Part shown: positions 1 through 47,380 of the stretch, in pieces
Position numbering within the stretch: the stretch's first letter is position 1
Layout: every line of letters begins with the position of its first letter
DNA from: a virus
Length of the DNA: 47,380 nucleotides
Virus record (IMG/VR): IMGVR_UViG_3300017960_000004
Span: 1 to 47,380 of that record
Direction: 5' to 3' (one strand)
Program-made: the position numbers and the translations under genes
The notes under the pieces: model-generated
The model's database searches: none
What the model saw: only the letters and a program-made list of their open reading frames with translations
What the model was told of the DNA's origin: nothing

Positions 1-123
1 CTTCGACTTGGTTTGCATGCGATCAGTCTACCGCGAAGGGCGCACGTAGGTATCGGCAAGCTGGCGCCGCACCTGAGCTCGGAAATTGCCCCACGCCTGC
101 GCCTCGCCCCTCCGGTGGGCGTC
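1..123. repeat. Left copy of 123-bp terminal direct repeat (circular contig overlap)
   Basis: Bases 1-123 are identical to 47258-47380. The overlap lies inside a minus-strand operon whose genes read continuously across the join (holin-like gene ending upstream, 80-aa gene following). This is what an assembler leaves when it walks round a circular molecule, so the true length is about 47,257 bp. A genuine short terminal redundancy cannot be excluded from sequence alone. Confidence 0.9.
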
Positions 124-270
124 GAGGTAGTTGATCTCCGCACCATAGGCGTCGGTGAGGGCGTCCACCAGGAACAGCGGGTCGCCCGTAGCCTGGTAGC
201 GCTCGACGTTGCGGTTTGCGCTCTCGGCGTTCACGAGAGCCCACTCGAGGTGCTTGGAGGGGAGCGGCAC
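28..270 (-). CDS. Small hypothetical protein, 80 aa
   Basis: I do not recognise the family. The product is a soluble, mainly helical 80-aa protein with a charged tail and no membrane segment, signal peptide or cysteine motif. It starts at ATG 270, 23 bases after the 62-aa gene stops, and ends 10 bases before the holin-like gene starts (47275, equivalent to base 18 on the circle). It therefore sits in a tight operon leading into membrane and spike genes. The alternative minus frame over the same DNA is arginine-rich noise. Confidence 0.7.
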   Translation of the reverse strand: MPLPSKHLEWALVNAESANRNVERYQATGDPLFLVDALTDAYGAEINYLDAHRRGEAQAWGNFRAQVRRQLADTYVRPSR

Positions 271-293
271 TCACGCACCGTAGCACGGGCTGC

Positions 294-482
294 TCACGGC
301 CCGATCAGGTGCTCGAGCGCGTGCACCGGGTCAGGCCGGCACCACTGCGCGCCGGCGCGAGCTCCAGCGCGGCGCACTTCCTCGAGGAGCTCGAGCTCGA
401 GCAGCTCGGCTTCCTGGTGCGGGGGCACCAGGAAGCGGGTCACGTCGGGGTAGGTCCGTTGTCGCAGGGGTTGTTCCTTCAT
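294..482 (-). CDS. Small acidic-helical hypothetical protein, 62 aa
   Basis: Unrecognised 62-aa protein with a leucine/glutamate-rich helix near residues 25-36 and no membrane segment. It begins at ATG 482 and precedes the 80-aa gene in the same operon. The segment between 482 and the stop of the HTTM-like gene (568) contains no other convincing gene. Gene reality rests on its ATG, its operon position and the absence of a better frame; there is no functional evidence. Confidence 0.55.
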   Translation of the reverse strand: MKEQPLRQRTYPDVTRFLVPPHQEAELLELELLEEVRRAGARAGAQWCRPDPVHALEHLIGP

Positions 483-567
483 GGCTCCACCGTACTGCCA
501 CGACTCGGCGACCTTCCGAAAAAAGTGGCAAGATGCGCAGGCGGGCGGCTGGACCTACATCGCGCGG

Positions 568-1293
568 TCAGCGTAAGACGGGCGGCGAGCGCACCAGATA
601 CAAGTACGCCAGCACGGCGTTGCCCAGGAATCCGAACGGGAACGTCGCTAAAACCCCGGCGTAAAACGCCAGGAGCGCCCAGCCGACCCACGGCCTCAGC
701 CTGGGGATCCAGGCGAAGGCGCACGCCGCCTCGACCGCCAGGGCGCACGCCTGGCCCGCTGCGAGGGCCCATTGAGGGACCGTCGCCAGCCACTGCGCGT
801 GCGGGTAGGCAAACGCTTCGATCCACACGGCCATGGACTCTCCATCGGCCCAACCAAGGCCGTGCGCCTGGAGCTTCGAGAGCGCCGCGTGGGCGTGCCA
901 CAGGCCCACGGTCGCGCTGCGCACTCCCTCGGTGCGCAGGGCCGCGGTGGACTCGACCCACAGCAGGAGCGCCGGCAGGTGCCACACGTGGTGGATCCGC
1001 TCGGCCTGCTCGACGTAGACGGCGCCCGCGACGAGGAACGCCGCCGCGGTGATCATGCTGACGCGCTCGAGCTGCGCGTCACGGACGACCGAGCACAGCA
1101 GCGCGACGGCGATCAGGGTCCGCGCCATCGGCCCCGGCGGCGCGCCAACGGTCCAGTACAGCGTGCTCGCCGGGCCGCACCACTGATGCGTCGCGGCCGG
1201 GCCAACGATCAGCGATATCCCAAGCGCGCCGGCCAGGACCAGCAGGACAAACCGGCGAGCGGCCGGCACCAGCGTATCGGGGATTTCCATCAT
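568..1293 (-). CDS. Polytopic membrane protein, HTTM-like
   Basis: A 241-aa integral membrane protein with about six hydrophobic helices. The middle section (SKLQAHGLGWADGE, about residues 138-151), followed by alternating membrane helices, resembles the HTTM (horizontally transferred transmembrane, vitamin-K-carboxylase-like) family; length and topology fit a minimal version. The active chemistry of bacterial HTTM proteins is mostly unknown. The ATG at 1293 lies inside the frame of the upstream small membrane gene, so the two may be coupled or may be one gene broken by a frameshift. Such a protein is unusual cargo for a virus and may be a host-derived accessory gene. DoxX-like or another small polytopic family is the alternative. 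Confidence 0.6.
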   Translation of the reverse strand: MMEIPDTLVPAARRFVLLVLAGALGISLIVGPAATHQWCGPASTLYWTVGAPPGPMARTLIAVALLCSVVRDAQLERVSMITAAAFLVAGAVYVEQAERIHHVWHLPALLLWVESTAALRTEGVRSATVGLWHAHAALSKLQAHGLGWADGESMAVWIEAFAYPHAQWLATVPQWALAAGQACALAVEAACAFAWIPRLRPWVGWALLAFYAGVLATFPFGFLGNAVLAYLYLVRSPPVLR

Positions 1294-1483
1294 CGATCTC
1301 GGCGTCGAAGGTCGTCGCGTCGGGGTGGAACATGAACATCGGCCCGCGGGTGTACGGCCACCGCTCCCCGACGATCAGCGGAACCGCCGCCACGCAGGCT
1401 ATCCAGGCCCATCGGGTCGCCACGGCGTATACGCCCACCAGGCGCCGACGCGCACGGCCGCGTACATGAGCCCGCGTTTCCAC
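1079..1483 (-). CDS. Small membrane protein, 5' part probably real, 3' overlap doubtful
   Basis: The first ~65 codons (1483 to about 1290) have strong G/C third-position bias. They encode a basic N-terminus, one hydrophobic helix (WIACVAAVPLIVG) and an exported-looking segment (PYTRGPMFMF). Beyond 1290 the frame overlaps the HTTM-like gene by 214 bases and becomes arginine/aspartate-rich noise. Either this is a short upstream partner whose stop was lost, or a single +1 shift near 1293 (GATGATGG) would join it to the HTTM-like protein as its first helix. The GTG at 1483 is the first in-frame start; no clear ribosome binding site is seen. Confidence 0.45.
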   Translation of the reverse strand: METRAHVRGRARRRLVGVYAVATRWAWIACVAAVPLIVGERWPYTRGPMFMFHPDATTFDAEIDDGNPRYAGAGRSPVCPAGPGRRAWDIADRWPGRDASVVRPGEHAVLDRWRAAGADGADPDRRRAAVLGRP

Positions 1484-1589
1484 CGCGCGACCCTAACAGA
1501 ACTCGGTGGCGAGGCGCCCGAAGAGGGGGCTCGAGGACGACGCCCAACGCGTCCTGCCGCTCCTTGAGTAGCCTGGTATGCTGAAGCGC

Positions 1590-2225
1590 ATGGACCGCAC
1601 CACTCTCCTCGTCCTGCTCGGCCTGGCCGGCGTCGCCGGGATCGCCATGTTTGCGACCGCCGAAGGCACCGACGACGGGCAAGACCCGGTGCAGGCGGCT
1701 CGAGACGCTTTGTTCACGGTGGGGCCGAACTGCGACTCGATCTCGTGGAAGCTCGACGCGATCACTGGCGCGCAGCAGGACCCCGTGATCCTGCTCAACA
1801 CCGCGCGCGCCTACTACCTCGAGCCGAAAATCAGCGAGGCCCTCGACAAGGGGATCAACACCCCGAAGGGGATCACCACGTTCATCCTGGACGACCTGTT
1901 CCCTGAGTGCGTCGGCCGCTTCCCGCCCCAGGACGTGTTCTCTAGCCACAACCTCGTTTACCTCACCATGGCCGCGTGGGTGACGACGGTGCTCGAGGAG
2001 CTCGGCCTCCTGGTCACTGATCCCGTGACGCCCCCGGCGACGCAGCCGCCGGCGCAGCCGCCCGCTCAGCCGCCCGCGACGCAGTTGCCCACGGTCCCCG
2101 CGCCCCCGACGAACCCCAACCTGCCGAGCTCGCCGGCGCAGATCCCCCCGGCGCCGCAGTCGCCCCCGACGAACCCCAACCTGCCGAGCTCGCCGGCGCA
2201 GCCCCCTCCGGCGACGGAAATTTAG
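1590..2225 (+). CDS. Membrane-anchored protein with Pro-rich tail repeats
   Basis: A protein of about 211 aa with one N-terminal hydrophobic segment (LLVLLGLAGVAGIAMFA), a mixed helical domain, then a proline-rich C-terminus. The tail holds two copies of PPTNPNLPSSPAQ separated by a short spacer, an ideal extended stalk. This looks like a type II membrane-anchored or exported virion protein of the kind repeated across the element. I chose the ATG at 1590 because TATGCT (1577-1582, with an upstream TG forming an extended -10) ends seven bases before it, suggesting leaderless initiation; ATG 1578 is the alternative. It is transcribed divergently from the 1483 gene and stands alone. Confidence 0.75.
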   Translation: MDRTTLLVLLGLAGVAGIAMFATAEGTDDGQDPVQAARDALFTVGPNCDSISWKLDAITGAQQDPVILLNTARAYYLEPKISEALDKGINTPKGITTFILDDLFPECVGRFPPQDVFSSHNLVYLTMAAWVTTVLEELGLLVTDPVTPPATQPPAQPPAQPPATQLPTVPAPPTNPNLPSSPAQIPPAPQSPPTNPNLPSSPAQPPPATEI

Positions 2226-2242
2226 CCGGCCGCCGGCTCCGG

Positions 2243-2521
2243 TCACGCCAGCACGTCTTTGAAGCGTCCGTTGCGCTCCTGGACTCGGAGCCGGTCGAGC
2301 AGCTCGCGGACGATCTGCGGTCGGCCCGTAAAGCGCTCTCGGTGGAGCTCCTCACACTCGACGCCGCCGCGCTTGGTCACCCAGAACAGTTGAAACGGCC
2401 GGTTCTCGCCGGGGTGAAAGAAGACGCGCGCCACCTCGATCGGGCCCACGTGGACCGTCCAGGCCGGCGGGTGGACGTGGGTGGGGTGGGGCCTGAACAG
2501 CAGGTGATCGGCGCTCAGCAC
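2243..2521 (-). CDS. Hypothetical protein, 92 aa
   Basis: Unrecognised 92-aa soluble protein. The N-terminal half carries a His/Pro-rich stretch (FRPHPTHVHPPAW) followed by an alternating beta pattern (TVHVGPIEVARVFF), and the C-terminus is a charged helix. The clustered histidines could bind metal but nothing shows this directly. It is the last gene of the minus-strand operon that begins at 6233 and converges with the 1590-2225 gene, leaving 17 bases between the stops. Confidence 0.65.
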   Translation of the reverse strand: MLSADHLLFRPHPTHVHPPAWTVHVGPIEVARVFFHPGENRPFQLFWVTKRGGVECEELHRERFTGRPQIVRELLDRLRVQERNGRFKDVLA

Positions 2522-2600
2522 GTGCGCAGTCTACACCACGAACATCGCTCGCCGGGGAGCAGCGTGGGCATGGCGCCATCGTAGCGCGCCGAGCTCGAGC

Positions 2601-2801
2601 CTACGACTCCAGCCGCATCCCGCACGGTCGGCAGCGGATCTCGCCGAAGGCGGCATCCGAGCACCGCCGCTCCCCGCGGGACCACACGGCGCCGCGCGGC
2701 CCGTAGCGTACCCACAACGCGGGCGCGAGCAGGCGCACCACGGGACCGCCGGCGACCATGCGCCGGAACTCAGCTAGGCGTCGCTGTTCCGCGTCTCGCA
2801 T
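2601..2801 (-). CDS. Small Cys-containing protein, 66 aa
   Basis: A 66-aa basic protein starting at ATG 2801, inside the last codons of the serine recombinase gene (28-base overlap). Its C-terminal half has Cys residues in a CSDAAFGEIRCRPCG arrangement, suggesting a small zinc knuckle, and a WVRYGPRGAVW beta segment. The coupling to the recombinase suggests co-expression; it might be an accessory DNA-binding factor, but that is a guess. Longer in-frame starts upstream run through recombinase-coding DNA and are not used. Confidence 0.55.
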   Translation of the reverse strand: MRDAEQRRLAEFRRMVAGGPVVRLLAPALWVRYGPRGAVWSRGERRCSDAAFGEIRCRPCGMRLES

Positions 2802-3496
2802 GCCCGCAAAATCCTCTGCACCGTGGTGACGTGCCAGCGCTCGCCTCGAGGCGGGTGCCGCCCCCGGTCGAGCTCGAGCCTCTCGGCGATCTCTTTCCTC
2901 GAGCAACCGTCCGCGGCGAGATCGCAGATCTCGAGGATCGTGCGCTGCTCGCCGGGATCCTCCACGAGCTGCCCCTCGCGCCAGGTGAAGCCGAAGGGCG
3001 CGCTATTGCACCACCGCTCGCCGTTCTTGCGGCGCTGCGCCAAGGCGACCTTGGTCCGCGCGCGGATCAGCTCGCGCTCGTACTCGGCGAAGCCGGCGAT
3101 CATCGTGCGCATGAGCTTGCCCTCGGGGGTGTCGTCGTTGCCGACGCCATCCACGCTCTTGAGCTGCGCCCCCTCGTCTCGGACCAGGCGCTCGATCACG
3201 GTGGACTGCTCGACGGAGCGGGCCAGGCGGTCGAGCTTAGCCACGAGCAGCACGCCCGCGCCGTAGTCCCGCAGGGCGCTCACCGCCTCGATCAGGGCGG
3301 GCCGCTGGTCGAGGCGCGCGGCGCCGCTGACCCCTACGTCCTGGTGACACGCCACGAGCTCAGCGCCCTTGTCGAGGCACCAGCGTTCGATCGCGTCGAT
3401 CTGCGCGTCGGGGCTGATCTGCTGGTCCTCGGTGGACACGCGCACGTAGCCCACGACGAGCGACGGATCGCCCTGCTGCTGCCTTTTTCTACCCAT
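2774..3496 (-). CDS. Small serine recombinase (resolvase/invertase family)
   Basis: Site-specific DNA recombinase of the serine family, 240 aa from ATG 3496. The catalytic domain shows YVRVSTEDQ (nucleophile Ser21, Arg19), the KLDRLARS motif at 87-94, and GKLMRTMIAGFAEYERELI at about 126-144, the start of the long dimer helix. A helix-turn-helix-type segment (SRKEIAERL, WHVTTVQRIL) ends the protein. It is much shorter than large serine integrases (450-600 aa) and closer to resolvases/invertases, with a little extra sequence. It may resolve multimers of the circular element, invert a segment or integrate the element; no attachment site or inverted crossover site was recognised. It lies near the end of the early operon. 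Confidence 0.93.
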   Translation of the reverse strand: MGRKRQQQGDPSLVVGYVRVSTEDQQISPDAQIDAIERWCLDKGAELVACHQDVGVSGAARLDQRPALIEAVSALRDYGAGVLLVAKLDRLARSVEQSTVIERLVRDEGAQLKSVDGVGNDDTPEGKLMRTMIAGFAEYERELIRARTKVALAQRRKNGERWCNSAPFGFTWREGQLVEDPGEQRTILEICDLAADGCSRKEIAERLELDRGRHPPRGERWHVTTVQRILRACETRNSDA

Positions 3497-3725
3497 CCGA
3501 CGAAACGACTGTGAGACACCCTGGAGGGTCTGTCTCGGGGGGCCCGTCGCGGTCCATGGCCTGAAGGCCCGCGACGAGCAGGAACGTGAGCTCGCCCAGG
3601 CGGGCGCGGTCAGTCTGATCGAGCTCCGCGCGCTGGCCATGGGCCGACGCTCGAAGCGTCTCGAGGACCAGGGCGGCCTCGTGACGCTCGAGCGAAAGCC
3701 ACAGCTTGCGCGGCACCTGGCTCAC
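3489..3725 (-). CDS. Hypothetical protein, 78 aa
   Basis: A helical 78-aa protein starting at GTG 3725, which overlaps the upstream stop as GTGA. Its stop overlaps the recombinase ATG, so it is translationally coupled on both sides. It consists of two amphipathic helices and a proline-containing acidic tail, with no recognisable domain. The position suggests a small regulator or partner of the recombinase, with no direct evidence. Confidence 0.65.
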   Translation of the reverse strand: MSQVPRKLWLSLERHEAALVLETLRASAHGQRAELDQTDRARLGELTFLLVAGLQAMDRDGPPETDPPGCLTVVSSDG

Positions 3726-3910
3726 TCGCCGTCTTCCTCGGCGAGTGCGGCGCGCACCTGCCGGAGCAGCATGCGCGCGGTGTCGGGGAACTGCACCGGC
3801 TCGCAAAGCTCGAGGAGCGTCTTGACGCCGGAAAGGATCGCCTGCGCGCGCACCGGGTCGGTGTCTTCGAGCTCGGCGAGGGTGGACTGGAATCCGAAGG
3901 GATCTGCCAT
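3722..3910 (-). CDS. Small helical protein, 62 aa
   Basis: A 62-aa acidic helical protein (MADPFGFQSTLAELEDTD...) from ATG 3910 to TGA 3722, coupled by GTGA to the next gene. No cysteine motif, membrane segment or known fold is apparent. The composition is typical of small early phage proteins, and its function is unknown. Confidence 0.65.
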   Translation of the reverse strand: MADPFGFQSTLAELEDTDPVRAQAILSGVKTLLELCEPVQFPDTARMLLRQVRAALAEEDGE

Positions 3911-3922
3911 GGGATCAGTTTC

Positions 3923-4240
3923 TCACAGGTTGTCGTCGCTGGTGCGACCGAGAGCGCGGCGCCGGATCTCGTGGCCCATGGCCTGCCCCAGCGCCCACGC
4001 GTCGTAGAGCTCCTGGTAGTTCGGGGGCTTTTCGCCCTCGAGATCTTGGAGCCCGTCCTGGAGCCCGTACAGCGCCCACGCGATCCGCTGGTTGGGCGCG
4101 CGGTCGCCCATGTTCTCCAGGTCGAGGGTGCGGTCGGCGGACGGCGGCCAGGTGAACAGGCGCTTCAAGATCCTGCGGCCGGGCGCCGTGGACCGCTCCA
4201 CCACGAGGTTCCATCGTTCGGCGCTCACAGCGATTTCCAT
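3923..4240 (-). CDS. Hypothetical protein, 105 aa
   Basis: Unrecognised 105-aa soluble protein with a basic N-terminal half (RRILKRLFTWPP) and a helical C-terminal half rich in Gln/Leu/Asp. The start is ATG 4240, overlapping the end of the 101-aa gene by 16 bases. There are no catalytic-looking residues. It belongs to the early minus-strand operon. Confidence 0.65.
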   Translation of the reverse strand: MEIAVSAERWNLVVERSTAPGRRILKRLFTWPPSADRTLDLENMGDRAPNQRIAWALYGLQDGLQDLEGEKPPNYQELYDAWALGQAMGHEIRRRALGRTSDDNL

Positions 4241-4530
4241 CCCTTCGGCACCCTGCCGCTCTCGCTGAGCAGCGCGAACCGGGTGTCGCGGTCGTCGGGC
4301 TTACCGTCGCAGCACAGCTTTGCGGCCGGCACGAAGGCCAGGCTGGCCTCGCCGCGGTCGCCGTAGGTCCACAGCACGACGCCGTGGGGCACGGGGAGCA
4401 CGGCCAGGCCGTCCTGTACGTGGTAGGCCCCGTCGAACGGGTAGAGCTCGGACGGCACAGCGGGCTTCGCCTTCTCGGTCTTCTCGGCGTCGTCGGTGGA
4501 GGTGGCGGTGGTGTCGATCACGTCAGGCAT
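4225..4530 (-). CDS. Hypothetical protein, 101 aa
   Basis: A 101-aa protein with a Thr/Asp/Lys-rich disordered N-terminus and a compact beta-rich remainder (PHGVVLWTYGD, ASLAFVPAAKLC). It starts at ATG 4530 and ends within the next gene's first codons. Tight coupling and good third-position G/C make it a convincing gene. I do not recognise the family. Confidence 0.7.
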   Translation of the reverse strand: MPDVIDTTATSTDDAEKTEKAKPAVPSELYPFDGAYHVQDGLAVLPVPHGVVLWTYGDRGEASLAFVPAAKLCCDGKPDDRDTRFALLSESGRVPKGWKSL

Positions 4531-4774
4531 CGTAGGTGTCGCTTTCTCGCTTCATGCGGTTGAAGTGGTAGGCGCTGCGGCCCAGGAAGTGCGCCTTTTT
4601 GGCGCCGGTGGCGAGGACGGTGCGCATCCCCAGGTACAGGAGCCGGCGGGGCCGGTGGTCGGCGAGCTCGGCCTCGAGCTGGAACCCGGCCATGTAGGTG
4701 GCCGCGTCCGCGATGCTCTCGAGCGGCACCTCGCCGCCGATCTCGTCGTCGTCGTCGTAGTTGTGTTCGGTCAA
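4523..4774 (-). CDS. Hypothetical protein, 83 aa, TTG start
   Basis: A protein of about 83 aa with an acidic N-terminus (HNYDDDDEIGGE) and a basic, Arg/Lys-rich C-terminal half. I place the start at TTG 4774 because GGAGAG sits five bases upstream and the TTG overlaps the previous stop as TTGA, a typical coupled start; the longer upstream reading is implausible. Function unknown. Confidence 0.65.
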   Translation of the reverse strand: MTEHNYDDDDEIGGEVPLESIADAATYMAGFQLEAELADHRPRRLLYLGMRTVLATGAKKAHFLGRSAYHFNRMKRESDTYDA

Positions 4775-5025
4775 TGCGTCTCTCCTCGCTCGAGGGTGAG
4801 GGCCTCGAGCTTCCATGCGTTGCGGTGCGGCGCGGTGGCCTGGAGGGCCATGACGCCGGGTTCGGTCGGGTGTCGGGCGAGGAACACGTCGCCGAGCTCG
4901 ATCTGATCCGGCGGGATCCTGGTGATCTCGTCGTAGCGCACCAGCCAGGTGCGTCCGCTGTCCTCGACCAGGAACTTGAGCCTGGCCCGAAGGTGTTGAT
5001 CGTCGGGTGAGAGCTTACTCGGCAT
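4771..5025 (-). CDS. Hypothetical protein, 84 aa
   Basis: An 84-aa protein from ATG 5025, overlapping the end of the 187-aa gene by 11 bases. The central sequence RTWLVRYDEITRIPPDQIELGD resembles a small beta-barrel, but no family is recognised. It is coupled to the following TTG-start gene. Confidence 0.65.
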   Translation of the reverse strand: MPSKLSPDDQHLRARLKFLVEDSGRTWLVRYDEITRIPPDQIELGDVFLARHPTEPGVMALQATAPHRNAWKLEALTLERGETH

Positions 5026-5578
5026 CGGAGTCCTCGATGATCCGCGCGTGCACCCAGGCCCGAACCCAGCGCCAGCGGTCGCGCTCGTTTCGCTCGAGCT
5101 CCTCGGGCGTCGGGTCGCGGTAGCGCAGGGGCACCAGCTCAAGGTCATTTCGCTCCCGACGCTCGCGCGACCATGGCTCGATCCGGCGACCATCCGGGGC
5201 CAGGTAGTAGCCACCCTCGCGCACCTCTTTGAGCGGCTTGACGTGCTCGTCGTTTTGCCAGGTGATCTCGCGTGCGAGCGAGGGGGCGATGTTGAAGCGG
5301 ACCGCGACCTGATCGCTGTCCTCGGGGTCTACCGCGCTCACGTCGATCCCGTCGAGCTTGGCGACGGAGCCCAGGGCGCAACACGCCCCGTCGTGCTCGC
5401 GCACGAGCTCCTCGGCGATCAGGCGCTGGTCGGGCATGGCGTCGAGGGCCTGGGCCATTCGTCGCAGCAGGGCCTGGCCCCGCTTGCCGCGGATCGCCGA
5501 CTGCACCGCCCCTTGCCACCGGATCACGCTCCAGTAGTCGTCTACATCGTCACCGTCGCAGTAGCCGTGGCGGCTCAT
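5015..5578 (-). CDS. Conserved phage hypothetical protein, 187 aa
   Basis: This protein matches a recurring phage family that I know by pattern, not by name. It has MSR.GY near the start, then WQGAVQSAIRGKRGQALL (about 21-38), ALDAMPDQRLIAEELV (about 43-58), CCALGSVA, an AVRFNIAPSLAREITWQNDE segment and a charged C-terminus. It is usually found among non-structural genes of tailed phages; the activity is unknown. The start ATG 5578 overlaps the upstream TGA (ATGA). Its presence is one of the clearest signs that the early region is phage-derived. Confidence 0.8.
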   Translation of the reverse strand: MSRHGYCDGDDVDDYWSVIRWQGAVQSAIRGKRGQALLRRMAQALDAMPDQRLIAEELVREHDGACCALGSVAKLDGIDVSAVDPEDSDQVAVRFNIAPSLAREITWQNDEHVKPLKEVREGGYYLAPDGRRIEPWSRERRERNDLELVPLRYRDPTPEELERNERDRWRWVRAWVHARIIEDSDAE

Positions 5579-5910
5579 GGCTTACGCCCTTTCTCGAGCT
5601 CGTCGATCTTCTCGCGCTGGAGCTCGACCTGTCCGAGCAGGTGCATGATGCGGCTCGCCGCCCAGGCCGGCTCGGTGCGGCACAGCGCCTCGAGCGACGT
5701 GGGGCGGCCCGCCGCGTCGTGGAAGTTGAGGCACTCGAGGCCCGCGCGGAAGCGCAGCATGCTGATCGCGTCCTCGCTCGACACGTCATCCACTGCGAGC
5801 CAGAACCGCCGGCAGTCCCCGAAGCGCGCAGCCTGGGCCGCGTCCGATGGTGGGTGCCCCACCTCGGCCACCCACCATCGATCGAAAGTAAGCCGGATCT
5901 CGGTGCTCAC
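5575..5910 (-). CDS. Hypothetical protein, 111 aa
   Basis: A 111-aa soluble protein starting at GTG 5910, overlapping the upstream stop as GTGA. The N-terminal half (TFDRWWVAEVGHPP, FGDCRRFWLAVDDV) is mixed alpha/beta, and the C-terminus is a coiled-coil-like helix (LLGQVELQREKIDELEKG). Family not recognised. The frame continues upstream without sensible sequence, which supports the coupled GTG. Confidence 0.65.
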   Translation of the reverse strand: MSTEIRLTFDRWWVAEVGHPPSDAAQAARFGDCRRFWLAVDDVSSEDAISMLRFRAGLECLNFHDAAGRPTSLEALCRTEPAWAASRIMHLLGQVELQREKIDELEKGRKP

Positions 5911-6233
5911 GACGCCCACCAGCGCCCCCAGCGCCAGCGATAGTTCGCGGCGGACCGATCGGTAAGCTGACGCCGCAGAGCCGCGATCGTGTCCTCGCCG
6001 CGCTCGAGGGCCTCGGAAGGATCGTCGCACAGCAGCTCGAGGGCGCCGTCCGGTCCCAGCAGAAGCGTGACCGCGTAGACGCACCCATCGTGGGTGACGG
6101 AACGGACGGGCACGACCTGGACGCGGGGCATCCGATCGAGCTCGTCGGCCTGGTAGTCGTCGGGATCGTCGTCGTGGAGGTAGAGCGTGGCGAGGGGACG
6201 CCACGGATCGAGGCTCAGTGCTGGATCTGCCAT
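5907..6233 (-). CDS. First gene of early minus operon, hypothetical, 108 aa
   Basis: A 108-aa protein beginning at ATG 6233, exactly six bases after the minus-strand -10 hexamer TATATT, so probably translated from a leaderless transcript. The sequence has an acidic segment (YLHDDDPDDYQADEL) followed by a short beta sheet (VYAVTLLLGPDGALEL). No family is recognised. As the first gene after the symmetric operator it could be the autoregulator, but I see no helix-turn-helix. Confidence 0.7.
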   Translation of the reverse strand: MADPALSLDPWRPLATLYLHDDDPDDYQADELDRMPRVQVVPVRSVTHDGCVYAVTLLLGPDGALELLCDDPSEALERGEDTIAALRRQLTDRSAANYRWRWGRWWAS

Positions 6234-6239
6234 GCGGAA

Positions 6240-6271
6240 AATATACACGCAACGGTCGTTGCGTGTATACT
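6240..6271. promoter_or_regulatory. Symmetric divergent operator/promoter
   Basis: A perfect inverted repeat with 13-base arms (TATACACGCAACG at 6242-6254, its complement at 6257-6269) flanks a two-base centre. Its outer ends supply one -10 hexamer per strand: TATATT on minus (6245-6240) and TATACT on plus (6266-6271). Each -10 is followed by exactly six bases and then a start codon (ATG 6233 on minus, GTG 6278 on plus), so both transcripts would be leaderless. The two -10s are equidistant from the centre of symmetry. A dimeric repressor bound here would silence both operons at once, as in a lysogeny or copy-control switch. Confidence 0.85.
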
Positions 6272-6277
6272 CAGATC

Positions 6278-6711
6278 GTGCACCAGACCCAAACAACGCC
6301 AGGGAGTGCCCCAGGAGCGCCTACAGGGGCGTTTTGGGGGTGCTCCACCTTGGGGCACGGCCCCGTGATCGGCTGCCAGGGCCCGGCTGTGGTTGTCGGA
6401 CCGGAGCTCGAGGACCAGGGCGAAGACGGCGAACTCGAGCTCGACCTGGACCCTTCCTTTTTCGACGCCGGCAAAGAGGAACGCCGGCTACAGCTCAAGG
6501 TGGTGGCCCTCGACCACTACCGAGGCCCGCGGACCGCGAAGCGCAAGACCCCCAGGCCAGGGCGGCAGCGCGACGTGGAACAAGCAATCAGAGCATACGA
6601 AGCGGGCTACAGCGCCGCGGTTCAGATTGCGAGGGACTTGGGTGCTCGCGCCGTTGCCGACGACCTTGAAACGGCCTTGGCCGATTACTGGCGCAGTAAG
6701 GGTGTGGACGA

Positions 6712-6715
<4 letters not shown>
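6278..6715 (+). CDS. First gene of plus operon, hypothetical, 145 aa
   Basis: Protein of about 145 aa with a Gly/Pro-rich N-terminus of weak codon bias, an acidic middle (ELEDQGEDGELELDLD) and a basic helical C-terminus (QRDVEQAIRAYEAGY...DYWRSKG) that could bind DNA. I chose GTG 6278 because it lies six bases after TATACT; a later GTG around 6366 is possible because the first ~30 codons overlap a hairpin and have poor third-position G/C. Its stop overlaps the next start as GTGA. A regulator role is plausible from position but unproven. Confidence 0.55.
6306..6358 (+). promoter_or_regulatory. Leader-like RNA hairpin just after the operator
   Basis: GTGCCCCA (6306-6313) plus GGAGC (6314-6318) can pair with GCTCC (6342-6346) and TGGGGCAC (6351-6358), with a four-base bulge and a smaller GC stem inside. 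It lies 30-90 bases from the predicted transcription start, where codon bias is weak. It may be an attenuator or translation-control element, or it may simply constrain the first codons of the 145-aa gene. Confidence 0.4.
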
Positions 6716-7077
<362 letters not shown>

Positions 7078-7120
7078 ACTACCAGCGACAACCGACGAAC
7101 TACCACCGAAAGGACTCGAC

Positions 7121-7885
7121 ATGCAGACCCAACCAGAACCCGACGAGAACCTCAGCGCCTACCTTGAGGCCAACCCCTACCAGTGCGCGCTGTACCAGGA
7201 GGCCGCTGCGACGCTCCTGGTGTGCGAAGGGGTCGATAAGGCCGAGGAGAGCTGGATCGGCCACCGAAACCCCGAAAACGCGGAGGAGATCGCGCTCGTG
7301 CTCGAGCTCCAGGGCGCCCGCATGCGGGCTCGCATGGCCATGGCCAGGATCGAGGACGCGGCCAACCAAGAAAAGCAGGAGGAAGCCAAGGCCGCGCGTC
7401 TGGCGAAAAGCTACGTGGAGAACTTCAAGGCCCAGCTTGCCGAGCGCGGGGTGGACCTTCCAGCCGCCACCGGCTCCCAGGGGGGACCGCAGATCCACGG
7501 GGCCCTGGTGATCGGCACGCTCAAGGTCGCCGCGGCGCTGCTCACAGCTTCTAAACAGGCTGTGGATTGCGACGAAGACCAGCGCCCTGCCGCGCTCCGG
7601 GGACTTCGCATGGTCGTCACTCGCCTGGACTCCGAGCTCGAGGCGCTTCGCGAGAGGCACCCCAGCTACTTCCACGTGGACCCCGACACGATCGAGCTGC
7701 TGTCCCAGGCGCTTCACGACCTGGACGATCTCGAGCCGACCCGCGTGCTGCTCGAGCTCACCGAGGAGAGCGAGATCCGAGCCGTCGTGGACGTGCCCTT
7801 TGCGGGCCGGTCGGAGGCGACGGCCGCGGGCATGGCTCAAGCCCTGGTGGCCGCCCTCGAGCGAGCTCGGAGCGCCCCGGAGTAG
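7121..7885 (+). CDS. Hypothetical helical protein, 254 aa
   Basis: A 254-aa largely alpha-helical soluble protein preceded by AAAGGA seven bases before ATG 7121. A charged helical segment rich in Ala/Glu/Lys (about 70-105) suggests coiled coil. The C-terminal third contains ELEALRERHPSYFHVDPD and an acidic helix. Family unrecognised. It follows the lipoprotein after 43 bases and precedes a short intergenic region with a promoter-like sequence. Confidence 0.75.
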   Translation: MQTQPEPDENLSAYLEANPYQCALYQEAAATLLVCEGVDKAEESWIGHRNPENAEEIALVLELQGARMRARMAMARIEDAANQEKQEEAKAARLAKSYVENFKAQLAERGVDLPAATGSQGGPQIHGALVIGTLKVAAALLTASKQAVDCDEDQRPAALRGLRMVVTRLDSELEALRERHPSYFHVDPDTIELLSQALHDLDDLEPTRVLLELTEESEIRAVVDVPFAGRSEATAAGMAQALVAALERARSAPE

Positions 7886-7893
7886 GCGGAGGG

Positions 7894-7929
7894 TTGACAC
7901 CGCGCTTCGCGCGTGATCAGTGGTATTGT
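7894..7929 (+). promoter_or_regulatory. Possible promoter upstream of the 85-aa gene
   Basis: TGGTATTGT (7921-7929) is a good extended -10 element (TG-N-TATTGT). A consensus TTGACA lies at 7894-7899 but 24 bases upstream, too far for a standard pair. Between them sits a small GC hairpin (CGCGC-ttc-GCGCG, 7901-7913). This could be a promoter with an operator, or an unrelated TTGACA. Confidence 0.35.
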
Positions 7930-7932
7930 CCC

Positions 7933-8190
7933 TTGACGGAGATCGCCAAAGTGTCCCTGCTCCCCGCACCGATCGAAAACGCCGCTCTCGAGCTCACGCG
8001 CCGCGTGAGCGTGGCCATGCTCACGCGTTGGGCAAAGGCCCTGCACTCGGTGGGCGAGTACCAGCAGGGTGACACGCTGCTCGCGGTCGCGTGCCGCCTG
8101 CACAACGGGGACACCACGGCCATGCACCACCTGCGCACGGCCATGTACGAAGTCCGCCGTGCAGATCACGCACGCCGCCCCGCCGCCTAA
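7933..8190 (+). CDS. Hypothetical protein, 85 aa, TTG start
   Basis: An 85-aa helical protein (LPAPIENAALELTRRVSVAML...HNGDTTAMHHLRTAMYEVRR) with a basic C-terminus. The frame is open far upstream into the previous gene, but good codon bias begins near TTG 7933, just after the promoter-like sequence; GTG 7951 is an alternative. Size and composition suggest a small DNA- or protein-binding helper. Family unrecognised. Confidence 0.6.
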   Translation: MTEIAKVSLLPAPIENAALELTRRVSVAMLTRWAKALHSVGEYQQGDTLLAVACRLHNGDTTAMHHLRTAMYEVRRADHARRPAA

Positions 8191-8225
8191 CGCCTGGCTT
8201 CTACAGCCCGCGCCGAGCTTGACCT

Positions 8226-8714
8226 ATGTATGCTCTTACTTTGCACCAGCCCTGGGCCTGGGCCGTCGCCCACGCCGGAAAACGCGTCGAGAACCGGACG
8301 TGGCACCCGCCGCGGTCCCTGATCGGGCAGTACCTGGCGATCCACGCGGGGGCTCAGCCTCGAGGCCGGGCCCTCGCCGAGTTCGAGTATGTTCGCGAGG
8401 AGCTCGGCGCGCCGGAGATCGACGCCCTGGACTTCTCGGCCGTCGTCGCCGTCGTGAGGGTCACCGGCGCCCTCGAGACACCCGACGTGCTGACCCCCCA
8501 ACAGCGCCGCTGGTACATGGGCCCGGTCGCCTGGCTGCTGGACGACGTGGTGACGCTCCCGACGCCGGTCCCCGCTCGAGGACGCCAGCGGCTGTGGCGC
8601 CTGGACGCCGAGCGGACGGCCCATGTGCGGCTCCAGTGGCGCGAGGCGAAGGGCCACAAGCTCAGCGCCGAGGAGCTCGAGCGCCTGGCGCTCCAGGACC
8701 CCCGCTACCACTGA
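8226..8714 (+). CDS. ASCH-domain protein
   Basis: A 162-aa protein whose first 45 residues carry the ASCH (PUA-like beta-barrel) signature: LTLHQPWAWAVAHAGKRVENR, then TWHPPRSLIGQYLAIHAG. Later strands (SAVVAVVRVTGAL) complete the fold. ASCH proteins bind RNA or modified nucleosides, some have ribonuclease or amidohydrolase activity, and short versions are common in phages. Here it may act on host RNA or on modified bases during infection. Start ATG 8226; no obvious ribosome binding site. Confidence 0.9.
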   Translation: MYALTLHQPWAWAVAHAGKRVENRTWHPPRSLIGQYLAIHAGAQPRGRALAEFEYVREELGAPEIDALDFSAVVAVVRVTGALETPDVLTPQQRRWYMGPVAWLLDDVVTLPTPVPARGRQRLWRLDAERTAHVRLQWREAKGHKLSAEELERLALQDPRYH

Positions 8715-8816
8715 GCGCTTGATCCCACTCGGATCACCCCCCGATGAACACCCTTGACGGCGCCGCCGTCTCACAGTGGGGCCCACTGCGACGGACCCCG
8801 GAAAGGCAGACCCACC

Positions 8817-9047
8817 ATGAACGACCCCGATCTGATCACCCTTCGCCTGCGCGACGTAGACCAGGACACACTGCGAGCGGTGCGCAACGGCACGGACGAT
8901 ACGTGCACGCTCGCCGAGCTGCGCGCCGCCAACCCCGACGACGAAGCCCTCCACGAGGTGCTGACCGAGCTCCAGGCCGGCGATCGTCTCGCCGCCTTGG
9001 TCGGCGGGGGTGCTGCCCCCCTGGTGCTGCTGGAGCGCCTGCCGTGA
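8817..9047 (+). CDS. Small acidic protein, 76 aa
   Basis: A 76-aa protein (ITLRLRDVDQDTLRAV..., LHEVLTELQAGD...) made of short strand-helix units and strongly acidic. ATG 8817 follows a weak purine-rich site. It overlaps the next gene's GTG at its stop. The upstream 100 bases (8715-8816) contain no gene that I can see. Function unknown; small acidic phage proteins of this size often inhibit host factors, which is speculation here. Confidence 0.6.
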   Translation: MNDPDLITLRLRDVDQDTLRAVRNGTDDTCTLAELRAANPDDEALHEVLTELQAGDRLAALVGGGAAPLVLLERLP

Positions 9048-9283
9048 AATCGGGCCCCGCCCCTGTGCGCCACGGCGCCATTCGGAACTATCGGCTCGAG
9101 CGTGCTGCGGTGCGCTCTAGCTTTGTCACCGACGACGGCCAGGAACTGAACGCGATCGGCAGCGAGGTGCGCACCGTCGAGGAACGCTACTGCGCCTACT
9201 GCAAGACCTGGGAGCGCGTCGAGGGCGTGTTCGGGGTCCTGCGCTGGATGGCGCAGCACGAGAACGGGGAGTGCCAGGACTAG
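9044..9283 (+). CDS. Small zinc-finger-like protein, 79 aa
   Basis: A 79-aa protein starting at GTG 9044, overlapping the previous stop. The C-terminal half contains YCAYCKTWERVEG, then 14 residues later HENGEC, a C-x2-C...H-x4-C arrangement suitable for one zinc ion. The N-terminal half is basic. It is the last gene of the plus-strand operon and is followed by a terminator. Confidence 0.7.
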   Translation: MKSGPAPVRHGAIRNYRLERAAVRSSFVTDDGQELNAIGSEVRTVEERYCAYCKTWERVEGVFGVLRWMAQHENGECQD

Positions 9284-9312
9284 AGAGCTCGCTGCCTCCC
9301 CTGCCTCCGGTG

Positions 9313-9340
9313 GCCCGGCCCCCAAGGGGGTCGGGCTTTT
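9313..9340 (+). terminator. Rho-independent terminator of the plus operon
   Basis: GCCCGGCCCCC-AA-GGGGGTCGGGC followed by TTTT on the plus strand: an 11-bp GC stem with one G-T-type mismatch and a short U-tract. It lies 29 bases after the zinc-finger gene and abuts the stop codon of the converging 88-aa gene, so it separates the plus operon from the long minus block. Confidence 0.85.
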
Positions 9341-9605
9341 ACTTGAGCTTCCCGGCGATCACAAGCACCGCCGCCACCCCGAAGATGGCCACGGCGACCC
9401 CGCCCAGGCCGCCGACGTTTTCCGTGCTGAGCTGGCCCGCGGAGTAGCCCTCGGCGCGCACCGGCTGAGCTCGCCGAGCACGGCCCTCGAGCACGGCCTG
9501 CTGGATCGGTGGCAGCGTCGCCGCTTGCAACGGCTGCACGGGCACGCCCTCCCGAAAGAAGGTCGGGCGGGAACGCGTGAGGAGCTCGAGGGTGTTTCGA
9601 TCCAT
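9339..9605 (-). CDS. Small membrane protein, 88 aa
   Basis: An 88-aa protein with a basic N-terminal domain and one C-terminal membrane helix (GGVAVAIFGVAAVLVIAG) ending in two lysines. GGAG eight bases upstream supports ATG 9605. It is the last gene of the 22-kb minus block. Small tail-anchored proteins like this occur in membrane-containing virions; that role is inferred from context. Confidence 0.75.
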   Translation of the reverse strand: MDRNTLELLTRSRPTFFREGVPVQPLQAATLPPIQQAVLEGRARRAQPVRAEGYSAGQLSTENVGGLGGVAVAIFGVAAVLVIAGKLK

Positions 9606-9616
9606 GGGGTCGTCTC

Positions 9617-11422
9617 CTAGCGGGCGAGTGCGAGTGCGGCGGCCAGTCCCCCGCCCAGGAGCAGCAGCGCGCCCGCGCCCCCACCTCCGCTGCCGCCGAT
9701 CACGTCCTCGTCGTCCACGCCCGGCATGCCGGGCGGCACCTCGCCCTCGGCCTCGCCCTCGCCGGGAACGACCTGGCCCGGCGGAAGGTTGGGATTTTGG
9801 AGCGACGTAGCTGAACTTTTGAGCGCCTGCTCGAGCTCGGTGCGGTAGCTGGCGTCGGGGACCACCTCGAGGTCGAGGCCCTCGATCAGATCGCGGCGCT
9901 TGAGGAGCTCGCGGCGAGCATCCGCCCAGCGCTGCGCCACGTCGGTGTCCCAGATCCCGCCGAACGTGTCGTCCACGTAGGCGCACGTCGTGGTCCCCGC
10001 GAAACGCCAGCAGTTGCGGCGGTAGATCCCCATGACGAACTTGATCCAGTACCAGAGGCTGACCCGAAGGTGCGGACCCAGGTCGAGCTGCGCCGAGCTC
10101 GGCAGGTGGAACGCGTCGTCCTCGTCAAGCTCGCGCCACAGGACGTTTTTCTCGTCGTCCACGAGCTCGCGCTCGAGGAAGGCCAGGAAGTCGGCGCGGT
10201 TCGTGTCGTCCACGAGCTCGCCGCTGCGGTGCGGCGCTCTGCCGGCCTGCGCCGCCTCGAGGGCCTTTCGCATGTCGTGCACGTTGTCGTAGGCGAACAG
10301 CTCCCATGCCCCGTTTCGCTGCCGCATGGTGATCGAGCAGGACAGGTCGCCGATCAGGTAGCAGTGGCCCAGGCTCATACCGTAGCCCGGCAGCAGGCAC
10401 TCCACTTTCCCGCCAGGGAACGCGATGTTGGGCGTGAGGGCGCCCGCGCGAAAGCACGCCCTGAACCATTCCTTCCACTGCGTCTCGAGCGGACTCGGGA
10501 GCAGGCGAAACGCGTTCGGCGTGTTCTTGTTCATCGAGCTCCAAAGCTGCCCCGCGAACTGGCGCGCGCTGGGGTAGTACGTGTCGATGCTGTCCCAGCT
10601 CGAGATCTGCGGGCCCCCGCCCTGGAACGCGGCGAACTGGCGGCAGGGTCCGGGGAGGTAGGCGAACGCGTTTGCACGGAACGAGGCGCCGGGCACGAAG
10701 TAGGCGTCGCCCGTGCTCGGCCGCGTCACCGCCGGCGCGAACTCGACCCGCTCACCGCGGGTGTTGCCCTCCTCGTCGGTGAGCTTGAGGCAGGCGAAGG
10801 CGGCGCCCTGGAAGTTGTCAGCGAAGCTCCCGATCGGCGAGAAGATCGGCGACCAGTCTCCGGTGGCCGCCTGCTGGAGCACCGCTCGAGCCAGGCTCTC
10901 GTCTTCGGCCTTTTGGTACTCGAGGCGCTTGAAGCATACCGGCGGCGGCGGGCTGGTCTGGTCGCCCTGGGCCAGCGCGATGATCAGCTTGCCGAAACTC
11001 ATAGCGAGTTTCACGATCCACCCCACAATCGGGATTGACCCGATCGCGTTGGTGAATCCTTCGATGATGTCGGGAATGAACGACGAGATCGCGTCCCCGA
11101 CGATCTGGGTGGCACTCACGCCCAGGTTGTCGAGCACGCCGAACGCCTGGTCCATCGCCCCCATGAAGGTGTCGAGCTCCGGCAGCAGCGTGTCCACGAA
11201 CCCGAACGCCTCGCCCTGATCCTTGAGCGACCGGATCGAGAGCTTCTGCCAGTTTTGGAACGATGCTCTCGAGGCCGCCGCTTCCGCGTTGGCCTTCAGG
11301 AAACCCTCGGCGCTGAGCGCCGTCTCGGTCGGCAGCGAGCTCAGGAACTCGCCCTGGGCCCAGCGCTGCTGAAAGGGCATGAGCCCCGAAGGGGTTTCGT
11401 AGAGTGCATCGATCTTGGGCAT
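9617..11422 (-). CDS. Large tail-anchored protein, 601 aa, probable virion protein
   Basis: A 601-aa protein I do not recognise. Residues about 105-155 form a glycine/isoleucine-rich hydrophobic segment (SIPIVGWIVKLAMSFGKLI) that could insert in or fuse membranes. The middle 250 residues are a mixed globular domain with several cysteines and aromatic residues. A disordered Pro/Glu/Gly-rich stretch leads to a C-terminal membrane helix (GAGALLLLGGGLAAALALA). The C-terminal helix shares the LLLLGGGLA motif with the N-termini of the paralogues at 40.1-41.5 kb. The large ectodomain and terminal anchor suit a spike, vertex or entry protein. Confidence 0.7.
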   Translation of the reverse strand: MPKIDALYETPSGLMPFQQRWAQGEFLSSLPTETALSAEGFLKANAEAAASRASFQNWQKLSIRSLKDQGEAFGFVDTLLPELDTFMGAMDQAFGVLDNLGVSATQIVGDAISSFIPDIIEGFTNAIGSIPIVGWIVKLAMSFGKLIIALAQGDQTSPPPPVCFKRLEYQKAEDESLARAVLQQAATGDWSPIFSPIGSFADNFQGAAFACLKLTDEEGNTRGERVEFAPAVTRPSTGDAYFVPGASFRANAFAYLPGPCRQFAAFQGGGPQISSWDSIDTYYPSARQFAGQLWSSMNKNTPNAFRLLPSPLETQWKEWFRACFRAGALTPNIAFPGGKVECLLPGYGMSLGHCYLIGDLSCSITMRQRNGAWELFAYDNVHDMRKALEAAQAGRAPHRSGELVDDTNRADFLAFLERELVDDEKNVLWRELDEDDAFHLPSSAQLDLGPHLRVSLWYWIKFVMGIYRRNCWRFAGTTTCAYVDDTFGGIWDTDVAQRWADARRELLKRRDLIEGLDLEVVPDASYRTELEQALKSSATSLQNPNLPPGQVVPGEGEAEGEVPPGMPGVDDEDVIGGSGGGGAGALLLLGGGLAAALALAR

Positions 11423-11429
11423 GGAGCCT

Positions 11430-12026
11430 TCAGCCCCCGCTCGGGGGGCGCGCGTGGACGGCCAGGAACTCCTCGAGGAGCAGCGCGGCCTCGGTGCTGT
11501 TGGGCGCGGTGCCGATCGTCACCAGGCGCTCCGGGTCCACGCCCAGGTTGACGACGTAGGGCTGGGGAGCTCCGGCGACGTAGTACACTTCCCAGGTGTA
11601 GACGCCATCGGTGCCTGCGCTGACCGCCCGGCTCTCCTCACCGACTTCAAGCGGCGGCACGAGCCCTTCCTCGAGGATCTCGAAGCCGGGCGGGGTTACG
11701 CTGGCGTTGACGAGCTCGATCGCGCTCTGCTCCGCCTCGAGCACCGTGTCGAACGACCCTGCGATCGTCTCGGCGGTGTACTCCTGGATGGGTCCGATCT
11801 CGGAGTCGTAGGCCCTTCGCACCATCAGGGTGAAGGGCTTTTCATCGTTGGGGGTGTAGACGATCGCGTACTCGTAGAGCCCGCGCCGGCCCAGGTGGAC
11901 CGTATCGTACTCGGCCCACTTGCCGCCCTCGGGGCGGCCGAGCTCGATCGTGGGGTTCACGGATTCCGAAGACCCGGCGAAGATCAGTAGACCGGCGATC
12001 ACGCCGACGACGAGTAGTGTTCCCAT
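11430..12026 (-). CDS. Membrane-anchored beta-rich protein, 198 aa
   Basis: The N-terminus is a short hydrophobic anchor (GTLLVVGVIAGLLIFAG) with no upstream charge, followed by a beta-rich ectodomain (YDTVHLGRRGLYEYAIVY, FTLMVRRAYDSE) and a second mixed region ending in a helix. Family unrecognised. It starts at ATG 12026, 12 bases after the Ig-like gene, in the probable virion operon. An uncleaved anchor with an external domain would suit a membrane-associated virion protein. Confidence 0.7.
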   Translation of the reverse strand: MGTLLVVGVIAGLLIFAGSSESVNPTIELGRPEGGKWAEYDTVHLGRRGLYEYAIVYTPNDEKPFTLMVRRAYDSEIGPIQEYTAETIAGSFDTVLEAEQSAIELVNASVTPPGFEILEEGLVPPLEVGEESRAVSAGTDGVYTWEVYYVAGAPQPYVVNLGVDPERLVTIGTAPNSTEAALLLEEFLAVHARPPSGG

Positions 12027-12038
12027 GGTGCTGTGCTC

Positions 12039-12911
12039 CTATGCGAGGTTCCAGGTGAAGGTGGCAGGCCCAGGGCCGCAGATCTCGAATGGCGGGTCGC
12101 TCGATACGAGTACGCCCACCTCGTAGGTGCCGGACGGGGGAGGGCCGCCGTCGATGGTGGCCGTGACGGTGCTCAGGTCAACCGACAAGGCGCCGGTGTA
12201 GGTGGCCACCAGATTGCCGTTGTCGTACAAGCCGACGAGCACCGGGCCCGGTGGGGGGTTCGGCAGCGGCGGGTCGAGGGTGACGGCCACGGGGACGGCC
12301 TGGCCGATCGACCCCTGGTCAGGAGTGATCTGCACGATCTGGCACTCGCCCCCTGGGCCGTCGCCACCGCCGCCGTTCTGCTCATTGGCGCGCTCGCCAA
12401 AGCAGCACGTGGCCAGCAGGGCGTCCTCGGTCTTGACGATCCCGATCGGCTCAAAGTCGATCGTGAACGGGCCGCCGACGAGCTGCGGCACCATGCCGTC
12501 CTCACCGCACAGGAAGCCAAGGCCCCCGAACCGCGGCACGAATAGGGAGCGAAACGTGGTCGGGAGCTCGCCCGCGATCTCGGCCTGGGCGGGGAAGTCC
12601 AGCAGGACGCCCTCGACCCGCTGGATCGATCCGGCGTCCTCGAGCGACGCGCCGGCGACGGCGACCCCGCCGTTGATCGGGGTGAGAGCGTTGTAGGCCG
12701 CGAGCAGGTTCGGCCCGCGCACGTCGAGCCGCGGGATGAACACGTCCGCGGGCTGCTCGAGTCCGAGACGCTGGTAGAGGTCGCGCAGTCGGAACACGCC
12801 CAGATTGCCGCCGAGCTGGAAGGTGGCCAGGTCCCCTGCGATGGTGGGTGCGGGGAGCTCGGTGATCGACTGCCCGTCGAGGGTGCCGGTGACTTGGAGA
12901 CGGACACGCAT
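12039..12911 (-). CDS. Beta-rich protein with C-terminal Ig-like domain, 290 aa
   Basis: A 290-aa, predominantly beta-strand protein. The first ~110 residues contain long alternating strands. The C-terminal 100 residues (IVQITPDQGSIGQAVPV onward) resemble an IPT/TIG-like immunoglobulin fold. A Gly-rich linker with several cysteines separates the halves. The start ATG 12911 overlaps the previous TGA by one base. With its 180-aa partner it is a second candidate pair of virion beta proteins (capsid or spike). Confidence 0.7.
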   Translation of the reverse strand: MRVRLQVTGTLDGQSITELPAPTIAGDLATFQLGGNLGVFRLRDLYQRLGLEQPADVFIPRLDVRGPNLLAAYNALTPINGGVAVAGASLEDAGSIQRVEGVLLDFPAQAEIAGELPTTFRSLFVPRFGGLGFLCGEDGMVPQLVGGPFTIDFEPIGIVKTEDALLATCCFGERANEQNGGGGDGPGGECQIVQITPDQGSIGQAVPVAVTLDPPLPNPPPGPVLVGLYDNGNLVATYTGALSVDLSTVTATIDGGPPPSGTYEVGVLVSSDPPFEICGPGPATFTWNLA

Positions 12912-13453
12912 CAGCCGAGCCCTCCAGGACCGTCAGGAATAGGTCCAGGGAGCTCGACCGCGGGATAGCGCGAGCAGCAGGCCGCGCGGATCTTGGATTC
13001 AACCGTCACGAGATCGATCATGTTCAGGTAAAGCTCCCAGGTGAGGGGCTGCGGCGGGTTGATCTCGGCGTTGATCCGCAAGCCACCGCCGTTGAAGACC
13101 GGCAGGTTGATCGCGGCGCCGAAGCTGGGCTCGATCGGGGGCAGCACGTCCACCGGGAGAAGGCCGGGCCCCAGGACGCGCACCAGGCCGGAGATCGCGT
13201 CCGATTGGTTGCCGACGCTGGCCACGAAGCCCAGGTGCGCGACGAACTGGTCGCGGGTGGAGGGGAACCCCTGTTCGGCGAGTGCCTCGATCAGGGGGCC
13301 GAAGGGGAAGGTGCCGAACTCGCCTCCGGGGTCGCCGCTGATCGCGTCGATCTCCCAAAACCCCGACTGGCGCAGGCGCGCCGGCCCAAACGAGCACGGC
13401 GCCACCGTGCCCGTGAGCTCGCCCGGCACGTTGATCTTGACGACTTCAGACAC
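12911..13453 (-). CDS. Beta-rich hypothetical protein, 180 aa, GTG start
   Basis: A 180-aa protein starting at GTG 13453 (VSEVVKINVPGELTGTV). The frame upstream of this GTG is low-complexity and overlaps the preceding gene, so the longer reading is rejected. Strand-rich segments include FGAAINLPVFNGGGLRINAE and LTWELYLNMIDLVTV, and the C-terminus holds a Cys-Cys pair. It sits seven bases after the 349-aa gene and is coupled to the 290-aa gene. Probably a virion protein; fold unconfirmed. Confidence 0.7.
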   Translation of the reverse strand: MSEVVKINVPGELTGTVAPCSFGPARLRQSGFWEIDAISGDPGGEFGTFPFGPLIEALAEQGFPSTRDQFVAHLGFVASVGNQSDAISGLVRVLGPGLLPVDVLPPIEPSFGAAINLPVFNGGGLRINAEINPPQPLTWELYLNMIDLVTVESKIRAACCSRYPAVELPGPIPDGPGGLG

Positions 13454-13460
13454 GGTGGTC

Positions 13461-14510
13461 CTAGCGGTTGCGGAGGGTTTGCTGTTGGATCGCCATTCGC
13501 CGCAGGCGAGCGATCCGCGAGCCACCGGCCTGCTCGAGGTACTCGGGCGAGTAGTAGACGCCCTGGTACACCAGTCCGTCGCCGTACTGGCTGTGGTCGT
13601 GGCCGTCGTTGCCCACGCTGAAGCCCGACGACGCCATGCGAGCGCGCTGCGCCTCGAGCAGCGTTTCCCGGCGTCGGCGCTGCCGGGCCTGGAAGACGGA
13701 GCCCACGCCATAGCCGTGCTCTTGGAGGACGCCCTGCATGGTCGCGGCCTGAGCCGGGGTGATCGGCGCGCCGACGCTCACGCCCTGGGCCTGGGCGACG
13801 CGAGCTCGCTGCACGTCGAGTAGGGTCTGACGGCGGCGCCGCTCGCGGGCCTGGTACACGGATCCGATGCTCATTCCTTCGCTCATGGTGTCGCTCCTGG
13901 TCGCAGGGTAGCCGGTCTGCGCGTTTGGCGATACCTCGCCGGGCACGCTGGCCGTGGGTTGCATCGCCGTCGCCTGGGCCTGCGCGTCCCTGGCTGCGAT
14001 GGTCTGCATGCACGCCGTCCGCTCGTCGCCATGCGCCTGCATGTGCTGGACGTAGTGCTTCACGTCGCCGATGTGCGTTCTGGCCACGCTGAGCTTGTGC
14101 TCGGCCCAGGGCGGCAGCGGGCGGCCCTGGTCGATCCGCCCGAGCAGATCCTCGGCGTAGTCGCGGATCTCGCGCGCGTTTTTCACGTTCATGTAGCCCT
14201 GCTTGTAGTCGCCCCCGGCGGCGTAGCCGTGGAGCTGGGCCTCGTAGCGCCGCACGGCGCTCGCAGACTTGGCCGAGGCCGGCGTCACGCCCCCGAACCG
14301 GGCGCTGCGATAGCCCTGGATCTGGCCGATGCTGACGCCCCCCTGGCGGCGCACCGGGACGTAGGGACGCACCGCGGTGCCGTAGTAGTACGGCGAACCC
14401 TCGGCCACCTGAGCCGGCGGGTCGGGCTGCACGAACTGGCCCCCCGCTGCGAGGAACTCGGCGAGCTCTCGTCGGCGCCGCTTCGCTACTGGCTGAAATC
14501 CGATGGTCAC
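13461..14510 (-). CDS. Virion-associated protein with internal repeat, 349 aa
   Basis: Basic, Gln/Arg-rich protein. Residues about 119-155 (DLLGRIDQGRPLPPWAEHKL... HIGDVKHYV) match a helical motif that I associate with many phage head or internal proteins (a pattern of residues around LPxWxExKLxxA). The C-terminal half contains two copies of a 26-residue unit around SVYQARERRRRQTLL and SVFQARQRRRRETLL, separated by about 25 residues. The Arg-rich repeats suggest DNA binding or membrane contact inside the particle. The start ATG 14510 overlaps the previous stop (ATGA). Confidence 0.7.
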   Translation of the reverse strand: MTIGFQPVAKRRRRELAEFLAAGGQFVQPDPPAQVAEGSPYYYGTAVRPYVPVRRQGGVSIGQIQGYRSARFGGVTPASAKSASAVRRYEAQLHGYAAGGDYKQGYMNVKNAREIRDYAEDLLGRIDQGRPLPPWAEHKLSVARTHIGDVKHYVQHMQAHGDERTACMQTIAARDAQAQATAMQPTASVPGEVSPNAQTGYPATRSDTMSEGMSIGSVYQARERRRRQTLLDVQRARVAQAQGVSVGAPITPAQAATMQGVLQEHGYGVGSVFQARQRRRRETLLEAQRARMASSGFSVGNDGHDHSQYGDGLVYQGVYYSPEYLEQAGGSRIARLRRMAIQQQTLRNR

Positions 14511-15322
14511 TTTCGACTGCCTTTCTTCGGCCGTTTCTTGGCCGTCTTGTTCGCGGGTTTCTTGGCTGCCTTTTTCGGCGAACTCGAGCGCCGCTCGGTG
14601 ACCCGCGTTTGGCCGATGATGATCCCCTCCCGGCCGATGCCGCGCTCGCTCACAAGGTCTAGGTGCTGGTCGGGCATGTCGCTTTCCACGGATTCGATCA
14701 GCGCGCTCCGCAGCATTTTGCGGATCTCGGTAGCCTCGCGCTCGCTGTAGCCCTCGAGCTCGAGGTTCACCGTGACCGTGAACTCGTGCTTGCTTTTGCG
14801 CTTCGCGTCCTTGCGATCGCGCTTAGGGGCTCGAGCGGCCTTCGGCTTGGGCGCGGGTTTGGTATCGGCAGCTCGTAGCTCGCGCAGAAAGGCCATGGCG
14901 GTAGACTTGTTCGCCGCGCCGACGTTCCAGGTTCCAGACAAAACGTCGGGATCGGGGTCGTCGCGTAGGTAATAGATGGTGACGAGATCACCGTTCGGTG
15001 CGCGCAGCATCCACTCCCCCAGGTACTCCTCCCCCTCCTCGATAGCCTCGTTCACGTCGGCTACCTCGTAGGTCGGCGTGCCGAGCAACGAGCGCAGCCG
15101 CTTTCCGAGCTCGCCGCGATACTCGGTGTCCTCGCCGTAGACCCCTTGACCGGAGGTGCCGGCGATCTGGCCTTCTGGCACGTCGAGCCTTCGGGCGTAC
15201 CTGGCGTAGCCGGGCACCTTGGTAGTGGTGGGCTCCGACTTACGCGAGCTTGGCACTCGAGCGCTCTTGCTCGAGGCTTGACGCCCGAAGATCCGTTCCA
15301 TGAGTGTACGCGTGGTCGTCAT
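14507..15322 (-). CDS. Basic DNA-binding-like protein, 271 aa
   Basis: A 271-aa protein with an N-terminal basic stretch, a central acidic globular domain (about 90-140, including EYLGEWMLRAPNGDLVTIYY), a Lys/Ala/Arg linker, a second domain (EFTVTVNLELEGYSEREATE...), and a histone-like Lys-rich tail (KKAAKKPANKTAKKRPKK). Such tails neutralise DNA. It lies between the 2427-aa protein and the 349-aa protein in the minus block and could help condense the packaged genome; this is inference from composition. Confidence 0.65.
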   Translation of the reverse strand: MTTTRTLMERIFGRQASSKSARVPSSRKSEPTTTKVPGYARYARRLDVPEGQIAGTSGQGVYGEDTEYRGELGKRLRSLLGTPTYEVADVNEAIEEGEEYLGEWMLRAPNGDLVTIYYLRDDPDPDVLSGTWNVGAANKSTAMAFLRELRAADTKPAPKPKAARAPKRDRKDAKRKSKHEFTVTVNLELEGYSEREATEIRKMLRSALIESVESDMPDQHLDLVSERGIGREGIIIGQTRVTERRSSSPKKAAKKPANKTAKKRPKKGSRK

Positions 15323-15325
15323 TTT

Positions 15326-18300
15326 CTACTCTCCCGCCAGCAGCCGGATCATCGCTCGCGTGTCGTTGGCCCGTCGCTCCTTTGCGCGAGCTCGAGGTTT
15401 GCTGGCGCTCTCGGCGGGCATTTTGCCGGCTCGAATCGCGCGAACGGTGGCCGCGTGGCGGCCCATGACCGTGCCACACAGGCCCAGGACCCCGGTGTCG
15501 TAGCGGTTTCCGTCCACGTTGGACGTGTAGTGCTTGATCATGGCGATCGACGGCGCCACCACCTTGCCCTCGAGCTTCCCGCGCTGCTCGAGCTCGGCCC
15601 AGGACACGGCGGCCCGCGTGTTGGACACGTCGAGCTTCCAGATCCCGGCCTCGCAGTTGTCGCACTTGCGCTTGAGGGACTGGTCGATGGCGGCCCGGCG
15701 CGCTGCGTCGAACGCCGCGGACGGGCTGCGGTGCTTGCTGATCACCTCGTTCGGGCGCGCCACCACGTAGATCGGGCGAAGCGGCTTGTCAGCCTTCGGC
15801 TTGCGAGCTCGAGGCTTCGCCTTCGCCTTGGGCTCGAGGGAGGGCGGGAGCACGCCGTCTTCGGCGCTTCTCGTTGCCCTCGTGGCCTTCTTTTTCGGTC
15901 GCGCCGCCGCGGGCCGGCGTTCCGTTCGCATGGCCTGGATCTGCTGGTAGGTGGCCACGCGCCGGCGATACTGCCCCGTCACCTGATCTCGAGCGCAGTC
16001 GTAGAGCGATTTGACGAACGCGCCGTCAAAAATTTCGGTGAGGTTTTTCAGCAGCGCGTACACCTCGGCTTTCGCACGCTGGGTTTCCAGGGGATCGATC
16101 CTCTGGGGGTCGAGCTCGTAGGGTGCCCTGCCCCCGGTGACCTCGCCCACCGAAGATTGCACGAACGAACGATCGAACGTCTGATCGGGCAGCGGTCGCA
16201 ACGCCGTGAAGGCTCGCGCCGCATCCTTGGCTGCGCGCCGGCGAGCATCCTTGGCGCTTCGCTTCCGCAGCAGGCCCGACTCGAGCTCCAACATCGTGCG
16301 GAGCGCAAACACGATCCCGGCGTAGGCTCGCGCTGCCGCGACCGATTCGGCGTACCTGAGATCCTGCTCGATCAGCTTTGCCTGGGGCGATCCGGTCGGC
16401 AGCGCCAGGACGAGATCCTCGGCCAGTGACGTGAGCGTATCGGGGTCGCGGAGTACGTCGATTTCCGAGCTCGCCAGGGGTCGCACCAGGGCGGTGCAGT
16501 CCACGTCGAGCTGGCGCGACTGGAGCTCGCGGCGAAGCTGCGCGTCAGACTTGCTCAGCGCGGCCTTGATCTCGCTGCGCTTGGGCGCCTTGGCGTCGCG
16601 AGTCAAAAATGCGAGGTAATCCATGGCGATTTTGGTCAACCCGTCGCGCCCTGTCTCCATGTAGAAAGTACCCGTTGGGCTCTCCGCTCGGCGTCCTTCG
16701 GGGTGCTCGGTTACCCGCCATCCCTTACGCGCAAGACTTCGCATGTGGGTGCGGCGCGTCGCGAACTTGCCGTCGAGTCCCGCTTGCTTGTCGAGGGCTG
16801 CAACGGCGCGCTCCAGCGCGACCTTTGACTTGAAGGTTTTTTCAAAGCCATCGAGGTCCCGTTTGCTTGCCCTCTCAGCGTCTGCCTTGCGTGCACGCTC
16901 TGCCTTCTCGGCGTCGGCCCTTGCTTTGCTGCGTGCCCTCTCCTCCGTTCGCTTGAACTCAAACGCAATCTCGCCGGCAGGTAGAAACTCCGTCGCAATC
17001 CCGCGCTGGATCAAGTAGACATCTTTGCCCCGAACCTTGTCGCGCCCGACGACCTTGCCCCCGTCCGCAAGCGTGCGTCCCACGTAGGGATCTTTTGTGC
17101 TGGCTGCCTTGGAGAGCAGGCCGCTCACGTACCCACCGGCCTCGCCGGCCAGCCGGTCGATCGCGGCCTGGGCGGTGCGGTGCTGGTGGCTGTCCACGAA
17201 CCCCGTAGAGAGCCCGCTCATGGACGCCGCCCAGCGCTGGCCCGAAGGCTTGTCCATGTTCTGCGTGACCTTGATCCGCACCTCCTGGGGGCGCTCGCCG
17301 AGCTCGGAGCGAGCCGGGCCGCCGAGCTTGTAGCGAAACAGGTAGTCACGGCCACCCTTGAAGGTGGACTCGGATCCGCTGAGCATCTGCGGCTTGAGGC
17401 CGGGGTTGCGCTGCACCAGCCGCTTCTCGAGCGCCTTGCCTAGGTCGGCGACCATGCCCTTCGCGGGCTTGGCGGGCTTCGCCTTGCGCACCCGCTCCTG
17501 TTTCGCCTTTTTCTCCGCCTCGATCGCCTTGTCGATCGCCTTGCTCGCGCGCGCCTTGTACTGCCCCTCGTGCAGCTTCTCGGCGATCTTGCGCATCTCC
17601 GTCGTGAGCGGCGCGCGGTTGTCCCGAATCGCGTCCACCTCGTACTCAACCAGAATGTTGTGGAGCTCGGCGAGGAACTCGCCGGCGTCGGACTCGGCGA
17701 CGGTGAACTGCTTGTCGCCGATCGGCCGGTAGGGAGCGAAGACGGACACGGTTCCCTTGCGGGGCTCGCTTCCGCGGACGCTGACCGTAGCGCCGCTTTT
17801 GCGCTTCGCGGCCCAGCTCAGATCCGGTTGCCGCTTGAACTTGCCCTTCACCTCGGAGTCGCGCAGCGCCTTGATCGCCGCGACGGCCGTGTCGTCGGCG
17901 GGCGCTTTCGCCTTCGCCTTCGCCTTCGGTTTTGCCTTGGCCTTCGCCGGCGCATTTCCGTTGGCGGCCTGGGCTGCGGCCTCAGCCTGGACCTTCGCCG
18001 CCTTCGCGGCTGCTTTCTCGATCTTCGCTACCTCACGCTCGCGGTCCTTGATCTGCTTGCGGACCCAGCGGATCCGTTTCTTGTCGGACTTGTGGCGCTC
18101 GACCTGCGCCGTCTTACCGGCGTCTCTCAGGCCCTGGACGCCGGCGCCCTGTAGCGCTTCGGCGATGCGCGTCTCAAGGATCTTTTCGGCTTCGGCGAGG
18201 GTGAGGCCGCCGCTGGGCGGCATGAACCGAACGTCCAGCCCCTGGAAATCGACGGGGTACAGGTAGCCTTGCCACGCCCCCTTGACGAACACATCGGTCT

Positions 18301-21300
18301 TGTAGCCGTTCTCCGCGTGTCGCTCCGCGGCCGTGCGCAGCGAAAACGGCGCGCTGTCCACCAGGCTCAGGTCTGGCTCGATCGAGTCGGGGATTCCCGC
18401 CAGCTTGGTAGTGTCTGACTTTTTCACCACCTTGCCGTCGCGCACGTCCGCCATGAAGTAGCGGCCGTCTTGCCACGCGAACATGCGCACAGGTGTCGGT
18501 GCGCTGGGGTCGTTCGTCCGGTACGCCATGACCACGGATTTTCCTGGGTCGAACCCTCGAGGGAGCGCCGGCAGATCGAAACCGATCTCCGGCCGCTCGT
18601 CTCTCCACGCCTTGAGGTCCCGCTTGCGGGGCTTTTTGCCGGCCGCGGTGACCGGGCCCACCGTGTCGCCGTCGCGGCCCTCGTACCAGTACAGTCGCGT
18701 GCCGTCGTAGACCGCGCTGCGGATCCCGTCCGCTTTGGGGCCCTTGCGCCCCCGCAAACGCTGGAGCGCGCCGATCACCGTCAGCGGTGCCTCGGTCACC
18801 AGGGCGCTCCACTCGCCCTTTTCCATCCTTTTGAGCACGGCGTCCAGGGCGAGCTGCTGCGTGTACTCGGTGCCCTGGACGGCCTGGGCGTGGACGCCCG
18901 CCATGAACTTGGCAGGATCGAACGCTGGGCTTGCTTGTCCCTTCGGCGACCGACTGTGCACCATGCCGAGGGTGCGCGCAGGCGTGCTCGAGAAGTCGAG
19001 CGGCGGGGCGAGCTCGAGCATGAACACGTCCCCGTCGCTGTCGAGCACCATGCCGCTGGGCGCCACCTGGCGCAGCAGCATGCCCTGAGCCTCGAATGCG
19101 ACGATCGGGATCTCGCCCGCTTCGCGGCGCTTGATCGCGTCCACCTTCTGCGGCTTAGACATAGCGCCCGCGCGAGCTCGAGCGGCGGTCAGGCGGCGCT
19201 CGAGCTCCTGGGCGGCCTGCGCCCGCTCGTTTCGCCCGAAGTAGGTCAACGGCTGGCCGGGCTCGCAGACCGCGAAGGTGCGCGCCCCTGGCTTGCCAGA
19301 CTTGCCCCACTCCTGGAGTACGGGGCAGTCCCCGTTCGGCTGGCTGGTGTAGGCGGGGCAGACAGTCGCGGAGAAGTTGATCTCGGGCTCGGTGAGCTGG
19401 ACGCAGAACTGGCCGATCGGTACAGGCTTCTTGTCACGGCGCCCTCGCTTTTTCTCGTAGTCGAGCCACATGCGATAGGCGTCATCGACCGTCACCTTCG
19501 GCCGCTCGGCAACCGGCTTGACCGCTTCGCGCCGCGCCTTCGCCTCGGTCTTGCTCTCCGCCGGCGCAGGCTTGTCCGCCGCGGCGCCAAACTTGGTCGG
19601 CGCGTCCTCGAGGACGAACGGCGCCTTCGCGTAGTCGGTGGTTTTTCCCTTGCTTCGCACTGCGACGAAGTTGTCGGTCACCTTGAGGGACAGTCCCTTG
19701 AGCTTGCTGCCGGGCAGCGGCTCGAGCACCACCACGGTGTCGCTGGGCTTTTCGGCCACCCGGTACTTCACGCGTCGAGCTCCACCGCGGTTGAACTGGA
19801 GGAGCTGGCCGACCTTCGCCTTGCGGATCGCCTCGGTGCCCTCTCGAAGATCCTTGTCCATGACGCTCTCGGCCTTCGCTGCTCCCATGTTCTTTGCCTC
19901 CTTCGCGCGCGTCGGCGCCATGGCCCGCATCTTTTCGAGCAGGGCCGAAAACTGTTTGTCCACGCCGCGTCCCGCCTTGGAGCGCTCCGCAAAGTCGAGC
20001 GCGTAGATGTAGTTTTGGCCCTCGTGCTCGAGCCAGATCCGCGCCCCGTACTGGTCGTATTGCGCGCCCCGGTCGTACTTGCGGCCAACCGCCCAGCCGC
20101 CCTTGCGCAGCGCTCGGTTGATCGCGTTGGGGTCGGCCAGGTCGGGGTCGCGGGCCTCGATCGCGGCGATGATCTTGGGCGCGAGCTCGACGTGGCGCTT
20201 GCGATTCTCGGCGTCGTCTCGAGCTCGGCGCGCGTCCTCGTCGCGTCGCTTTGCCAGCAGTTGCCGGATCATTTTCTTCGGGTCGCCGGCGCAGATCGCA
20301 GATGCCTCGTCTTGGCCCTTGCGGGCTACGTCGAAGGGGATCCCGTGCACGCGCTCGAGCACGATCCGCGCCGCCTCGCTGCTCACCTGGCACAACCGGC
20401 GCGCCACGTCGTCGGGCTCCGCCCCCTCTTGCCAGTTGGCCGGATCCGCGATCAGGCGCATGCGCTTTCCGTACACCTGGGCGTACTCGAGGATCTGCTT
20501 GCGCTCGGCCTCAAGCTCCTTCGGCGTGTTGCGGTTGAGCCACTGCACCCCGAACATCAGATACGGCTCGAGGCTTTGATCGGGGCTGAGATCCGATCCG
20601 TTCCACCAGATGCGTTTGTCCAGGCCCGTGCGCTTGCCGATCGCCTTTTTCTTGGCGCGGAAGTCGGCGATCTCGGCCATGGCGTCTTTCCATGCGCGCG
20701 TGGTCTGCAAGGCGCGGAAGTAGCCGCGGGCTTCGGGTGCGTTGTAGGTGTCGCCGCGCTCCGGCTTGGGAGGCCAGTTGCCCTGCTCGAGGGCGAGCTC
20801 GCCGATCCGTTGCGCCGCAGCCTCGGAGGTGACGCCTGTCACCATCAGCCGCTTGTCGGTGCCGAACCGCTTTCGGATCGCCGCGCGTAGCTTGCGGATC
20901 GCTTTGGGGTCGTCCAGCTCGCGGAAGATCGAGAGCACGGTGGGCATGCTGCTGGTCTTGTCCAGGCGCATGGCCAGGTGCTCGGGGCTCTGTGGTGGAC
21001 GCGCAGCGCTTTCGAGTGGCTTTTTCACCGTCACCAGGGCGACGCGCACGTTCGTATTCTCGAACTTGGCGTCAGGCTGGGGCTCGATGCTGGCGCCCAT
21101 GTCCTCGAGACGGTCGCGGAGCTCGACGGTGAGCGCGTCGGTACGCGAGGGGAACGATCCCGACACCACCGACACCAGGACGCCGCCAGGCTCGAGGAGC
21201 TCGAGCGCGCGGTCGAGGTGGCGCGCGTCCGAACGATCCTCGAACGGCGGGTTCATCAGGATCCGGCTGTACCGCTCGCCTCGAGGGGGCTTCCACGCCA

Positions 21301-22609
21301 GGAAGTTGTCTTGCGTGACTTTTTTGAACCCCTGGGAGCGCAGGAGCTCGGCCAGGCTGCGGTTGAACTCCACCAGGCGCAGGCGGTCGCCGAACGCTCG
21401 GAGCTCGCGTGCGATGGCGCCAGACCCGGCAGACGGCTCGAGCACCATGGTCCCGATGGGCATGTTGGCGAAGTCGGCGGCGTCCACCATCTTCCCGACC
21501 AGCTTTTCGGGCGTCGGAAAAAAGCCAGGGATCCGGCGCCGCATCAGCTCGGCCTCCTTCAGCCTGAGCTCGGCCGCCTTCGCTTCCTCAGTGTCGAGGC
21601 GCACGCCGCCCACGCAGCAGCGCATGAGGGCTTGGAGCGCGTCGCGTAGCTCGGCGGTCGTGTTGATCCCCAGCGTCTTACGAATCCGAACGTCGTCCTC
21701 GAGCAGCTCGATCACGCGCTCAAAGGGCGACCAGCGCTCCTTCGATTTCTTGTCGAGCTCGCGCATGCGCGCCATGAGATCCTCGGCCTCTTGGAGCTTG
21801 AGGGGCACGTAGTCCCCGCCTCCGGTCGGGGTGCGGCCCATGAGCTCGCGGATCAACGGGTACTGGTCGAGCTCGAGGTCACGAGCTGCGTCCACCAGGC
21901 GATCCCGGTACAGACGCAGGGGCGCGAGCTCGGCGAACTCCACGTCCCGCATCTTGGGCGGCGGGAGCTCGCGGTCGGGGCCCAGGCGCTCGCCGTTCGC
22001 TTCGACCCGGCGCCGGGTCGCGCGGCGGAGCTCCACCAGCAGATCGTTGAGCTGGGTGCGGTGGCGGATCCGGTTGAGCGCTGCGTTGTCCGCTCCCCTC
22101 GCGCTCTCCGCGATCCGCTGGCCCAGGCGCTCGAGGATCGACCCGGTGTCGATCTTGGCAGTGCCGCCCTTGATCTTGTGCGCGGCCATGCGAGCTCGCC
22201 GCGGCGTGTTTGTCTGCGCCTGCGCGGCTTCCTCGATCTGCTTTTTGCCCTGGGCCTTGAGCTTGCGGCCCTGGTCGATCAGCCGCTTGCCCCGCTTTTC
22301 TCGCTCGCGGATCTGCTTTCCCATGGCGCTGTTCTCGAGCGCCTTGGTCATTTTGCGCTTGGTTGGCTTGGCCTTCGGCTTGGCCGGTGCGTCGTCACCG
22401 AACAGAGAGGCCGGGCGCGCAACCTGGAGCTTGGCTCGGGGGCCAAAGGTGTAGCTCTCCTCGCACAGGTCACCCTCCATGACCGTGGCCGTGCGCGCGC
22501 ACAGGCGCACCATGTCGTCGGCCTGTTCGACCTTGACCACCTCCACCTCGCCCAGGCCGGGGAGGCGCACCACGTCGGCGACGCGAACCTGTTGTGCCTC
22601 GAGCTCCAC
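15326..22609 (-). CDS. Giant polyvalent protein (2427 aa) with adenine methyltransferase domain
   Basis: A 2427-aa single-frame protein. Residues about 361-550 form an amino-methyltransferase: FFPTPEKLVGKMVDAA, SAM-binding EPSAGSG (391-397) and catalytic NPPF (453-456), the N6-adenine/N4-cytosine class. The remaining ~1,850 residues contain several compact domains joined by Lys/Ala-rich linkers (for example AKAKPKAKAKAKAP), which I cannot name. It ends in TRAMIRLLAGE, a tag shared with its two upstream neighbours. This architecture fits the 'polyvalent proteins' of phages and conjugative elements, often delivered with DNA to protect it. GTG start 22609 overlaps the upstream TAG. No convincing helicase or polymerase motif was seen. 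Confidence 0.85.
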   Translation of the reverse strand: MELEAQQVRVADVVRLPGLGEVEVVKVEQADDMVRLCARTATVMEGDLCEESYTFGPRAKLQVARPASLFGDDAPAKPKAKPTKRKMTKALENSAMGKQIREREKRGKRLIDQGRKLKAQGKKQIEEAAQAQTNTPRRARMAAHKIKGGTAKIDTGSILERLGQRIAESARGADNAALNRIRHRTQLNDLLVELRRATRRRVEANGERLGPDRELPPPKMRDVEFAELAPLRLYRDRLVDAARDLELDQYPLIRELMGRTPTGGGDYVPLKLQEAEDLMARMRELDKKSKERWSPFERVIELLEDDVRIRKTLGINTTAELRDALQALMRCCVGGVRLDTEEAKAAELRLKEAELMRRRIPGFFPTPEKLVGKMVDAADFANMPIGTMVLEPSAGSGAIARELRAFGDRLRLVEFNRSLAELLRSQGFKKVTQDNFLAWKPPRGERYSRILMNPPFEDRSDARHLDRALELLEPGGVLVSVVSGSFPSRTDALTVELRDRLEDMGASIEPQPDAKFENTNVRVALVTVKKPLESAARPPQSPEHLAMRLDKTSSMPTVLSIFRELDDPKAIRKLRAAIRKRFGTDKRLMVTGVTSEAAAQRIGELALEQGNWPPKPERGDTYNAPEARGYFRALQTTRAWKDAMAEIADFRAKKKAIGKRTGLDKRIWWNGSDLSPDQSLEPYLMFGVQWLNRNTPKELEAERKQILEYAQVYGKRMRLIADPANWQEGAEPDDVARRLCQVSSEAARIVLERVHGIPFDVARKGQDEASAICAGDPKKMIRQLLAKRRDEDARRARDDAENRKRHVELAPKIIAAIEARDPDLADPNAINRALRKGGWAVGRKYDRGAQYDQYGARIWLEHEGQNYIYALDFAERSKAGRGVDKQFSALLEKMRAMAPTRAKEAKNMGAAKAESVMDKDLREGTEAIRKAKVGQLLQFNRGGARRVKYRVAEKPSDTVVVLEPLPGSKLKGLSLKVTDNFVAVRSKGKTTDYAKAPFVLEDAPTKFGAAADKPAPAESKTEAKARREAVKPVAERPKVTVDDAYRMWLDYEKKRGRRDKKPVPIGQFCVQLTEPEINFSATVCPAYTSQPNGDCPVLQEWGKSGKPGARTFAVCEPGQPLTYFGRNERAQAAQELERRLTAARARAGAMSKPQKVDAIKRREAGEIPIVAFEAQGMLLRQVAPSGMVLDSDGDVFMLELAPPLDFSSTPARTLGMVHSRSPKGQASPAFDPAKFMAGVHAQAVQGTEYTQQLALDAVLKRMEKGEWSALVTEAPLTVIGALQRLRGRKGPKADGIRSAVYDGTRLYWYEGRDGDTVGPVTAAGKKPRKRDLKAWRDERPEIGFDLPALPRGFDPGKSVVMAYRTNDPSAPTPVRMFAWQDGRYFMADVRDGKVVKKSDTTKLAGIPDSIEPDLSLVDSAPFSLRTAAERHAENGYKTDVFVKGAWQGYLYPVDFQGLDVRFMPPSGGLTLAEAEKILETRIAEALQGAGVQGLRDAGKTAQVERHKSDKKRIRWVRKQIKDREREVAKIEKAAAKAAKVQAEAAAQAANGNAPAKAKAKPKAKAKAKAPADDTAVAAIKALRDSEVKGKFKRQPDLSWAAKRKSGATVSVRGSEPRKGTVSVFAPYRPIGDKQFTVAESDAGEFLAELHNILVEYEVDAIRDNRAPLTTEMRKIAEKLHEGQYKARASKAIDKAIEAEKKAKQERVRKAKPAKPAKGMVADLGKALEKRLVQRNPGLKPQMLSGSESTFKGGRDYLFRYKLGGPARSELGERPQEVRIKVTQNMDKPSGQRWAASMSGLSTGFVDSHQHRTAQAAIDRLAGEAGGYVSGLLSKAASTKDPYVGRTLADGGKVVGRDKVRGKDVYLIQRGIATEFLPAGEIAFEFKRTEERARSKARADAEKAERARKADAERASKRDLDGFEKTFKSKVALERAVAALDKQAGLDGKFATRRTHMRSLARKGWRVTEHPEGRRAESPTGTFYMETGRDGLTKIAMDYLAFLTRDAKAPKRSEIKAALSKSDAQLRRELQSRQLDVDCTALVRPLASSEIDVLRDPDTLTSLAEDLVLALPTGSPQAKLIEQDLRYAESVAAARAYAGIVFALRTMLELESGLLRKRSAKDARRRAAKDAARAFTALRPLPDQTFDRSFVQSSVGEVTGGRAPYELDPQRIDPLETQRAKAEVYALLKNLTEIFDGAFVKSLYDCARDQVTGQYRRRVATYQQIQAMRTERRPAAARPKKKATRATRSAEDGVLPPSLEPKAKAKPRARKPKADKPLRPIYVVARPNEVISKHRSPSAAFDAARRAAIDQSLKRKCDNCEAGIWKLDVSNTRAAVSWAELEQRGKLEGKVVAPSIAMIKHYTSNVDGNRYDTGVLGLCGTVMGRHAATVRAIRAGKMPAESASKPRARAKERRANDTRAMIRLLAGE

Positions 22610-22947
22610 TAGACCATCCCCCTGATCGCCGCCCGTGTAGCGGCGGCGCGTTCGCGACGGGCCTCAAGCGCTTCTCGAGCTGCTCGCTCTGCCGTCTTGG
22701 TCCCGACTCCCGCGGACATAGCCGTGGCGCCCGCGAGCACCTCAAGTGACGGGACCGGGCGTCCGTACCGGAGCGCGCCCCGGATGATCCCGTCCGCCTT
22801 GGCGCGAGCTCGAGCCGCGGCCTTGCTGCCCCAGGACTCCGGCCGCGGCGTCGGCCGGTAGTCTTCCGGCGGAGGCGAGGTTCCGTACTCCTGCGCGATC
22901 TGCCGGCGGATTAGCCGGCTACCGCGGTCATAGGCAGCCTTGCCCAC
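22609..22947 (-). CDS. Small basic protein with shared C-terminal tag, 112 aa
   Basis: A 112-aa basic helical protein, Arg/Ala-rich, ending in RAAATRAAIRGMV, a close match to the C-termini of the 543-aa and 2427-aa neighbours. It has no other recognisable domain. It lies between those two genes with 0-3 base junctions. If the tag is a packaging or processing signal, this protein would travel with them. Confidence 0.75.
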   Translation of the reverse strand: MGKAAYDRGSRLIRRQIAQEYGTSPPPEDYRPTPRPESWGSKAAARARAKADGIIRGALRYGRPVPSLEVLAGATAMSAGVGTKTAERAAREALEARRERAAATRAAIRGMV

Positions 22948-22949
22948 AC

Positions 22950-24581
22950 TTAGCCTCCCGCCAGGGCGCGGATCGCTGCTCGAGTCGCCGCGCGTTGCTT
23001 GTTCGAGCTCGGCTTATTTTTCGCCGCCTTGGCCCGGCGTTTCGGGGTGAGCTTGGAGCGGTGGGCCGCCTTGTAGGCGCGCTGCTTTTCGAGGCTGACC
23101 GGGCGCCCCATGAAGTCGGCCTGGAAGATCCCAGGGAAGGCCGCGGCCTCGTTGAGGAGCTCGCGGATCGGTAGTTCGATCACCTTGACCTTCATGGTCC
23201 GCTCCGGCCCGATGATCGCCAGCGCAGCCCAGCGGTGGTGGCCGTCGAGGATGTGGCCGTCCGCCGATCCCAGGACGGCCGCGTCGATCTTTGGGAACTT
23301 GCCGCACAGGTGGCTGTCGGCCATGCTCACCGCCTTGCGGGCCTGGATCTCGCGCTGGGTGGCCTTGAGCATCCCCACCGGGATCTCTTTCACCTTGATC
23401 TTGACCCCGCTTCGCTTCAGGTAGTCCATCCACGCCTTGAGCGGCGCGACGTTGCGTTTTCCGCCTGCGTCGAGGATCGCCCGGCCGAGCGCCTGCTTGT
23501 CGGGGTCTTTGTCCTTGAGCAGCTTGTCCGCGGTGGTGTCGAGGATCTGGGGCATTTCGGCGCGCGAGAGGCCCAGGTTCCCCTTGCAGACGCTCGGCTT
23601 CATTTTGCAGTAGTCGGCGGCTCGCTCGATCCCCTTCTCGATCAGCCCGCGCACGCGCCGAGCGCTGTCGCGGTCGGCGTCGAGCACGTCGAGCTTATAC
23701 ATGCGGCACACGCTGCGTTCGGGTTGCTTCATGGTCTTGGTCGTCCTCTCGAGCTCGTGGCACTTGGCGCCTCGAGCTCCGGTTTTGGGTAGCGGCCTGC
23801 CGAGCAGGATCTTGAGCTTTCGCTTGCCCGCGATCGTGCGGAAGTACCAGTAGGGATAGTCGGGATACTTGCCCTGGGGGTGGGCGCCGACCCACTCGAT
23901 CTGCTTGCCCAGGAGCTCGCACACCTCTTGGGGATCGGTGACGGCGGGCGGCCGAAACCGCGTGATCATGATGTGGGCGATCTTGTCGCTGAGCTCGCCG
24001 TAGTAGCCGGGCTGGTTCAGCATTTTGCCCTTGTGCTTCACGATCTCGCGCTTGGCCTGGTCGCTCCCGTCATGGCCAAGGCCGGTGCTCTTGATCCCTC
24101 GAGGCTTGCGCTTGGCGGTGCTCACCACGTCGGCCAGGGGATCGGCGTCGATGTCGGCCGCGGTGACCACCAGCGTTTCGTCGCCCGTCAGGTCGCCGAC
24201 CTTGCGGAACTTCAAATGTCCGCCGAGGTGCGCATATGCGCCGTCGATCAGCTTGAACAGGTTTTTGGCGACCGCAGGCTGAGCGCGCAGCACCGCAGGC
24301 GAGAGATCGAGATAGACGTTTTTGCGCCCCCCCGCGAGCTCGGAGAACGTGTCTCGAGGTCGGTAGAGCTGCGCCGTGCGGACTCGAGACGCGCGACGCC
24401 GCTTTTTCCGGCGCCAGTCGCCGGTCTTCGGGTCCTTTTCGTAGCCGGCACGCTTGACGGCCGTCCAGGCCGTCGCCGCGGCCTGGGCGTCGGTGTAGCC
24501 CTGCTCGGAGATCCCCTGCTGGTAAACCTCCTCCCAGATCCGTGCTGCCCGCGGAAGCCGCTCGAGTGTCCCCAGGGGCAT
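22950..24581 (-). CDS. Multidomain ChaB-like / phage-domain / ParB-like protein, 543 aa
   Basis: Residues 8-48 (LPRAARIWEEVYQQG... AWTAVKRAGYEKD) resemble the ChaB fold. Residues about 85-265 (AYAHLGGHLKF, ADIDADPLADVV, GHDGSDQAK, PGYYGELSDKIA, KLKILLGRP) match a domain of unknown name that recurs in large phage proteins and may be a degenerate acyltransferase fold. Residues about 395-480 contain a ParB/sulfiredoxin-like nuclease core with DGHHRWAAL (446-454). A basic tail ends in RAATRAAIRALAGG. ParB-like domains bind nucleotides and can nick DNA. The domain mix is that of a polyvalent protein injected with viral DNA. Confidence 0.8.
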   Translation of the reverse strand: MPLGTLERLPRAARIWEEVYQQGISEQGYTDAQAAATAWTAVKRAGYEKDPKTGDWRRKKRRRASRVRTAQLYRPRDTFSELAGGRKNVYLDLSPAVLRAQPAVAKNLFKLIDGAYAHLGGHLKFRKVGDLTGDETLVVTAADIDADPLADVVSTAKRKPRGIKSTGLGHDGSDQAKREIVKHKGKMLNQPGYYGELSDKIAHIMITRFRPPAVTDPQEVCELLGKQIEWVGAHPQGKYPDYPYWYFRTIAGKRKLKILLGRPLPKTGARGAKCHELERTTKTMKQPERSVCRMYKLDVLDADRDSARRVRGLIEKGIERAADYCKMKPSVCKGNLGLSRAEMPQILDTTADKLLKDKDPDKQALGRAILDAGGKRNVAPLKAWMDYLKRSGVKIKVKEIPVGMLKATQREIQARKAVSMADSHLCGKFPKIDAAVLGSADGHILDGHHRWAALAIIGPERTMKVKVIELPIRELLNEAAAFPGIFQADFMGRPVSLEKQRAYKAAHRSKLTPKRRAKAAKNKPSSNKQRAATRAAIRALAGG

Positions 24582-24583
24582 AG

Positions 24584-24988
24584 CTAGTAGTCTCCTTCTC
24601 CCGAAAGTCGTCCCCAGAAATCCGTGGTCATGCCCCGCGCGGACTCGGTGATCCGCTGGACCGGCGCGGGCATGGCCGGCACGACCACCTGCGGCTGCGA
24701 GGCCAGGTGTTCCTTGATCGCCTGCACGTCGCCCTCGAGCTGGCCGATCTGATCGCGCTCGCCGGTGAACACGTACTGATCCAGCAGGCGCACCGCGATT
24801 GCACCGGCGGCGGCGCTGACCACCGCGATCAGGACGGTGCGACCGATGTTGCCTTCCCCGTTTTGGCCCACGGCGTAGCCCTGCGCGGGCGGCTGCTTCA
24901 CCTGGGGCCCCGGCTTGCCCTGCTGTGGCTGCTGGGGTGACGGCTGCGCCTGGGGCGGTCGTGCGTGCTGGTAGGGGTGTGCCTTCAT
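24584..24988 (-). CDS. Single-pass membrane protein, 134 aa
   Basis: A Gln/Pro-rich disordered N-terminus (about 45 residues), then one membrane helix (TVLIAVVSAAAGAIAVRLL, about 51-69) and an acidic helical C-terminus with a short coiled-coil candidate (DQIGQLEGDVQAIKEHL). The start ATG 24988 overlaps the previous stop as ATGA. It looks like a membrane-embedded virion protein; family not recognised. Confidence 0.7.
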   Translation of the reverse strand: MKAHPYQHARPPQAQPSPQQPQQGKPGPQVKQPPAQGYAVGQNGEGNIGRTVLIAVVSAAAGAIAVRLLDQYVFTGERDQIGQLEGDVQAIKEHLASQPQVVVPAMPAPVQRITESARGMTTDFWGRLSGEGDY

Positions 24989-25665
24989 GCCGAATCAGTC
25001 CTCTCCTCGAGCTCGAGCTCGAGCACGAAGTCCTGCCAAGCGCTGTAGATGGTGTCCCAGGTCGTCCAGGCCGCGTCGCTCGCCTGCTCGAGCAGGGTTA
25101 GCGGAGGCTGAGGCCCGCACTGCCGTTCGGTGCGCCTGCGCCTCTCGTAGTAGCTGAGCCGTTGCCACCGCCCCGGCCCCATCCACAGGCGCGTGCGATC
25201 CTGGCAGGTGCAGGGGTGCTTGAAATAATTGTCGCAGCTCAGCGCGAAGCGAGCGGCGGCCAGGGCGGCCGGGCCGGGGTGGTCGAGCACCTCGGGCGGC
25301 GCACACTCGCCGAGCTCCGGCAGCCGGTGAAGCATGTAGGCGGCGGCGCCCCCGAACGACCCCCTGGTGGTCCAGCGCATCGCCTCCTCGCGGTCCGCGG
25401 GCGGCGCGTGCTCCTCGCACGTCTCCGGCTGTAGCCAGCCCTCGGCGACCGCCCTCGAGTAGAAGCGGCGTCCCGCCCAGCCGTCGAGATCGTGGATCCC
25501 GATCGGCTTGCAGCGGCTCTCCCGCATGCACACGCGCTCGAGCTCCTCTCCGAGCTCCGGCCGCCCGACCGCCTCGGCGGCCAGGTAGGCAGCCTCGCGC
25601 GGTGTCACGTCCTCCTCGCCCAGCAGTCGCGGATCGAGCGCCAGGACCAAGATCAGGTGTCGCAT
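24985..25665 (-). CDS. Lysozyme-fold (lytic transglycosylase-like) protein, 226 aa
   Basis: After a short hydrophobic N-terminus, residues 44-65 (RVCMRESRCKPIGIHDLDGWAG) follow the lytic transglycosylase pattern in which a catalytic Glu precedes Ser (Glu49-Ser50), then a Gly-containing loop. The family cleaves the glycan strands of peptidoglycan; in virions it opens a path through the wall. Several downstream cysteines (SCDNYFKHPCTC) suggest disulfides and an exported or virion location. It is the second of two adjacent lysozyme-like genes. The assignment rests on the short motif, so it is moderately sure. Confidence 0.65.
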   Translation of the reverse strand: MRHLILVLALDPRLLGEEDVTPREAAYLAAEAVGRPELGEELERVCMRESRCKPIGIHDLDGWAGRRFYSRAVAEGWLQPETCEEHAPPADREEAMRWTTRGSFGGAAAYMLHRLPELGECAPPEVLDHPGPAALAAARFALSCDNYFKHPCTCQDRTRLWMGPGRWQRLSYYERRRRTERQCGPQPPLTLLEQASDAAWTTWDTIYSAWQDFVLELELEERTDSA

Positions 25666-25683
25666 GGGGTTTGAGTACCACCG

Positions 25684-26442
25684 TCATGCGACCCCCTGCA
25701 CGATCGCTAGCGCTTCCGCTGCTGTCATGTTCAGTGACTGCGAAACGGGCCGATCCACGAGCTCGCGGCTGTAGCCGAGCTGCTCGAGGCGGTCGCCGAG
25801 CTTGTTTTTGCCCGTTCGCTGGCGCTCGATCTCGTCGGGGCGGTTCATGCGCGACGGTGCGCGCATACACACACGCAGGTTGCCCCAGGTGGGCGTGGCC
25901 TTGAACGAGTCGCGGCGCATGCAACCGCGGAAGTAGCCCAGCAGCATAGCGAGCGCGGCGGGCGGGTCGAAAACAGCCCAGGGCGACATGCAACGCTCGG
26001 CGCTGCCCTTCGGGAACTGCATGAGGAAGTTCGCGGGGAGCTGGGCCCACAGGCCGCCGCTCCCGAAGTTGTACTGCTCGGCCGGATGCCCGCACGCCGA
26101 AAGCGCGTCGGCGTTGCGGTTGTAGGCGCGCTGCGCCGCCCGGCTTTCGCCCTGGTCGATGTTGATCTTCGCCCAGGGGGGCGCGCCCTGGACGACGCCG
26201 CGGCCCATGAGCGGGTTCAAGCCGCTTTCGCCCAGGGCCGCGGCCTCGAGGAAAGCCGCCCACTGCTGATCGAGGCCCAGGGCCTGCGCCATGGCGCGGA
26301 TCGTCGCCTGGGCCTCGCCGGCCTGCACGTCGGGCTCGAGGTCGAGCTCGTCGGGGCGCGTCTCGTCGTCCCCGCCCTCGGCCCCAGAGAAAGCCAGGCC
26401 GAGCAGGATCGCACCGGGGATCAGCAGAACGGCGGCACGCAT
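25684..26442 (-). CDS. Membrane-anchored lytic transglycosylase-like protein, 252 aa
   Basis: The N-terminal anchor or signal (AAVLLIPGAILLGLAFSG) is followed by an acidic linker and a lysozyme-like core: LEAAALGESGLNPLMGRG with putative catalytic Glu72 in the GES context typical of SLT/goose-lysozyme folds, then a Gly/Phe-containing segment (QYNFGSGGLWAQLPANFLMQ). It would cut peptidoglycan during entry or exit. It is followed after 18 bases by a second lysozyme-like gene, and its start ATG overlaps the 119-aa gene's stop. Confidence 0.7.
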   Translation of the reverse strand: MRAAVLLIPGAILLGLAFSGAEGGDDETRPDELDLEPDVQAGEAQATIRAMAQALGLDQQWAAFLEAAALGESGLNPLMGRGVVQGAPPWAKINIDQGESRAAQRAYNRNADALSACGHPAEQYNFGSGGLWAQLPANFLMQFPKGSAERCMSPWAVFDPPAALAMLLGYFRGCMRRDSFKATPTWGNLRVCMRAPSRMNRPDEIERQRTGKNKLGDRLEQLGYSRELVDRPVSQSLNMTAAEALAIVQGVA

Positions 26443-26801
26443 CAGTCGTCGCTCCCGCTGAGCTCCTGAAGCCAGGACAGAACCTTTGAACCGCCCGGCA
26501 CCACCGAGTCGATGGCGCGCCGGAAGTGCACCTCGGCCGCGCCCGCGTCTTCGGGGTAGTCCCCGCGCGGGTCGTTGATCCCGGTGGGCCGCCCGGCCAT
26601 GGGCTGCATCGTCTCGCCGTTGACGCCGATCGGGATCTCCTCGGGCTGGTCGGGATCGCTGAGGATCTTCAGGACGTGGCCGCCCAGCTCCGCGGCCATG
26701 GCCGCCTCGTCGCTCTCGGCCTCGACGCTGTAGATCGTCTGGTCGGGGGCGATAACGAGGATCGAGCCGGTCTTCTTTTGGATTCGGAACTGAATGAGCA
26801 T
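26442..26801 (-). CDS. Hypothetical protein, 119 aa
   Basis: A soluble 119-aa protein with an N-terminal alternating beta pattern (LIQFRIQKKTGSILVIAPDQTIYSV, about 2-26), an acidic helix and a flexible Gly/Pro/Asp middle, then a C-terminal helix (KVLSWLQEL). No family recognised. It lies between a signal-bearing protein and the anchored transglycosylase in the probable virion operon. Confidence 0.65.
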   Translation of the reverse strand: MLIQFRIQKKTGSILVIAPDQTIYSVEAESDEAAMAAELGGHVLKILSDPDQPEEIPIGVNGETMQPMAGRPTGINDPRGDYPEDAGAAEVHFRRAIDSVVPGGSKVLSWLQELSGSDD

Positions 26802-26828
26802 GGTGTGGGTCTGCCTTTCCTCTCGAGT

Positions 26829-27506
26829 CTATCGGAAGACGTAGCCGCCAAGGATCGTCGCGGGATGGACGACACCTCGTTCGCAGTCAGCGGCGAGCGA
26901 GTGGTAGTTGATCGCGCCAGGGCGCGCGCCTGAGATCGAAACTCCCTGCTGGTAGTCGCCGGTGTCGCTCGGGGCGCCGCCGGTGCCGGTGGGAGGGATC
27001 AGCGACGGGTCGCCGCCGGCCAGAGCGAGCTCGAGCTCGCTGGGGGGCGCGACGGGGCGCCCCAGGGAGATCAGGAGGATCCGCGCGGTGACGACCAACC
27101 TGAAGTACCACTTGCGCGCCGTCTCGGTGACCGGCGCGTACTCCTCGAGCACCTGGCCGGGAAGCGTGGGTATCTCAAGCCGCTGGAGCTCGAACGGCTG
27201 ATTCCAGCACGCGTCGGGCACCGTGTCGCTGTAGGCGTACAGAGCCAGCATGTACGGGTCGTTCACGTCCACCGTCGTGGGCTGCGTCTCGCCGCTGCGC
27301 AGCCTAGCGATCGTGACGGAGCCCTTGATCGCGGCGTCGGTCATTAGCTGGCCGAGCGCCTGCACGTAGGACGCGAGAGCCTCGGGCGAAAGGGCCTCGA
27401 GCGCGATGCCGCGGCAGTCGTCGGTGAGCGCGTAGCGAGGCGTGGCCCCGCCCTGAGTCAGCAGAGCGAAGCCCAGCCCCGCGGCCAGGAGCAGGGCCCA
27501 AAGCAT
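26829..27506 (-). CDS. Membrane-anchored hypothetical protein, 225 aa
   Basis: An N-terminal hydrophobic helix (LWALLLAAGLGFALL) is followed by a helical domain with two cysteines (DCRGIALEALSPEAL, DACWNQPF), a segment with a second hydrophobic stretch (LVVTARILLISLG) and a flexible C-terminus. The start ATG 27506 overlaps the LysM gene's stop. Family not recognised; the pattern of anchor plus ectodomain fits other probable virion proteins nearby. Confidence 0.7.
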   Translation of the reverse strand: MLWALLLAAGLGFALLTQGGATPRYALTDDCRGIALEALSPEALASYVQALGQLMTDAAIKGSVTIARLRSGETQPTTVDVNDPYMLALYAYSDTVPDACWNQPFELQRLEIPTLPGQVLEEYAPVTETARKWYFRLVVTARILLISLGRPVAPPSELELALAGGDPSLIPPTGTGGAPSDTGDYQQGVSISGARPGAINYHSLAADCERGVVHPATILGGYVFR

Positions 27507-28429
27507 TAGCTCAGCCTCGCCAGGAGCTCAGGGGGCGGGTCGATCGAACTCGAGCCGTCCGACCAGTCCACGTGTGCGCACGTGACTTGTGAGAACTGGC
27601 TGAGCGCGGCCGGGTTGACGGGCGGGAGCCAGAGCAGTCCGTAGTCGCTGCCACGCCCCGTGATCCGGCTTCCGTCCTGGGTGATCGCGCGGCGCGGCAT
27701 GTTCCCCTGAAGCGCGGACTTGACCGCGTTTTCGTGCCAGGGGAAGAAGGCTCGGCGCAAACCCATGCCGTTGACCCCGTAGAAGCTGGGGAACGTGTTG
27801 GAAAAGCTCGGCGACGCGTAGAGCGGCATGTTCCAGTTGGGCGAGCTCGTGATGCAGTAGATGTAGTCGAGCCGCCGCTGCCCGCCCTTGCCGTCCGCCC
27901 CGTCGTCGCCCATGCCGGGCACCGTCGCGTTCAGAGCCTGGCGCGCGATCGTGGCCAGGTTGTCGCCTTTCCGAATCTGATAGAACTTGCCGGGTGTCGG
28001 GCTCCCGGCCGGCGCGACGAGCTCTTCAAGAATCTCGACCAGGGTGTCGGCCTCGTTGCAAAACGCCTCCGCGCTGGGACTCGCCAGGAACGCCCCCACC
28101 TGATCCACGACGTACTGCTCGACGGCCTGGACGGTCGAGTCGTCGTAGTCCGGGATCGCTGGCCAAGGAACATCGGGGTGGAGCTCGCCGAGGACGCACG
28201 CCGAGATCGTCATTTGGTTTGCCTGGGCGCCAAGGCGCTTGGCGCAGTCGCAGATCGTCCGCTTGACGAGCTGCACGTCGTCGTCCGTGGTCGGCGTGGG
28301 GATCGGGCCCACGGGTTGCCGCTGGCCGCCGTTGCCGTTGCCGTTGCCGTTCCCCTGCTGCTGTTCGCCGCCACCTGCGGCTAAAAGCAGGACCACGAGT
28401 CCTGCCGCGATGAGTGCTCCGGTTCCCAT
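27506..28429 (-). CDS. Membrane-anchored protein with LysM-like domain, 307 aa
   Basis: The N-terminal anchor (GALIAAGLVVLLLAAGGG) is followed by a Gly-Asn repeat linker (about 26-36), a cysteine-containing helical domain and a LysM-type motif at about 149-167 (FYQIRKGDNLATIARQAL). LysM modules bind N-acetylglucosamine in peptidoglycan. The C-terminal 120 residues are aromatic-rich and unassigned. A wall-binding anchored protein next to two transglycosylase-like genes suggests a shared role in crossing the cell wall. Confidence 0.75.
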   Translation of the reverse strand: MGTGALIAAGLVVLLLAAGGGEQQQGNGNGNGNGGQRQPVGPIPTPTTDDDVQLVKRTICDCAKRLGAQANQMTISACVLGELHPDVPWPAIPDYDDSTVQAVEQYVVDQVGAFLASPSAEAFCNEADTLVEILEELVAPAGSPTPGKFYQIRKGDNLATIARQALNATVPGMGDDGADGKGGQRRLDYIYCITSSPNWNMPLYASPSFSNTFPSFYGVNGMGLRRAFFPWHENAVKSALQGNMPRRAITQDGSRITGRGSDYGLLWLPPVNPAALSQFSQVTCAHVDWSDGSSSIDPPPELLARLS

Positions 28430-28450
28430 GTGTCTTGTCTCCTCCAGGTG

Positions 28451-28951
28451 TCAGGCGGCGCAGGCCGATCCGTTGCAGCCGTTTTGCTTGGTGAGCTTCG
28501 CGGCGCTGTCGATGCGCTCGCCGTCGATGTAGGCGACCGCGTGAAAATCCAGGGTGCTGAGGGGGTCGTTGGGGTTTACCGGCTCGCCCACCGGCTCGAG
28601 GTACACGTAGGCTTCTTTGCCTTTCGCCCTCGCCGCGCCTACGTCGAAGGCGGCGGCGTCCAGGCAAGTGGCCTTGCCTCGAGCGATCACGGCCGGCGCC
28701 GGCCACCAGTTTTGACAGAGCTGCTGAGCCCCAGGTGGCGGCGGGGCGTACCGCACCGGCGGTTCCACGCAGGTGATACAGCAGGGCACCTCGGGGCGTT
28801 CGTAGCCCGCCATGGCCATGCGATCGGCCTCGAGGTGGCGGCCCACGAACCACTCCGCGTTGACGTTGGCCAGCACCTCGGCCAGGGCCATAAGGTGGTG
28901 CCAGCGGGCCTCAGAGGGCGGGGTGGGCATGTGTATCCGTGCTTCGATCAT
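28451..28951 (-). CDS. Transglutaminase-like cysteine protein, 166 aa
   Basis: From ATG 28951, the sequence contains GKATCLDAAAF (Cys96 followed by an Asp), an intervening strand (EAYVYLEPVG), then LDFHAVAYIDGERID (His137, Asp143). This Cys...His...Asp order and spacing matches transglutaminase-like peptidases and amidases, where Cys is the nucleophile. Additional cysteine pairs (PCCITC) are near the middle. It could crosslink or process virion proteins or act on peptidoglycan. It starts two bases after the capsid candidate's stop. The long in-frame extension upstream overlaps that gene and is rejected. Confidence 0.6.
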   Translation of the reverse strand: MIEARIHMPTPPSEARWHHLMALAEVLANVNAEWFVGRHLEADRMAMAGYERPEVPCCITCVEPPVRYAPPPPGAQQLCQNWWPAPAVIARGKATCLDAAAFDVGAARAKGKEAYVYLEPVGEPVNPNDPLSTLDFHAVAYIDGERIDSAAKLTKQNGCNGSACAA

Positions 28952-28953
28952 GC

Positions 28954-29871
28954 TTAAAACTCCAGGGTGAAGACGGCCAGGGCCTGAGCCAGGCTGCCGC
29001 TGTTGTTGACGACGCGAAGCCACCGGGCGACACCGGCGGCGGGTTGCTTGAGTCGCAGGTCGCCGCCGACCACCGAGCGGGTGAGCGGGGTTTCGGCGCC
29101 ACCCAGCGCGGGCTCGAGCGACCAGAACGCGTCGGTCGCACCGTAGACGCTGGCCTCCACCGTGTGCTGGGGGATCTTGACGAGCAGGTCGCCGCCGTCC
29201 GCAGGCAGCACGAGGAGCTCGGTGAAGCGAGCAGCTCGCCGACCGATCGGCGCGCTGGAGCTCTGCGTGTAGCTGGCCTCCATAAAGGTGTCGAGGATCA
29301 GGCCGGGAGCGCCTGTCGCCAGGCGCGGGCGTGGCGTGGTGAGCTGGCCCGACCGAGCGGGGTCGCCGGCAAAGGCGACGCTCTCCTCCGGCAGTAGCCA
29401 CTCGGCCTTGACGTGCGGCGACGGGAAGCTCGCCACCACCCCACCGCCCACGTCCACGACCACGCTGGTCTGGTTGGCGGTGTCGTCGGTCCAGGTAATC
29501 CGCGCCTTGAGCGCGCTGTAGGGGCTGCCCCGGAACTCGGAGGGGTCACCTGGCGCTGCGGTCGCCTGCGCGACGGTGCTCTGAAACAGGGTCGAGCGAG
29601 CCAGGCGCTCGAGCTCGCTCCGGTCCAGGGCCGTGATCTCGGCCTGCTCGTCCGCGAAGTAGCGCTGGATCTCAAGGGCGTGCAGCGACACCGTGAGCCA
29701 CTCCACAGCGTCTTTGCAGTCGGCGCGACCGTCCCGAAAGCCTCCGTAGGCGTTGAAGCTACCCACCTGCTCGGCCTTGGTCAGGCGAGCCCACGGATCG
29801 CTCACGAGGGGTCCTCGGATACGACTCAGGGCTTGCTTGTACTCGCCGCGCTGTAGGGGATTGCCGGACAT
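28954..29871 (-). CDS. Candidate major capsid/coat protein, larger partner, 305 aa
   Basis: A 305-aa protein with a helical first third (LTKAEQVGSFNAYGGF, ALEIQRYFADEQAEI) and a beta-rich remainder (ALKARITWTD, TSVVVDVGGGVVASF, ARWLRVVNNSGSLAQALAV). It lacks signal, anchor or enzyme motifs. I place the start at ATG 29871; an upstream TTG at 29946 would run through the 29906-29934 hairpin. Its size, its position after a hairpin and its pairing with a 181-aa beta protein resemble the large/small single-jelly-roll coat proteins of sphaerolipovirus-like particles. This is an inference from layout, not from sequence similarity. Confidence 0.5.
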   Translation of the reverse strand: MSGNPLQRGEYKQALSRIRGPLVSDPWARLTKAEQVGSFNAYGGFRDGRADCKDAVEWLTVSLHALEIQRYFADEQAEITALDRSELERLARSTLFQSTVAQATAAPGDPSEFRGSPYSALKARITWTDDTANQTSVVVDVGGGVVASFPSPHVKAEWLLPEESVAFAGDPARSGQLTTPRPRLATGAPGLILDTFMEASYTQSSSAPIGRRAARFTELLVLPADGGDLLVKIPQHTVEASVYGATDAFWSLEPALGGAETPLTRSVVGGDLRLKQPAAGVARWLRVVNNSGSLAQALAVFTLEF

Positions 29872-29905
29872 CGGTTTGGGTGTTGTCGAGGGGGCGGAGG
29901 GAAGG

Positions 29906-29934
29906 CCCCAGGACGCCCCCTCGGCGTCCTGGGG
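29906..29934 (-). terminator. Strong hairpin between the two coat-protein candidates
   Basis: CCCCAGGACGCC (29906-29917) and GGCGTCCTGGGG (29923-29934) form a perfect 12-bp stem with a five-base loop between the stop of the 181-aa gene and the ATG of the 305-aa gene. No T-run follows on the minus strand, so it is more likely an RNA stabiliser or partial terminator that sets different expression levels of the two genes. Confidence 0.75.
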
Positions 29935-29965
29935 TGGTGAGCTCAAGAAGCGAGCTCTAGGCCGA

Positions 29966-30511
29966 CTACGACTTCACGAAGTCGCCGGCGAGCGAGGCGA
30001 AGACGACGATCGCCTGGCCTGCGTCCAGGTTGGTCACGTCAATGAACGCGGGGTTCGTCGCCGTGATCACCCGCTCCCAGTACACCTCGAGGTAGGTCTG
30101 CTGCGCAGCCCACGTCGAGCCGATCACCGGGCTGTTGTCCGCGAGCTGGTTGTCACCCAGGATGCGAACGGCGGTGATCGTGAACGCCTGGGTGAACGCC
30201 ACCGGCGAGACGCCGGCCGCGGTCGTGGCGGTCATGTGGAGCCACCGAGCGACAAACTCCGTCGCGTTGGTGGGGGTGAGGGTGATGGTGCCGGAGGCAC
30301 CAGGGCCGAGAGCGGCCTGGCCGCCGAGGTGACCGCGGCAGTATTTGCCGCCGCCCATTTGCTCCGCGCACTCGGCGGGACCGGCGGGCACGGGGGCGGG
30401 AAGACCGCAACCGGGGCCGGCAGGGCGGGTGCCAACGCCGGAGCTCGGGTTGCGAGTGGAAACGGGGGGCTCCTGCCCCACGCCGTAGCCGTGGTGGTAG
30501 GGGTTGTGCAT
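29966..30511 (-). CDS. Candidate coat protein, smaller partner, 181 aa
   Basis: Starts at ATG 30511 with GGAG eight bases upstream, a strong site compared with neighbours. About 55 disordered Pro/Gly-rich residues precede a beta-rich core (SGTITLTPTNATEFVARWL, FTITAVRILGD, YLEVYWERVI, AIVVFASLAGD) consistent with a single jelly roll. No enzymatic motif. The gene is preceded by an intergenic region with two hairpins and followed by a strong hairpin, as expected for an abundantly made structural protein. The capsid assignment is inference. Confidence 0.5.
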   Translation of the reverse strand: MHNPYHHGYGVGQEPPVSTRNPSSGVGTRPAGPGCGLPAPVPAGPAECAEQMGGGKYCRGHLGGQAALGPGASGTITLTPTNATEFVARWLHMTATTAAGVSPVAFTQAFTITAVRILGDNQLADNSPVIGSTWAAQQTYLEVYWERVITATNPAFIDVTNLDAGQAIVVFASLAGDFVKS

Positions 30512-30697
30512 GGTTCGTTCTCCGTTGGGCGAGCTCTAAAGCTCGGTTGTTTGCTCGGAGTCTCGTGCGCCACCTCGGCCTGGGCTCCGCGGCATCCACC
30601 CTCGAGGGGTGGTGGAGCGGTTGTGCTCAGGCTCTCCTCGGCACGATCGAACGGTTGGGCCCCTCCGAGAAGCGGGGCCGAAGTCTTCGGGATCGGC
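30512..30697 (-). other. Intergenic region with two hairpins upstream of the 181-aa gene
   Basis: No convincing gene. It contains CCACCC-tcgag-GGGTGG (30596-30612) and, near 30660-30680, GGCCCC and GGGGCC arms ten bases apart. These could terminate the 114-aa transcript and isolate a separate promoter for the coat genes. No clear -10/-35 pair was identified on the minus strand. Confidence 0.5.
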
Positions 30698-31042
30698 CTA
30701 GACGACCTTCGCGCGGACCGTGTTGTAGAGCCACGCGGAGAGCATGCCGTTGCCCGCGTTGAGCAGCGGGTCGCTGGCCTTCTTGCCGGCCAGACCCGTA
30801 AGGCCGAGCACCACCAGGGCGCCGCCGATCCACAGGGTCTTGGGCAATTTCATCCAGTCGCCGGGAAACTTGGCATCGACGTAGCCGGCCACGCCGGCGC
30901 CGGCGAGGGTCAGCCCCACGTCCATCACGCGGCCGGAAGCGGTCGCGGCCTTCTCCTTGAAGTTCTTGAGGGCTTTGCGGGCGGAAACCGCCTCTTTGAC
31001 GGCCTCTTCCTTGCTCACGTTGCGCATCATGGGGATTGCCAC
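30698..31042 (-). CDS. Small two-helix membrane protein, 114 aa
   Basis: Starts at GTG 31042 (AAAGGA ten bases upstream; longer upstream readings lack support). A charged helix (SKEEAVKEAVSARKALKNFKEK) precedes two hydrophobic helices (VGLTLAGAGVAGYVDA and TLWIGGALVVLGLTGLAG). It is the first gene of the 22-kb minus block, directly ahead of the coat candidates. It could be a membrane-embedded virion protein or a holin-like protein; its charged N-terminus argues for a scaffold-to-membrane role. Confidence 0.65.
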   Translation of the reverse strand: MAIPMMRNVSKEEAVKEAVSARKALKNFKEKAATASGRVMDVGLTLAGAGVAGYVDAKFPGDWMKLPKTLWIGGALVVLGLTGLAGKKASDPLLNAGNGMLSAWLYNTVRAKVV

Positions 31043-31110
31043 TGAAACATGTTCCTTTGCTGGGTTGATCGGCGCGGGACCGCCGCGCGCAGGCACTACC
31101 TTGCACGCCG

Positions 31111-31217
31111 GTTGCGCCGTCTTGCAACTTTTTACGTCTTACTTTTTTAGGCAACCCCGGTTGTTCGCGTACTCCCCTGAAATCATAGGTTGTTTACGGC
31201 ACCGACAACCGGATACT
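31111..31217. promoter_or_regulatory. Divergent regulatory region with GTTG/CAAC operator half-sites
   Basis: AT-rich stretch between the 22-kb minus block and the 442-aa plus gene. It holds three inverted repeats of the same half-site: GTTGC/GCAAC (31111-31128), CAACC-cc-GGTTG (31152-31163), and GGTTGT/ACAACC (31188-31193 and 31205-31210). A plus-strand promoter fits TTGTTT (31190-31195), 16 bases, GATACT (31212-31217), so the third repeat overlaps the -35 and spacer. A repressor or activator recognising GGTTG would control the virion block and the plus gene together. Confidence 0.65.
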
Positions 31218-31228
31218 TTGAGCGTCAA

Positions 31229-32557
31229 ATGCTCGACCACCACGCAGACCCCAGCGACGAACGGTTCCCTCTCGTCTTCGAGGCCGGGATCCCCAACCCC
31301 ATGCGGATCCCCCCCGCGCCCGACGAGCTCGTGACGCACGTTCGGCAAAACCACCGCGGCCTCGACCGCGTGACGGTCAAGCTGCACGGGGGCCGGAAGC
31401 GGTACTCCCAGGTCAACGCTCTACGGATCGGGGCGAAGTACGACGAGCTCCCGCGCGCGAGCATCGACCAGATCTGTCGCGCCATCATGGCCATCTGCCA
31501 GGACCTCTACGAGGAGCGCGACCAGTCCATGCGCTTCATGATCCAGAGCCACGTCTACGTGAAGGCCACGGGCGAGCCGAAACGGATCTCCTGCCACATC
31601 GAGCTCGGCGAGTCGGGCATGTACGGCGAGAGCAGCGTCGAGGGCATTTCGCCGCCGGAGTCCACCGACGACATGATGCTCATGCACATTCGCGAGTGCC
31701 ACGTTCATATCCTCAACCAGAGCAGGATCATTCAGGAGATCGGGAAAGAGGCAATCGCCAACGCGGGCGCAGTCTTCCAGGCTCGCAGCGAGGCGCTCGA
31801 GGTGCAGGCCGAAGCGCAGCAGACCGTTCTGGACTCGCGCGCGAAGGAACGCGCCGAGCAGGCTCGAGAGGCGCGGATCGATCGCGTGGTGCAGACCGTC
31901 GAGAAGATTGCACCACTCATGCTCATGCAGGCCATGAACGGCGGCAACTTGCCCCAAGAGGCAGTGCAGCAGCTCGTGCCAGACATGGCCAAGCAGCTTG
32001 GCGCCGCCGCGGGCGGCGGGGTGCAAAACGCCATGGCAGCCGCCGGCGCGAGCGCGAGCTCGAGTCCGCCGTCTACACCCGCGCCCACGTCGGCGGTGCC
32101 GGCCTGGGCTCGCCAGGCCGCGCCCCAGGCCGCGCCCCAGGCCGCGAGCTCACCTGCACCCGCGACGGCGGGCGAAGGCATGGCGCCGGAGGGCCTGCCC
32201 CAAACGGAGGCCCCACACGTGCACGACGGGGACGGGCCCGACCCTACCCAGGAGCCACACGCCAGCCTCGCCTATTCCCTGTTCCAGTCGATCGAAGCGG
32301 ATCAGTGGGGGAAGCTGATCGACACTCTGACAAAGGCTCAGCTTCAGGACTTCCGTCGCTGCGGATCAGTGGAGACTGACGAGGCGACGATGCAGGTCCT
32401 GGTTCGCTTCGGATCGAAGCTGAAGGCCGAGCAGCAGGCCGCCCTGCTGACGATCCTGAACCCCCAGCAGCTTCAGTGGGTGATGCGTCTGCGTAGCGTC
32501 GCAGAGGCATGGCAGGCAGAGCAGGAGGGGTCGGAGCCGTCGGGCGAAGGGGAGTGA
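31229..32557 (+). CDS. Hypothetical protein with coiled coil and Pro/Ala linker, 442 aa
   Basis: From ATG 31229: an N-terminal mixed domain (about 1-145, including DRVTVKLHGGRKRYSQVNALRI), a helical coiled-coil-like region rich in Ala/Glu/Arg (about 175-235), a long Pro/Ala linker with repeated QAAPQAA, and a C-terminal helical domain (about 345-425). No Walker motif is present despite its length. It faces the virion block across the shared regulatory region, so it may regulate or scaffold virion assembly. Family unrecognised. Its 3' end overlaps the converging replication-like gene. Confidence 0.7.
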   Translation: MLDHHADPSDERFPLVFEAGIPNPMRIPPAPDELVTHVRQNHRGLDRVTVKLHGGRKRYSQVNALRIGAKYDELPRASIDQICRAIMAICQDLYEERDQSMRFMIQSHVYVKATGEPKRISCHIELGESGMYGESSVEGISPPESTDDMMLMHIRECHVHILNQSRIIQEIGKEAIANAGAVFQARSEALEVQAEAQQTVLDSRAKERAEQAREARIDRVVQTVEKIAPLMLMQAMNGGNLPQEAVQQLVPDMAKQLGAAAGGGVQNAMAAAGASASSSPPSTPAPTSAVPAWARQAAPQAAPQAASSPAPATAGEGMAPEGLPQTEAPHVHDGDGPDPTQEPHASLAYSLFQSIEADQWGKLIDTLTKAQLQDFRRCGSVETDEATMQVLVRFGSKLKAEQQAALLTILNPQQLQWVMRLRSVAEAWQAEQEGSEPSGEGE

Positions 32558-33200
32558 CCTCGGCGAGCTCGGCGGGCTTCTGGGCGACGACGGGCGCGAC
32601 CTCGGTCCTGTTTTCGTCTCGAGCTCGGATCGCGTCGAGCAGCTCGGCGCCCATGCGACGGAGCTCGAGATTCACCACCGGCGGGCCGCCCTGCGCTTCC
32701 TGGGCCTCGCGCTCCGCCGTCTCGCGGTAGTGCCGTTCCTCGCGCGCCCGCGCAGCCTCGGCGACCTCAGCCTGGCGACGATCCTCGGCGAGCTCGGCGA
32801 ACGTCGCCGACCACCGCTCCATGGTCACGTCGCCAAAGACGTTGCGCGGATACCACCATTTCGCCGCCTGGCGCCCAGCCTCGATCAGCTCCGCGCACTG
32901 CTCGAGGTGCTCGATCAGGTCGTCGGCCTCGAGGCCGTCGTCCAGGCGAGCCTGCACCGCGGTGACGGACGGGGCAGAGCGCCAGGGCACCGCGGCGCCG
33001 CGAGGCGTCCGCTTGCGCATGGCCTCGACCACCCTGCGTGCGTCGCGGGAGGCGGTCTGCCAGGTGAGGCGCCGGGCTTGGCACGGTTCCTGCTCTAATT
33101 GCTCTCTTTTAACCAGATCTTGGTTAAAGAGAGAGGAATTAATTGCACTCGCCGTGCCAGGTTGGGGGTGACGTGTCGAGAAGTCGTGACTACTATCCAT
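32244..33200 (-). CDS. Replication-initiator-like protein (phage DnaT/O-type C-terminal motif)
   Basis: From ATG 33200. Residues about 55-105 (VQARLDDGLEADDLIEHLEQC...AKWWYPRNVFGDVTMERW) match the phage replication C-terminal pattern: rL-x-G...dl...W...P..vFg...fe. That domain occurs in replisome organisers that load host helicase. Residues 105-190 are a charged coiled coil. The last ~95 codons overlap the converging 442-aa gene by 314 bases and look like low-complexity read-through, so the functional protein may end earlier or the 3' end may be altered. A large AT-rich palindrome lies within its first 40 codons. GTG 33224 is the alternative start. Confidence 0.65.
   Translation of the reverse strand: MDSSHDFSTRHPQPGTASAINSSLFNQDLVKREQLEQEPCQARRLTWQTASRDARRVVEAMRKRTPRGAAVPWRSAPSVTAVQARLDDGLEADDLIEHLEQCAELIEAGRQAAKWWYPRNVFGDVTMERWSATFAELAEDRRQAEVAEAARAREERHYRETAEREAQEAQGGPPVVNLELRRMGAELLDAIRARDENRTEVAPVVAQKPAELAEVTPLRPTAPTPPALPAMPLRRYADASPTEAAGGSGSSAGRPAARPSASIRSEPGPASSPRQSPLIRSDGSPEAEPLSECRSASPTDPLRSTGTGNRRGWRVAPG
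33079..33159. other. Candidate replication origin: 81-bp AT-rich imperfect palindrome
   Basis: TGGCACGG (33079-33086) and CCGTGCCA (33152-33159) enclose CTCTCTTTTAACCA (33102-33115) and TGGTTAAAGAGAG (33121-33133) around a GATCT centre, with AATT blocks on both sides. It is strikingly AT-rich for this genome and lies within the 5' coding part of the replication-like gene, the arrangement used by lambda (ori inside O). No classic DnaA boxes or iterons were identified, so origin function is an inference. Confidence 0.5.
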
Positions 33201-33610
33201 GTCGGGCTCGCTCGTGACGCGCACGGGCTCATGCGAGCTCAGGAGGGGAAGGCCGGGACGGGTCTTCCCCTCCCCCCTTTGGGGGGTGCAGCGGTCCGAT
33301 CACGGTACACCGGGAACGCGGAGCCGCCTACGCTGACCGACCGTGCATGTGAACGGAGCTTCGCCGCTAGATCTTGTGGTCGTGCCTGGCGACACCCCAA
33401 GATCTAGACGCGCCTGCGCGCGGGGCTGCGACCCCCCGCGCGCTACTCGTCACGTCGGCGACTTTAGACGTGGGAGATCGCGCAGCCGGGCAGACCCACG
33501 TGAAGGAGGGAAGGCGGCGCGACGCTGGACAGCGGACCACACCTCGCTAGACGGTACAACCCCCAGGGGGTACGCTGCTCGTGCGGGCTGCGACCCCGCG
33601 AGGCAGACCT
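33201..33610. promoter_or_regulatory. Control region between replication gene and plus operon
   Basis: About 400 bases with no convincing gene. It holds an inverted repeat CTAGATCTTGTGG / CCCCAAGATCTAG (33367-33379 and 33395-33407, 12 of 13 pairs, 15-base spacer) whose AGATCTTG core also occurs at the centre of the palindrome near 33115-33122. It also holds a very stable GC hairpin (GCGCGCGGGG 33416-33425 with CCCCGCGCGC 33434-33443) and a CCCCC-a-GGGGG inverted repeat just upstream of the plus operon's first ATG. These are suitable for operators, an antiterminator or terminator, or replication control. Confidence 0.5.
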
Positions 33611-33973
33611 ATGACCGACAACACGTTCACCCCCGCGCGGGCGCAAGAGTGCGACCGTCTCCTGTCCATCCTGATCGGCACCGCGGACGCGGCCGAGCGC
33701 CTGGCCGCCGGCCGAGCTCTCGGCGTCGTCTCCCCGGAGGGCGTCACGCCCGTGCAGTCCACCGTGATCACGCGTTGCGTCCGAACGGCAGACGGCAACC
33801 TGTGGGCGCAGCTCGAGGGCGCCCAGGGACCGATCGCGCAGTACGTCCTGCCGGCGCTCACCATGCAGAGCGTGCTCGCGGCGGTCGCTGCGATCACCAG
33901 CTACCCGCACCTCACCGCAGAGGAGCACGCCGCCCACACCAGCGCGTTCCAGACTGCCAAGGAAGATGCGTAG
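33611..33973 (+). CDS. Hypothetical protein, 120 aa
   Basis: A 120-aa soluble alpha/beta protein from ATG 33611 (an upstream in-frame start lies in poor sequence). The segments RALGVVSPEG and VITRCVRTADGNLWAQL hint at a small beta sheet, with a helical C-terminus. It is the first gene of the plus block running to 37867, and its stop overlaps the next gene. Family unrecognised. Confidence 0.65.
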   Translation: MTDNTFTPARAQECDRLLSILIGTADAAERLAAGRALGVVSPEGVTPVQSTVITRCVRTADGNLWAQLEGAQGPIAQYVLPALTMQSVLAAVAAITSYPHLTAEEHAAHTSAFQTAKEDA

Positions 33974-34661
33974 GATGGGACGCTTCACCGACGCGCTGAC
34001 CAAGAAAGGCGCCACCACGGAGCGCCGCAAGACCTGGACGCTCGGGTCGTTTCACACCTGGCGCACGGACGGCCGAGGCCCCCGTGAGCTCCTCGAGGGG
34101 TTGATCGACCAGCTCCACGACGCGGCGCGCCGGCAGGGGCGACTGACCCCGCGCGAGGACATTGACCCGTTTGTCGCCGACCCCTTGGCCGCGGTGGTCG
34201 GCATGGCCACTGTCGAGGAGCTCGAGCGCCTGCACGCGCGGATCGAAGACATCGAGCTGGCCATGAAGATCGCCACCGAGCGGCTGCTCGAGCTCGAGGG
34301 CAACGCCCCGCGCGCGCACGCAGTGCCCAGGAGCGCGCCTGCGGCGGACGGTGGCCTGCGCCAGGCCCTGATCCGGGGAGCGACCGTGCAGGGCTACCGG
34401 CTGCGCGACGCAAAGGTCGGCCGGTCTAGCAGGCGCTGCTACGTCGAGCAGGCCCAGGGCGATGGGCAGTGGCAGGTGGTCTGGGCCGGCGGCCACAAGG
34501 CGGGCGAGGACGCCCGCGGTCGCGCGCTGCTTGAGGGGGCGAACGCCGCCCTGGCCATGGCCGAGGGACGCATGGTGCCGGACGCCGAGCCTCACGAGCA
34601 GGACACCGAACCCCCCGAAGACCGCGAGGGCGACGACGCCACGGAGGACGATGCGCCGTGA
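33966..34661 (+). CDS. Hypothetical protein, 231 aa
   Basis: A 231-aa protein with a basic N-terminus, a long charged helix (ELERLHARIEDIELAMKIATERLLELEG, about 80-110), a small domain (RQALIRGATVQGYRLRDAKV, CYVEQAQGDGQWQVVWAGG) and an acidic C-terminal tail. Two in-frame ATGs lie nine bases apart (33966, 33975); the first overlaps the previous stop. The coiled coil suggests oligomerisation. Function unknown. Confidence 0.65.
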   Translation: MRRMGRFTDALTKKGATTERRKTWTLGSFHTWRTDGRGPRELLEGLIDQLHDAARRQGRLTPREDIDPFVADPLAAVVGMATVEELERLHARIEDIELAMKIATERLLELEGNAPRAHAVPRSAPAADGGLRQALIRGATVQGYRLRDAKVGRSSRRCYVEQAQGDGQWQVVWAGGHKAGEDARGRALLEGANAALAMAEGRMVPDAEPHEQDTEPPEDREGDDATEDDAP

Positions 34662-34867
34662 GTCAATCCAGCTTGTTCGGAGCGCCGCGGTGCTCGAGCT
34701 GCGGCGCTGAGATCGTGTGGATCGCGTCCGCCAAGTCTGGCCGCCCGATCCCCTGTGAGCCGCCGCTCGTCACGGTGGTGACCCGCGGCGGCGAGGTGGT
34801 GACCGGCTACGTTTCGCACTTCGCCACGTGCCCCCACGCCGACACACACCGCCAGGGGGACGCATGA
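34658..34867 (+). CDS. Phage-type zinc-binding protein, 69 aa
   Basis: A 69-aa protein starting at GTG 34658 (GTGA overlap). It carries CSSCGAEIVWIASAKSGRPIPCEP followed by SHFATCPHAD, a layout (CxxC... GRxIP... SHFATCPxA) that I know as a recurrent small phage zinc-binding protein. The cysteines and histidine would bind one zinc. Its role in phages is not established. Coupled to the winged-helix gene downstream. Confidence 0.8.
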   Translation: MSQSSLFGAPRCSSCGAEIVWIASAKSGRPIPCEPPLVTVVTRGGEVVTGYVSHFATCPHADTHRQGDA

Positions 34868-35355
34868 GCATCGACTACCGAGCGCAGTGCGAGCGCCTCG
34901 AGCAGGCGCTGGCGAAGGTGCTCCCGTCGCTTCACGAGCACGACCCGCACGCGCAGCGAGCTCGAGCGGTGCTGGACGAGCACCGCCGAGAGGTGCGCCG
35001 CGAAAGGGCCCGCCAGGAGCAGGAGCTCCAGGGCTCGCTGTTCGCCAAGCCCGCGGGGATCCCCTACCGGCCGCACGTGCAGCAGGACACGTCGCTTGAG
35101 GCGGCTCACGACCTGGGCAAGCGGCGCGCCGAAACGATACGCGGCGAGGTGCTCGCGGCGCTCCGACTGCGACCGCAGACTGACCAGGAGCTCGCGGCGC
35201 GACTCAAGATCGAGGGCAACACGCTACGCCCGCGCCGGATCGAGCTGTGCGATCGGGGCCTGGTGCGGGACAGTGGGCGCCGGGCGCTGACCAAGCACAA
35301 GCGCCAGGCGATCGTTTGGGAGGCCGTGCCGGTCGGAGGGGTGGGCAAGCCGTGA
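34864..35355 (+). CDS. Winged-helix DNA-binding protein, 163 aa
   Basis: The N-terminal half is a charged coiled coil. The C-terminal half is a winged helix of the phage type: DTSLEAAHDLGKRRAETIRG, then VLAALRLRPQTDQELAARL, the recognition-helix region EGNTLRPRRIELCDRGLV, and a wing ending RQAIVWEAV. It starts at ATG 34864 (ATGA overlap). Such proteins regulate late genes or assist DNA metabolism in phages. It could recognise one of the operator repeats in this element, but no direct link is visible. Confidence 0.82.
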   Translation: MSIDYRAQCERLEQALAKVLPSLHEHDPHAQRARAVLDEHRREVRRERARQEQELQGSLFAKPAGIPYRPHVQQDTSLEAAHDLGKRRAETIRGEVLAALRLRPQTDQELAARLKIEGNTLRPRRIELCDRGLVRDSGRRALTKHKRQAIVWEAVPVGGVGKP

Positions 35356-35927
35356 GGCAGCAGCTCGGCCTTCCGTCCGTCGAGGTGTCCTACAGCGAAG
35401 AGGACGGCGAGACACACAGCGACGCCTTCTACACGCCGCTCGAGTGGGCCGAGCTCGTGGACAAGTTCTATGCAAACGACGGCGGACTCACGCTCGATCC
35501 CGCGTGGCACCCCAACAGCCTGATTCAGCCGGAGATCGGCTACACGCGCGCGCAAAACGGCCTGGTGCAGCCGTGGCCCAAGGGGGCCAACGGCTATCTG
35601 AACCCGCCGTACTCGGACGTGACGCCCTTCCTCGAGCTCGTTTCGCAGCACCACTCGGAGCACGGCGGGACGTGGCTGATCTTGCTCAAGGTGGACACCT
35701 CGACCGCCTGGTGGCGGCAGTACGTGTGGGAGGCGGCGTGCCGCGTCTCGTTTCTCTACTCGAGGGTGGGCTTTCGCCACCAGGGCCAGAAGATGCCGCA
35801 CGCGGCGTGGCCCTCGGCGTTCGTGCTCTACGCACACCGGGAGAAGGGGCCGCGACGCCGGGCGCAGCTTTCGCGCTTTTCGCGCTGCTTCGGGCAGGGC
35901 CGTGGGCACCTCTGGAAGCCCGACTAG
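35352..35927 (+). CDS. Phage Dam-type DNA N6-adenine methyltransferase
   Basis: A 191-aa enzyme from GTG 35352 (overlapping the previous stop). It has FYTPLEWAELV near the start, LDPAWHPNSL with the LDP substrate/cofactor motif at 48-50, QNGLVQPWPKG, and catalytic NPPY at 84-87 (GYLNPPYSDV), followed by WLILLKVDTSTAWW and FLYSRVGF. This is the phage DNA N-6-adenine-methyltransferase family, which methylates adenine, often in GATC. It would protect viral DNA from restriction or mark it, and it gives the element two adenine methyltransferases together with the 2427-aa protein. Confidence 0.93.
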   Translation: MRQQLGLPSVEVSYSEEDGETHSDAFYTPLEWAELVDKFYANDGGLTLDPAWHPNSLIQPEIGYTRAQNGLVQPWPKGANGYLNPPYSDVTPFLELVSQHHSEHGGTWLILLKVDTSTAWWRQYVWEAACRVSFLYSRVGFRHQGQKMPHAAWPSAFVLYAHREKGPRRRAQLSRFSRCFGQGRGHLWKPD

Positions 35928-35971
35928 GGCGTGTGCGCGCATCGTGCTAGCGGTGCGCGGCGCGCTTGATC

Positions 35972-35983
35972 TAAGATGCGCGC
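35972..35983 (+). promoter_or_regulatory. -10 element for a leaderless start
   Basis: TAAGAT (35972-35977) ends six bases before ATG 35984, the same spacing as at the symmetric operator. No good -35 is visible. It would start a separate transcript for the two proteins with the shared N-terminal motif. Confidence 0.5.
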
Positions 35984-36355
35984 ATGACGTTTCCCACCGG
36001 CGCTACCACGGGCGCACCCCTCGACCTGGCCTCCACCACCGCGCGCGTCCAGTCTCAGGCGCTTGCGATCGATACCGCTGCGGACCTCACCGCGGACGAC
36101 TCGGGAAAAGCCTTCATTCTCAACCCCGACGCAGCTCCCCTCGGGCAGGCGCTGCCTCCGGTGGACGCCGACGCGATCGGCTTCACCGTGACGATCGTCA
36201 ACATCGACGACGCCAACGCGGTGAACGTCACCTCCGGCACCGACAACTTCAACGGCGCCGCGGGCCCGGTGGCGATCCCCGCCGGCGAGTCCCGCACCTT
36301 CATCGCCGTGCAGTTTGACGGCGGCGCCTTCGGCTACGCCGTCGTGGGGGCCTGA
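35984..36355 (+). CDS. Beta-rich protein with shared N-terminal motif, 123 aa
   Basis: A 123-aa protein beginning MTFPTGATTGAPLDL, nearly the same as the next gene's start (MTFPTGGTSGAPIDL). The rest is beta-rich (FTVTIVNIDDANAVNVTSG, ESRTFIAVQFDGGAFGYAVV) with no catalytic motif, resembling a small trimeric knob or fibre-head domain. The common N-terminus could be the attachment point to the particle. Start ATG 35984 lies six bases after a -10 element. Confidence 0.7.
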   Translation: MTFPTGATTGAPLDLASTTARVQSQALAIDTAADLTADDSGKAFILNPDAAPLGQALPPVDADAIGFTVTIVNIDDANAVNVTSGTDNFNGAAGPVAIPAGESRTFIAVQFDGGAFGYAVVGA

Positions 36356-36358
36356 TCC

Positions 36359-37255
36359 GTGACGTTTCCGACCGGAGGAACAAGCGGTGCGCCGATCGAT
36401 CTGGTCAGTCTCGCCGGCGCGCCGAGCTCGGCGGGCCTGGTGGACTACCTTGTCGATCCGACGCTGAGCCCCAACCCTTCGCAGCGGATCTTCGCCGACC
36501 TGGGCGCGGCGTGTGACGCCGCCCTCGCGGACGGCAACCCAGCGAAGATCACCGTCCGTGGCAACGTCACGACCGGGCCCCGCTCCGGCGAGCTCGCGTC
36601 GGCCTACGTCGTCCCCGATGGATCCGTCCTGTGTGGCGCCACCCCCCTGCCCGTGGACTTCTCCGGCTTGGGTCCCGACGTGGTGACCCTGGGCGACGGG
36701 TCCACGTTCGCCGGCTTTGACGTGTTCCAAGACATTGGGATCACCACTACGTCGGCCGGCAGCGCGCCCCTCGATTCAGCGTTTCTGCTCGAGGGCAACA
36801 CGCTCATGCAGCGTGTCGCCGTTCTGGGCGGCGGCGCTACCTCAAATTCGGTTCTGCGCGTGCTGGCAGCGGGCACCCAGGTGTGGGTCGAGAGCAGTCT
36901 TTTTGGAGACGGCGGCAGCCAGCAGGTGATCGACACCGGCGCTTTCGCCCCGGTGATCTTCCAGATCGACTCGCGGTCGCGCATCGAGGACGACGTGTTT
37001 CGCAACGTCGTCGGCGGCGACACGCAGGTGACCTTCGAGCTTGGCTCGGAGGTAAGTACGACGCAGACCAACGCGGCCGGCACCTTCTCGATCGACCCGC
37101 TGAGCAACACGCCGGCGGGGATCCTCGAGTCGGCCGGGCCCGCGCCAGTGTTCGGCACCAACCTGTTTGCAGGGGGCGTGGGGGACAGCACCGAGGCCGT
37201 GCGACGCATGGCCCAGCTCCTGTATGTCCTGAACGGGAACACCGAGATCCCGTGA
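36359..37255 (+). CDS. Candidate receptor-binding/fibre protein, 298 aa
   Basis: Starts at GTG 36359 with the same N-terminal motif as the gene before it, then a repetitive beta pattern typical of a right-handed beta-helix or trimeric fibre (VVPDGSVLCGATPLPV, TLGDGSTFAGFDVFQD, SVLRVLAAGTQVWVES). Such proteins bind and sometimes degrade host polysaccharides. No glycosidase residues were identified with confidence. It is three bases after the 123-aa gene, so both are co-expressed. Confidence 0.65.
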   Translation: MTFPTGGTSGAPIDLVSLAGAPSSAGLVDYLVDPTLSPNPSQRIFADLGAACDAALADGNPAKITVRGNVTTGPRSGELASAYVVPDGSVLCGATPLPVDFSGLGPDVVTLGDGSTFAGFDVFQDIGITTTSAGSAPLDSAFLLEGNTLMQRVAVLGGGATSNSVLRVLAAGTQVWVESSLFGDGGSQQVIDTGAFAPVIFQIDSRSRIEDDVFRNVVGGDTQVTFELGSEVSTTQTNAAGTFSIDPLSNTPAGILESAGPAPVFGTNLFAGGVGDSTEAVRRMAQLLYVLNGNTEIP

Positions 37256-37506
37256 GGCAAGCCGCACACGCGGCCCTGGTCGCGGTGGTCCTGAGCTCGA
37301 GCGGGTGTCTCGCGGCGAAGCTGCGAGGCCCCGCCGAGGACCACGCGATCCAGGCGCGGATCGTCGCCGACCGCTACGCCGAGGGCGACTACTCACGCGA
37401 AGACCTCGAGCTCGACCTCGAGGAGCTCGCGCGCCAGGCCGAGCTGCTCGAGCAGATCGTCAAGCAGCGACCGGGCGACCCCGAAGGCGACGATGCCCCG
37501 GAGTGA
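37252..37506 (+). CDS. Small lipoprotein, 84 aa
   Basis: Starts at GTG 37252 (GTGA). The signal peptide ends in a lipobox (VVLSSSGC), followed by a charged coiled-coil helix (REDLELDLEELARQAELLEQIV) and an acidic tail. Short lipoproteins of this form occur as outer-membrane spanins (Rz1-like) in lysis cassettes, but the gene is separated from the holin-like protein and no inner-membrane spanin is adjacent, so a virion or envelope role is equally possible. Confidence 0.7.
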   Translation: MRQAAHAALVAVVLSSSGCLAAKLRGPAEDHAIQARIVADRYAEGDYSREDLELDLEELARQAELLEQIVKQRPGDPEGDDAPE

Positions 37507-37867
37507 CGACGACCGGATCGCCGAGCTCGCCGGCGCGCTGATCGATCGGATCGACCCGAACTGCTACGCGTGCCGCGAGGCGCGGTCCTGGGCCGACCAG
37601 CACGCGGCCAGCCTGGTACGCGTGGCCCTCGAAGACTCGCAGGCGGTGCTGCGTCACCTGGCCCGCGGGCGCACGCGTGCCGCTCGAGTGGCGGTCGCGC
37701 AGCAGCTCCGCGGGCGCGCCTGGCGAAGCTACATGCGCAACACGACCCGCGAGCTCCGGTCGATCCGGGACCAGCGGGTCCGTGTCATGCGCGCGCTCCG
37801 AGATCTCGGTCGCGCCGCCGCGATGGTGGTCGGGCGAGCCGGCCTGGCCGCCCTCGAGCGCCGCTAG
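37493..37867 (+). CDS. Basic helical protein, 124 aa
   Basis: A 124-aa Arg-rich helical protein (RIDPNCYACREARSW, then a long basic region). It starts at ATG 37493, overlapping the lipoprotein gene by 14 bases. The one CxxC pair is insufficient for a zinc finger. The high arginine content suggests nucleic-acid binding. Last gene of this plus block; it converges with the zinc-ribbon gene. Confidence 0.6.
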   Translation: MPRSDDDRIAELAGALIDRIDPNCYACREARSWADQHAASLVRVALEDSQAVLRHLARGRTRAARVAVAQQLRGRAWRSYMRNTTRELRSIRDQRVRVMRALRDLGRAAAMVVGRAGLAALERR

Positions 37868-37890
37868 CCGACCGCGCCGCTAGCCGACCG
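37859..37890. repeat. 16-bp tandem duplication spanning two convergent stop codons
   Basis: CGCCGCTAGCCGACCG is repeated head-to-tail (37859-37874, 37875-37890). The first copy carries the TAG stop of the plus gene and the second carries the TAG stop (as cta) of the minus gene. It looks like a recent slippage duplication that fixed the boundary between convergent genes. Confidence 0.85.
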
Positions 37891-38212
37891 CGGCGGGGTT
37901 GCCGGGGCGGATCTCGCCGCAGGCCAGGCAGCGGCTGAGCTCCATGGGCTGACCCTGCACCACGATCTTGCGGGGGTTCGTGCTTTTGCACGAAGGGCAG
38001 CTCCAGTGGGTGAGCGACGTGGGGGGGCTCGGCTGCGGCCGGTGCTCGATCACCTCCGCGTCGATGATCTCCTCGCCTTGCTCGACTCGAGCGAGCGACT
38101 GCTCTTGCTCCGCGGGGATCGGAAAGCCGGTCGGGCTCTCGTCGCCGGCATGGTTGTCGAGGCGTGCGCCGAAGCCGGCGGGGGGTGCGGATGGGCCCTT
38201 GTGGGTCTGCAT
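37880..38212 (-). CDS. Zinc-ribbon protein, 110 aa
   Basis: A 110-aa protein with a disordered Pro/Ser-rich first half and a C-terminal zinc ribbon: CPSCKSTNPRKIVVQ... SRCLACGEIRPG (two CxxC pairs about 22 residues apart). Zinc ribbons bind nucleic acid or protein. It begins four bases after the 100-aa gene ends, both transcribed leftwards from the divergent start at 38517-38520. Confidence 0.75.
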   Translation of the reverse strand: MQTHKGPSAPPAGFGARLDNHAGDESPTGFPIPAEQEQSLARVEQGEEIIDAEVIEHRPQPSPPTSLTHWSCPSCKSTNPRKIVVQGQPMELSRCLACGEIRPGNPAAVG

Positions 38213-38216
38213 TGGA

Positions 38217-38519
38217 TCACTCTACCACCCAGGCCAGATCGTCGGCCGCCGCGTAGGCCCAGCCGTAGGGGCCGAGCTCCTCGCCGGCCTCGTACATGAG
38301 GGCCGGAGTCCCGTTGCGAAGGGCCAAGCGAAGTCGATCGGGCGTCGCCTCGAGGACGAAATAGGGGCACCCCTGCTTGTCCTGGACGACCTGGCCGGGC
38401 TTGAGGGCTGCACAGGTGGCCGCGGGGAGCTCGAGGGCCTTGCGCTGCGATACCAGGGCCGGGGGGTGGCACGCGGCCCTGACCATGAGGCGTTGAAGGG
38501 GGTTGAGGGGGGTCTGCAT
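38217..38519 (-). CDS. Hypothetical protein, 100 aa
   Basis: A 100-aa beta-rich protein (CAALKPGQVVQDKQGCPYFVLEATPDRLRL...) whose ATG (38519-38517) overlaps the first ATG of the PAPS-reductase-like gene on the other strand. A -10-like TACCAT seven bases upstream suggests leaderless translation. The family is unrecognised; the small beta-barrel look suggests a binding domain. Confidence 0.65.
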   Translation of the reverse strand: MQTPLNPLQRLMVRAACHPPALVSQRKALELPAATCAALKPGQVVQDKQGCPYFVLEATPDRLRLALRNGTPALMYEAGEELGPYGWAYAAADDLAWVVE

Positions 38520-38544
38520 GCGTAGGATGGTACGATACGACGTG
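38517..38544. promoter_or_regulatory. Overlapping divergent start codons and -10 elements
   Basis: CATG at 38517-38520 provides an ATG on each strand. TACCAT on minus (38532-38527) lies seven bases before the minus ATG. TACGAT on plus (38531-38536) lies five bases before the in-frame GTG 38542, an alternative start for the plus gene. The two -10-like hexamers overlap, so transcription in the two directions would be mutually exclusive. Confidence 0.45.
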
Positions 38545-40101
38545 TCTGCGCTGCTGCCTGGCTTCGAGGATCTCGAGGACGCCCCTCGAGCCGGCGCGTC
38601 ACGCATCTCGGCGCTGACTTACCCCACGGCCCCCATGCCGAAGACGTGGAACGGGCGCCGCCTGGTGCTCCACCGGGGCCTGTACTACCTGTTCCCCGAC
38701 GAAACGGCCAACGGTTACGGTCCCGGCTCGATCTCCACTCGAGCACCGGACGGGACTCGAGCACCGGACGGGTTTGTCAACCCTCGAGCTCGGTTCGTGC
38801 TCGAGGACGGGCGCGTCCGCGAGCTCCGGCCGCTCCCGGCCTGGCGGCGCTCGTCGCCGTCGCCGTCCTCGCCTTGGGAGCGGATCCCCGAAAAGCAGCA
38901 GCTCGCCAAGATGCGCGGCAAAAGCCGCGCGGTGCTGCGCTACCAAGGCCGGATCTACAAGCACCCCGACAAGGCGGCGAAGGGTGGAGGACGCGAGCTT
39001 TACCAGGGAAAGATCGCCGGCGTCGCGCCCGGTGGCCCGGTCTGGTGGAGCTCGAGGGCCAAGCCCGACGAGATCTACCGCCTCGACCCGCTGACAGACT
39101 CCCAGGTGCTGGCGATCCAGTTTGCCTGCTGGCTCGGCGCTCGCTACGACCTCACCACCCAGCGCGGGCGAGCTCGAGCGCTCCAGTACCTCGTGAACGA
39201 ACTAGACGCCCTGGTCGTGGTCAATCACAGCGGGGGCAAGGACTCGCAGGCCATGTATGCCTACCTCACCCGCGAGCTCAAGCTGCCGCGCGGCAACATC
39301 GAGGTGATCCACGCCGACCTCCCCGACGCGGACTGGCCGGGCACCTGGGACCACATTCGCGCCAACGTCGATCACACTCCCGTCAAGGTCCAGGCGACGA
39401 TGGGCGACGACAAGCCCAAGCTGCTCACCGAGTACGTGCTGCGCCGGGGAAGGTGGCCGAGCGCCCAGCAGCGCTACTGCACCAGCGACCTGAAGCGTGA
39501 CCCGATCGACAAGTGGGTACGCGCGAAGGTGGACGAGCGTAACGCCGACGTGCTCGAGGGGCGCCAGGTGGACCTTCCGATCCACGGAGCTCGCCGGATC
39601 ATCGTCAACGCGATCGGCCTGCGTGCCGAGGAGAGCGACGACCGAGCCTACCTCAACCCCTGGGAGACGAACCTCGCCGATAGCGCGCGCAACCGGATCT
39701 GGATCGACTACCTCCCGATCCACCCGTGGACAACCGAGCAGGTGTTTGCGCAGATCAAGCGAGCCGGCCAGGAGCCGTTTTGGATCTACGGGCAGACGCC
39801 GGCGCACCGCGAGCGCCTGCGCAAGTACGGTGCGGTGGACAACGCCGGTAACGTCGTACCGATGCAGCGCATGAGCTGCACGTTCTGCATCATGGGCTCG
39901 ATCCGTGACCTGGGCGTGGCTTCCCTGGTCCACCCGGAGCGGGTCGAAACCTACTGCAACATTGAAAAGGCCACGAAGCACCGTTTCCGCGCGGGTGTAG
40001 ACTTCGGCGAGCTCGTGGAGAGGGGGCGTCGGGCGGTCGCCACGGCCACCGAGGACGCAGCGCGCAAGGTGCGTGCCAAGCGCCTGCGGGTTGTGCGATG
40101 A
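38518..40101 (+). CDS. PAPS-reductase/DndC-like ATP pyrophosphatase, 527 aa
   Basis: The N-terminal ~200 residues are unassigned and include a duplicated TRAPDG. The rest is an adenine-nucleotide alpha-hydrolase domain: VVVNHSGGKDSQAMYAY with the PP-loop SGGKDS at 238-243, RYCTSDLKRDP (Cys321), IGLRAEESDDR, and CTFCIMG (Cys454, Cys457). A Cys plus a downstream CxxC can bind an iron-sulphur cluster as in DndC and related phage PAPS reductases. The family activates or transfers sulphur, sometimes to DNA or tRNA. No dnd partners are present. Start ATG 38518; GTG 38542 is possible. Confidence 0.85.
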   Translation: MRRMVRYDVSALLPGFEDLEDAPRAGASRISALTYPTAPMPKTWNGRRLVLHRGLYYLFPDETANGYGPGSISTRAPDGTRAPDGFVNPRARFVLEDGRVRELRPLPAWRRSSPSPSSPWERIPEKQQLAKMRGKSRAVLRYQGRIYKHPDKAAKGGGRELYQGKIAGVAPGGPVWWSSRAKPDEIYRLDPLTDSQVLAIQFACWLGARYDLTTQRGRARALQYLVNELDALVVVNHSGGKDSQAMYAYLTRELKLPRGNIEVIHADLPDADWPGTWDHIRANVDHTPVKVQATMGDDKPKLLTEYVLRRGRWPSAQQRYCTSDLKRDPIDKWVRAKVDERNADVLEGRQVDLPIHGARRIIVNAIGLRAEESDDRAYLNPWETNLADSARNRIWIDYLPIHPWTTEQVFAQIKRAGQEPFWIYGQTPAHRERLRKYGAVDNAGNVVPMQRMSCTFCIMGSIRDLGVASLVHPERVETYCNIEKATKHRFRAGVDFGELVERGRRAVATATEDAARKVRAKRLRVVR

Positions 40102-40108
40102 TGCCTCC

Positions 40109-40687
40109 ATGTCACCCCTGTTGATTCTTCTGCTCCTGGGCGGCGGTTTGGCGTTGGCCGCTGGCGCCGCTGGCGGTGACGCAGCTTCGGGCGGCAATCA
40201 GTCGTCGCTGAGCCCCGAACTGAGCGAGCAGCCGAACGTCTATTACTCCCGGCCTGCTACCGTCGCTGACGTGCAGGAACATGACGCCGAACTGGCGTCC
40301 TACATGGCCGCGCGCAACGTGAGCACCGTGCTATTGCTCATAGTGGACGATGCGGGAGAGGCGGGGGCGGCTGCGGCGCTCGTGTCGGCGGCCAAGGCGA
40401 ACCCCGGCGTCATGTTTGTGGTGCTGAACATGCAGGCGGCCATGGCGATGCCTGAAGTCAACCTCATGGCCGAACCGCAGGCAGGCGTGGTCACGAGCCA
40501 GTCCTCGGGCTTTGGGAAGCTGTATCAGGGGCTCTCGCCGAGCGAGCTCGTGGATATGCTGCCCGACCTGATCGCAGAGGCGACCAACGCGATGCAGACC
40601 CAGGCCCGCATCATGCCGCAGCCGGGCACTTTGCGGACGCAGCAATTCTTTGCACCGATCTCTGCCGTCGTGCGCCCTCGGGTTTAG
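40109..40687 (+). CDS. Membrane-anchored protein A of tandem pair, 192 aa
   Basis: An N-terminal anchor (MSPLLILLLLGGGLALAAG) precedes a Ser/Gln linker and an alpha/beta domain (STVLLLIVDDAGEAGAAA, VMFVVLNMQAAMAMP, SELVDMLPDLIAEATNAM). It is about 80% identical by eye to the next gene, a tandem duplication. The domain has a thioredoxin- or toprim-like alternation of strands and helices, but no catalytic motif was seen. The anchor motif is shared with other probable virion proteins. Confidence 0.75.
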   Translation: MSPLLILLLLGGGLALAAGAAGGDAASGGNQSSLSPELSEQPNVYYSRPATVADVQEHDAELASYMAARNVSTVLLLIVDDAGEAGAAAALVSAAKANPGVMFVVLNMQAAMAMPEVNLMAEPQAGVVTSQSSGFGKLYQGLSPSELVDMLPDLIAEATNAMQTQARIMPQPGTLRTQQFFAPISAVVRPRV

Positions 40688-40697
40688 AGGACTGAAC

Positions 40698-41534
40698 ATG
40701 TCACCCCTGCTGCTTCTTCTCCTCCTCGGCGGCGGCCTGGCGCTGGCCGCTGGCGCCGGTGGCGGTGACGCTACTTCGGGCGGCGATCAGTCGTCGCAGA
40801 GTCCTGAACTGAGCGAGCAGCCGAACGTCTTTTACGCCCGGCCTGCTACCGTCGCTGAGGTGCAAGGTCGGGACGCCGAACTGGCGTCCTACTTGGCCGA
40901 GCGCAACGCGAGTACCCTGCTTATGATCGTAGTTGACGATGCCGGCGAGCAGGGTTCGGCTTCGGCGCTCGTGTCGGCGGCCAAGGCAAACCCAGGCGTC
41001 GAGTTCCTGGTGCTTAACATTCAGGCGGCTATGGCGATGCCCGAATTTAACATCATGGGTCGGCCGCAGGCCGGCGTAGTCACGCGCCAGGCTTCGGGCT
41101 TCGGGACGCTGTATCGGGGACTCGCGCCGAGCGAGCTCGTGGACATGCTGCCCGACCTGATCGCGCAGGCGACCGACGCCATGCAAACCCAGGCCCGGTT
41201 CATGCTGCAATCTGGCACCCTGCGGACGAAGCAAGTTTTCGCACCGATCTCTGCCTTCTTGCGCCCTCGGGTACACATGCTCTCATCGCCGGTGGTGCCA
41301 GGAGCCCAGCCAGGAACCGGGCGTGATCCCGGAGAGGGCCGACTTCCAGGAGGGCAGCCAGGAACCGAGCGTGATCCCGGAGAGGGCCGACTTCCAGGAG
41401 GGCAGCCAGGAACCGGGCGTGATCCCGGAGAGGGCCGACTTCCAGGAGGGCAGCCAGGAACCGGGCGTGATCCCGACGCTCAACTTCCAGGAGGGCGCCA
41501 AGCTCGACGACGTGGCGCGTCGGGGCTGCGCTGA
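40698..41534 (+). CDS. Membrane-anchored protein B with C-terminal repeats, about 278 aa
   Basis: Paralogue of the previous gene; AGAGGA precedes ATG 40698. Anchor and domain match copy A up to SAFLRPRV. Copy A then stops, whereas B continues into four 48-bp repeats. In the annotated frame these read QPGTGRDPGEGRLPGG, but the +1 frame reads SQEPGVIPERADFQEG with far better third-position G/C (15 of 16 against 7 of 16). The tail may therefore be frameshifted near 41300 or the gene may have captured an out-of-frame repeat. The annotated frame ends at TGA 41534, three bases before the next ATG. Confidence 0.65.
   Translation: MSPLLLLLLLGGGLALAAGAGGGDATSGGDQSSQSPELSEQPNVFYARPATVAEVQGRDAELASYLAERNASTLLMIVVDDAGEQGSASALVSAAKANPGVEFLVLNIQAAMAMPEFNIMGRPQAGVVTRQASGFGTLYRGLAPSELVDMLPDLIAQATDAMQTQARFMLQSGTLRTKQVFAPISAFLRPRVHMLSSPVVPGAQPGTGRDPGEGRLPGGQPGTERDPGEGRLPGGQPGTGRDPGEGRLPGGQPGTGRDPDAQLPGGRQARRRGASGLR
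41307..41495 (+). repeat. 48-bp tandem repeats, 3.9 copies
   Basis: Units start at 41307, 41355, 41403 and 41451; the last is shortened to 45 bp and diverges in the middle. Units differ by only one or two bases, so the expansion is recent. Each unit encodes 16 residues in either of two open frames. It lies in the tail of protein B. Confidence 0.95.
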
Positions 41535-41537
41535 CCT

Positions 41538-42242
41538 ATGGAGACGGGTCTGGTCCTGGCCCTGGTCGGCGGCGCGCTGGTGGTTGCCGCGGCGGCGGGC
41601 AGCTCGAGCTTGAGCTCAGGTGGCGGCGGCAGCGGCGGCGGCCTGAGTCCCGCCCCTGGTCCCCCAGCGGGCCCCGACGTGCAGGCGCCGGGCGCCGGCC
41701 AGCCTCCAGAGCCGATCATCGTCGGCCAGGCCACGAACCCGGAGGTGGGTGCGCTGCTGGCGGAGCTCGACCAGTACCTACGCAGCGCCGGGATCAGCAC
41801 CGACCTGATCGACGCCCAGGAGCTCACGCGGCTGCCCAAGTGGTCGAGGCAGGGGATCCCGCCGCGCAGTCTGTGGCCCAACATCGTGCCCACGGCGCGG
41901 CTCTACCAGGAGCTCCGCGCCCGCATGCGGCAGCCCCTGAGCGTGCGGGCGTACCGGCCGCCGGAGTACAACGAGCTGGTCAACGGCGCCGAGCGATCCC
42001 AGCACCAGTGGTTCTCGGCGATGGACGTGCGCGTGCCCAGCTCGGTCGCTACGTCCGATCTGCGCCGCGAGCTCGCGCTCCAGGGGGCGCGGCTCTACCT
42101 CGAGCTCGGCGAGCCTTTCCAGATCGGCCTGGGCGTCTACGGCGCGAACACCCCCTCCAACATTCACATCGACGCAGGCTACCAGCGTCGCACCTGGCGA
42201 GACGCGAAGGCGTGGATCGACCGAGTGAAGGCTGAAGCATGA
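41538..42242 (+). CDS. Membrane-anchored M15-type peptidase, 234 aa
   Basis: A hydrophobic N-terminal anchor (LVLALVGGALVVAAAAG), Gly/Pro-rich linker and a zinc peptidase domain of the M15 (D-Ala-D-Ala carboxypeptidase / endolysin) type: RAYRPPEYNELV, SQHQWFSAMDV with ligands His156 and Asp163, and SNIHIDAG with His210. It would cleave peptide crosslinks of peptidoglycan. It lies directly upstream of a soluble paralogue. The anchor suggests a virion-entry role rather than a free endolysin. Confidence 0.85.
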   Translation: METGLVLALVGGALVVAAAAGSSSLSSGGGGSGGGLSPAPGPPAGPDVQAPGAGQPPEPIIVGQATNPEVGALLAELDQYLRSAGISTDLIDAQELTRLPKWSRQGIPPRSLWPNIVPTARLYQELRARMRQPLSVRAYRPPEYNELVNGAERSQHQWFSAMDVRVPSSVATSDLRRELALQGARLYLELGEPFQIGLGVYGANTPSNIHIDAGYQRRTWRDAKAWIDRVKAEA

Positions 42243-42964
42243 GCACAGACCACCGAGAGACGTACATTCGCCGCCTGCTCGAGGACGCGCAGGTGTCCGC
42301 GGCGCAGACGATGCACCTGCTCGAAGAGGCCGAGCGCGCCATGCTCGAGCACGACCAGGGCGGCGACGAAGACCCCGGCGAGGGCGACGACGACGGGCCG
42401 GAGCCCGACCACGAGCCGATCGCCTATGGCTCGTGGCCGCCGCCCGCGGCGATGGTATCGGGACCGGCGTCGGACCCGAAGATCGCGCCGCTCCTCGAGG
42501 ACATGGAAGCGTACCTGGCTTCGCACGAGGAGCTCACCGGCGTGGGGTGGTCGGCCCAGGAGATCTGCACCATGCCCAAGGCGCCGGGGCGCCCGGTGGC
42601 GATCCCGGTGCGGGGGCTGTGGCACCACATGGTCCCTACCCTCGCGCTCTACGAGGAGCTGCGCGAGCTCCTGGGCCAGCCGTGCTCGCTGAGGGGCTAC
42701 CGACCGCCCGACTACAACGCGGCCGTGGGTGGGGCTTCTCGCAGCGCTCACCTATGGTTTGCGGCGCTGGACGTGTACGCCCCCGTTGATCATCGCCGCG
42801 AGCTCGCCGAGCTCGCCGCCGAAATATTCGCCGCGCGCCCCGACCTCCAGGTGGGCCTCGGTATCTACGGCTATCCTCACTCGAGCAACATTCACATCGA
42901 CGTAGGTGCCAAGGGGCGCCGCACCTGGGCGGACACGCAACAATGGTTATCCAACGCAAAGTGA
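42239..42964 (+). CDS. M15-type peptidase paralogue, 241 aa
   Basis: No hydrophobic anchor; instead an acidic, helical N-terminus (about 60 residues) precedes the same peptidase domain: RGYRPPDYNAAV, SAHLWFAALDV (His171, Asp178), SSNIHIDVG (His219). It starts at ATG 42239 (ATGA overlap). The shared layout of LW...VPT..LYEELR indicates that the two arose by duplication and then gained different N-termini, one anchored and one probably cytoplasmic, as expected if one works at entry and one at lysis. Confidence 0.85.
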   Translation: MSTDHRETYIRRLLEDAQVSAAQTMHLLEEAERAMLEHDQGGDEDPGEGDDDGPEPDHEPIAYGSWPPPAAMVSGPASDPKIAPLLEDMEAYLASHEELTGVGWSAQEICTMPKAPGRPVAIPVRGLWHHMVPTLALYEELRELLGQPCSLRGYRPPDYNAAVGGASRSAHLWFAALDVYAPVDHRRELAELAAEIFAARPDLQVGLGIYGYPHSSNIHIDVGAKGRRTWADTQQWLSNAK

Positions 42965-43155
42965 AAAAGACCAAGCACGGGCGCTGGCGCGTGCTTGGCC
43001 CTGTGATCATGGAGGACCGGAGCTGGCCGGGCCGCAAGCGCATGGAGTACGCGTGCCTCGGCTTCCAGGGCGACCCGGTGGGCGAGCAGTACAACCGTTG
43101 GATGCGCGCGGTGGAGAAGCGGATTCGCAAGCTCAAGCTGAAAGTAAGACCATGA
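42943..43155 (+). CDS. Small basic protein, 70 aa
   Basis: A 70-aa Lys/Arg-rich protein with two tryptophan-containing segments (GRWRVLGPVIMEDRSW, YNRWMRAVEKRI) and a basic C-terminus (RKLKLKVRP). It overlaps the peptidase gene by 22 bases and couples to the 282-aa gene (ATGA). Likely nucleic-acid or membrane binding by charge; family unrecognised. Confidence 0.65.
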   Translation: MVIQRKVKKTKHGRWRVLGPVIMEDRSWPGRKRMEYACLGFQGDPVGEQYNRWMRAVEKRIRKLKLKVRP

Positions 43156-44000
43156 GCGATCCAAAAGCCGAACTAGACCGGAAGCTACAACGGGTCCAGG
43201 AGAACCTACTTGAGCTCAAGCAGCAGCCGGAGTGGCAGACCAACCGTCCGTACCAGGCCATGCTCGAGGCGACGGTCGCCTACGCCGACACCGGCCTGCG
43301 CGACGCGATCTGGATCTGGGCTCAGATGTTCGTGGACGTGGCCGCGACGGGCGTGTGGAATTGGGCCCAGGGGACCAAGCACACGCAGATCCCGGCCGAG
43401 TTTGAGCAGTTGTTCGACGGGCTCTACAACCGTATCGCCCAGGCGCAGAGCGTCGAGGAGGTGTATGACGCCCTTTACGCGACCATGTGGGATGCCTCCA
43501 CGATCGGGATCCTCATGCGGCCTGGTGTCAGCTACAGCTCGACCAAGGCGACGTTCCACATTCGCACGAACGAGACGCTGCTGCGCCAGGGCGCCGAGGC
43601 GATCTGGGAGATCCTCGAGGCCAGTCGCCGGGTCGCGCCGATCGCCTTGACGCTCGAGGCGGCGGTCCTGGCCCAGGGCCTCGACGGGCCCGCGCCCCAG
43701 GCCGCCCAGCAGCTCGTCTTCTACACGACCGACTCAAGTGGACGTGAGCGACCGCCGGTGTGGGTGCAGATCCATACGGCCCTGGTCGGAGCGCACGTGA
43801 GCGAGCAGATCGCGCTTCAGAACAGCGAGACGTGGGTCAAGCAGTGGGACGAAGCCGCGGGTGGTCCAGCGCTGCGCAAGCTCGGCGACATCATCGGCGA
43901 GGGCCTCGAGGCGGCCGGCGGCGTCGCCGGCCTGGCGATCATCGGCCTGGGCGTCGCCGCCGCGGTCGTGATCCTGCCGCGGGTTTTCGGGCGAGGCTGA
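43152..44000 (+). CDS. Tail-anchored helical protein, 282 aa
   Basis: A largely helical 282-aa protein with a charged N-terminus (ELDRKLQRVQENLLELKQQP), aromatic helices (IWIWAQMFVDVAATGVWNW) and a C-terminal membrane helix (GGVAGLAIIGLGVAAAVVILP). The domain has no recognised family. The terminal anchor matches the 601-aa and 88-aa proteins, suggesting membrane association in the virion or envelope. Confidence 0.7.
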   Translation: MSDPKAELDRKLQRVQENLLELKQQPEWQTNRPYQAMLEATVAYADTGLRDAIWIWAQMFVDVAATGVWNWAQGTKHTQIPAEFEQLFDGLYNRIAQAQSVEEVYDALYATMWDASTIGILMRPGVSYSSTKATFHIRTNETLLRQGAEAIWEILEASRRVAPIALTLEAAVLAQGLDGPAPQAAQQLVFYTTDSSGRERPPVWVQIHTALVGAHVSEQIALQNSETWVKQWDEAAGGPALRKLGDIIGEGLEAAGGVAGLAIIGLGVAAAVVILPRVFGRG

Positions 44001-44003
44001 GCC

Positions 44004-44630
44004 ATGGAGGCGCACGAGCTCCGCGATCTGCTGGACGACGCTCGAGGGAGTCTGCTGCTTGACGTGCGCACGCCGGAGGAGGCCGCGCTCGTCAGCATCC
44101 CCGGCGCCGTCAGGATCCCCCTCGACCGCCTGCACCGGCCCGAAAACCTGGCCTTACTGCTCGAGCTCCAGCGCGGCGACGTGCGCCGCCCGATCGTCGT
44201 TTTTTGCGCCAAGGGGCGCCGCTCCGCGGTTGCAGCTCAGATCTTGCGCGCGTTCGGCTTCCGTGACGTGGTGGACGCCGGCGGCCTCGAGACGAACCCG
44301 CTTCGCCGGATCGTGGCCAGCCTCGAGCCGGTCTGGCGCCGGCCTCCCGTCGATCTTCGGCCCGTCGCATACCAGTTCTACCGGGACAACCCGATCCCCT
44401 CGACCGACCCCGGCGACGCGAGCTACCAGCGGCTCGCGTGGTCGATCGGGCTCCCGACTGGCGCGGACGCTTACGCCCTTCTCCAGGAGCTCGAGGGGGC
44501 GGTGATCGACGTGCCCGGCCTGGGCGCCTACCAGCCGTTCCGGCGGCAGTCCTTGCTCGAGTACACGCGCGGCCAGATCCAGCAGGCGACGGGCGGCGCG
44601 GCCTTTGAGCCCTGGGAAGGCTTCGAGTAG
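44004..44630 (+). CDS. Rhodanese-domain protein, 208 aa
   Basis: Residues 1-105 form a rhodanese domain: SLLLDVRTPEEAALV, IPGAVRIPLDRL, and the active loop CAKGRRS with Cys68, followed by VVDAGGL. The six-residue loop matches sulphurtransferases that move a persulphide to an acceptor. The second half is unassigned and includes a Pro-rich stretch. With the PAPS-reductase-like enzyme it gives the element two sulphur-handling proteins. No stop/start overlap with the spike gene, which faces it. Confidence 0.88.
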   Translation: MEAHELRDLLDDARGSLLLDVRTPEEAALVSIPGAVRIPLDRLHRPENLALLLELQRGDVRRPIVVFCAKGRRSAVAAQILRAFGFRDVVDAGGLETNPLRRIVASLEPVWRRPPVDLRPVAYQFYRDNPIPSTDPGDASYQRLAWSIGLPTGADAYALLQELEGAVIDVPGLGAYQPFRRQSLLEYTRGQIQQATGGAAFEPWEGFE

Positions 44631-44637
44631 CAGCGGG

Positions 44638-45999
44638 TCAGTCGAGGCTCACGAGCGCCAGCACGCAGGAGTCCACGATCAGATCCACGGTGTCGGTCAG
44701 GTTGGCGATCTCCACGGCGATGCCAGCCATGGGGGGTAGCCCCGTGACCGTGGTCTGCGGTCGCACGAAACCCGACGAGAGCAGGAAACCGCCGGTGACG
44801 GCCGTAAAGGCCGAGAGGAAGGTGGCCGGCCCTCCGCCCGCGGGCTCGAGCACGATCTGAGCTGCGAACGCCTTGTTCAGGCCGTCTGCCGAGCGCACCG
44901 ACAACGCCGCGGCGACGCTTACGTTTGCCGCCTCCCAATCTGCCCACCGCAGCACTGCCGTGTCGGCGCCGCCAGGCTGATCGAGCTCCACCCGCCCGCT
45001 GCCCGGCGAGAGCGTGAACAGGGGGTGGCTGGCGTTGCCGTTGCCCACGCGGACGGCGTTGGTGACCTCCCCGCCGGGCTGGATCACGCCCACGGCAGAG
45101 ATCACCGTTTCCTCGGCGCTGGGGTTTCCGTTGTAGCCTGCTTCCCCGCCGAAGGTGGAGTCGGCGACGCCCGCGTTGGCGGTCAAAAAGACGCCGGGCA
45201 GATCGGTCAGGTCGCCCAGGTTGGCGGGGTTCAGGGCCGTGCCACCCAAGGGCAAAAAGTCGTTCTCACTGATCCGCAGGAGGCTCCCAGGGTCGGCCGG
45301 CAGGTTCGCAAGGGTGAAGCTCGCCCCCGACGCATCGATCCCGGTGTGGCCAGGGAGCACCGTGTAGACGCAGTTGCTCACGCGAATGTACTGCGGCGTG
45401 CCACCGATCACTAGCTGGGTCGGGGTCTGACCAGGTGCGCCCACGTGCGCGCAGCGGCTTATTTCGATCGCAGTGTTGCTGCCCTCGAGCTCGATCCCCA
45501 CCACGGTGCAGCGGTCCAGGACGTTGACCGTGCCCGCGACTTGATCGATCACCCTCACCCCTCGAGTGCCTGCGACGGAGGTGCGCTCGCACCTCGACCC
45601 GCGCCCTGCCGGGTTGGCCCCGTTCGTGAGCTCGACGCACCACGCGTTGACGCCCGCGTTCGGGTTGACCAGGAACACGTCGGTCACGACGCAGCCGTCG
45701 CCGGAACCGCTGATCAGTGGGCCGTCCACGTCGCCGATCAGTCCAGAGGTTTCGGCGTCGCACCCCTTCAGGACCGTGCTGGTTCCCAGGACGATCCGTT
45801 GCCCAGGAGGCAGCACGATCGGGGTCAGCAGCACGACGCAAGTGTCCGGGATCGCCAGCGTGCGCACGCCGGCGCCGTTGGCGGGGGCGAGCTGGTCGAG
45901 CCTTGCCAGGCTGTTCACGTAGACGATGCCGGCGGGGCTGAGTCCATCGGGCAGCGCAAGATCGACGGGGGTGCCTTGGGGGGTGCCGGTCAGCGACAT
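44638..45999 (-). CDS. Beta-helix spike / receptor-binding candidate, 453 aa
   Basis: Begins MSLTGTPQGTPVDLALPDG, similar to the shared N-terminal motif of the 36.0-37.3 kb genes. Residues about 50-300 show short, regularly spaced strands with Gly/Asn turns (VVLLTPIVLPPGQRIVLG, GCVVTDVFLVNPNAG, NVLDRCTVVGIELEG, AIEISRCAHVG) typical of a right-handed beta-helix such as pectate-lyase-like tailspikes. The C-terminal 130 residues look like a jelly-roll knob. It probably binds or trims host polysaccharide. Last gene of the minus operon entering from the contig join. Confidence 0.75.
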   Translation of the reverse strand: MSLTGTPQGTPVDLALPDGLSPAGIVYVNSLARLDQLAPANGAGVRTLAIPDTCVVLLTPIVLPPGQRIVLGTSTVLKGCDAETSGLIGDVDGPLISGSGDGCVVTDVFLVNPNAGVNAWCVELTNGANPAGRGSRCERTSVAGTRGVRVIDQVAGTVNVLDRCTVVGIELEGSNTAIEISRCAHVGAPGQTPTQLVIGGTPQYIRVSNCVYTVLPGHTGIDASGASFTLANLPADPGSLLRISENDFLPLGGTALNPANLGDLTDLPGVFLTANAGVADSTFGGEAGYNGNPSAEETVISAVGVIQPGGEVTNAVRVGNGNASHPLFTLSPGSGRVELDQPGGADTAVLRWADWEAANVSVAAALSVRSADGLNKAFAAQIVLEPAGGGPATFLSAFTAVTGGFLLSSGFVRPQTTVTGLPPMAGIAVEIANLTDTVDLIVDSCVLALVSLD

Positions 46000-46092
46000 G
46001 AACCCATTTTGGCATAACTGATGCGCGACGTGCGATTTTGGTCTGATCGGGCCATGAGCGCCACGAGCACGCCCCAGGGCGCTCCCCGCTCC
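46000..46092. promoter_or_regulatory. AT-richer spacer with direct repeats and a vestigial anchor peptide
   Basis: Direct repeats of ATTTTGG at 46006-46012 and 46035-46041. On minus, CAAAAT lies six bases before ATG 45999, a possible leaderless promoter. On plus, ATG 46054 begins a short peptide MSATSTPQGAPRSLEL that resembles the spike's N-terminus (MSLTGTPQGTPVDLAL) but then runs head-on into the converging 167-aa gene. This may be the remnant of an inverted duplicate. Confidence 0.5.
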
Positions 46093-46596
46093 CTAGAGCT
46101 TGCTCCGCAGGACCCGTCCCTCGGCCTCGACCAGGGGGGCGGGCTTCTCCTCGTTCGCCTCGCGCACCGACTGTGGCGCGCTCTCGAGCAGGATCTTTCG
46201 CTGGTCGGCCCCCTGCTCGATCTGGAGGGCCCCGATGTTGCGCAGCGCGTCTGCCTGGGCCTCCGATGCCGCCTTTGCGGCCTTTACGTGGGCCTCAAAC
46301 TGTTCGGTGAGCCGGTCTACCCTGGCGTCCTGGGCGGCCTCGTGGCTCACCTCGGCCTCGGCCAGGCCGCCCTGCTGGTAGATCCAGGCGACCACGCCCA
46401 CGGCGACGCCGGCCGCAGCCACGACGCCCGCGATGATTGCCTGAGCTCGCTTCCAGGCGCGCCCGGCCTCAGCCTCGGCCTCCACCTCGGCCGCGACGCG
46501 AGCGCTGCGCTGCTGCTCGGTCGCGTCGCCGATCGCCCTGGCCACGGCGGACTGGATCGACTGCTCGAGCTCGTCGGGAACGGCGGTGGTGGTCAC
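46093..46596 (-). CDS. Single-pass membrane coiled-coil protein, 167 aa
   Basis: Starts at GTG 46596 (GTGA overlap). An acidic Ala-rich helix precedes one membrane helix (AQAIIAGVVAAAGVAVGVVAWIY, about 50-73) and a long C-terminal helix (DRLTEQFEAHVKAAKAASEAQADAL). This topology resembles small inner-membrane lysis proteins (i-spanin-like) or virion membrane proteins. With the holin-like gene two positions upstream, a lysis role is plausible. Confidence 0.7.
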   Translation of the reverse strand: MTTTAVPDELEQSIQSAVARAIGDATEQQRSARVAAEVEAEAEAGRAWKRAQAIIAGVVAAAGVAVGVVAWIYQQGGLAEAEVSHEAAQDARVDRLTEQFEAHVKAAKAASEAQADALRNIGALQIEQGADQRKILLESAPQSVREANEEKPAPLVEAEGRVLRSKL

Positions 46597-46934
46597 GGCT
46601 GCCTCCACTCGAAGACGGCCGCGCAGGCGTCGAGGTACAGCGGCCAGTGACCCCAGCCCCACGACGCCTGCACGGCCTTGCTTTCGCGCACGGCGAGCTC
46701 CCCCGCGTCACCATAGCGCGACTCGCCGAGCTCGATGTTCCTCTTGTGACGCCGGAACCAGTTGCAGACCTCGAGGGCGTCGAGCTGCTCGCCCGCGGCT
46801 ATCTTGCGCGCCTGGTCGAGCCCCTTCGGCGTCATGGCGCGCTTGCTTTGGGGCAGCTCGTCGCGGATCTCGAGCACGCGCCGGGCGAACCGCCTCGAGC
46901 TCGCCCGCGGTGTGACGCGCGGACGAGAGCTCAC
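46593..46934 (-). CDS. Phage-type hypothetical protein, 113 aa
   Basis: From GTG 46934. The sequence AMTPKGLDQARKIAAGEQLD, then NWFRRHKRN and an aromatic tail (ASWGWGHWPLYLD), follows a pattern I associate with small phage head or internal proteins (G..lA..ia.G..l....v..~wf.RH...W..W...). The match is to the arrangement, not to a named family. Coupled to genes on both sides. Confidence 0.6.
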   Translation of the reverse strand: MSSRPRVTPRASSRRFARRVLEIRDELPQSKRAMTPKGLDQARKIAAGEQLDALEVCNWFRRHKRNIELGESRYGDAGELAVRESKAVQASWGWGHWPLYLDACAAVFEWRQP

Positions 46935-47275
46935 CGATCCGCCTTCTCCCCTTCGCGCGGCAGCTCGATCGGCGTCGTGTCCTCCTCCGGCGGGCGCTCG
47001 GCCGGCGCGAGCTCGCGGTCCTCGAGGGCGGCGGCGCCGGCCTCGAGCTCGGCTCCGAGCGTCTTGCCGTGCTTCCAGTCCAGGCCGCCGAAGATCACCG
47101 CGGCGAGCGAGAGCAGGCCCGTCACCAGATCAAAAGCCAGTTCCGGGGTAAGGCCCAGCTTCGCCAGGAGCCCGGTGTTGTGAAGCATGATCAGCGTCAC
47201 GCCCAGGACGGCCGCGACCGGGTTCCCGAAGCGGCTTGTGGGCGGAAGTACAGGACGCTTCGACTTGGTTTGCAT
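46931..47275 (-). CDS. Holin-like membrane protein, 114 aa
   Basis: Two hydrophobic helices close to the N-terminus (NPVAAVLGVTLIMLHNTGLL, FDLVTGLLSLAAVIFGGL) with a short turn, a charged cytoplasmic-type C-terminal tail rich in Glu/Pro, and total length 114 aa: the topology and size of class II holins. Holins form holes that release or activate lysis enzymes. Start ATG 47275 equals base 18 on the circle. The next genes downstream are a phage-type protein and a coiled-coil membrane protein. Confidence 0.7.
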   Translation of the reverse strand: MQTKSKRPVLPPTSRFGNPVAAVLGVTLIMLHNTGLLAKLGLTPELAFDLVTGLLSLAAVIFGGLDWKHGKTLGAELEAGAAALEDRELAPAERPPEEDTTPIELPREGEKADR

Positions 47276-47380
47276 GCGATCAGTCTACCGCGAAGGGCGC
47301 ACGTAGGTATCGGCAAGCTGGCGCCGCACCTGAGCTCGGAAATTGCCCCACGCCTGCGCCTCGCCCCTCCGGTGGGCGTC
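47258..47380. repeat. Right copy of 123-bp terminal direct repeat (circular contig overlap)
   Basis: Identical to bases 1-123. It contains the start of the holin-like gene and the end of the 80-aa gene, and shows that the molecule closes on itself. Confidence 0.9.

What the first reader, a model, noticed from the sequence alone, without database searches (positions are those of the whole stretch)
1..47380. Circular 47-kb element that looks like a tailless, membrane-containing virus rather than a tailed phage
Phage-type accessory genes, a lysis-like set, spike candidates and wall-degrading enzymes are present, yet I see no terminase, portal, HK97 capsid, tape measure or tail gene. At least 14 proteins carry one Gly/Leu/Ala-rich membrane segment, and two pairs of beta-rich proteins could be coat proteins. 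Tailless phages with internal membranes (tectiviruses, corticoviruses, sphaerolipovirus-like) have this mix but genomes of about 10-31 kb. A 47-kb member, probably in a Myxococcota host, would be a new lineage.
Basis: partly seen in the sequence, partly recalled or inferred. Interest (0 to 1): 0.88.

Follow-up and report, generated by a model that had tools for sequence, protein, structure and literature searches.

The report
Large tailless membrane-virus candidate resembling SSIP-1
This circular 47-kb piece of DNA is most likely a virus of bacteria that has no tail and carries a membrane inside its shell, built like one poorly understood salt-lake phage (SSIP-1, 44 kb), but it is unusual in having no recognisable motor for packing its DNA; its shell proteins are still unproven.

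Summary
The observation largely holds. The record is circular (exact 123-bp end repeat; 47,257-bp unit). None of 67 called proteins matches a terminase, portal, HK97 capsid, tail or conjugation family, and no P-loop ATPase is visible in any frame. Membrane proteins are concentrated in the minus-strand block 9.3-31 kb (7 of 20, against 13% on average in 56 control loci). One premise is wrong: tailless membrane phages are not limited to 31 kb. [quoted passage not shown] 43,788 bp, T=49, two coat proteins) has the same plan: a co-directional structural block with a giant methyltransferase protein (g30, 2427 aa, matches structural gp43, 2319 aa, 35.6% identity over 239 aa), then an adjacent paralogous pair shortly downstream. 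Here that pair is g27 (180 aa) and g26 (g27-like domain plus about 100 aa), my best coat candidates. The methyltransferase alone proves nothing, because tailed phages also carry it. Coat homology failed by sequence, and both fold models were too poor to judge. No close relative turned up. SSIP-1 has an ATPase and a primase; this element shows neither. Best reading: a new SSIP-1-like tailless virus, about 60%. Ranking: new variant of a known kind.

The parts
1..123 (.). Exact direct terminal repeat, copy 1 (copy 2 at 47258-47380); the circular unit is 47,257 bp
2774..3454 (-). g6, small serine recombinase (resolvase/integrase family); match to SSIP-1 gp3
   Evidence: Pfam Resolvase 3.4e-37 and phrog_95 8.8e-51; SSIP-1 gp3 phmmer 1e-13 and SW z=17.7
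9339..31042 (-). Co-directional block g42..g23 (20 genes), inferred virion module; 7 of 20 proteins have a membrane segment
9339..9605 (-). g23, 88 aa, C-terminal membrane segment, GYSAGQ motif just before it
9617..11422 (-). g24, 601 aa, two hydrophobic segments incl. a Gly/Leu/Ala C-terminal anchor; no relative in any collection searched
11430..12026 (-). g25, 198 aa, N-terminal membrane segment
12039..12911 (-). g26, 290 aa: g27-like domain (1-188) plus ~100-aa C-terminal domain (weak Ig/FN3-like hits); candidate large coat protein
   Evidence: paralogy; poor model and hits
12911..13453 (-). g27, 180 aa: candidate small coat protein, paralogue of g26
   Evidence: SW z=6.7, 0/1000 shuffles; AlphaFold pLDDT 38.5
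13461..14510 (-). g28, 349 aa, basic, five copies of the G[YFMV][SAG][VAI]G[QSNA] motif; possible multivalent linker
14507..15322 (-). g29, 271 aa, basic, Lys/Ala/Pro histone-H1-like C-terminal tail
   Evidence: sequence; pI
15326..22609 (-). g30, 2427 aa giant protein with N6-adenine-type methyltransferase domain (about 311-545, ILMNPPFE); counterpart of SSIP-1 structural protein gp43
22609..22947 (-). g31, 112 aa, Arg/Ala-rich, shares the C-terminal tag TRAxIR with g30 and g32
22950..24581 (-). g32, 543 aa, ChaB-like N-terminus (inferred), ParB-like C-terminal region (inferred from HILDGHHRW motif; phrog_2859), C-terminal tag TRAAIRALAGG
24584..24988 (-). g33, 134 aa, membrane segment preceded by GYAVGQ
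25684..26442 (-). g35, 252 aa, N-terminal membrane segment; transglycosylase-like by eye only
   Evidence: no Pfam support
26829..28429 (-). g37 and g38, N-terminal Gly/Leu/Ala membrane segments
28451..28951 (-). g39, 166 aa, transglutaminase-like (C/H/D pattern by eye); suggestive match to SSIP-1 gp34, a Pfam transglutaminase
   Evidence: SW z=2.6, 6/300 shuffles; gp34 Transglut_core 8.9e-07; g39 itself has no Pfam hit
28954..30511 (-). g40 (305 aa) and g41 (181 aa), beta-rich by appearance; alternative coat, vertex or spike-base candidates
   Evidence: no homologues
31229..32557 (+). g43, 442 aa, coiled coil plus low-complexity linker, divergent from the block (gp33-like layout only, no homology)
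32559..33224 (-). Uncalled gene (~220 aa) with coding-type codon-position GC; its frame stays open into the antisense of g43
35352..35927 (+). g48, phage Dam-type N6-adenine methyltransferase
   Evidence: Pfam Dam 9.6e-15; phrog_111 5.1e-24
35984..37255 (+). g49/g50, spike-like beta proteins by appearance (inference)
   Evidence: no family hits
38518..40101 (+). g55, PAPS-reductase-like protein; the same family is annotated in SSIP-1 (gp25) and P23-77 (gp05)
   Evidence: phrog_424 9.8e-33
41679..42964 (+). g59/g60, tandem peptidase M15 (endolysin) paralogues, 46% identical
43152..44630 (+). g62 (C-terminal membrane anchor) and g63 (rhodanese domain fused to a ~100-aa extension)
44638..45999 (-). 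g64, 453 aa, beta-helix/spike-like by appearance (inference)
   Evidence: no family hits
46093..47275 (-). g65-g67, lysis-like set: membrane plus coiled protein (Rz-like, weak) and a two-TM holin-like protein

Best explanation
A complete (circular-mapping) genome of a tailless, internal-membrane-containing dsDNA virus of a high-GC bacterium, organised like SSIP-1. Shown: circularity, a single co-directional block rich in one-TM proteins, the giant methyltransferase protein homologous to a protein annotated as structural in SSIP-1, a paralogous protein pair shortly downstream as in SSIP-1, serine recombinase and PAPS reductase as in SSIP-1, and absence of tail genes. Inferred: g27 (small) and g26 (large, with an extra outer domain) form the capsid shell; g23, g24, g25, g33, g35, g37 and g38 sit in an internal membrane; g30, g31 and g32 are carried inside the particle, recruited by their shared C-terminal tag, and enter the host with the DNA to protect it; spike-like proteins bind the host; M15 peptidases and the holin-like set release progeny; the recombinase allows integration or resolution. 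How the DNA is packed is not explained by any gene: either an unrecognisable or host NTPase, or condensation by the basic proteins g28, g29, g31 and g32.
For: Circularity. No tail, terminase, portal or HK97 family and no P-loop ATPase. g30 hits SSIP-1 gp43, blastp 6e-26, 35.6% over 239 aa, phmmer 2.8e-27, hhalign 99%; both are >2300 aa, in the middle of the block, and gp43 is annotated structural. Membrane-protein content 7/20 against 7/25 in the SSIP-1 block, 13/33 in P23-77, 8/42 in SH1, and 12.9% mean in 56 control loci. Adjacent paralogous pair g27/g26 placed as gp45/gp46 are. Small plus large coat size pattern matches P23-77 VP16 173 aa / VP17 291 aa. PAPS reductase in all three genomes. 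g6 ~ gp3. SSIP-1 is tailless, membrane-containing, 44 kb, T=49, two MCP types (PMC6260650, PMC6356626).
Against: No detectable sequence relation of g26/g27 to SSIP-1 gp45/46 or P23-77/SH1 coat proteins, although the same test also misses the accepted pair VP17/VP4. Fold predictions uninformative. The methyltransferase domain also occurs in many tailed phages, PAPS reductase and M15 likewise. No ATPase or primase, whereas SSIP-1, P23-77 and SH1 have a structural or packaging ATPase. The membrane-protein fraction (35%) is high but one control locus reaches 40%.
Confidence: 0.6

Rival explanations
1. A tailed phage (Caudoviricetes) whose head, portal, terminase and tail genes have diverged beyond recognition; g24, g30 and neighbours would be tail or ejection proteins.
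For: The g30 methyltransferase, g32 region, PAPS reductase and M15 lysins have relatives in tailed phages; half of 48 records found through the methyltransferase carry a phrog_2 terminase.
Against: The terminase large subunit is the most conserved tailed-phage gene and needs a P-loop: none in any reading frame. In control record G001, with a related giant protein, the terminase is plain to see. The structural block is unusually rich in single-TM proteins. No tape-measure-like protein.
Confidence: 0.12
2. A helper-dependent satellite or non-viral mobile element (plasmid-like) that carries phage accessory and polyvalent anti-defence genes but does not make its own complete particle or pack its own DNA.
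For: No ATPase, no recognisable replication protein, no recognisable capsid; giant polyvalent-type proteins also occur on conjugative elements (own knowledge of the literature).
Against: No relaxase or T4SS; no match of six block proteins to 72,556 plasmids; a 20-gene co-directional block with many membrane anchors, wall enzymes and spike-like proteins fits a full virion programme; 47 kb is large for a satellite.
Confidence: 0.15
3. An incomplete or segmented genome: the ATPase and replication genes lie on another molecule or were lost in assembly, and the 123-bp repeat closes only part of the genome.
For: Missing packaging and replication genes; an uncalled gene at 32559-33224 runs open into g43, which could reflect an assembly or sequence error.
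Against: Exact 123-bp end repeat, 92% coding, orderly gene order that closes across the junction.
Confidence: 0.08

Closest known systems
[quoted passage not shown] unclassified dsDNA phage)
   Same: Circular dsDNA of 44 vs 47 kb; giant methyltransferase-bearing protein (2319 vs 2427 aa) in mid-block; adjacent paralogous pair shortly after it; TM-rich structural block; transglutaminase-like and (by eye) transglycosylase-like proteins; PAPS reductase; serine recombinase.
   Different: Only g30-gp43 and g6-gp3 are clearly homologous by sequence; the paralogous pair is 180+290 aa here and 210+211 aa there with no detectable relation; SSIP-1 has an annotated ATPase (gp40), primase (gp38), sigma factor and a separate integrase (gp13), none recognised here; the ParB-like domain (by eye in both) is part of gp43 in SSIP-1 but on a separate protein (g32) here; GC 69%.
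Thermus phage P23-77 (Matsushitaviridae, Halopanivirales, Helvetiavirae)
   Same: Adjacent small (173 aa) and large (291 aa) coat genes, TM-rich proteome (13/33), PAPS reductase, lysozyme plus transglycosylase, circular dsDNA.
   Different: 17 kb; packaging ATPase present; no giant protein; no detectable sequence similarity of coat proteins to g27/g26.
Haloarcula virus SH1 (Sphaerolipoviridae)
   Same: Adjacent small and large coat genes, internal membrane, one very large structural protein.
   Different: 31 kb linear with packaging ATPase; archaeal host; no detectable coat similarity.
Tailed phages with giant methyltransferase polyvalent proteins (e.g. Thalassomonas phage BA3, Vibrio phage vB_ValP_FGH, record G001)
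   Same: Homologous methyltransferase domain in a giant protein.
   Different: BA3 and G001 carry plain terminase genes (BA3 also portal and coat) and few membrane proteins.

Membership tests
SSIP-1-type phage | Giant (>2300 aa) methyltransferase-bearing virion protein in the structural block | tested here: met
   g30 ~ gp43, 35.6% over 239 aa, E 6e-26; virion location of g30 itself is inferred
SSIP-1-type phage | Adjacent paralogous pair (candidate MCPs) shortly downstream of the giant gene | tested here: met
   g27/g26 z=6.7; gp45/gp46 z=14
SSIP-1-type phage | Homologous coat proteins | tested here: inconclusive
   no signal, but the accepted pair VP17/VP4 also gives none
SSIP-1-type phage | Structural ATPase (gp40) and primase (gp38) | tested here: not met
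SSIP-1-type phage | Tailless icosahedral virion with internal membrane | not testable with these tools
   needs EM and lipid analysis
[quoted passage not shown]
   AlphaFold pLDDT 38.5 and 42.4; no usable Foldseek match
Halopanivirales / Helvetiavirae | Packaging ATPase | tested here: not met
   no P-loop protein
Tectiliviricetes (PRD1/PM2-like, double jelly roll) | Double-jelly-roll capsid and packaging ATPase matching known families | tested here: not met
   no Pfam or PHROG match; capsid fold itself untested
Caudoviricetes | Terminase large subunit | tested here: not met
Caudoviricetes | Portal, HK97 capsid, tape measure or tail proteins | tested here: not met
   no family at E<=0.01 among those listed
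Conjugative element | Relaxase and type IV secretion genes | tested here: not met

The most novel reading that the evidence does not exclude
A large tailless membrane virus that fills its capsid without any virus-encoded packaging NTPase: the 47-kb genome is condensed by virus-encoded basic, histone-H1-like proteins and enclosed during assembly, with anti-defence proteins g30-g32 loaded by a common C-terminal tag and capsid-membrane contacts organised by the repeated G[Y]xxG[Q] motif.
Probability: 0.13. Interest if true: 0.85.

Novelty: new variant of a known kind. Interest (0 to 1): 0.58.

Why it matters
[quoted passage not shown] A second genome with the same plan would show that large tailless membrane phages form a hidden lineage that family databases miss, would give a first comparison to define its core genes, and would pose a testable puzzle: how such a virus packs 47 kb without a recognisable motor.

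Tried and rejected
Relatives: eight viral-contig scans (g24, g40, g41, g30, methyltransferase A2, A3 = g27/g26, A6 = g59/g60, A7 = SSIP-1 coats), two genome-contig scans, tblastn in phages and plasmids: no relative of any block protein except g30 and g32 regions. These pattern scans only reach close relatives. The 80 methyltransferase loci share nothing else of the block with the window or SSIP-1; the closest, G001, is a tailed phage, so the methyltransferase was rejected as sole proof. L105 (M15 relative) is a tailed phage by its portal-like and coat-like proteins, judged by eye. Structure: g27 alone and g26+g27 gave low-confidence models; Foldseek lists were not used except to note weak Ig/FN3-like hits for g26. 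A suggestive short g27-gp45 helix match did not survive shuffling (7/100). Positional equivalents g35/gp54, g43/gp33 and g24/gp53 show no sequence relation. Host: relatives cannot be drawn for a virus record, so host was not tested. A replication-protein resemblance of the uncalled gene at 32559-33224, noticed by eye, found no family support.
Full report
WHAT WAS CHECKED. The window is a virus record of 47,380 bases; bases 1-123 recur exactly at 47258-47380, so the map closes at 47,257 bp. No tRNA or Rfam family is present. I called 67 genes with a codon-model dynamic programme (proteins); 92% of the sequence is coding. There is one large minus-strand block, g42 to g23 (31.0 to 9.3 kb), flanked by early/accessory-type modules. 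One further minus-strand gene (32559-33224) was missed because its frame runs open into g43; its codon-position GC (0.75/0.50/0.81) matches the gene mean (0.71/0.49/0.87), while the overlapping continuation does not.

ABSENCE OF TAIL GENES IS REAL. All 67 proteins were scanned against PHROGs, Pfam and NCBIfam; most were also scanned one by one in PHROGs. Recognised: serine recombinase g6, Dam-type methyltransferase g48, rhodanese g63, peptidase M15 g59/g60, ASCH (g20), PAPS reductase g55, ChaB-like (assigned to g32 by eye), the methyltransferase domain of g30 and a few early phage families. No terminase, portal, capsid, tail, relaxase or T4SS family passed the threshold in the listed output. 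A regular-expression search in all six frames found no credible Walker A, and the seven GK[ST]-type strings in called proteins lie in no P-loop context. Since a terminase needs a P-loop, a conventional tailed phage is unlikely. The same fact also removes the packaging ATPase expected of known tailless dsDNA viruses.

tblastn of g30 against annotated phages returned, among tailed phages, Salisaeta icosahedral phage 1. SSIP-1 is a tailless, internal-membrane phage: 100 nm, T=49, circular dsDNA of 44 kb, with two coat-protein types (PMC6260650, PMC6356626, PMC4958249). The 2012 paper itself was not held. g30 and SSIP-1 gp43 align at 35.6% over 239 aa, E 6e-26, hhalign 99%; gp43 is annotated as a structural protein. 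Both are over 2300 aa and sit mid-block. Shortly downstream, SSIP-1 has adjacent paralogues gp45/gp46 (210 and 211 aa, z=14, both annotated structural); the window has adjacent paralogues g27/g26 (180 and 290 aa; z=6.7, 0 of 1000 shuffles), where g26 is a g27-like domain plus about 100 aa. The small-plus-large layout also matches P23-77 VP16 (173 aa) and VP17 (291 aa). g39 shows a suggestive match to the transglutaminase-like structural protein gp34 (6 of 300 shuffles). g6 matches gp3, and PAPS reductases occur in SSIP-1, P23-77 and here.

CONTROLS. The methyltransferase alone is not diagnostic: 24 of 48 records carrying it also carry a phrog_2 terminase, and the best-scoring one without a phrog_2 hit, G001, still has an obvious terminase and is a tailed phage. 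Membrane content separates better: 7 of 20 proteins in the window block, 7 of 25 in the SSIP-1 block, 13 of 33 in P23-77, 8 of 42 in SH1, 3 of 40 in tailed BA3, and 12.9% on average in 56 control loci around related methyltransferases (maximum 40%). Sequence tests for coat homology were negative, but the same method barely sees VP16/VP7 and misses VP17/VP4, so the negatives carry little weight. Structure prediction was the intended decider and failed: pLDDT 38.5 (g27 alone) and 42.4 (g26 with g27), no usable Foldseek result. With no relatives found, no better alignment could be made.

HOW IT MOST LIKELY WORKS. g27 and g26 build the shell, with the extra g26 domain outward (inferred). The one-TM proteins line an internal membrane (inferred from segments and from the SSIP-1 parallel). 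g30, g31 and g32 end in the same tag, TRA-x-IR followed by 3-6 residues, found three times here and once convincingly in all other viral DNA held; I read it as a virion-loading signal, so that methyltransferase and ParB-like functions enter the cell with the DNA. A second motif, G[YFMV][SAG][VAI]G[QSNA], occurs 8 times, only in block proteins g23, g28 (five copies), g33 and g41, against a shuffled mean of 0.4 and maximum of 3 (the pattern was chosen after seeing the sequences, so the statistic flatters it); in g23 and g33 it lies just before the membrane segment, which would fit a docking or maturation site. Lysis is by the M15 peptidases with the g65-g67 set (weak). Packing of the DNA is unexplained. 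Host protein use, an unrecognised NTPase, a second molecule, or condensation by basic proteins g28, g29, g31 and g32 (pI about 10-11) remain open.

VERDICT. A probable second genome with SSIP-1-like architecture, too divergent to be called a relative on more than two genes, and not assignable to Halopanivirales because the ATPase criterion is not met and the coat fold is untested. The Myxococcota host is plausible (GC 69%, a lipoprotein with a Gly-Asp repeat tract) but rests on general knowledge only.

Noticed in passing
window 15326-24581: Three consecutive products (g32, g31, g30) share a C-terminal tag [AD]TRAxIR plus 3-6 residues; one other convincing case in about 3.7 million residues of six-frame viral translation held.
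   Followed up: partly
g23, g28 (x5), g33, g41 (window 9339-30511): Recurrent motif G[YFMV][SAG][VAI]G[QSNA], only in the minus-strand block; absent from the tailed control G001, one loose match in SSIP-1 gp53.
   Followed up: partly
window 40108-40407 and 40697-40996: 300-nt tandem duplication (86% identical): a relic copy of the start of g56 follows g56.
   Followed up: no
window 41298-41475: 48-bp repeat, 3.7 copies, forming much of g58 (IPERADFQEGSQEP units).
   Followed up: no
window 33099-33140: AT-rich near-perfect palindrome (TTTAACCAGATCTTGGTTAAA type) in an otherwise 69% GC region; candidate operator or origin element.
   Followed up: no
window 32244-33224 (-): Coding-type reading frame lacking a stop before it runs antisense into g43; possible frameshift or truncated gene.
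   Followed up: partly
window 6712-7077: g17 lipoprotein with a long Gly-Asp repeat followed by a Cys-rich tail, a style recalled from Nannocystaceae (Myxococcota) secreted proteins; host hint only.
   Followed up: no
window 5015-5578: g13 is 57% identical over its first 112 aa to an early protein of two Pseudomonas aeruginosa phages, a sign of gene exchange with unrelated phages.
   Followed up: partly
window 44004-44630: g63 fuses a rhodanese domain to a ~100-aa unknown extension, next to the membrane-anchored g62; unusual for a virus.
   Followed up: no

Follow-up and report, generated by a model that had tools for sequence, protein, structure and literature searches.

A common C-terminal peptide on three adjacent viral proteins, a possible tag for docking to the virion

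Introduction

How a phage chooses the effector proteins that enter its particle is known in few cases. The locus described here raises this question in a compact form, as three adjacent genes encode otherwise unrelated proteins of 543, 112 and 2427 residues that end in nearly the same short peptide. If this peptide acts in packaging, a consensus tag on three proteins makes the packaging rule directly testable; packaged proteins would become recognisable from sequence, and the tag would offer an easy means of loading other proteins. Confirmation would establish a C-terminal consensus cargo tag as a variant of the capsid-targeting signals. All positions refer to the window, i.e., the whole stretch of 47,380 nucleotides that was analysed.

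The three tagged genes and their ends

The three adjacent proteins with a common C-terminal peptide described in the original prediction are readily found in the window. Their genes (P0001 to P0003) follow one another on the minus strand and are translationally coupled: 2 bases separate the stop codon of P0001 from the GTG of P0002, whose own stop codon overlaps the GTG of P0003. The relevant features are the following.

22950..24581, minus strand: P0001, 543 aa, with a ChaB-like N-terminus, a domain in common with a 735-kb phage, a ParB-like domain, a basic tail and the tag
22953..22985, minus strand: P0001 tag, TRAAIRALAGG, at the end of the basic extension past the ParB-like domain
22954..22958, minus strand: GGAGG, Shine-Dalgarno-like sequence for P0002, within the P0001 tag codons
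22609..22947, minus strand: P0002, 112 aa, helical, with a weak HTH-like resemblance
22612..22638, minus strand: P0002 tag, TRAAIRGMV, terminating a long predicted helix
15326..22609, minus strand: P0003, 2427 aa, giant protein of the polyvalent type, containing an N6-adenine-type DNA methyltransferase (MTase) region
15329..15361, minus strand: P0003 tag, TRAMIRLLAGE, preceded by a Lys/Arg/Pro-rich linker
15331..15334, minus strand: GGAG, Shine-Dalgarno-like sequence for the next gene, within the P0003 tag codons
14507..15322, minus strand: P0004, 271 aa, next gene downstream, with a Lys-rich C-terminus lacking the tag; internal control

The three proteins end in AATRAAIRALAGG (P0001), AAATRAAIRGMV (P0002) and NDTRAMIRLLAGE (P0003); up to the stop codon, the respective ends read KQRAATRAAIRALAGG, RERAAATRAAIRGMV and RRANDTRAMIRLLAGE. 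Common to all three is the core (A/D)TRA[AM]IR, after which 3 to 5 residues remain. The peptide had initially been proposed to extend further, as TRAxIRxLAG; the core is confirmed, while the outer AG[GE] does not belong to the tag. Its codons coincide with the Shine-Dalgarno-like sequence that serves the following gene (GGAGGCTAA-GTG and GGAGAGTAGAAA-ATG), and P0002 ends in GMV, without AG[GE]. Because they are encoded by the next gene's ribosome-binding site, these residues of P0001 and P0003 are weak evidence and are left outside the tag. Furthermore, the last residues differ among the three proteins (GG, V and GE), which suggests recognition of the TRAxIRx[LM] helix as such and not of the free carboxyl terminus.

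Tests of the tag against chance and copying

The tag is real and non-random, and the match between the three ends exceeds chance. Across the six frames, only these three open frames of more than 100 codons carry the pattern [ST]R[AS]x[IVLM]R no more than 12 residues from their end. The summed pairwise score of the three C-terminal ends is 115, a value reached by none of 20,000 shuffle sets, in which the 25 C-terminal residues of every protein were shuffled with their composition kept. For comparison, in other viral contigs 1,199 triples of adjacent, co-directional genes give a mean of 43.7 (sd 7.2) and a maximum of 84, and this top control triple is driven by true paralogues. TRAxIR is rare in the open frames of related loci, with two occurrences among 1.49 million residues, neither of them near a C-terminus. 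The amphipathicity of the tag is not above that of the shuffles.

These results bear on an explanation by convergence, in which basic amphipathic Arg/Ala-rich tails would serve nonspecific DNA or membrane binding, with the letter match being partly luck. The Arg/Ala-rich surroundings of the tag, the abundance of Lys and Arg in the last 40 residues of P0001 and P0003, and the Shine-Dalgarno constraint on the outer AG[GE] are all consistent with it. However, shuffles that preserve the composition never reach the score of the tag, and P0004, whose C-terminus is as basic as the tagged ones, does not carry it. Convergence is regarded as an unlikely origin of the match and ranks third among the readings considered here.

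Another possibility is that the ends were copied between the genes, or that the likeness arises from a constraint at the DNA level, such as the next ribosome-binding site. The AG[GE] codons, which overlap the GGAGG and GGAG ahead of the next start codons, point in this direction. The TRAxIR core, in contrast, is located 5' of the ribosome-binding site, and its codons differ between the proteins: P0001 and P0002 have 8 identical residues, and only 2 of the 8 codons are shared, compared with 3.5 expected by independent choice. Since the identical residues are mostly in different codons, the likeness is at the protein level, and an artefact at the DNA level or a recent copy does not account for it. 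For the tag core, a copying artefact is largely refuted, and it is the least probable of the explanations weighed.

Few C-terminal pairs of comparable score were observed in related loci; one consists of paralogues (LR756501) and another is a plasmid pair ending in LLSPxxxDT. Another possible common C-terminal peptide beside a polyvalent-type gene is seen in a Planctomycetes plasmid (L007), where two neighbouring proteins encoded upstream of the MTase gene (7563-7820 and 7856-8362) end in PDELLSPDYHDTH and PAQLLSPQSYDTL.

Domains of the tagged proteins and kinship with polyvalent proteins

Judged by domains typical of virion-packaged proteins, P0001 and P0003 look like phage polyvalent proteins. 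The regions that carry this assignment are given below.

23079..23582, minus strand: ParB-like domain of P0001, with DGHHRW, about aa 334-501
20942..22318, minus strand: MTase region of P0003, aa 98-556, homologous to phage and plasmid polyvalent proteins and to gp43 of Salisaeta icosahedral phage 1 (SSIP-1)

In P0001, the ParB-like domain is preceded by a ChaB-like segment (aa 10-59, E 6e-5, below the Pfam cut-off) and by the domain in common with the 735-kb phage (aa 72-264). A solo homologue of the ParB-like domain, SFP10_0110, ends soon past the ParB fold, and the tag-bearing basic extension of P0001 is absent there. The MTase region of P0003 matches PHROG 15406 (E 1e-54) and is 36% identical to SSIP-1 gp43 over 239 aa (E 1e-26). 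P0003 also displays weak homology to P1 DarB, which has an N6-MTase domain, in a pairwise comparison (E 9e-7); outside the MTase region, it has no Pfam match. P0002 has no relatives that could be found. In a single-sequence AlphaFold2 model (mean pLDDT 78, with lower values for the last residues), it forms a helix at 83-111 that has the tag at its end. An assignment of P0002 as RecR_HhH or GntR was rejected, as these matches fell below the cut-off and a Foldseek search yielded nothing significant.

A further observation on P0001 is that its aa 245-264 resemble aa 133-152 of the protein encoded at 26829-27506, with the pattern WYFRxxxxxRxLxIxLGRP (E 0.008 in a 64-protein set, which may be chance). 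The latter protein has a hydrophobic N-terminus.

Genes for polyvalent proteins typically lie among or near late genes, and their products are thought to be packaged in the virion and injected (PMC5512222). Like P0001 and P0003, polyvalent proteins bear MTase and ParB-like domains, and they are giant and multidomain (PMC5512222). The neighbours of the tagged genes include membrane-anchored proteins. The several disparate domains characteristic of the class are present: P0001 combines ParB-like, ChaB-like and third domains, and in P0003 the MTase region is the only one that can be named. A zincin peptidase, found in about 36% of polyvalent proteins and not required for membership, is absent here, with no HExxH in the called genes.

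The most evident difference concerns the arrangement of the domains. In three tailed-phage homologues (L014, L032 and L059), one polypeptide of 3,000-4,000 aa combines the ParB-like and MTase regions, so that one signal would deliver both. Here, in contrast, the ParB-like (P0001) and MTase (P0003) regions are on separate chains, with the tag on each and also on P0002 between them. Polyvalent domains split in this way, with a tag on each piece, form the pattern expected of a delivery signal. F116 gp59 was considered as a further ParB-MTase fusion and was not counted, as the MTase motif is absent from the stretch examined.

The same split bears on an explanation without any packaging role, in which the tag links the three proteins to one another or to a shared adaptor in the cell, so that a split polyvalent protein is reassembled by docking. 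The single chain of the three homologues is in line with such reassembly, and P0002, predicted to be helical, small and placed between the other two, could be the adaptor. An adaptor, however, needs no copy of the peptide, unless the tag self-associates. Mutual docking is considered improbable, although it ranks next after docking to the virion.

Packaging as the preferred reading

In the preferred reading, the TRAxIR tag would be a C-terminal docking helix that brings three otherwise unrelated, early-acting proteins to one virion component. The inner face of the capsid, an inner membrane protein or a scaffold are candidate partners, and P0001-P0003 would be packaged and delivered together with the DNA. 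That the tag is a virion-docking helix recruiting P0001-P0003 for packaging, a reading drawn from one genome only, is given an even chance and ranks first. The presence of the three proteins in the virion, the tag as its cause and the partner bound are inferred. The more complete picture, that of an orphan, possibly membrane-containing virus whose split polyvalent injected protein is loaded by a common, uncleaved C-terminal consensus tag, is put forward tentatively. What speaks against packaging is that the motif is short and its residues are common in this GC-rich genome (68% G+C), that its amphipathicity does not exceed that of shuffled sequences, that the distant homologues examined lack it, and that the signals known from P1 DarB and the T4 internal proteins are N-terminal.

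Virion targeting and protease processing had both been proposed for the peptide. The former gains indirect support from the polyvalent type of the proteins, the structural annotation of the SSIP-1 homologue and the split domains that are each tagged. Also in its favour are the weak homology of the P0003 MTase region to P1 DarB, the absence of the tag-bearing extension from SFP10_0110 and the single-pass membrane proteins encoded in the surrounding operon. Processing is not supported, either as a C-terminus cut by a maturation protease or as a degradation signal recognised by a protease of the host. Processing is frequent among large packaged phage proteins (PMC5512222, PMC5694885), and cleavage would fit this trend. 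However, prohead proteases of the T4, phiKZ and SPN3US type need Glu (PMC5694885), which is missing from the tag core; no zincin motif is found in the called genes, and at most 3-5 residues past the core would be released. For these three reasons, a protease signal is very unlikely. The extreme C-termini, moreover, differ from one protein to another, unlike C-terminal degrons.

Comparison with known targeting systems

P1 DarB is packaged and injected, and carries a terminal capsid-targeting signal; no more than 30 terminal residues are enough to package DarB and also a reporter (PMC9024508). As in P1 DarB and the T4 internal proteins, the signal proposed here is short, terminal and located on large proteins of anti-restriction or polyvalent type. 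The differences are equally clear. No consensus signal was found among the P1 Dar proteins (PMC9024508), whereas one peptide is common to three proteins here. The DarB and T4 signals are N-terminal and the present tag is C-terminal; inspection of P0001-P0003 revealed no common N-terminal motif. In T4, moreover, a Glu-specific protease cleaves the signal off, while the sole Glu here is the last residue of P0003.

Encapsulation peptides of encapsulins and microcompartments are short and terminal, often form an amphipathic helix past a flexible linker, and are common to unrelated cargo. Their motif is unrelated to the present tag, and no encapsulin or microcompartment shell family was detected among the main genes scanned (Pfam, PHROGs), where several structural candidates are orphans. 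PLxRFG polyvalent proteins were considered as a precedent for a C-terminal tag and set aside, as the inspected example lacks such a terminal motif.

SSIP-1 is a tailless, membrane-containing phage (PMC6356626). Its gp43, a protein of 2319 aa with an MTase region homologous to that of P0003, is annotated as a virion structural protein (PMC6356626) and is preceded by a small gene, gp42, just as P0003 is preceded by P0002. Unlike P0003, gp43 lacks the tag, and gp41 and gp42 end in hydrophobic segments. Beyond the MTase protein, SSIP-1 and this virus have no other gene in common at the BLAST level, capsid proteins included.

Relatives and occurrence of the tag elsewhere

Searches with P0001, P0002, P0003 and P0007 returned no related loci in viral contigs, and P0001 has no related locus in bacterial genomes or plasmids. 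The 80 loci of the MTase alignment and the 60 loci of the PAPS-reductase-like protein have at most one further gene in common with the window, and this gene is widely distributed. Nothing convincing was found in genomes of Myxococcota, the guessed host group. The distant homologues examined (SSIP-1 gp43, FGH, 1F273, V1211 and plasmid proteins) do not carry the tag. Wide random occurrence of the motif in the host proteome had been named as an observation that would refute the proposal. Among the matches listed from viral and genome contigs, the pattern is internal, out of frame or isolated only; as far as these matches show, protein ends in public genomes do not commonly carry it. The tag tails have no match in phage records, a search in which such short queries are insensitive.

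Genome and particle type

The record ends in an identical repeat of 123 bases (1-123 = 47258-47380), and the genome is therefore probably complete, either circular or terminally redundant, with 47,257 bp (about 47.3 kb). A simple Walker A scan of this apparently complete genome gave no convincing P-loop NTPase in any frame and no recognisable packaging ATPase, terminase or helicase. In this respect, the virus differs from SSIP-1-like membrane-containing viruses, which have a P-loop genome-packaging ATPase.

The tagged genes lie in a late-looking operon on the minus strand (9339-28429), several proteins of which carry a single hydrophobic segment at one extreme end, N- or C-terminal. Such extreme-terminal segments are found in the products of genes 22, 23, 24, 34 and 37 of the gene list, and gene 32 has an internal one. 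Terminal segments around the operon are as expected for anchors in a virion membrane. Together with the SSIP-1 link, the single-pass membrane proteins suggest a membrane-containing particle, the virus type being uncertain. Among the neighbour genes of the operon, no named capsid family was matched (Pfam, PHROGs). A candidate coat protein at 28954-29871 was discarded, as its single-sequence model had a pLDDT of 33. Two adjacent minus-strand genes (12039-12911 and 12911-13453) encode weakly similar proteins (E about 0.001) that could be a coat-protein pair.

Elsewhere in the window, two M15-type peptidases with 43% mutual identity, putative endolysins, lie side by side on the plus strand (41679-42964). 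A 300-base direct repeat (40108-40407 and 40697-40996, 86%) adjoins a tandem array of 48-base units at 41298-41475, and 12-base repeats of Gly-Asp type (GGCGACGGGGAC) are located at 6856-6987.
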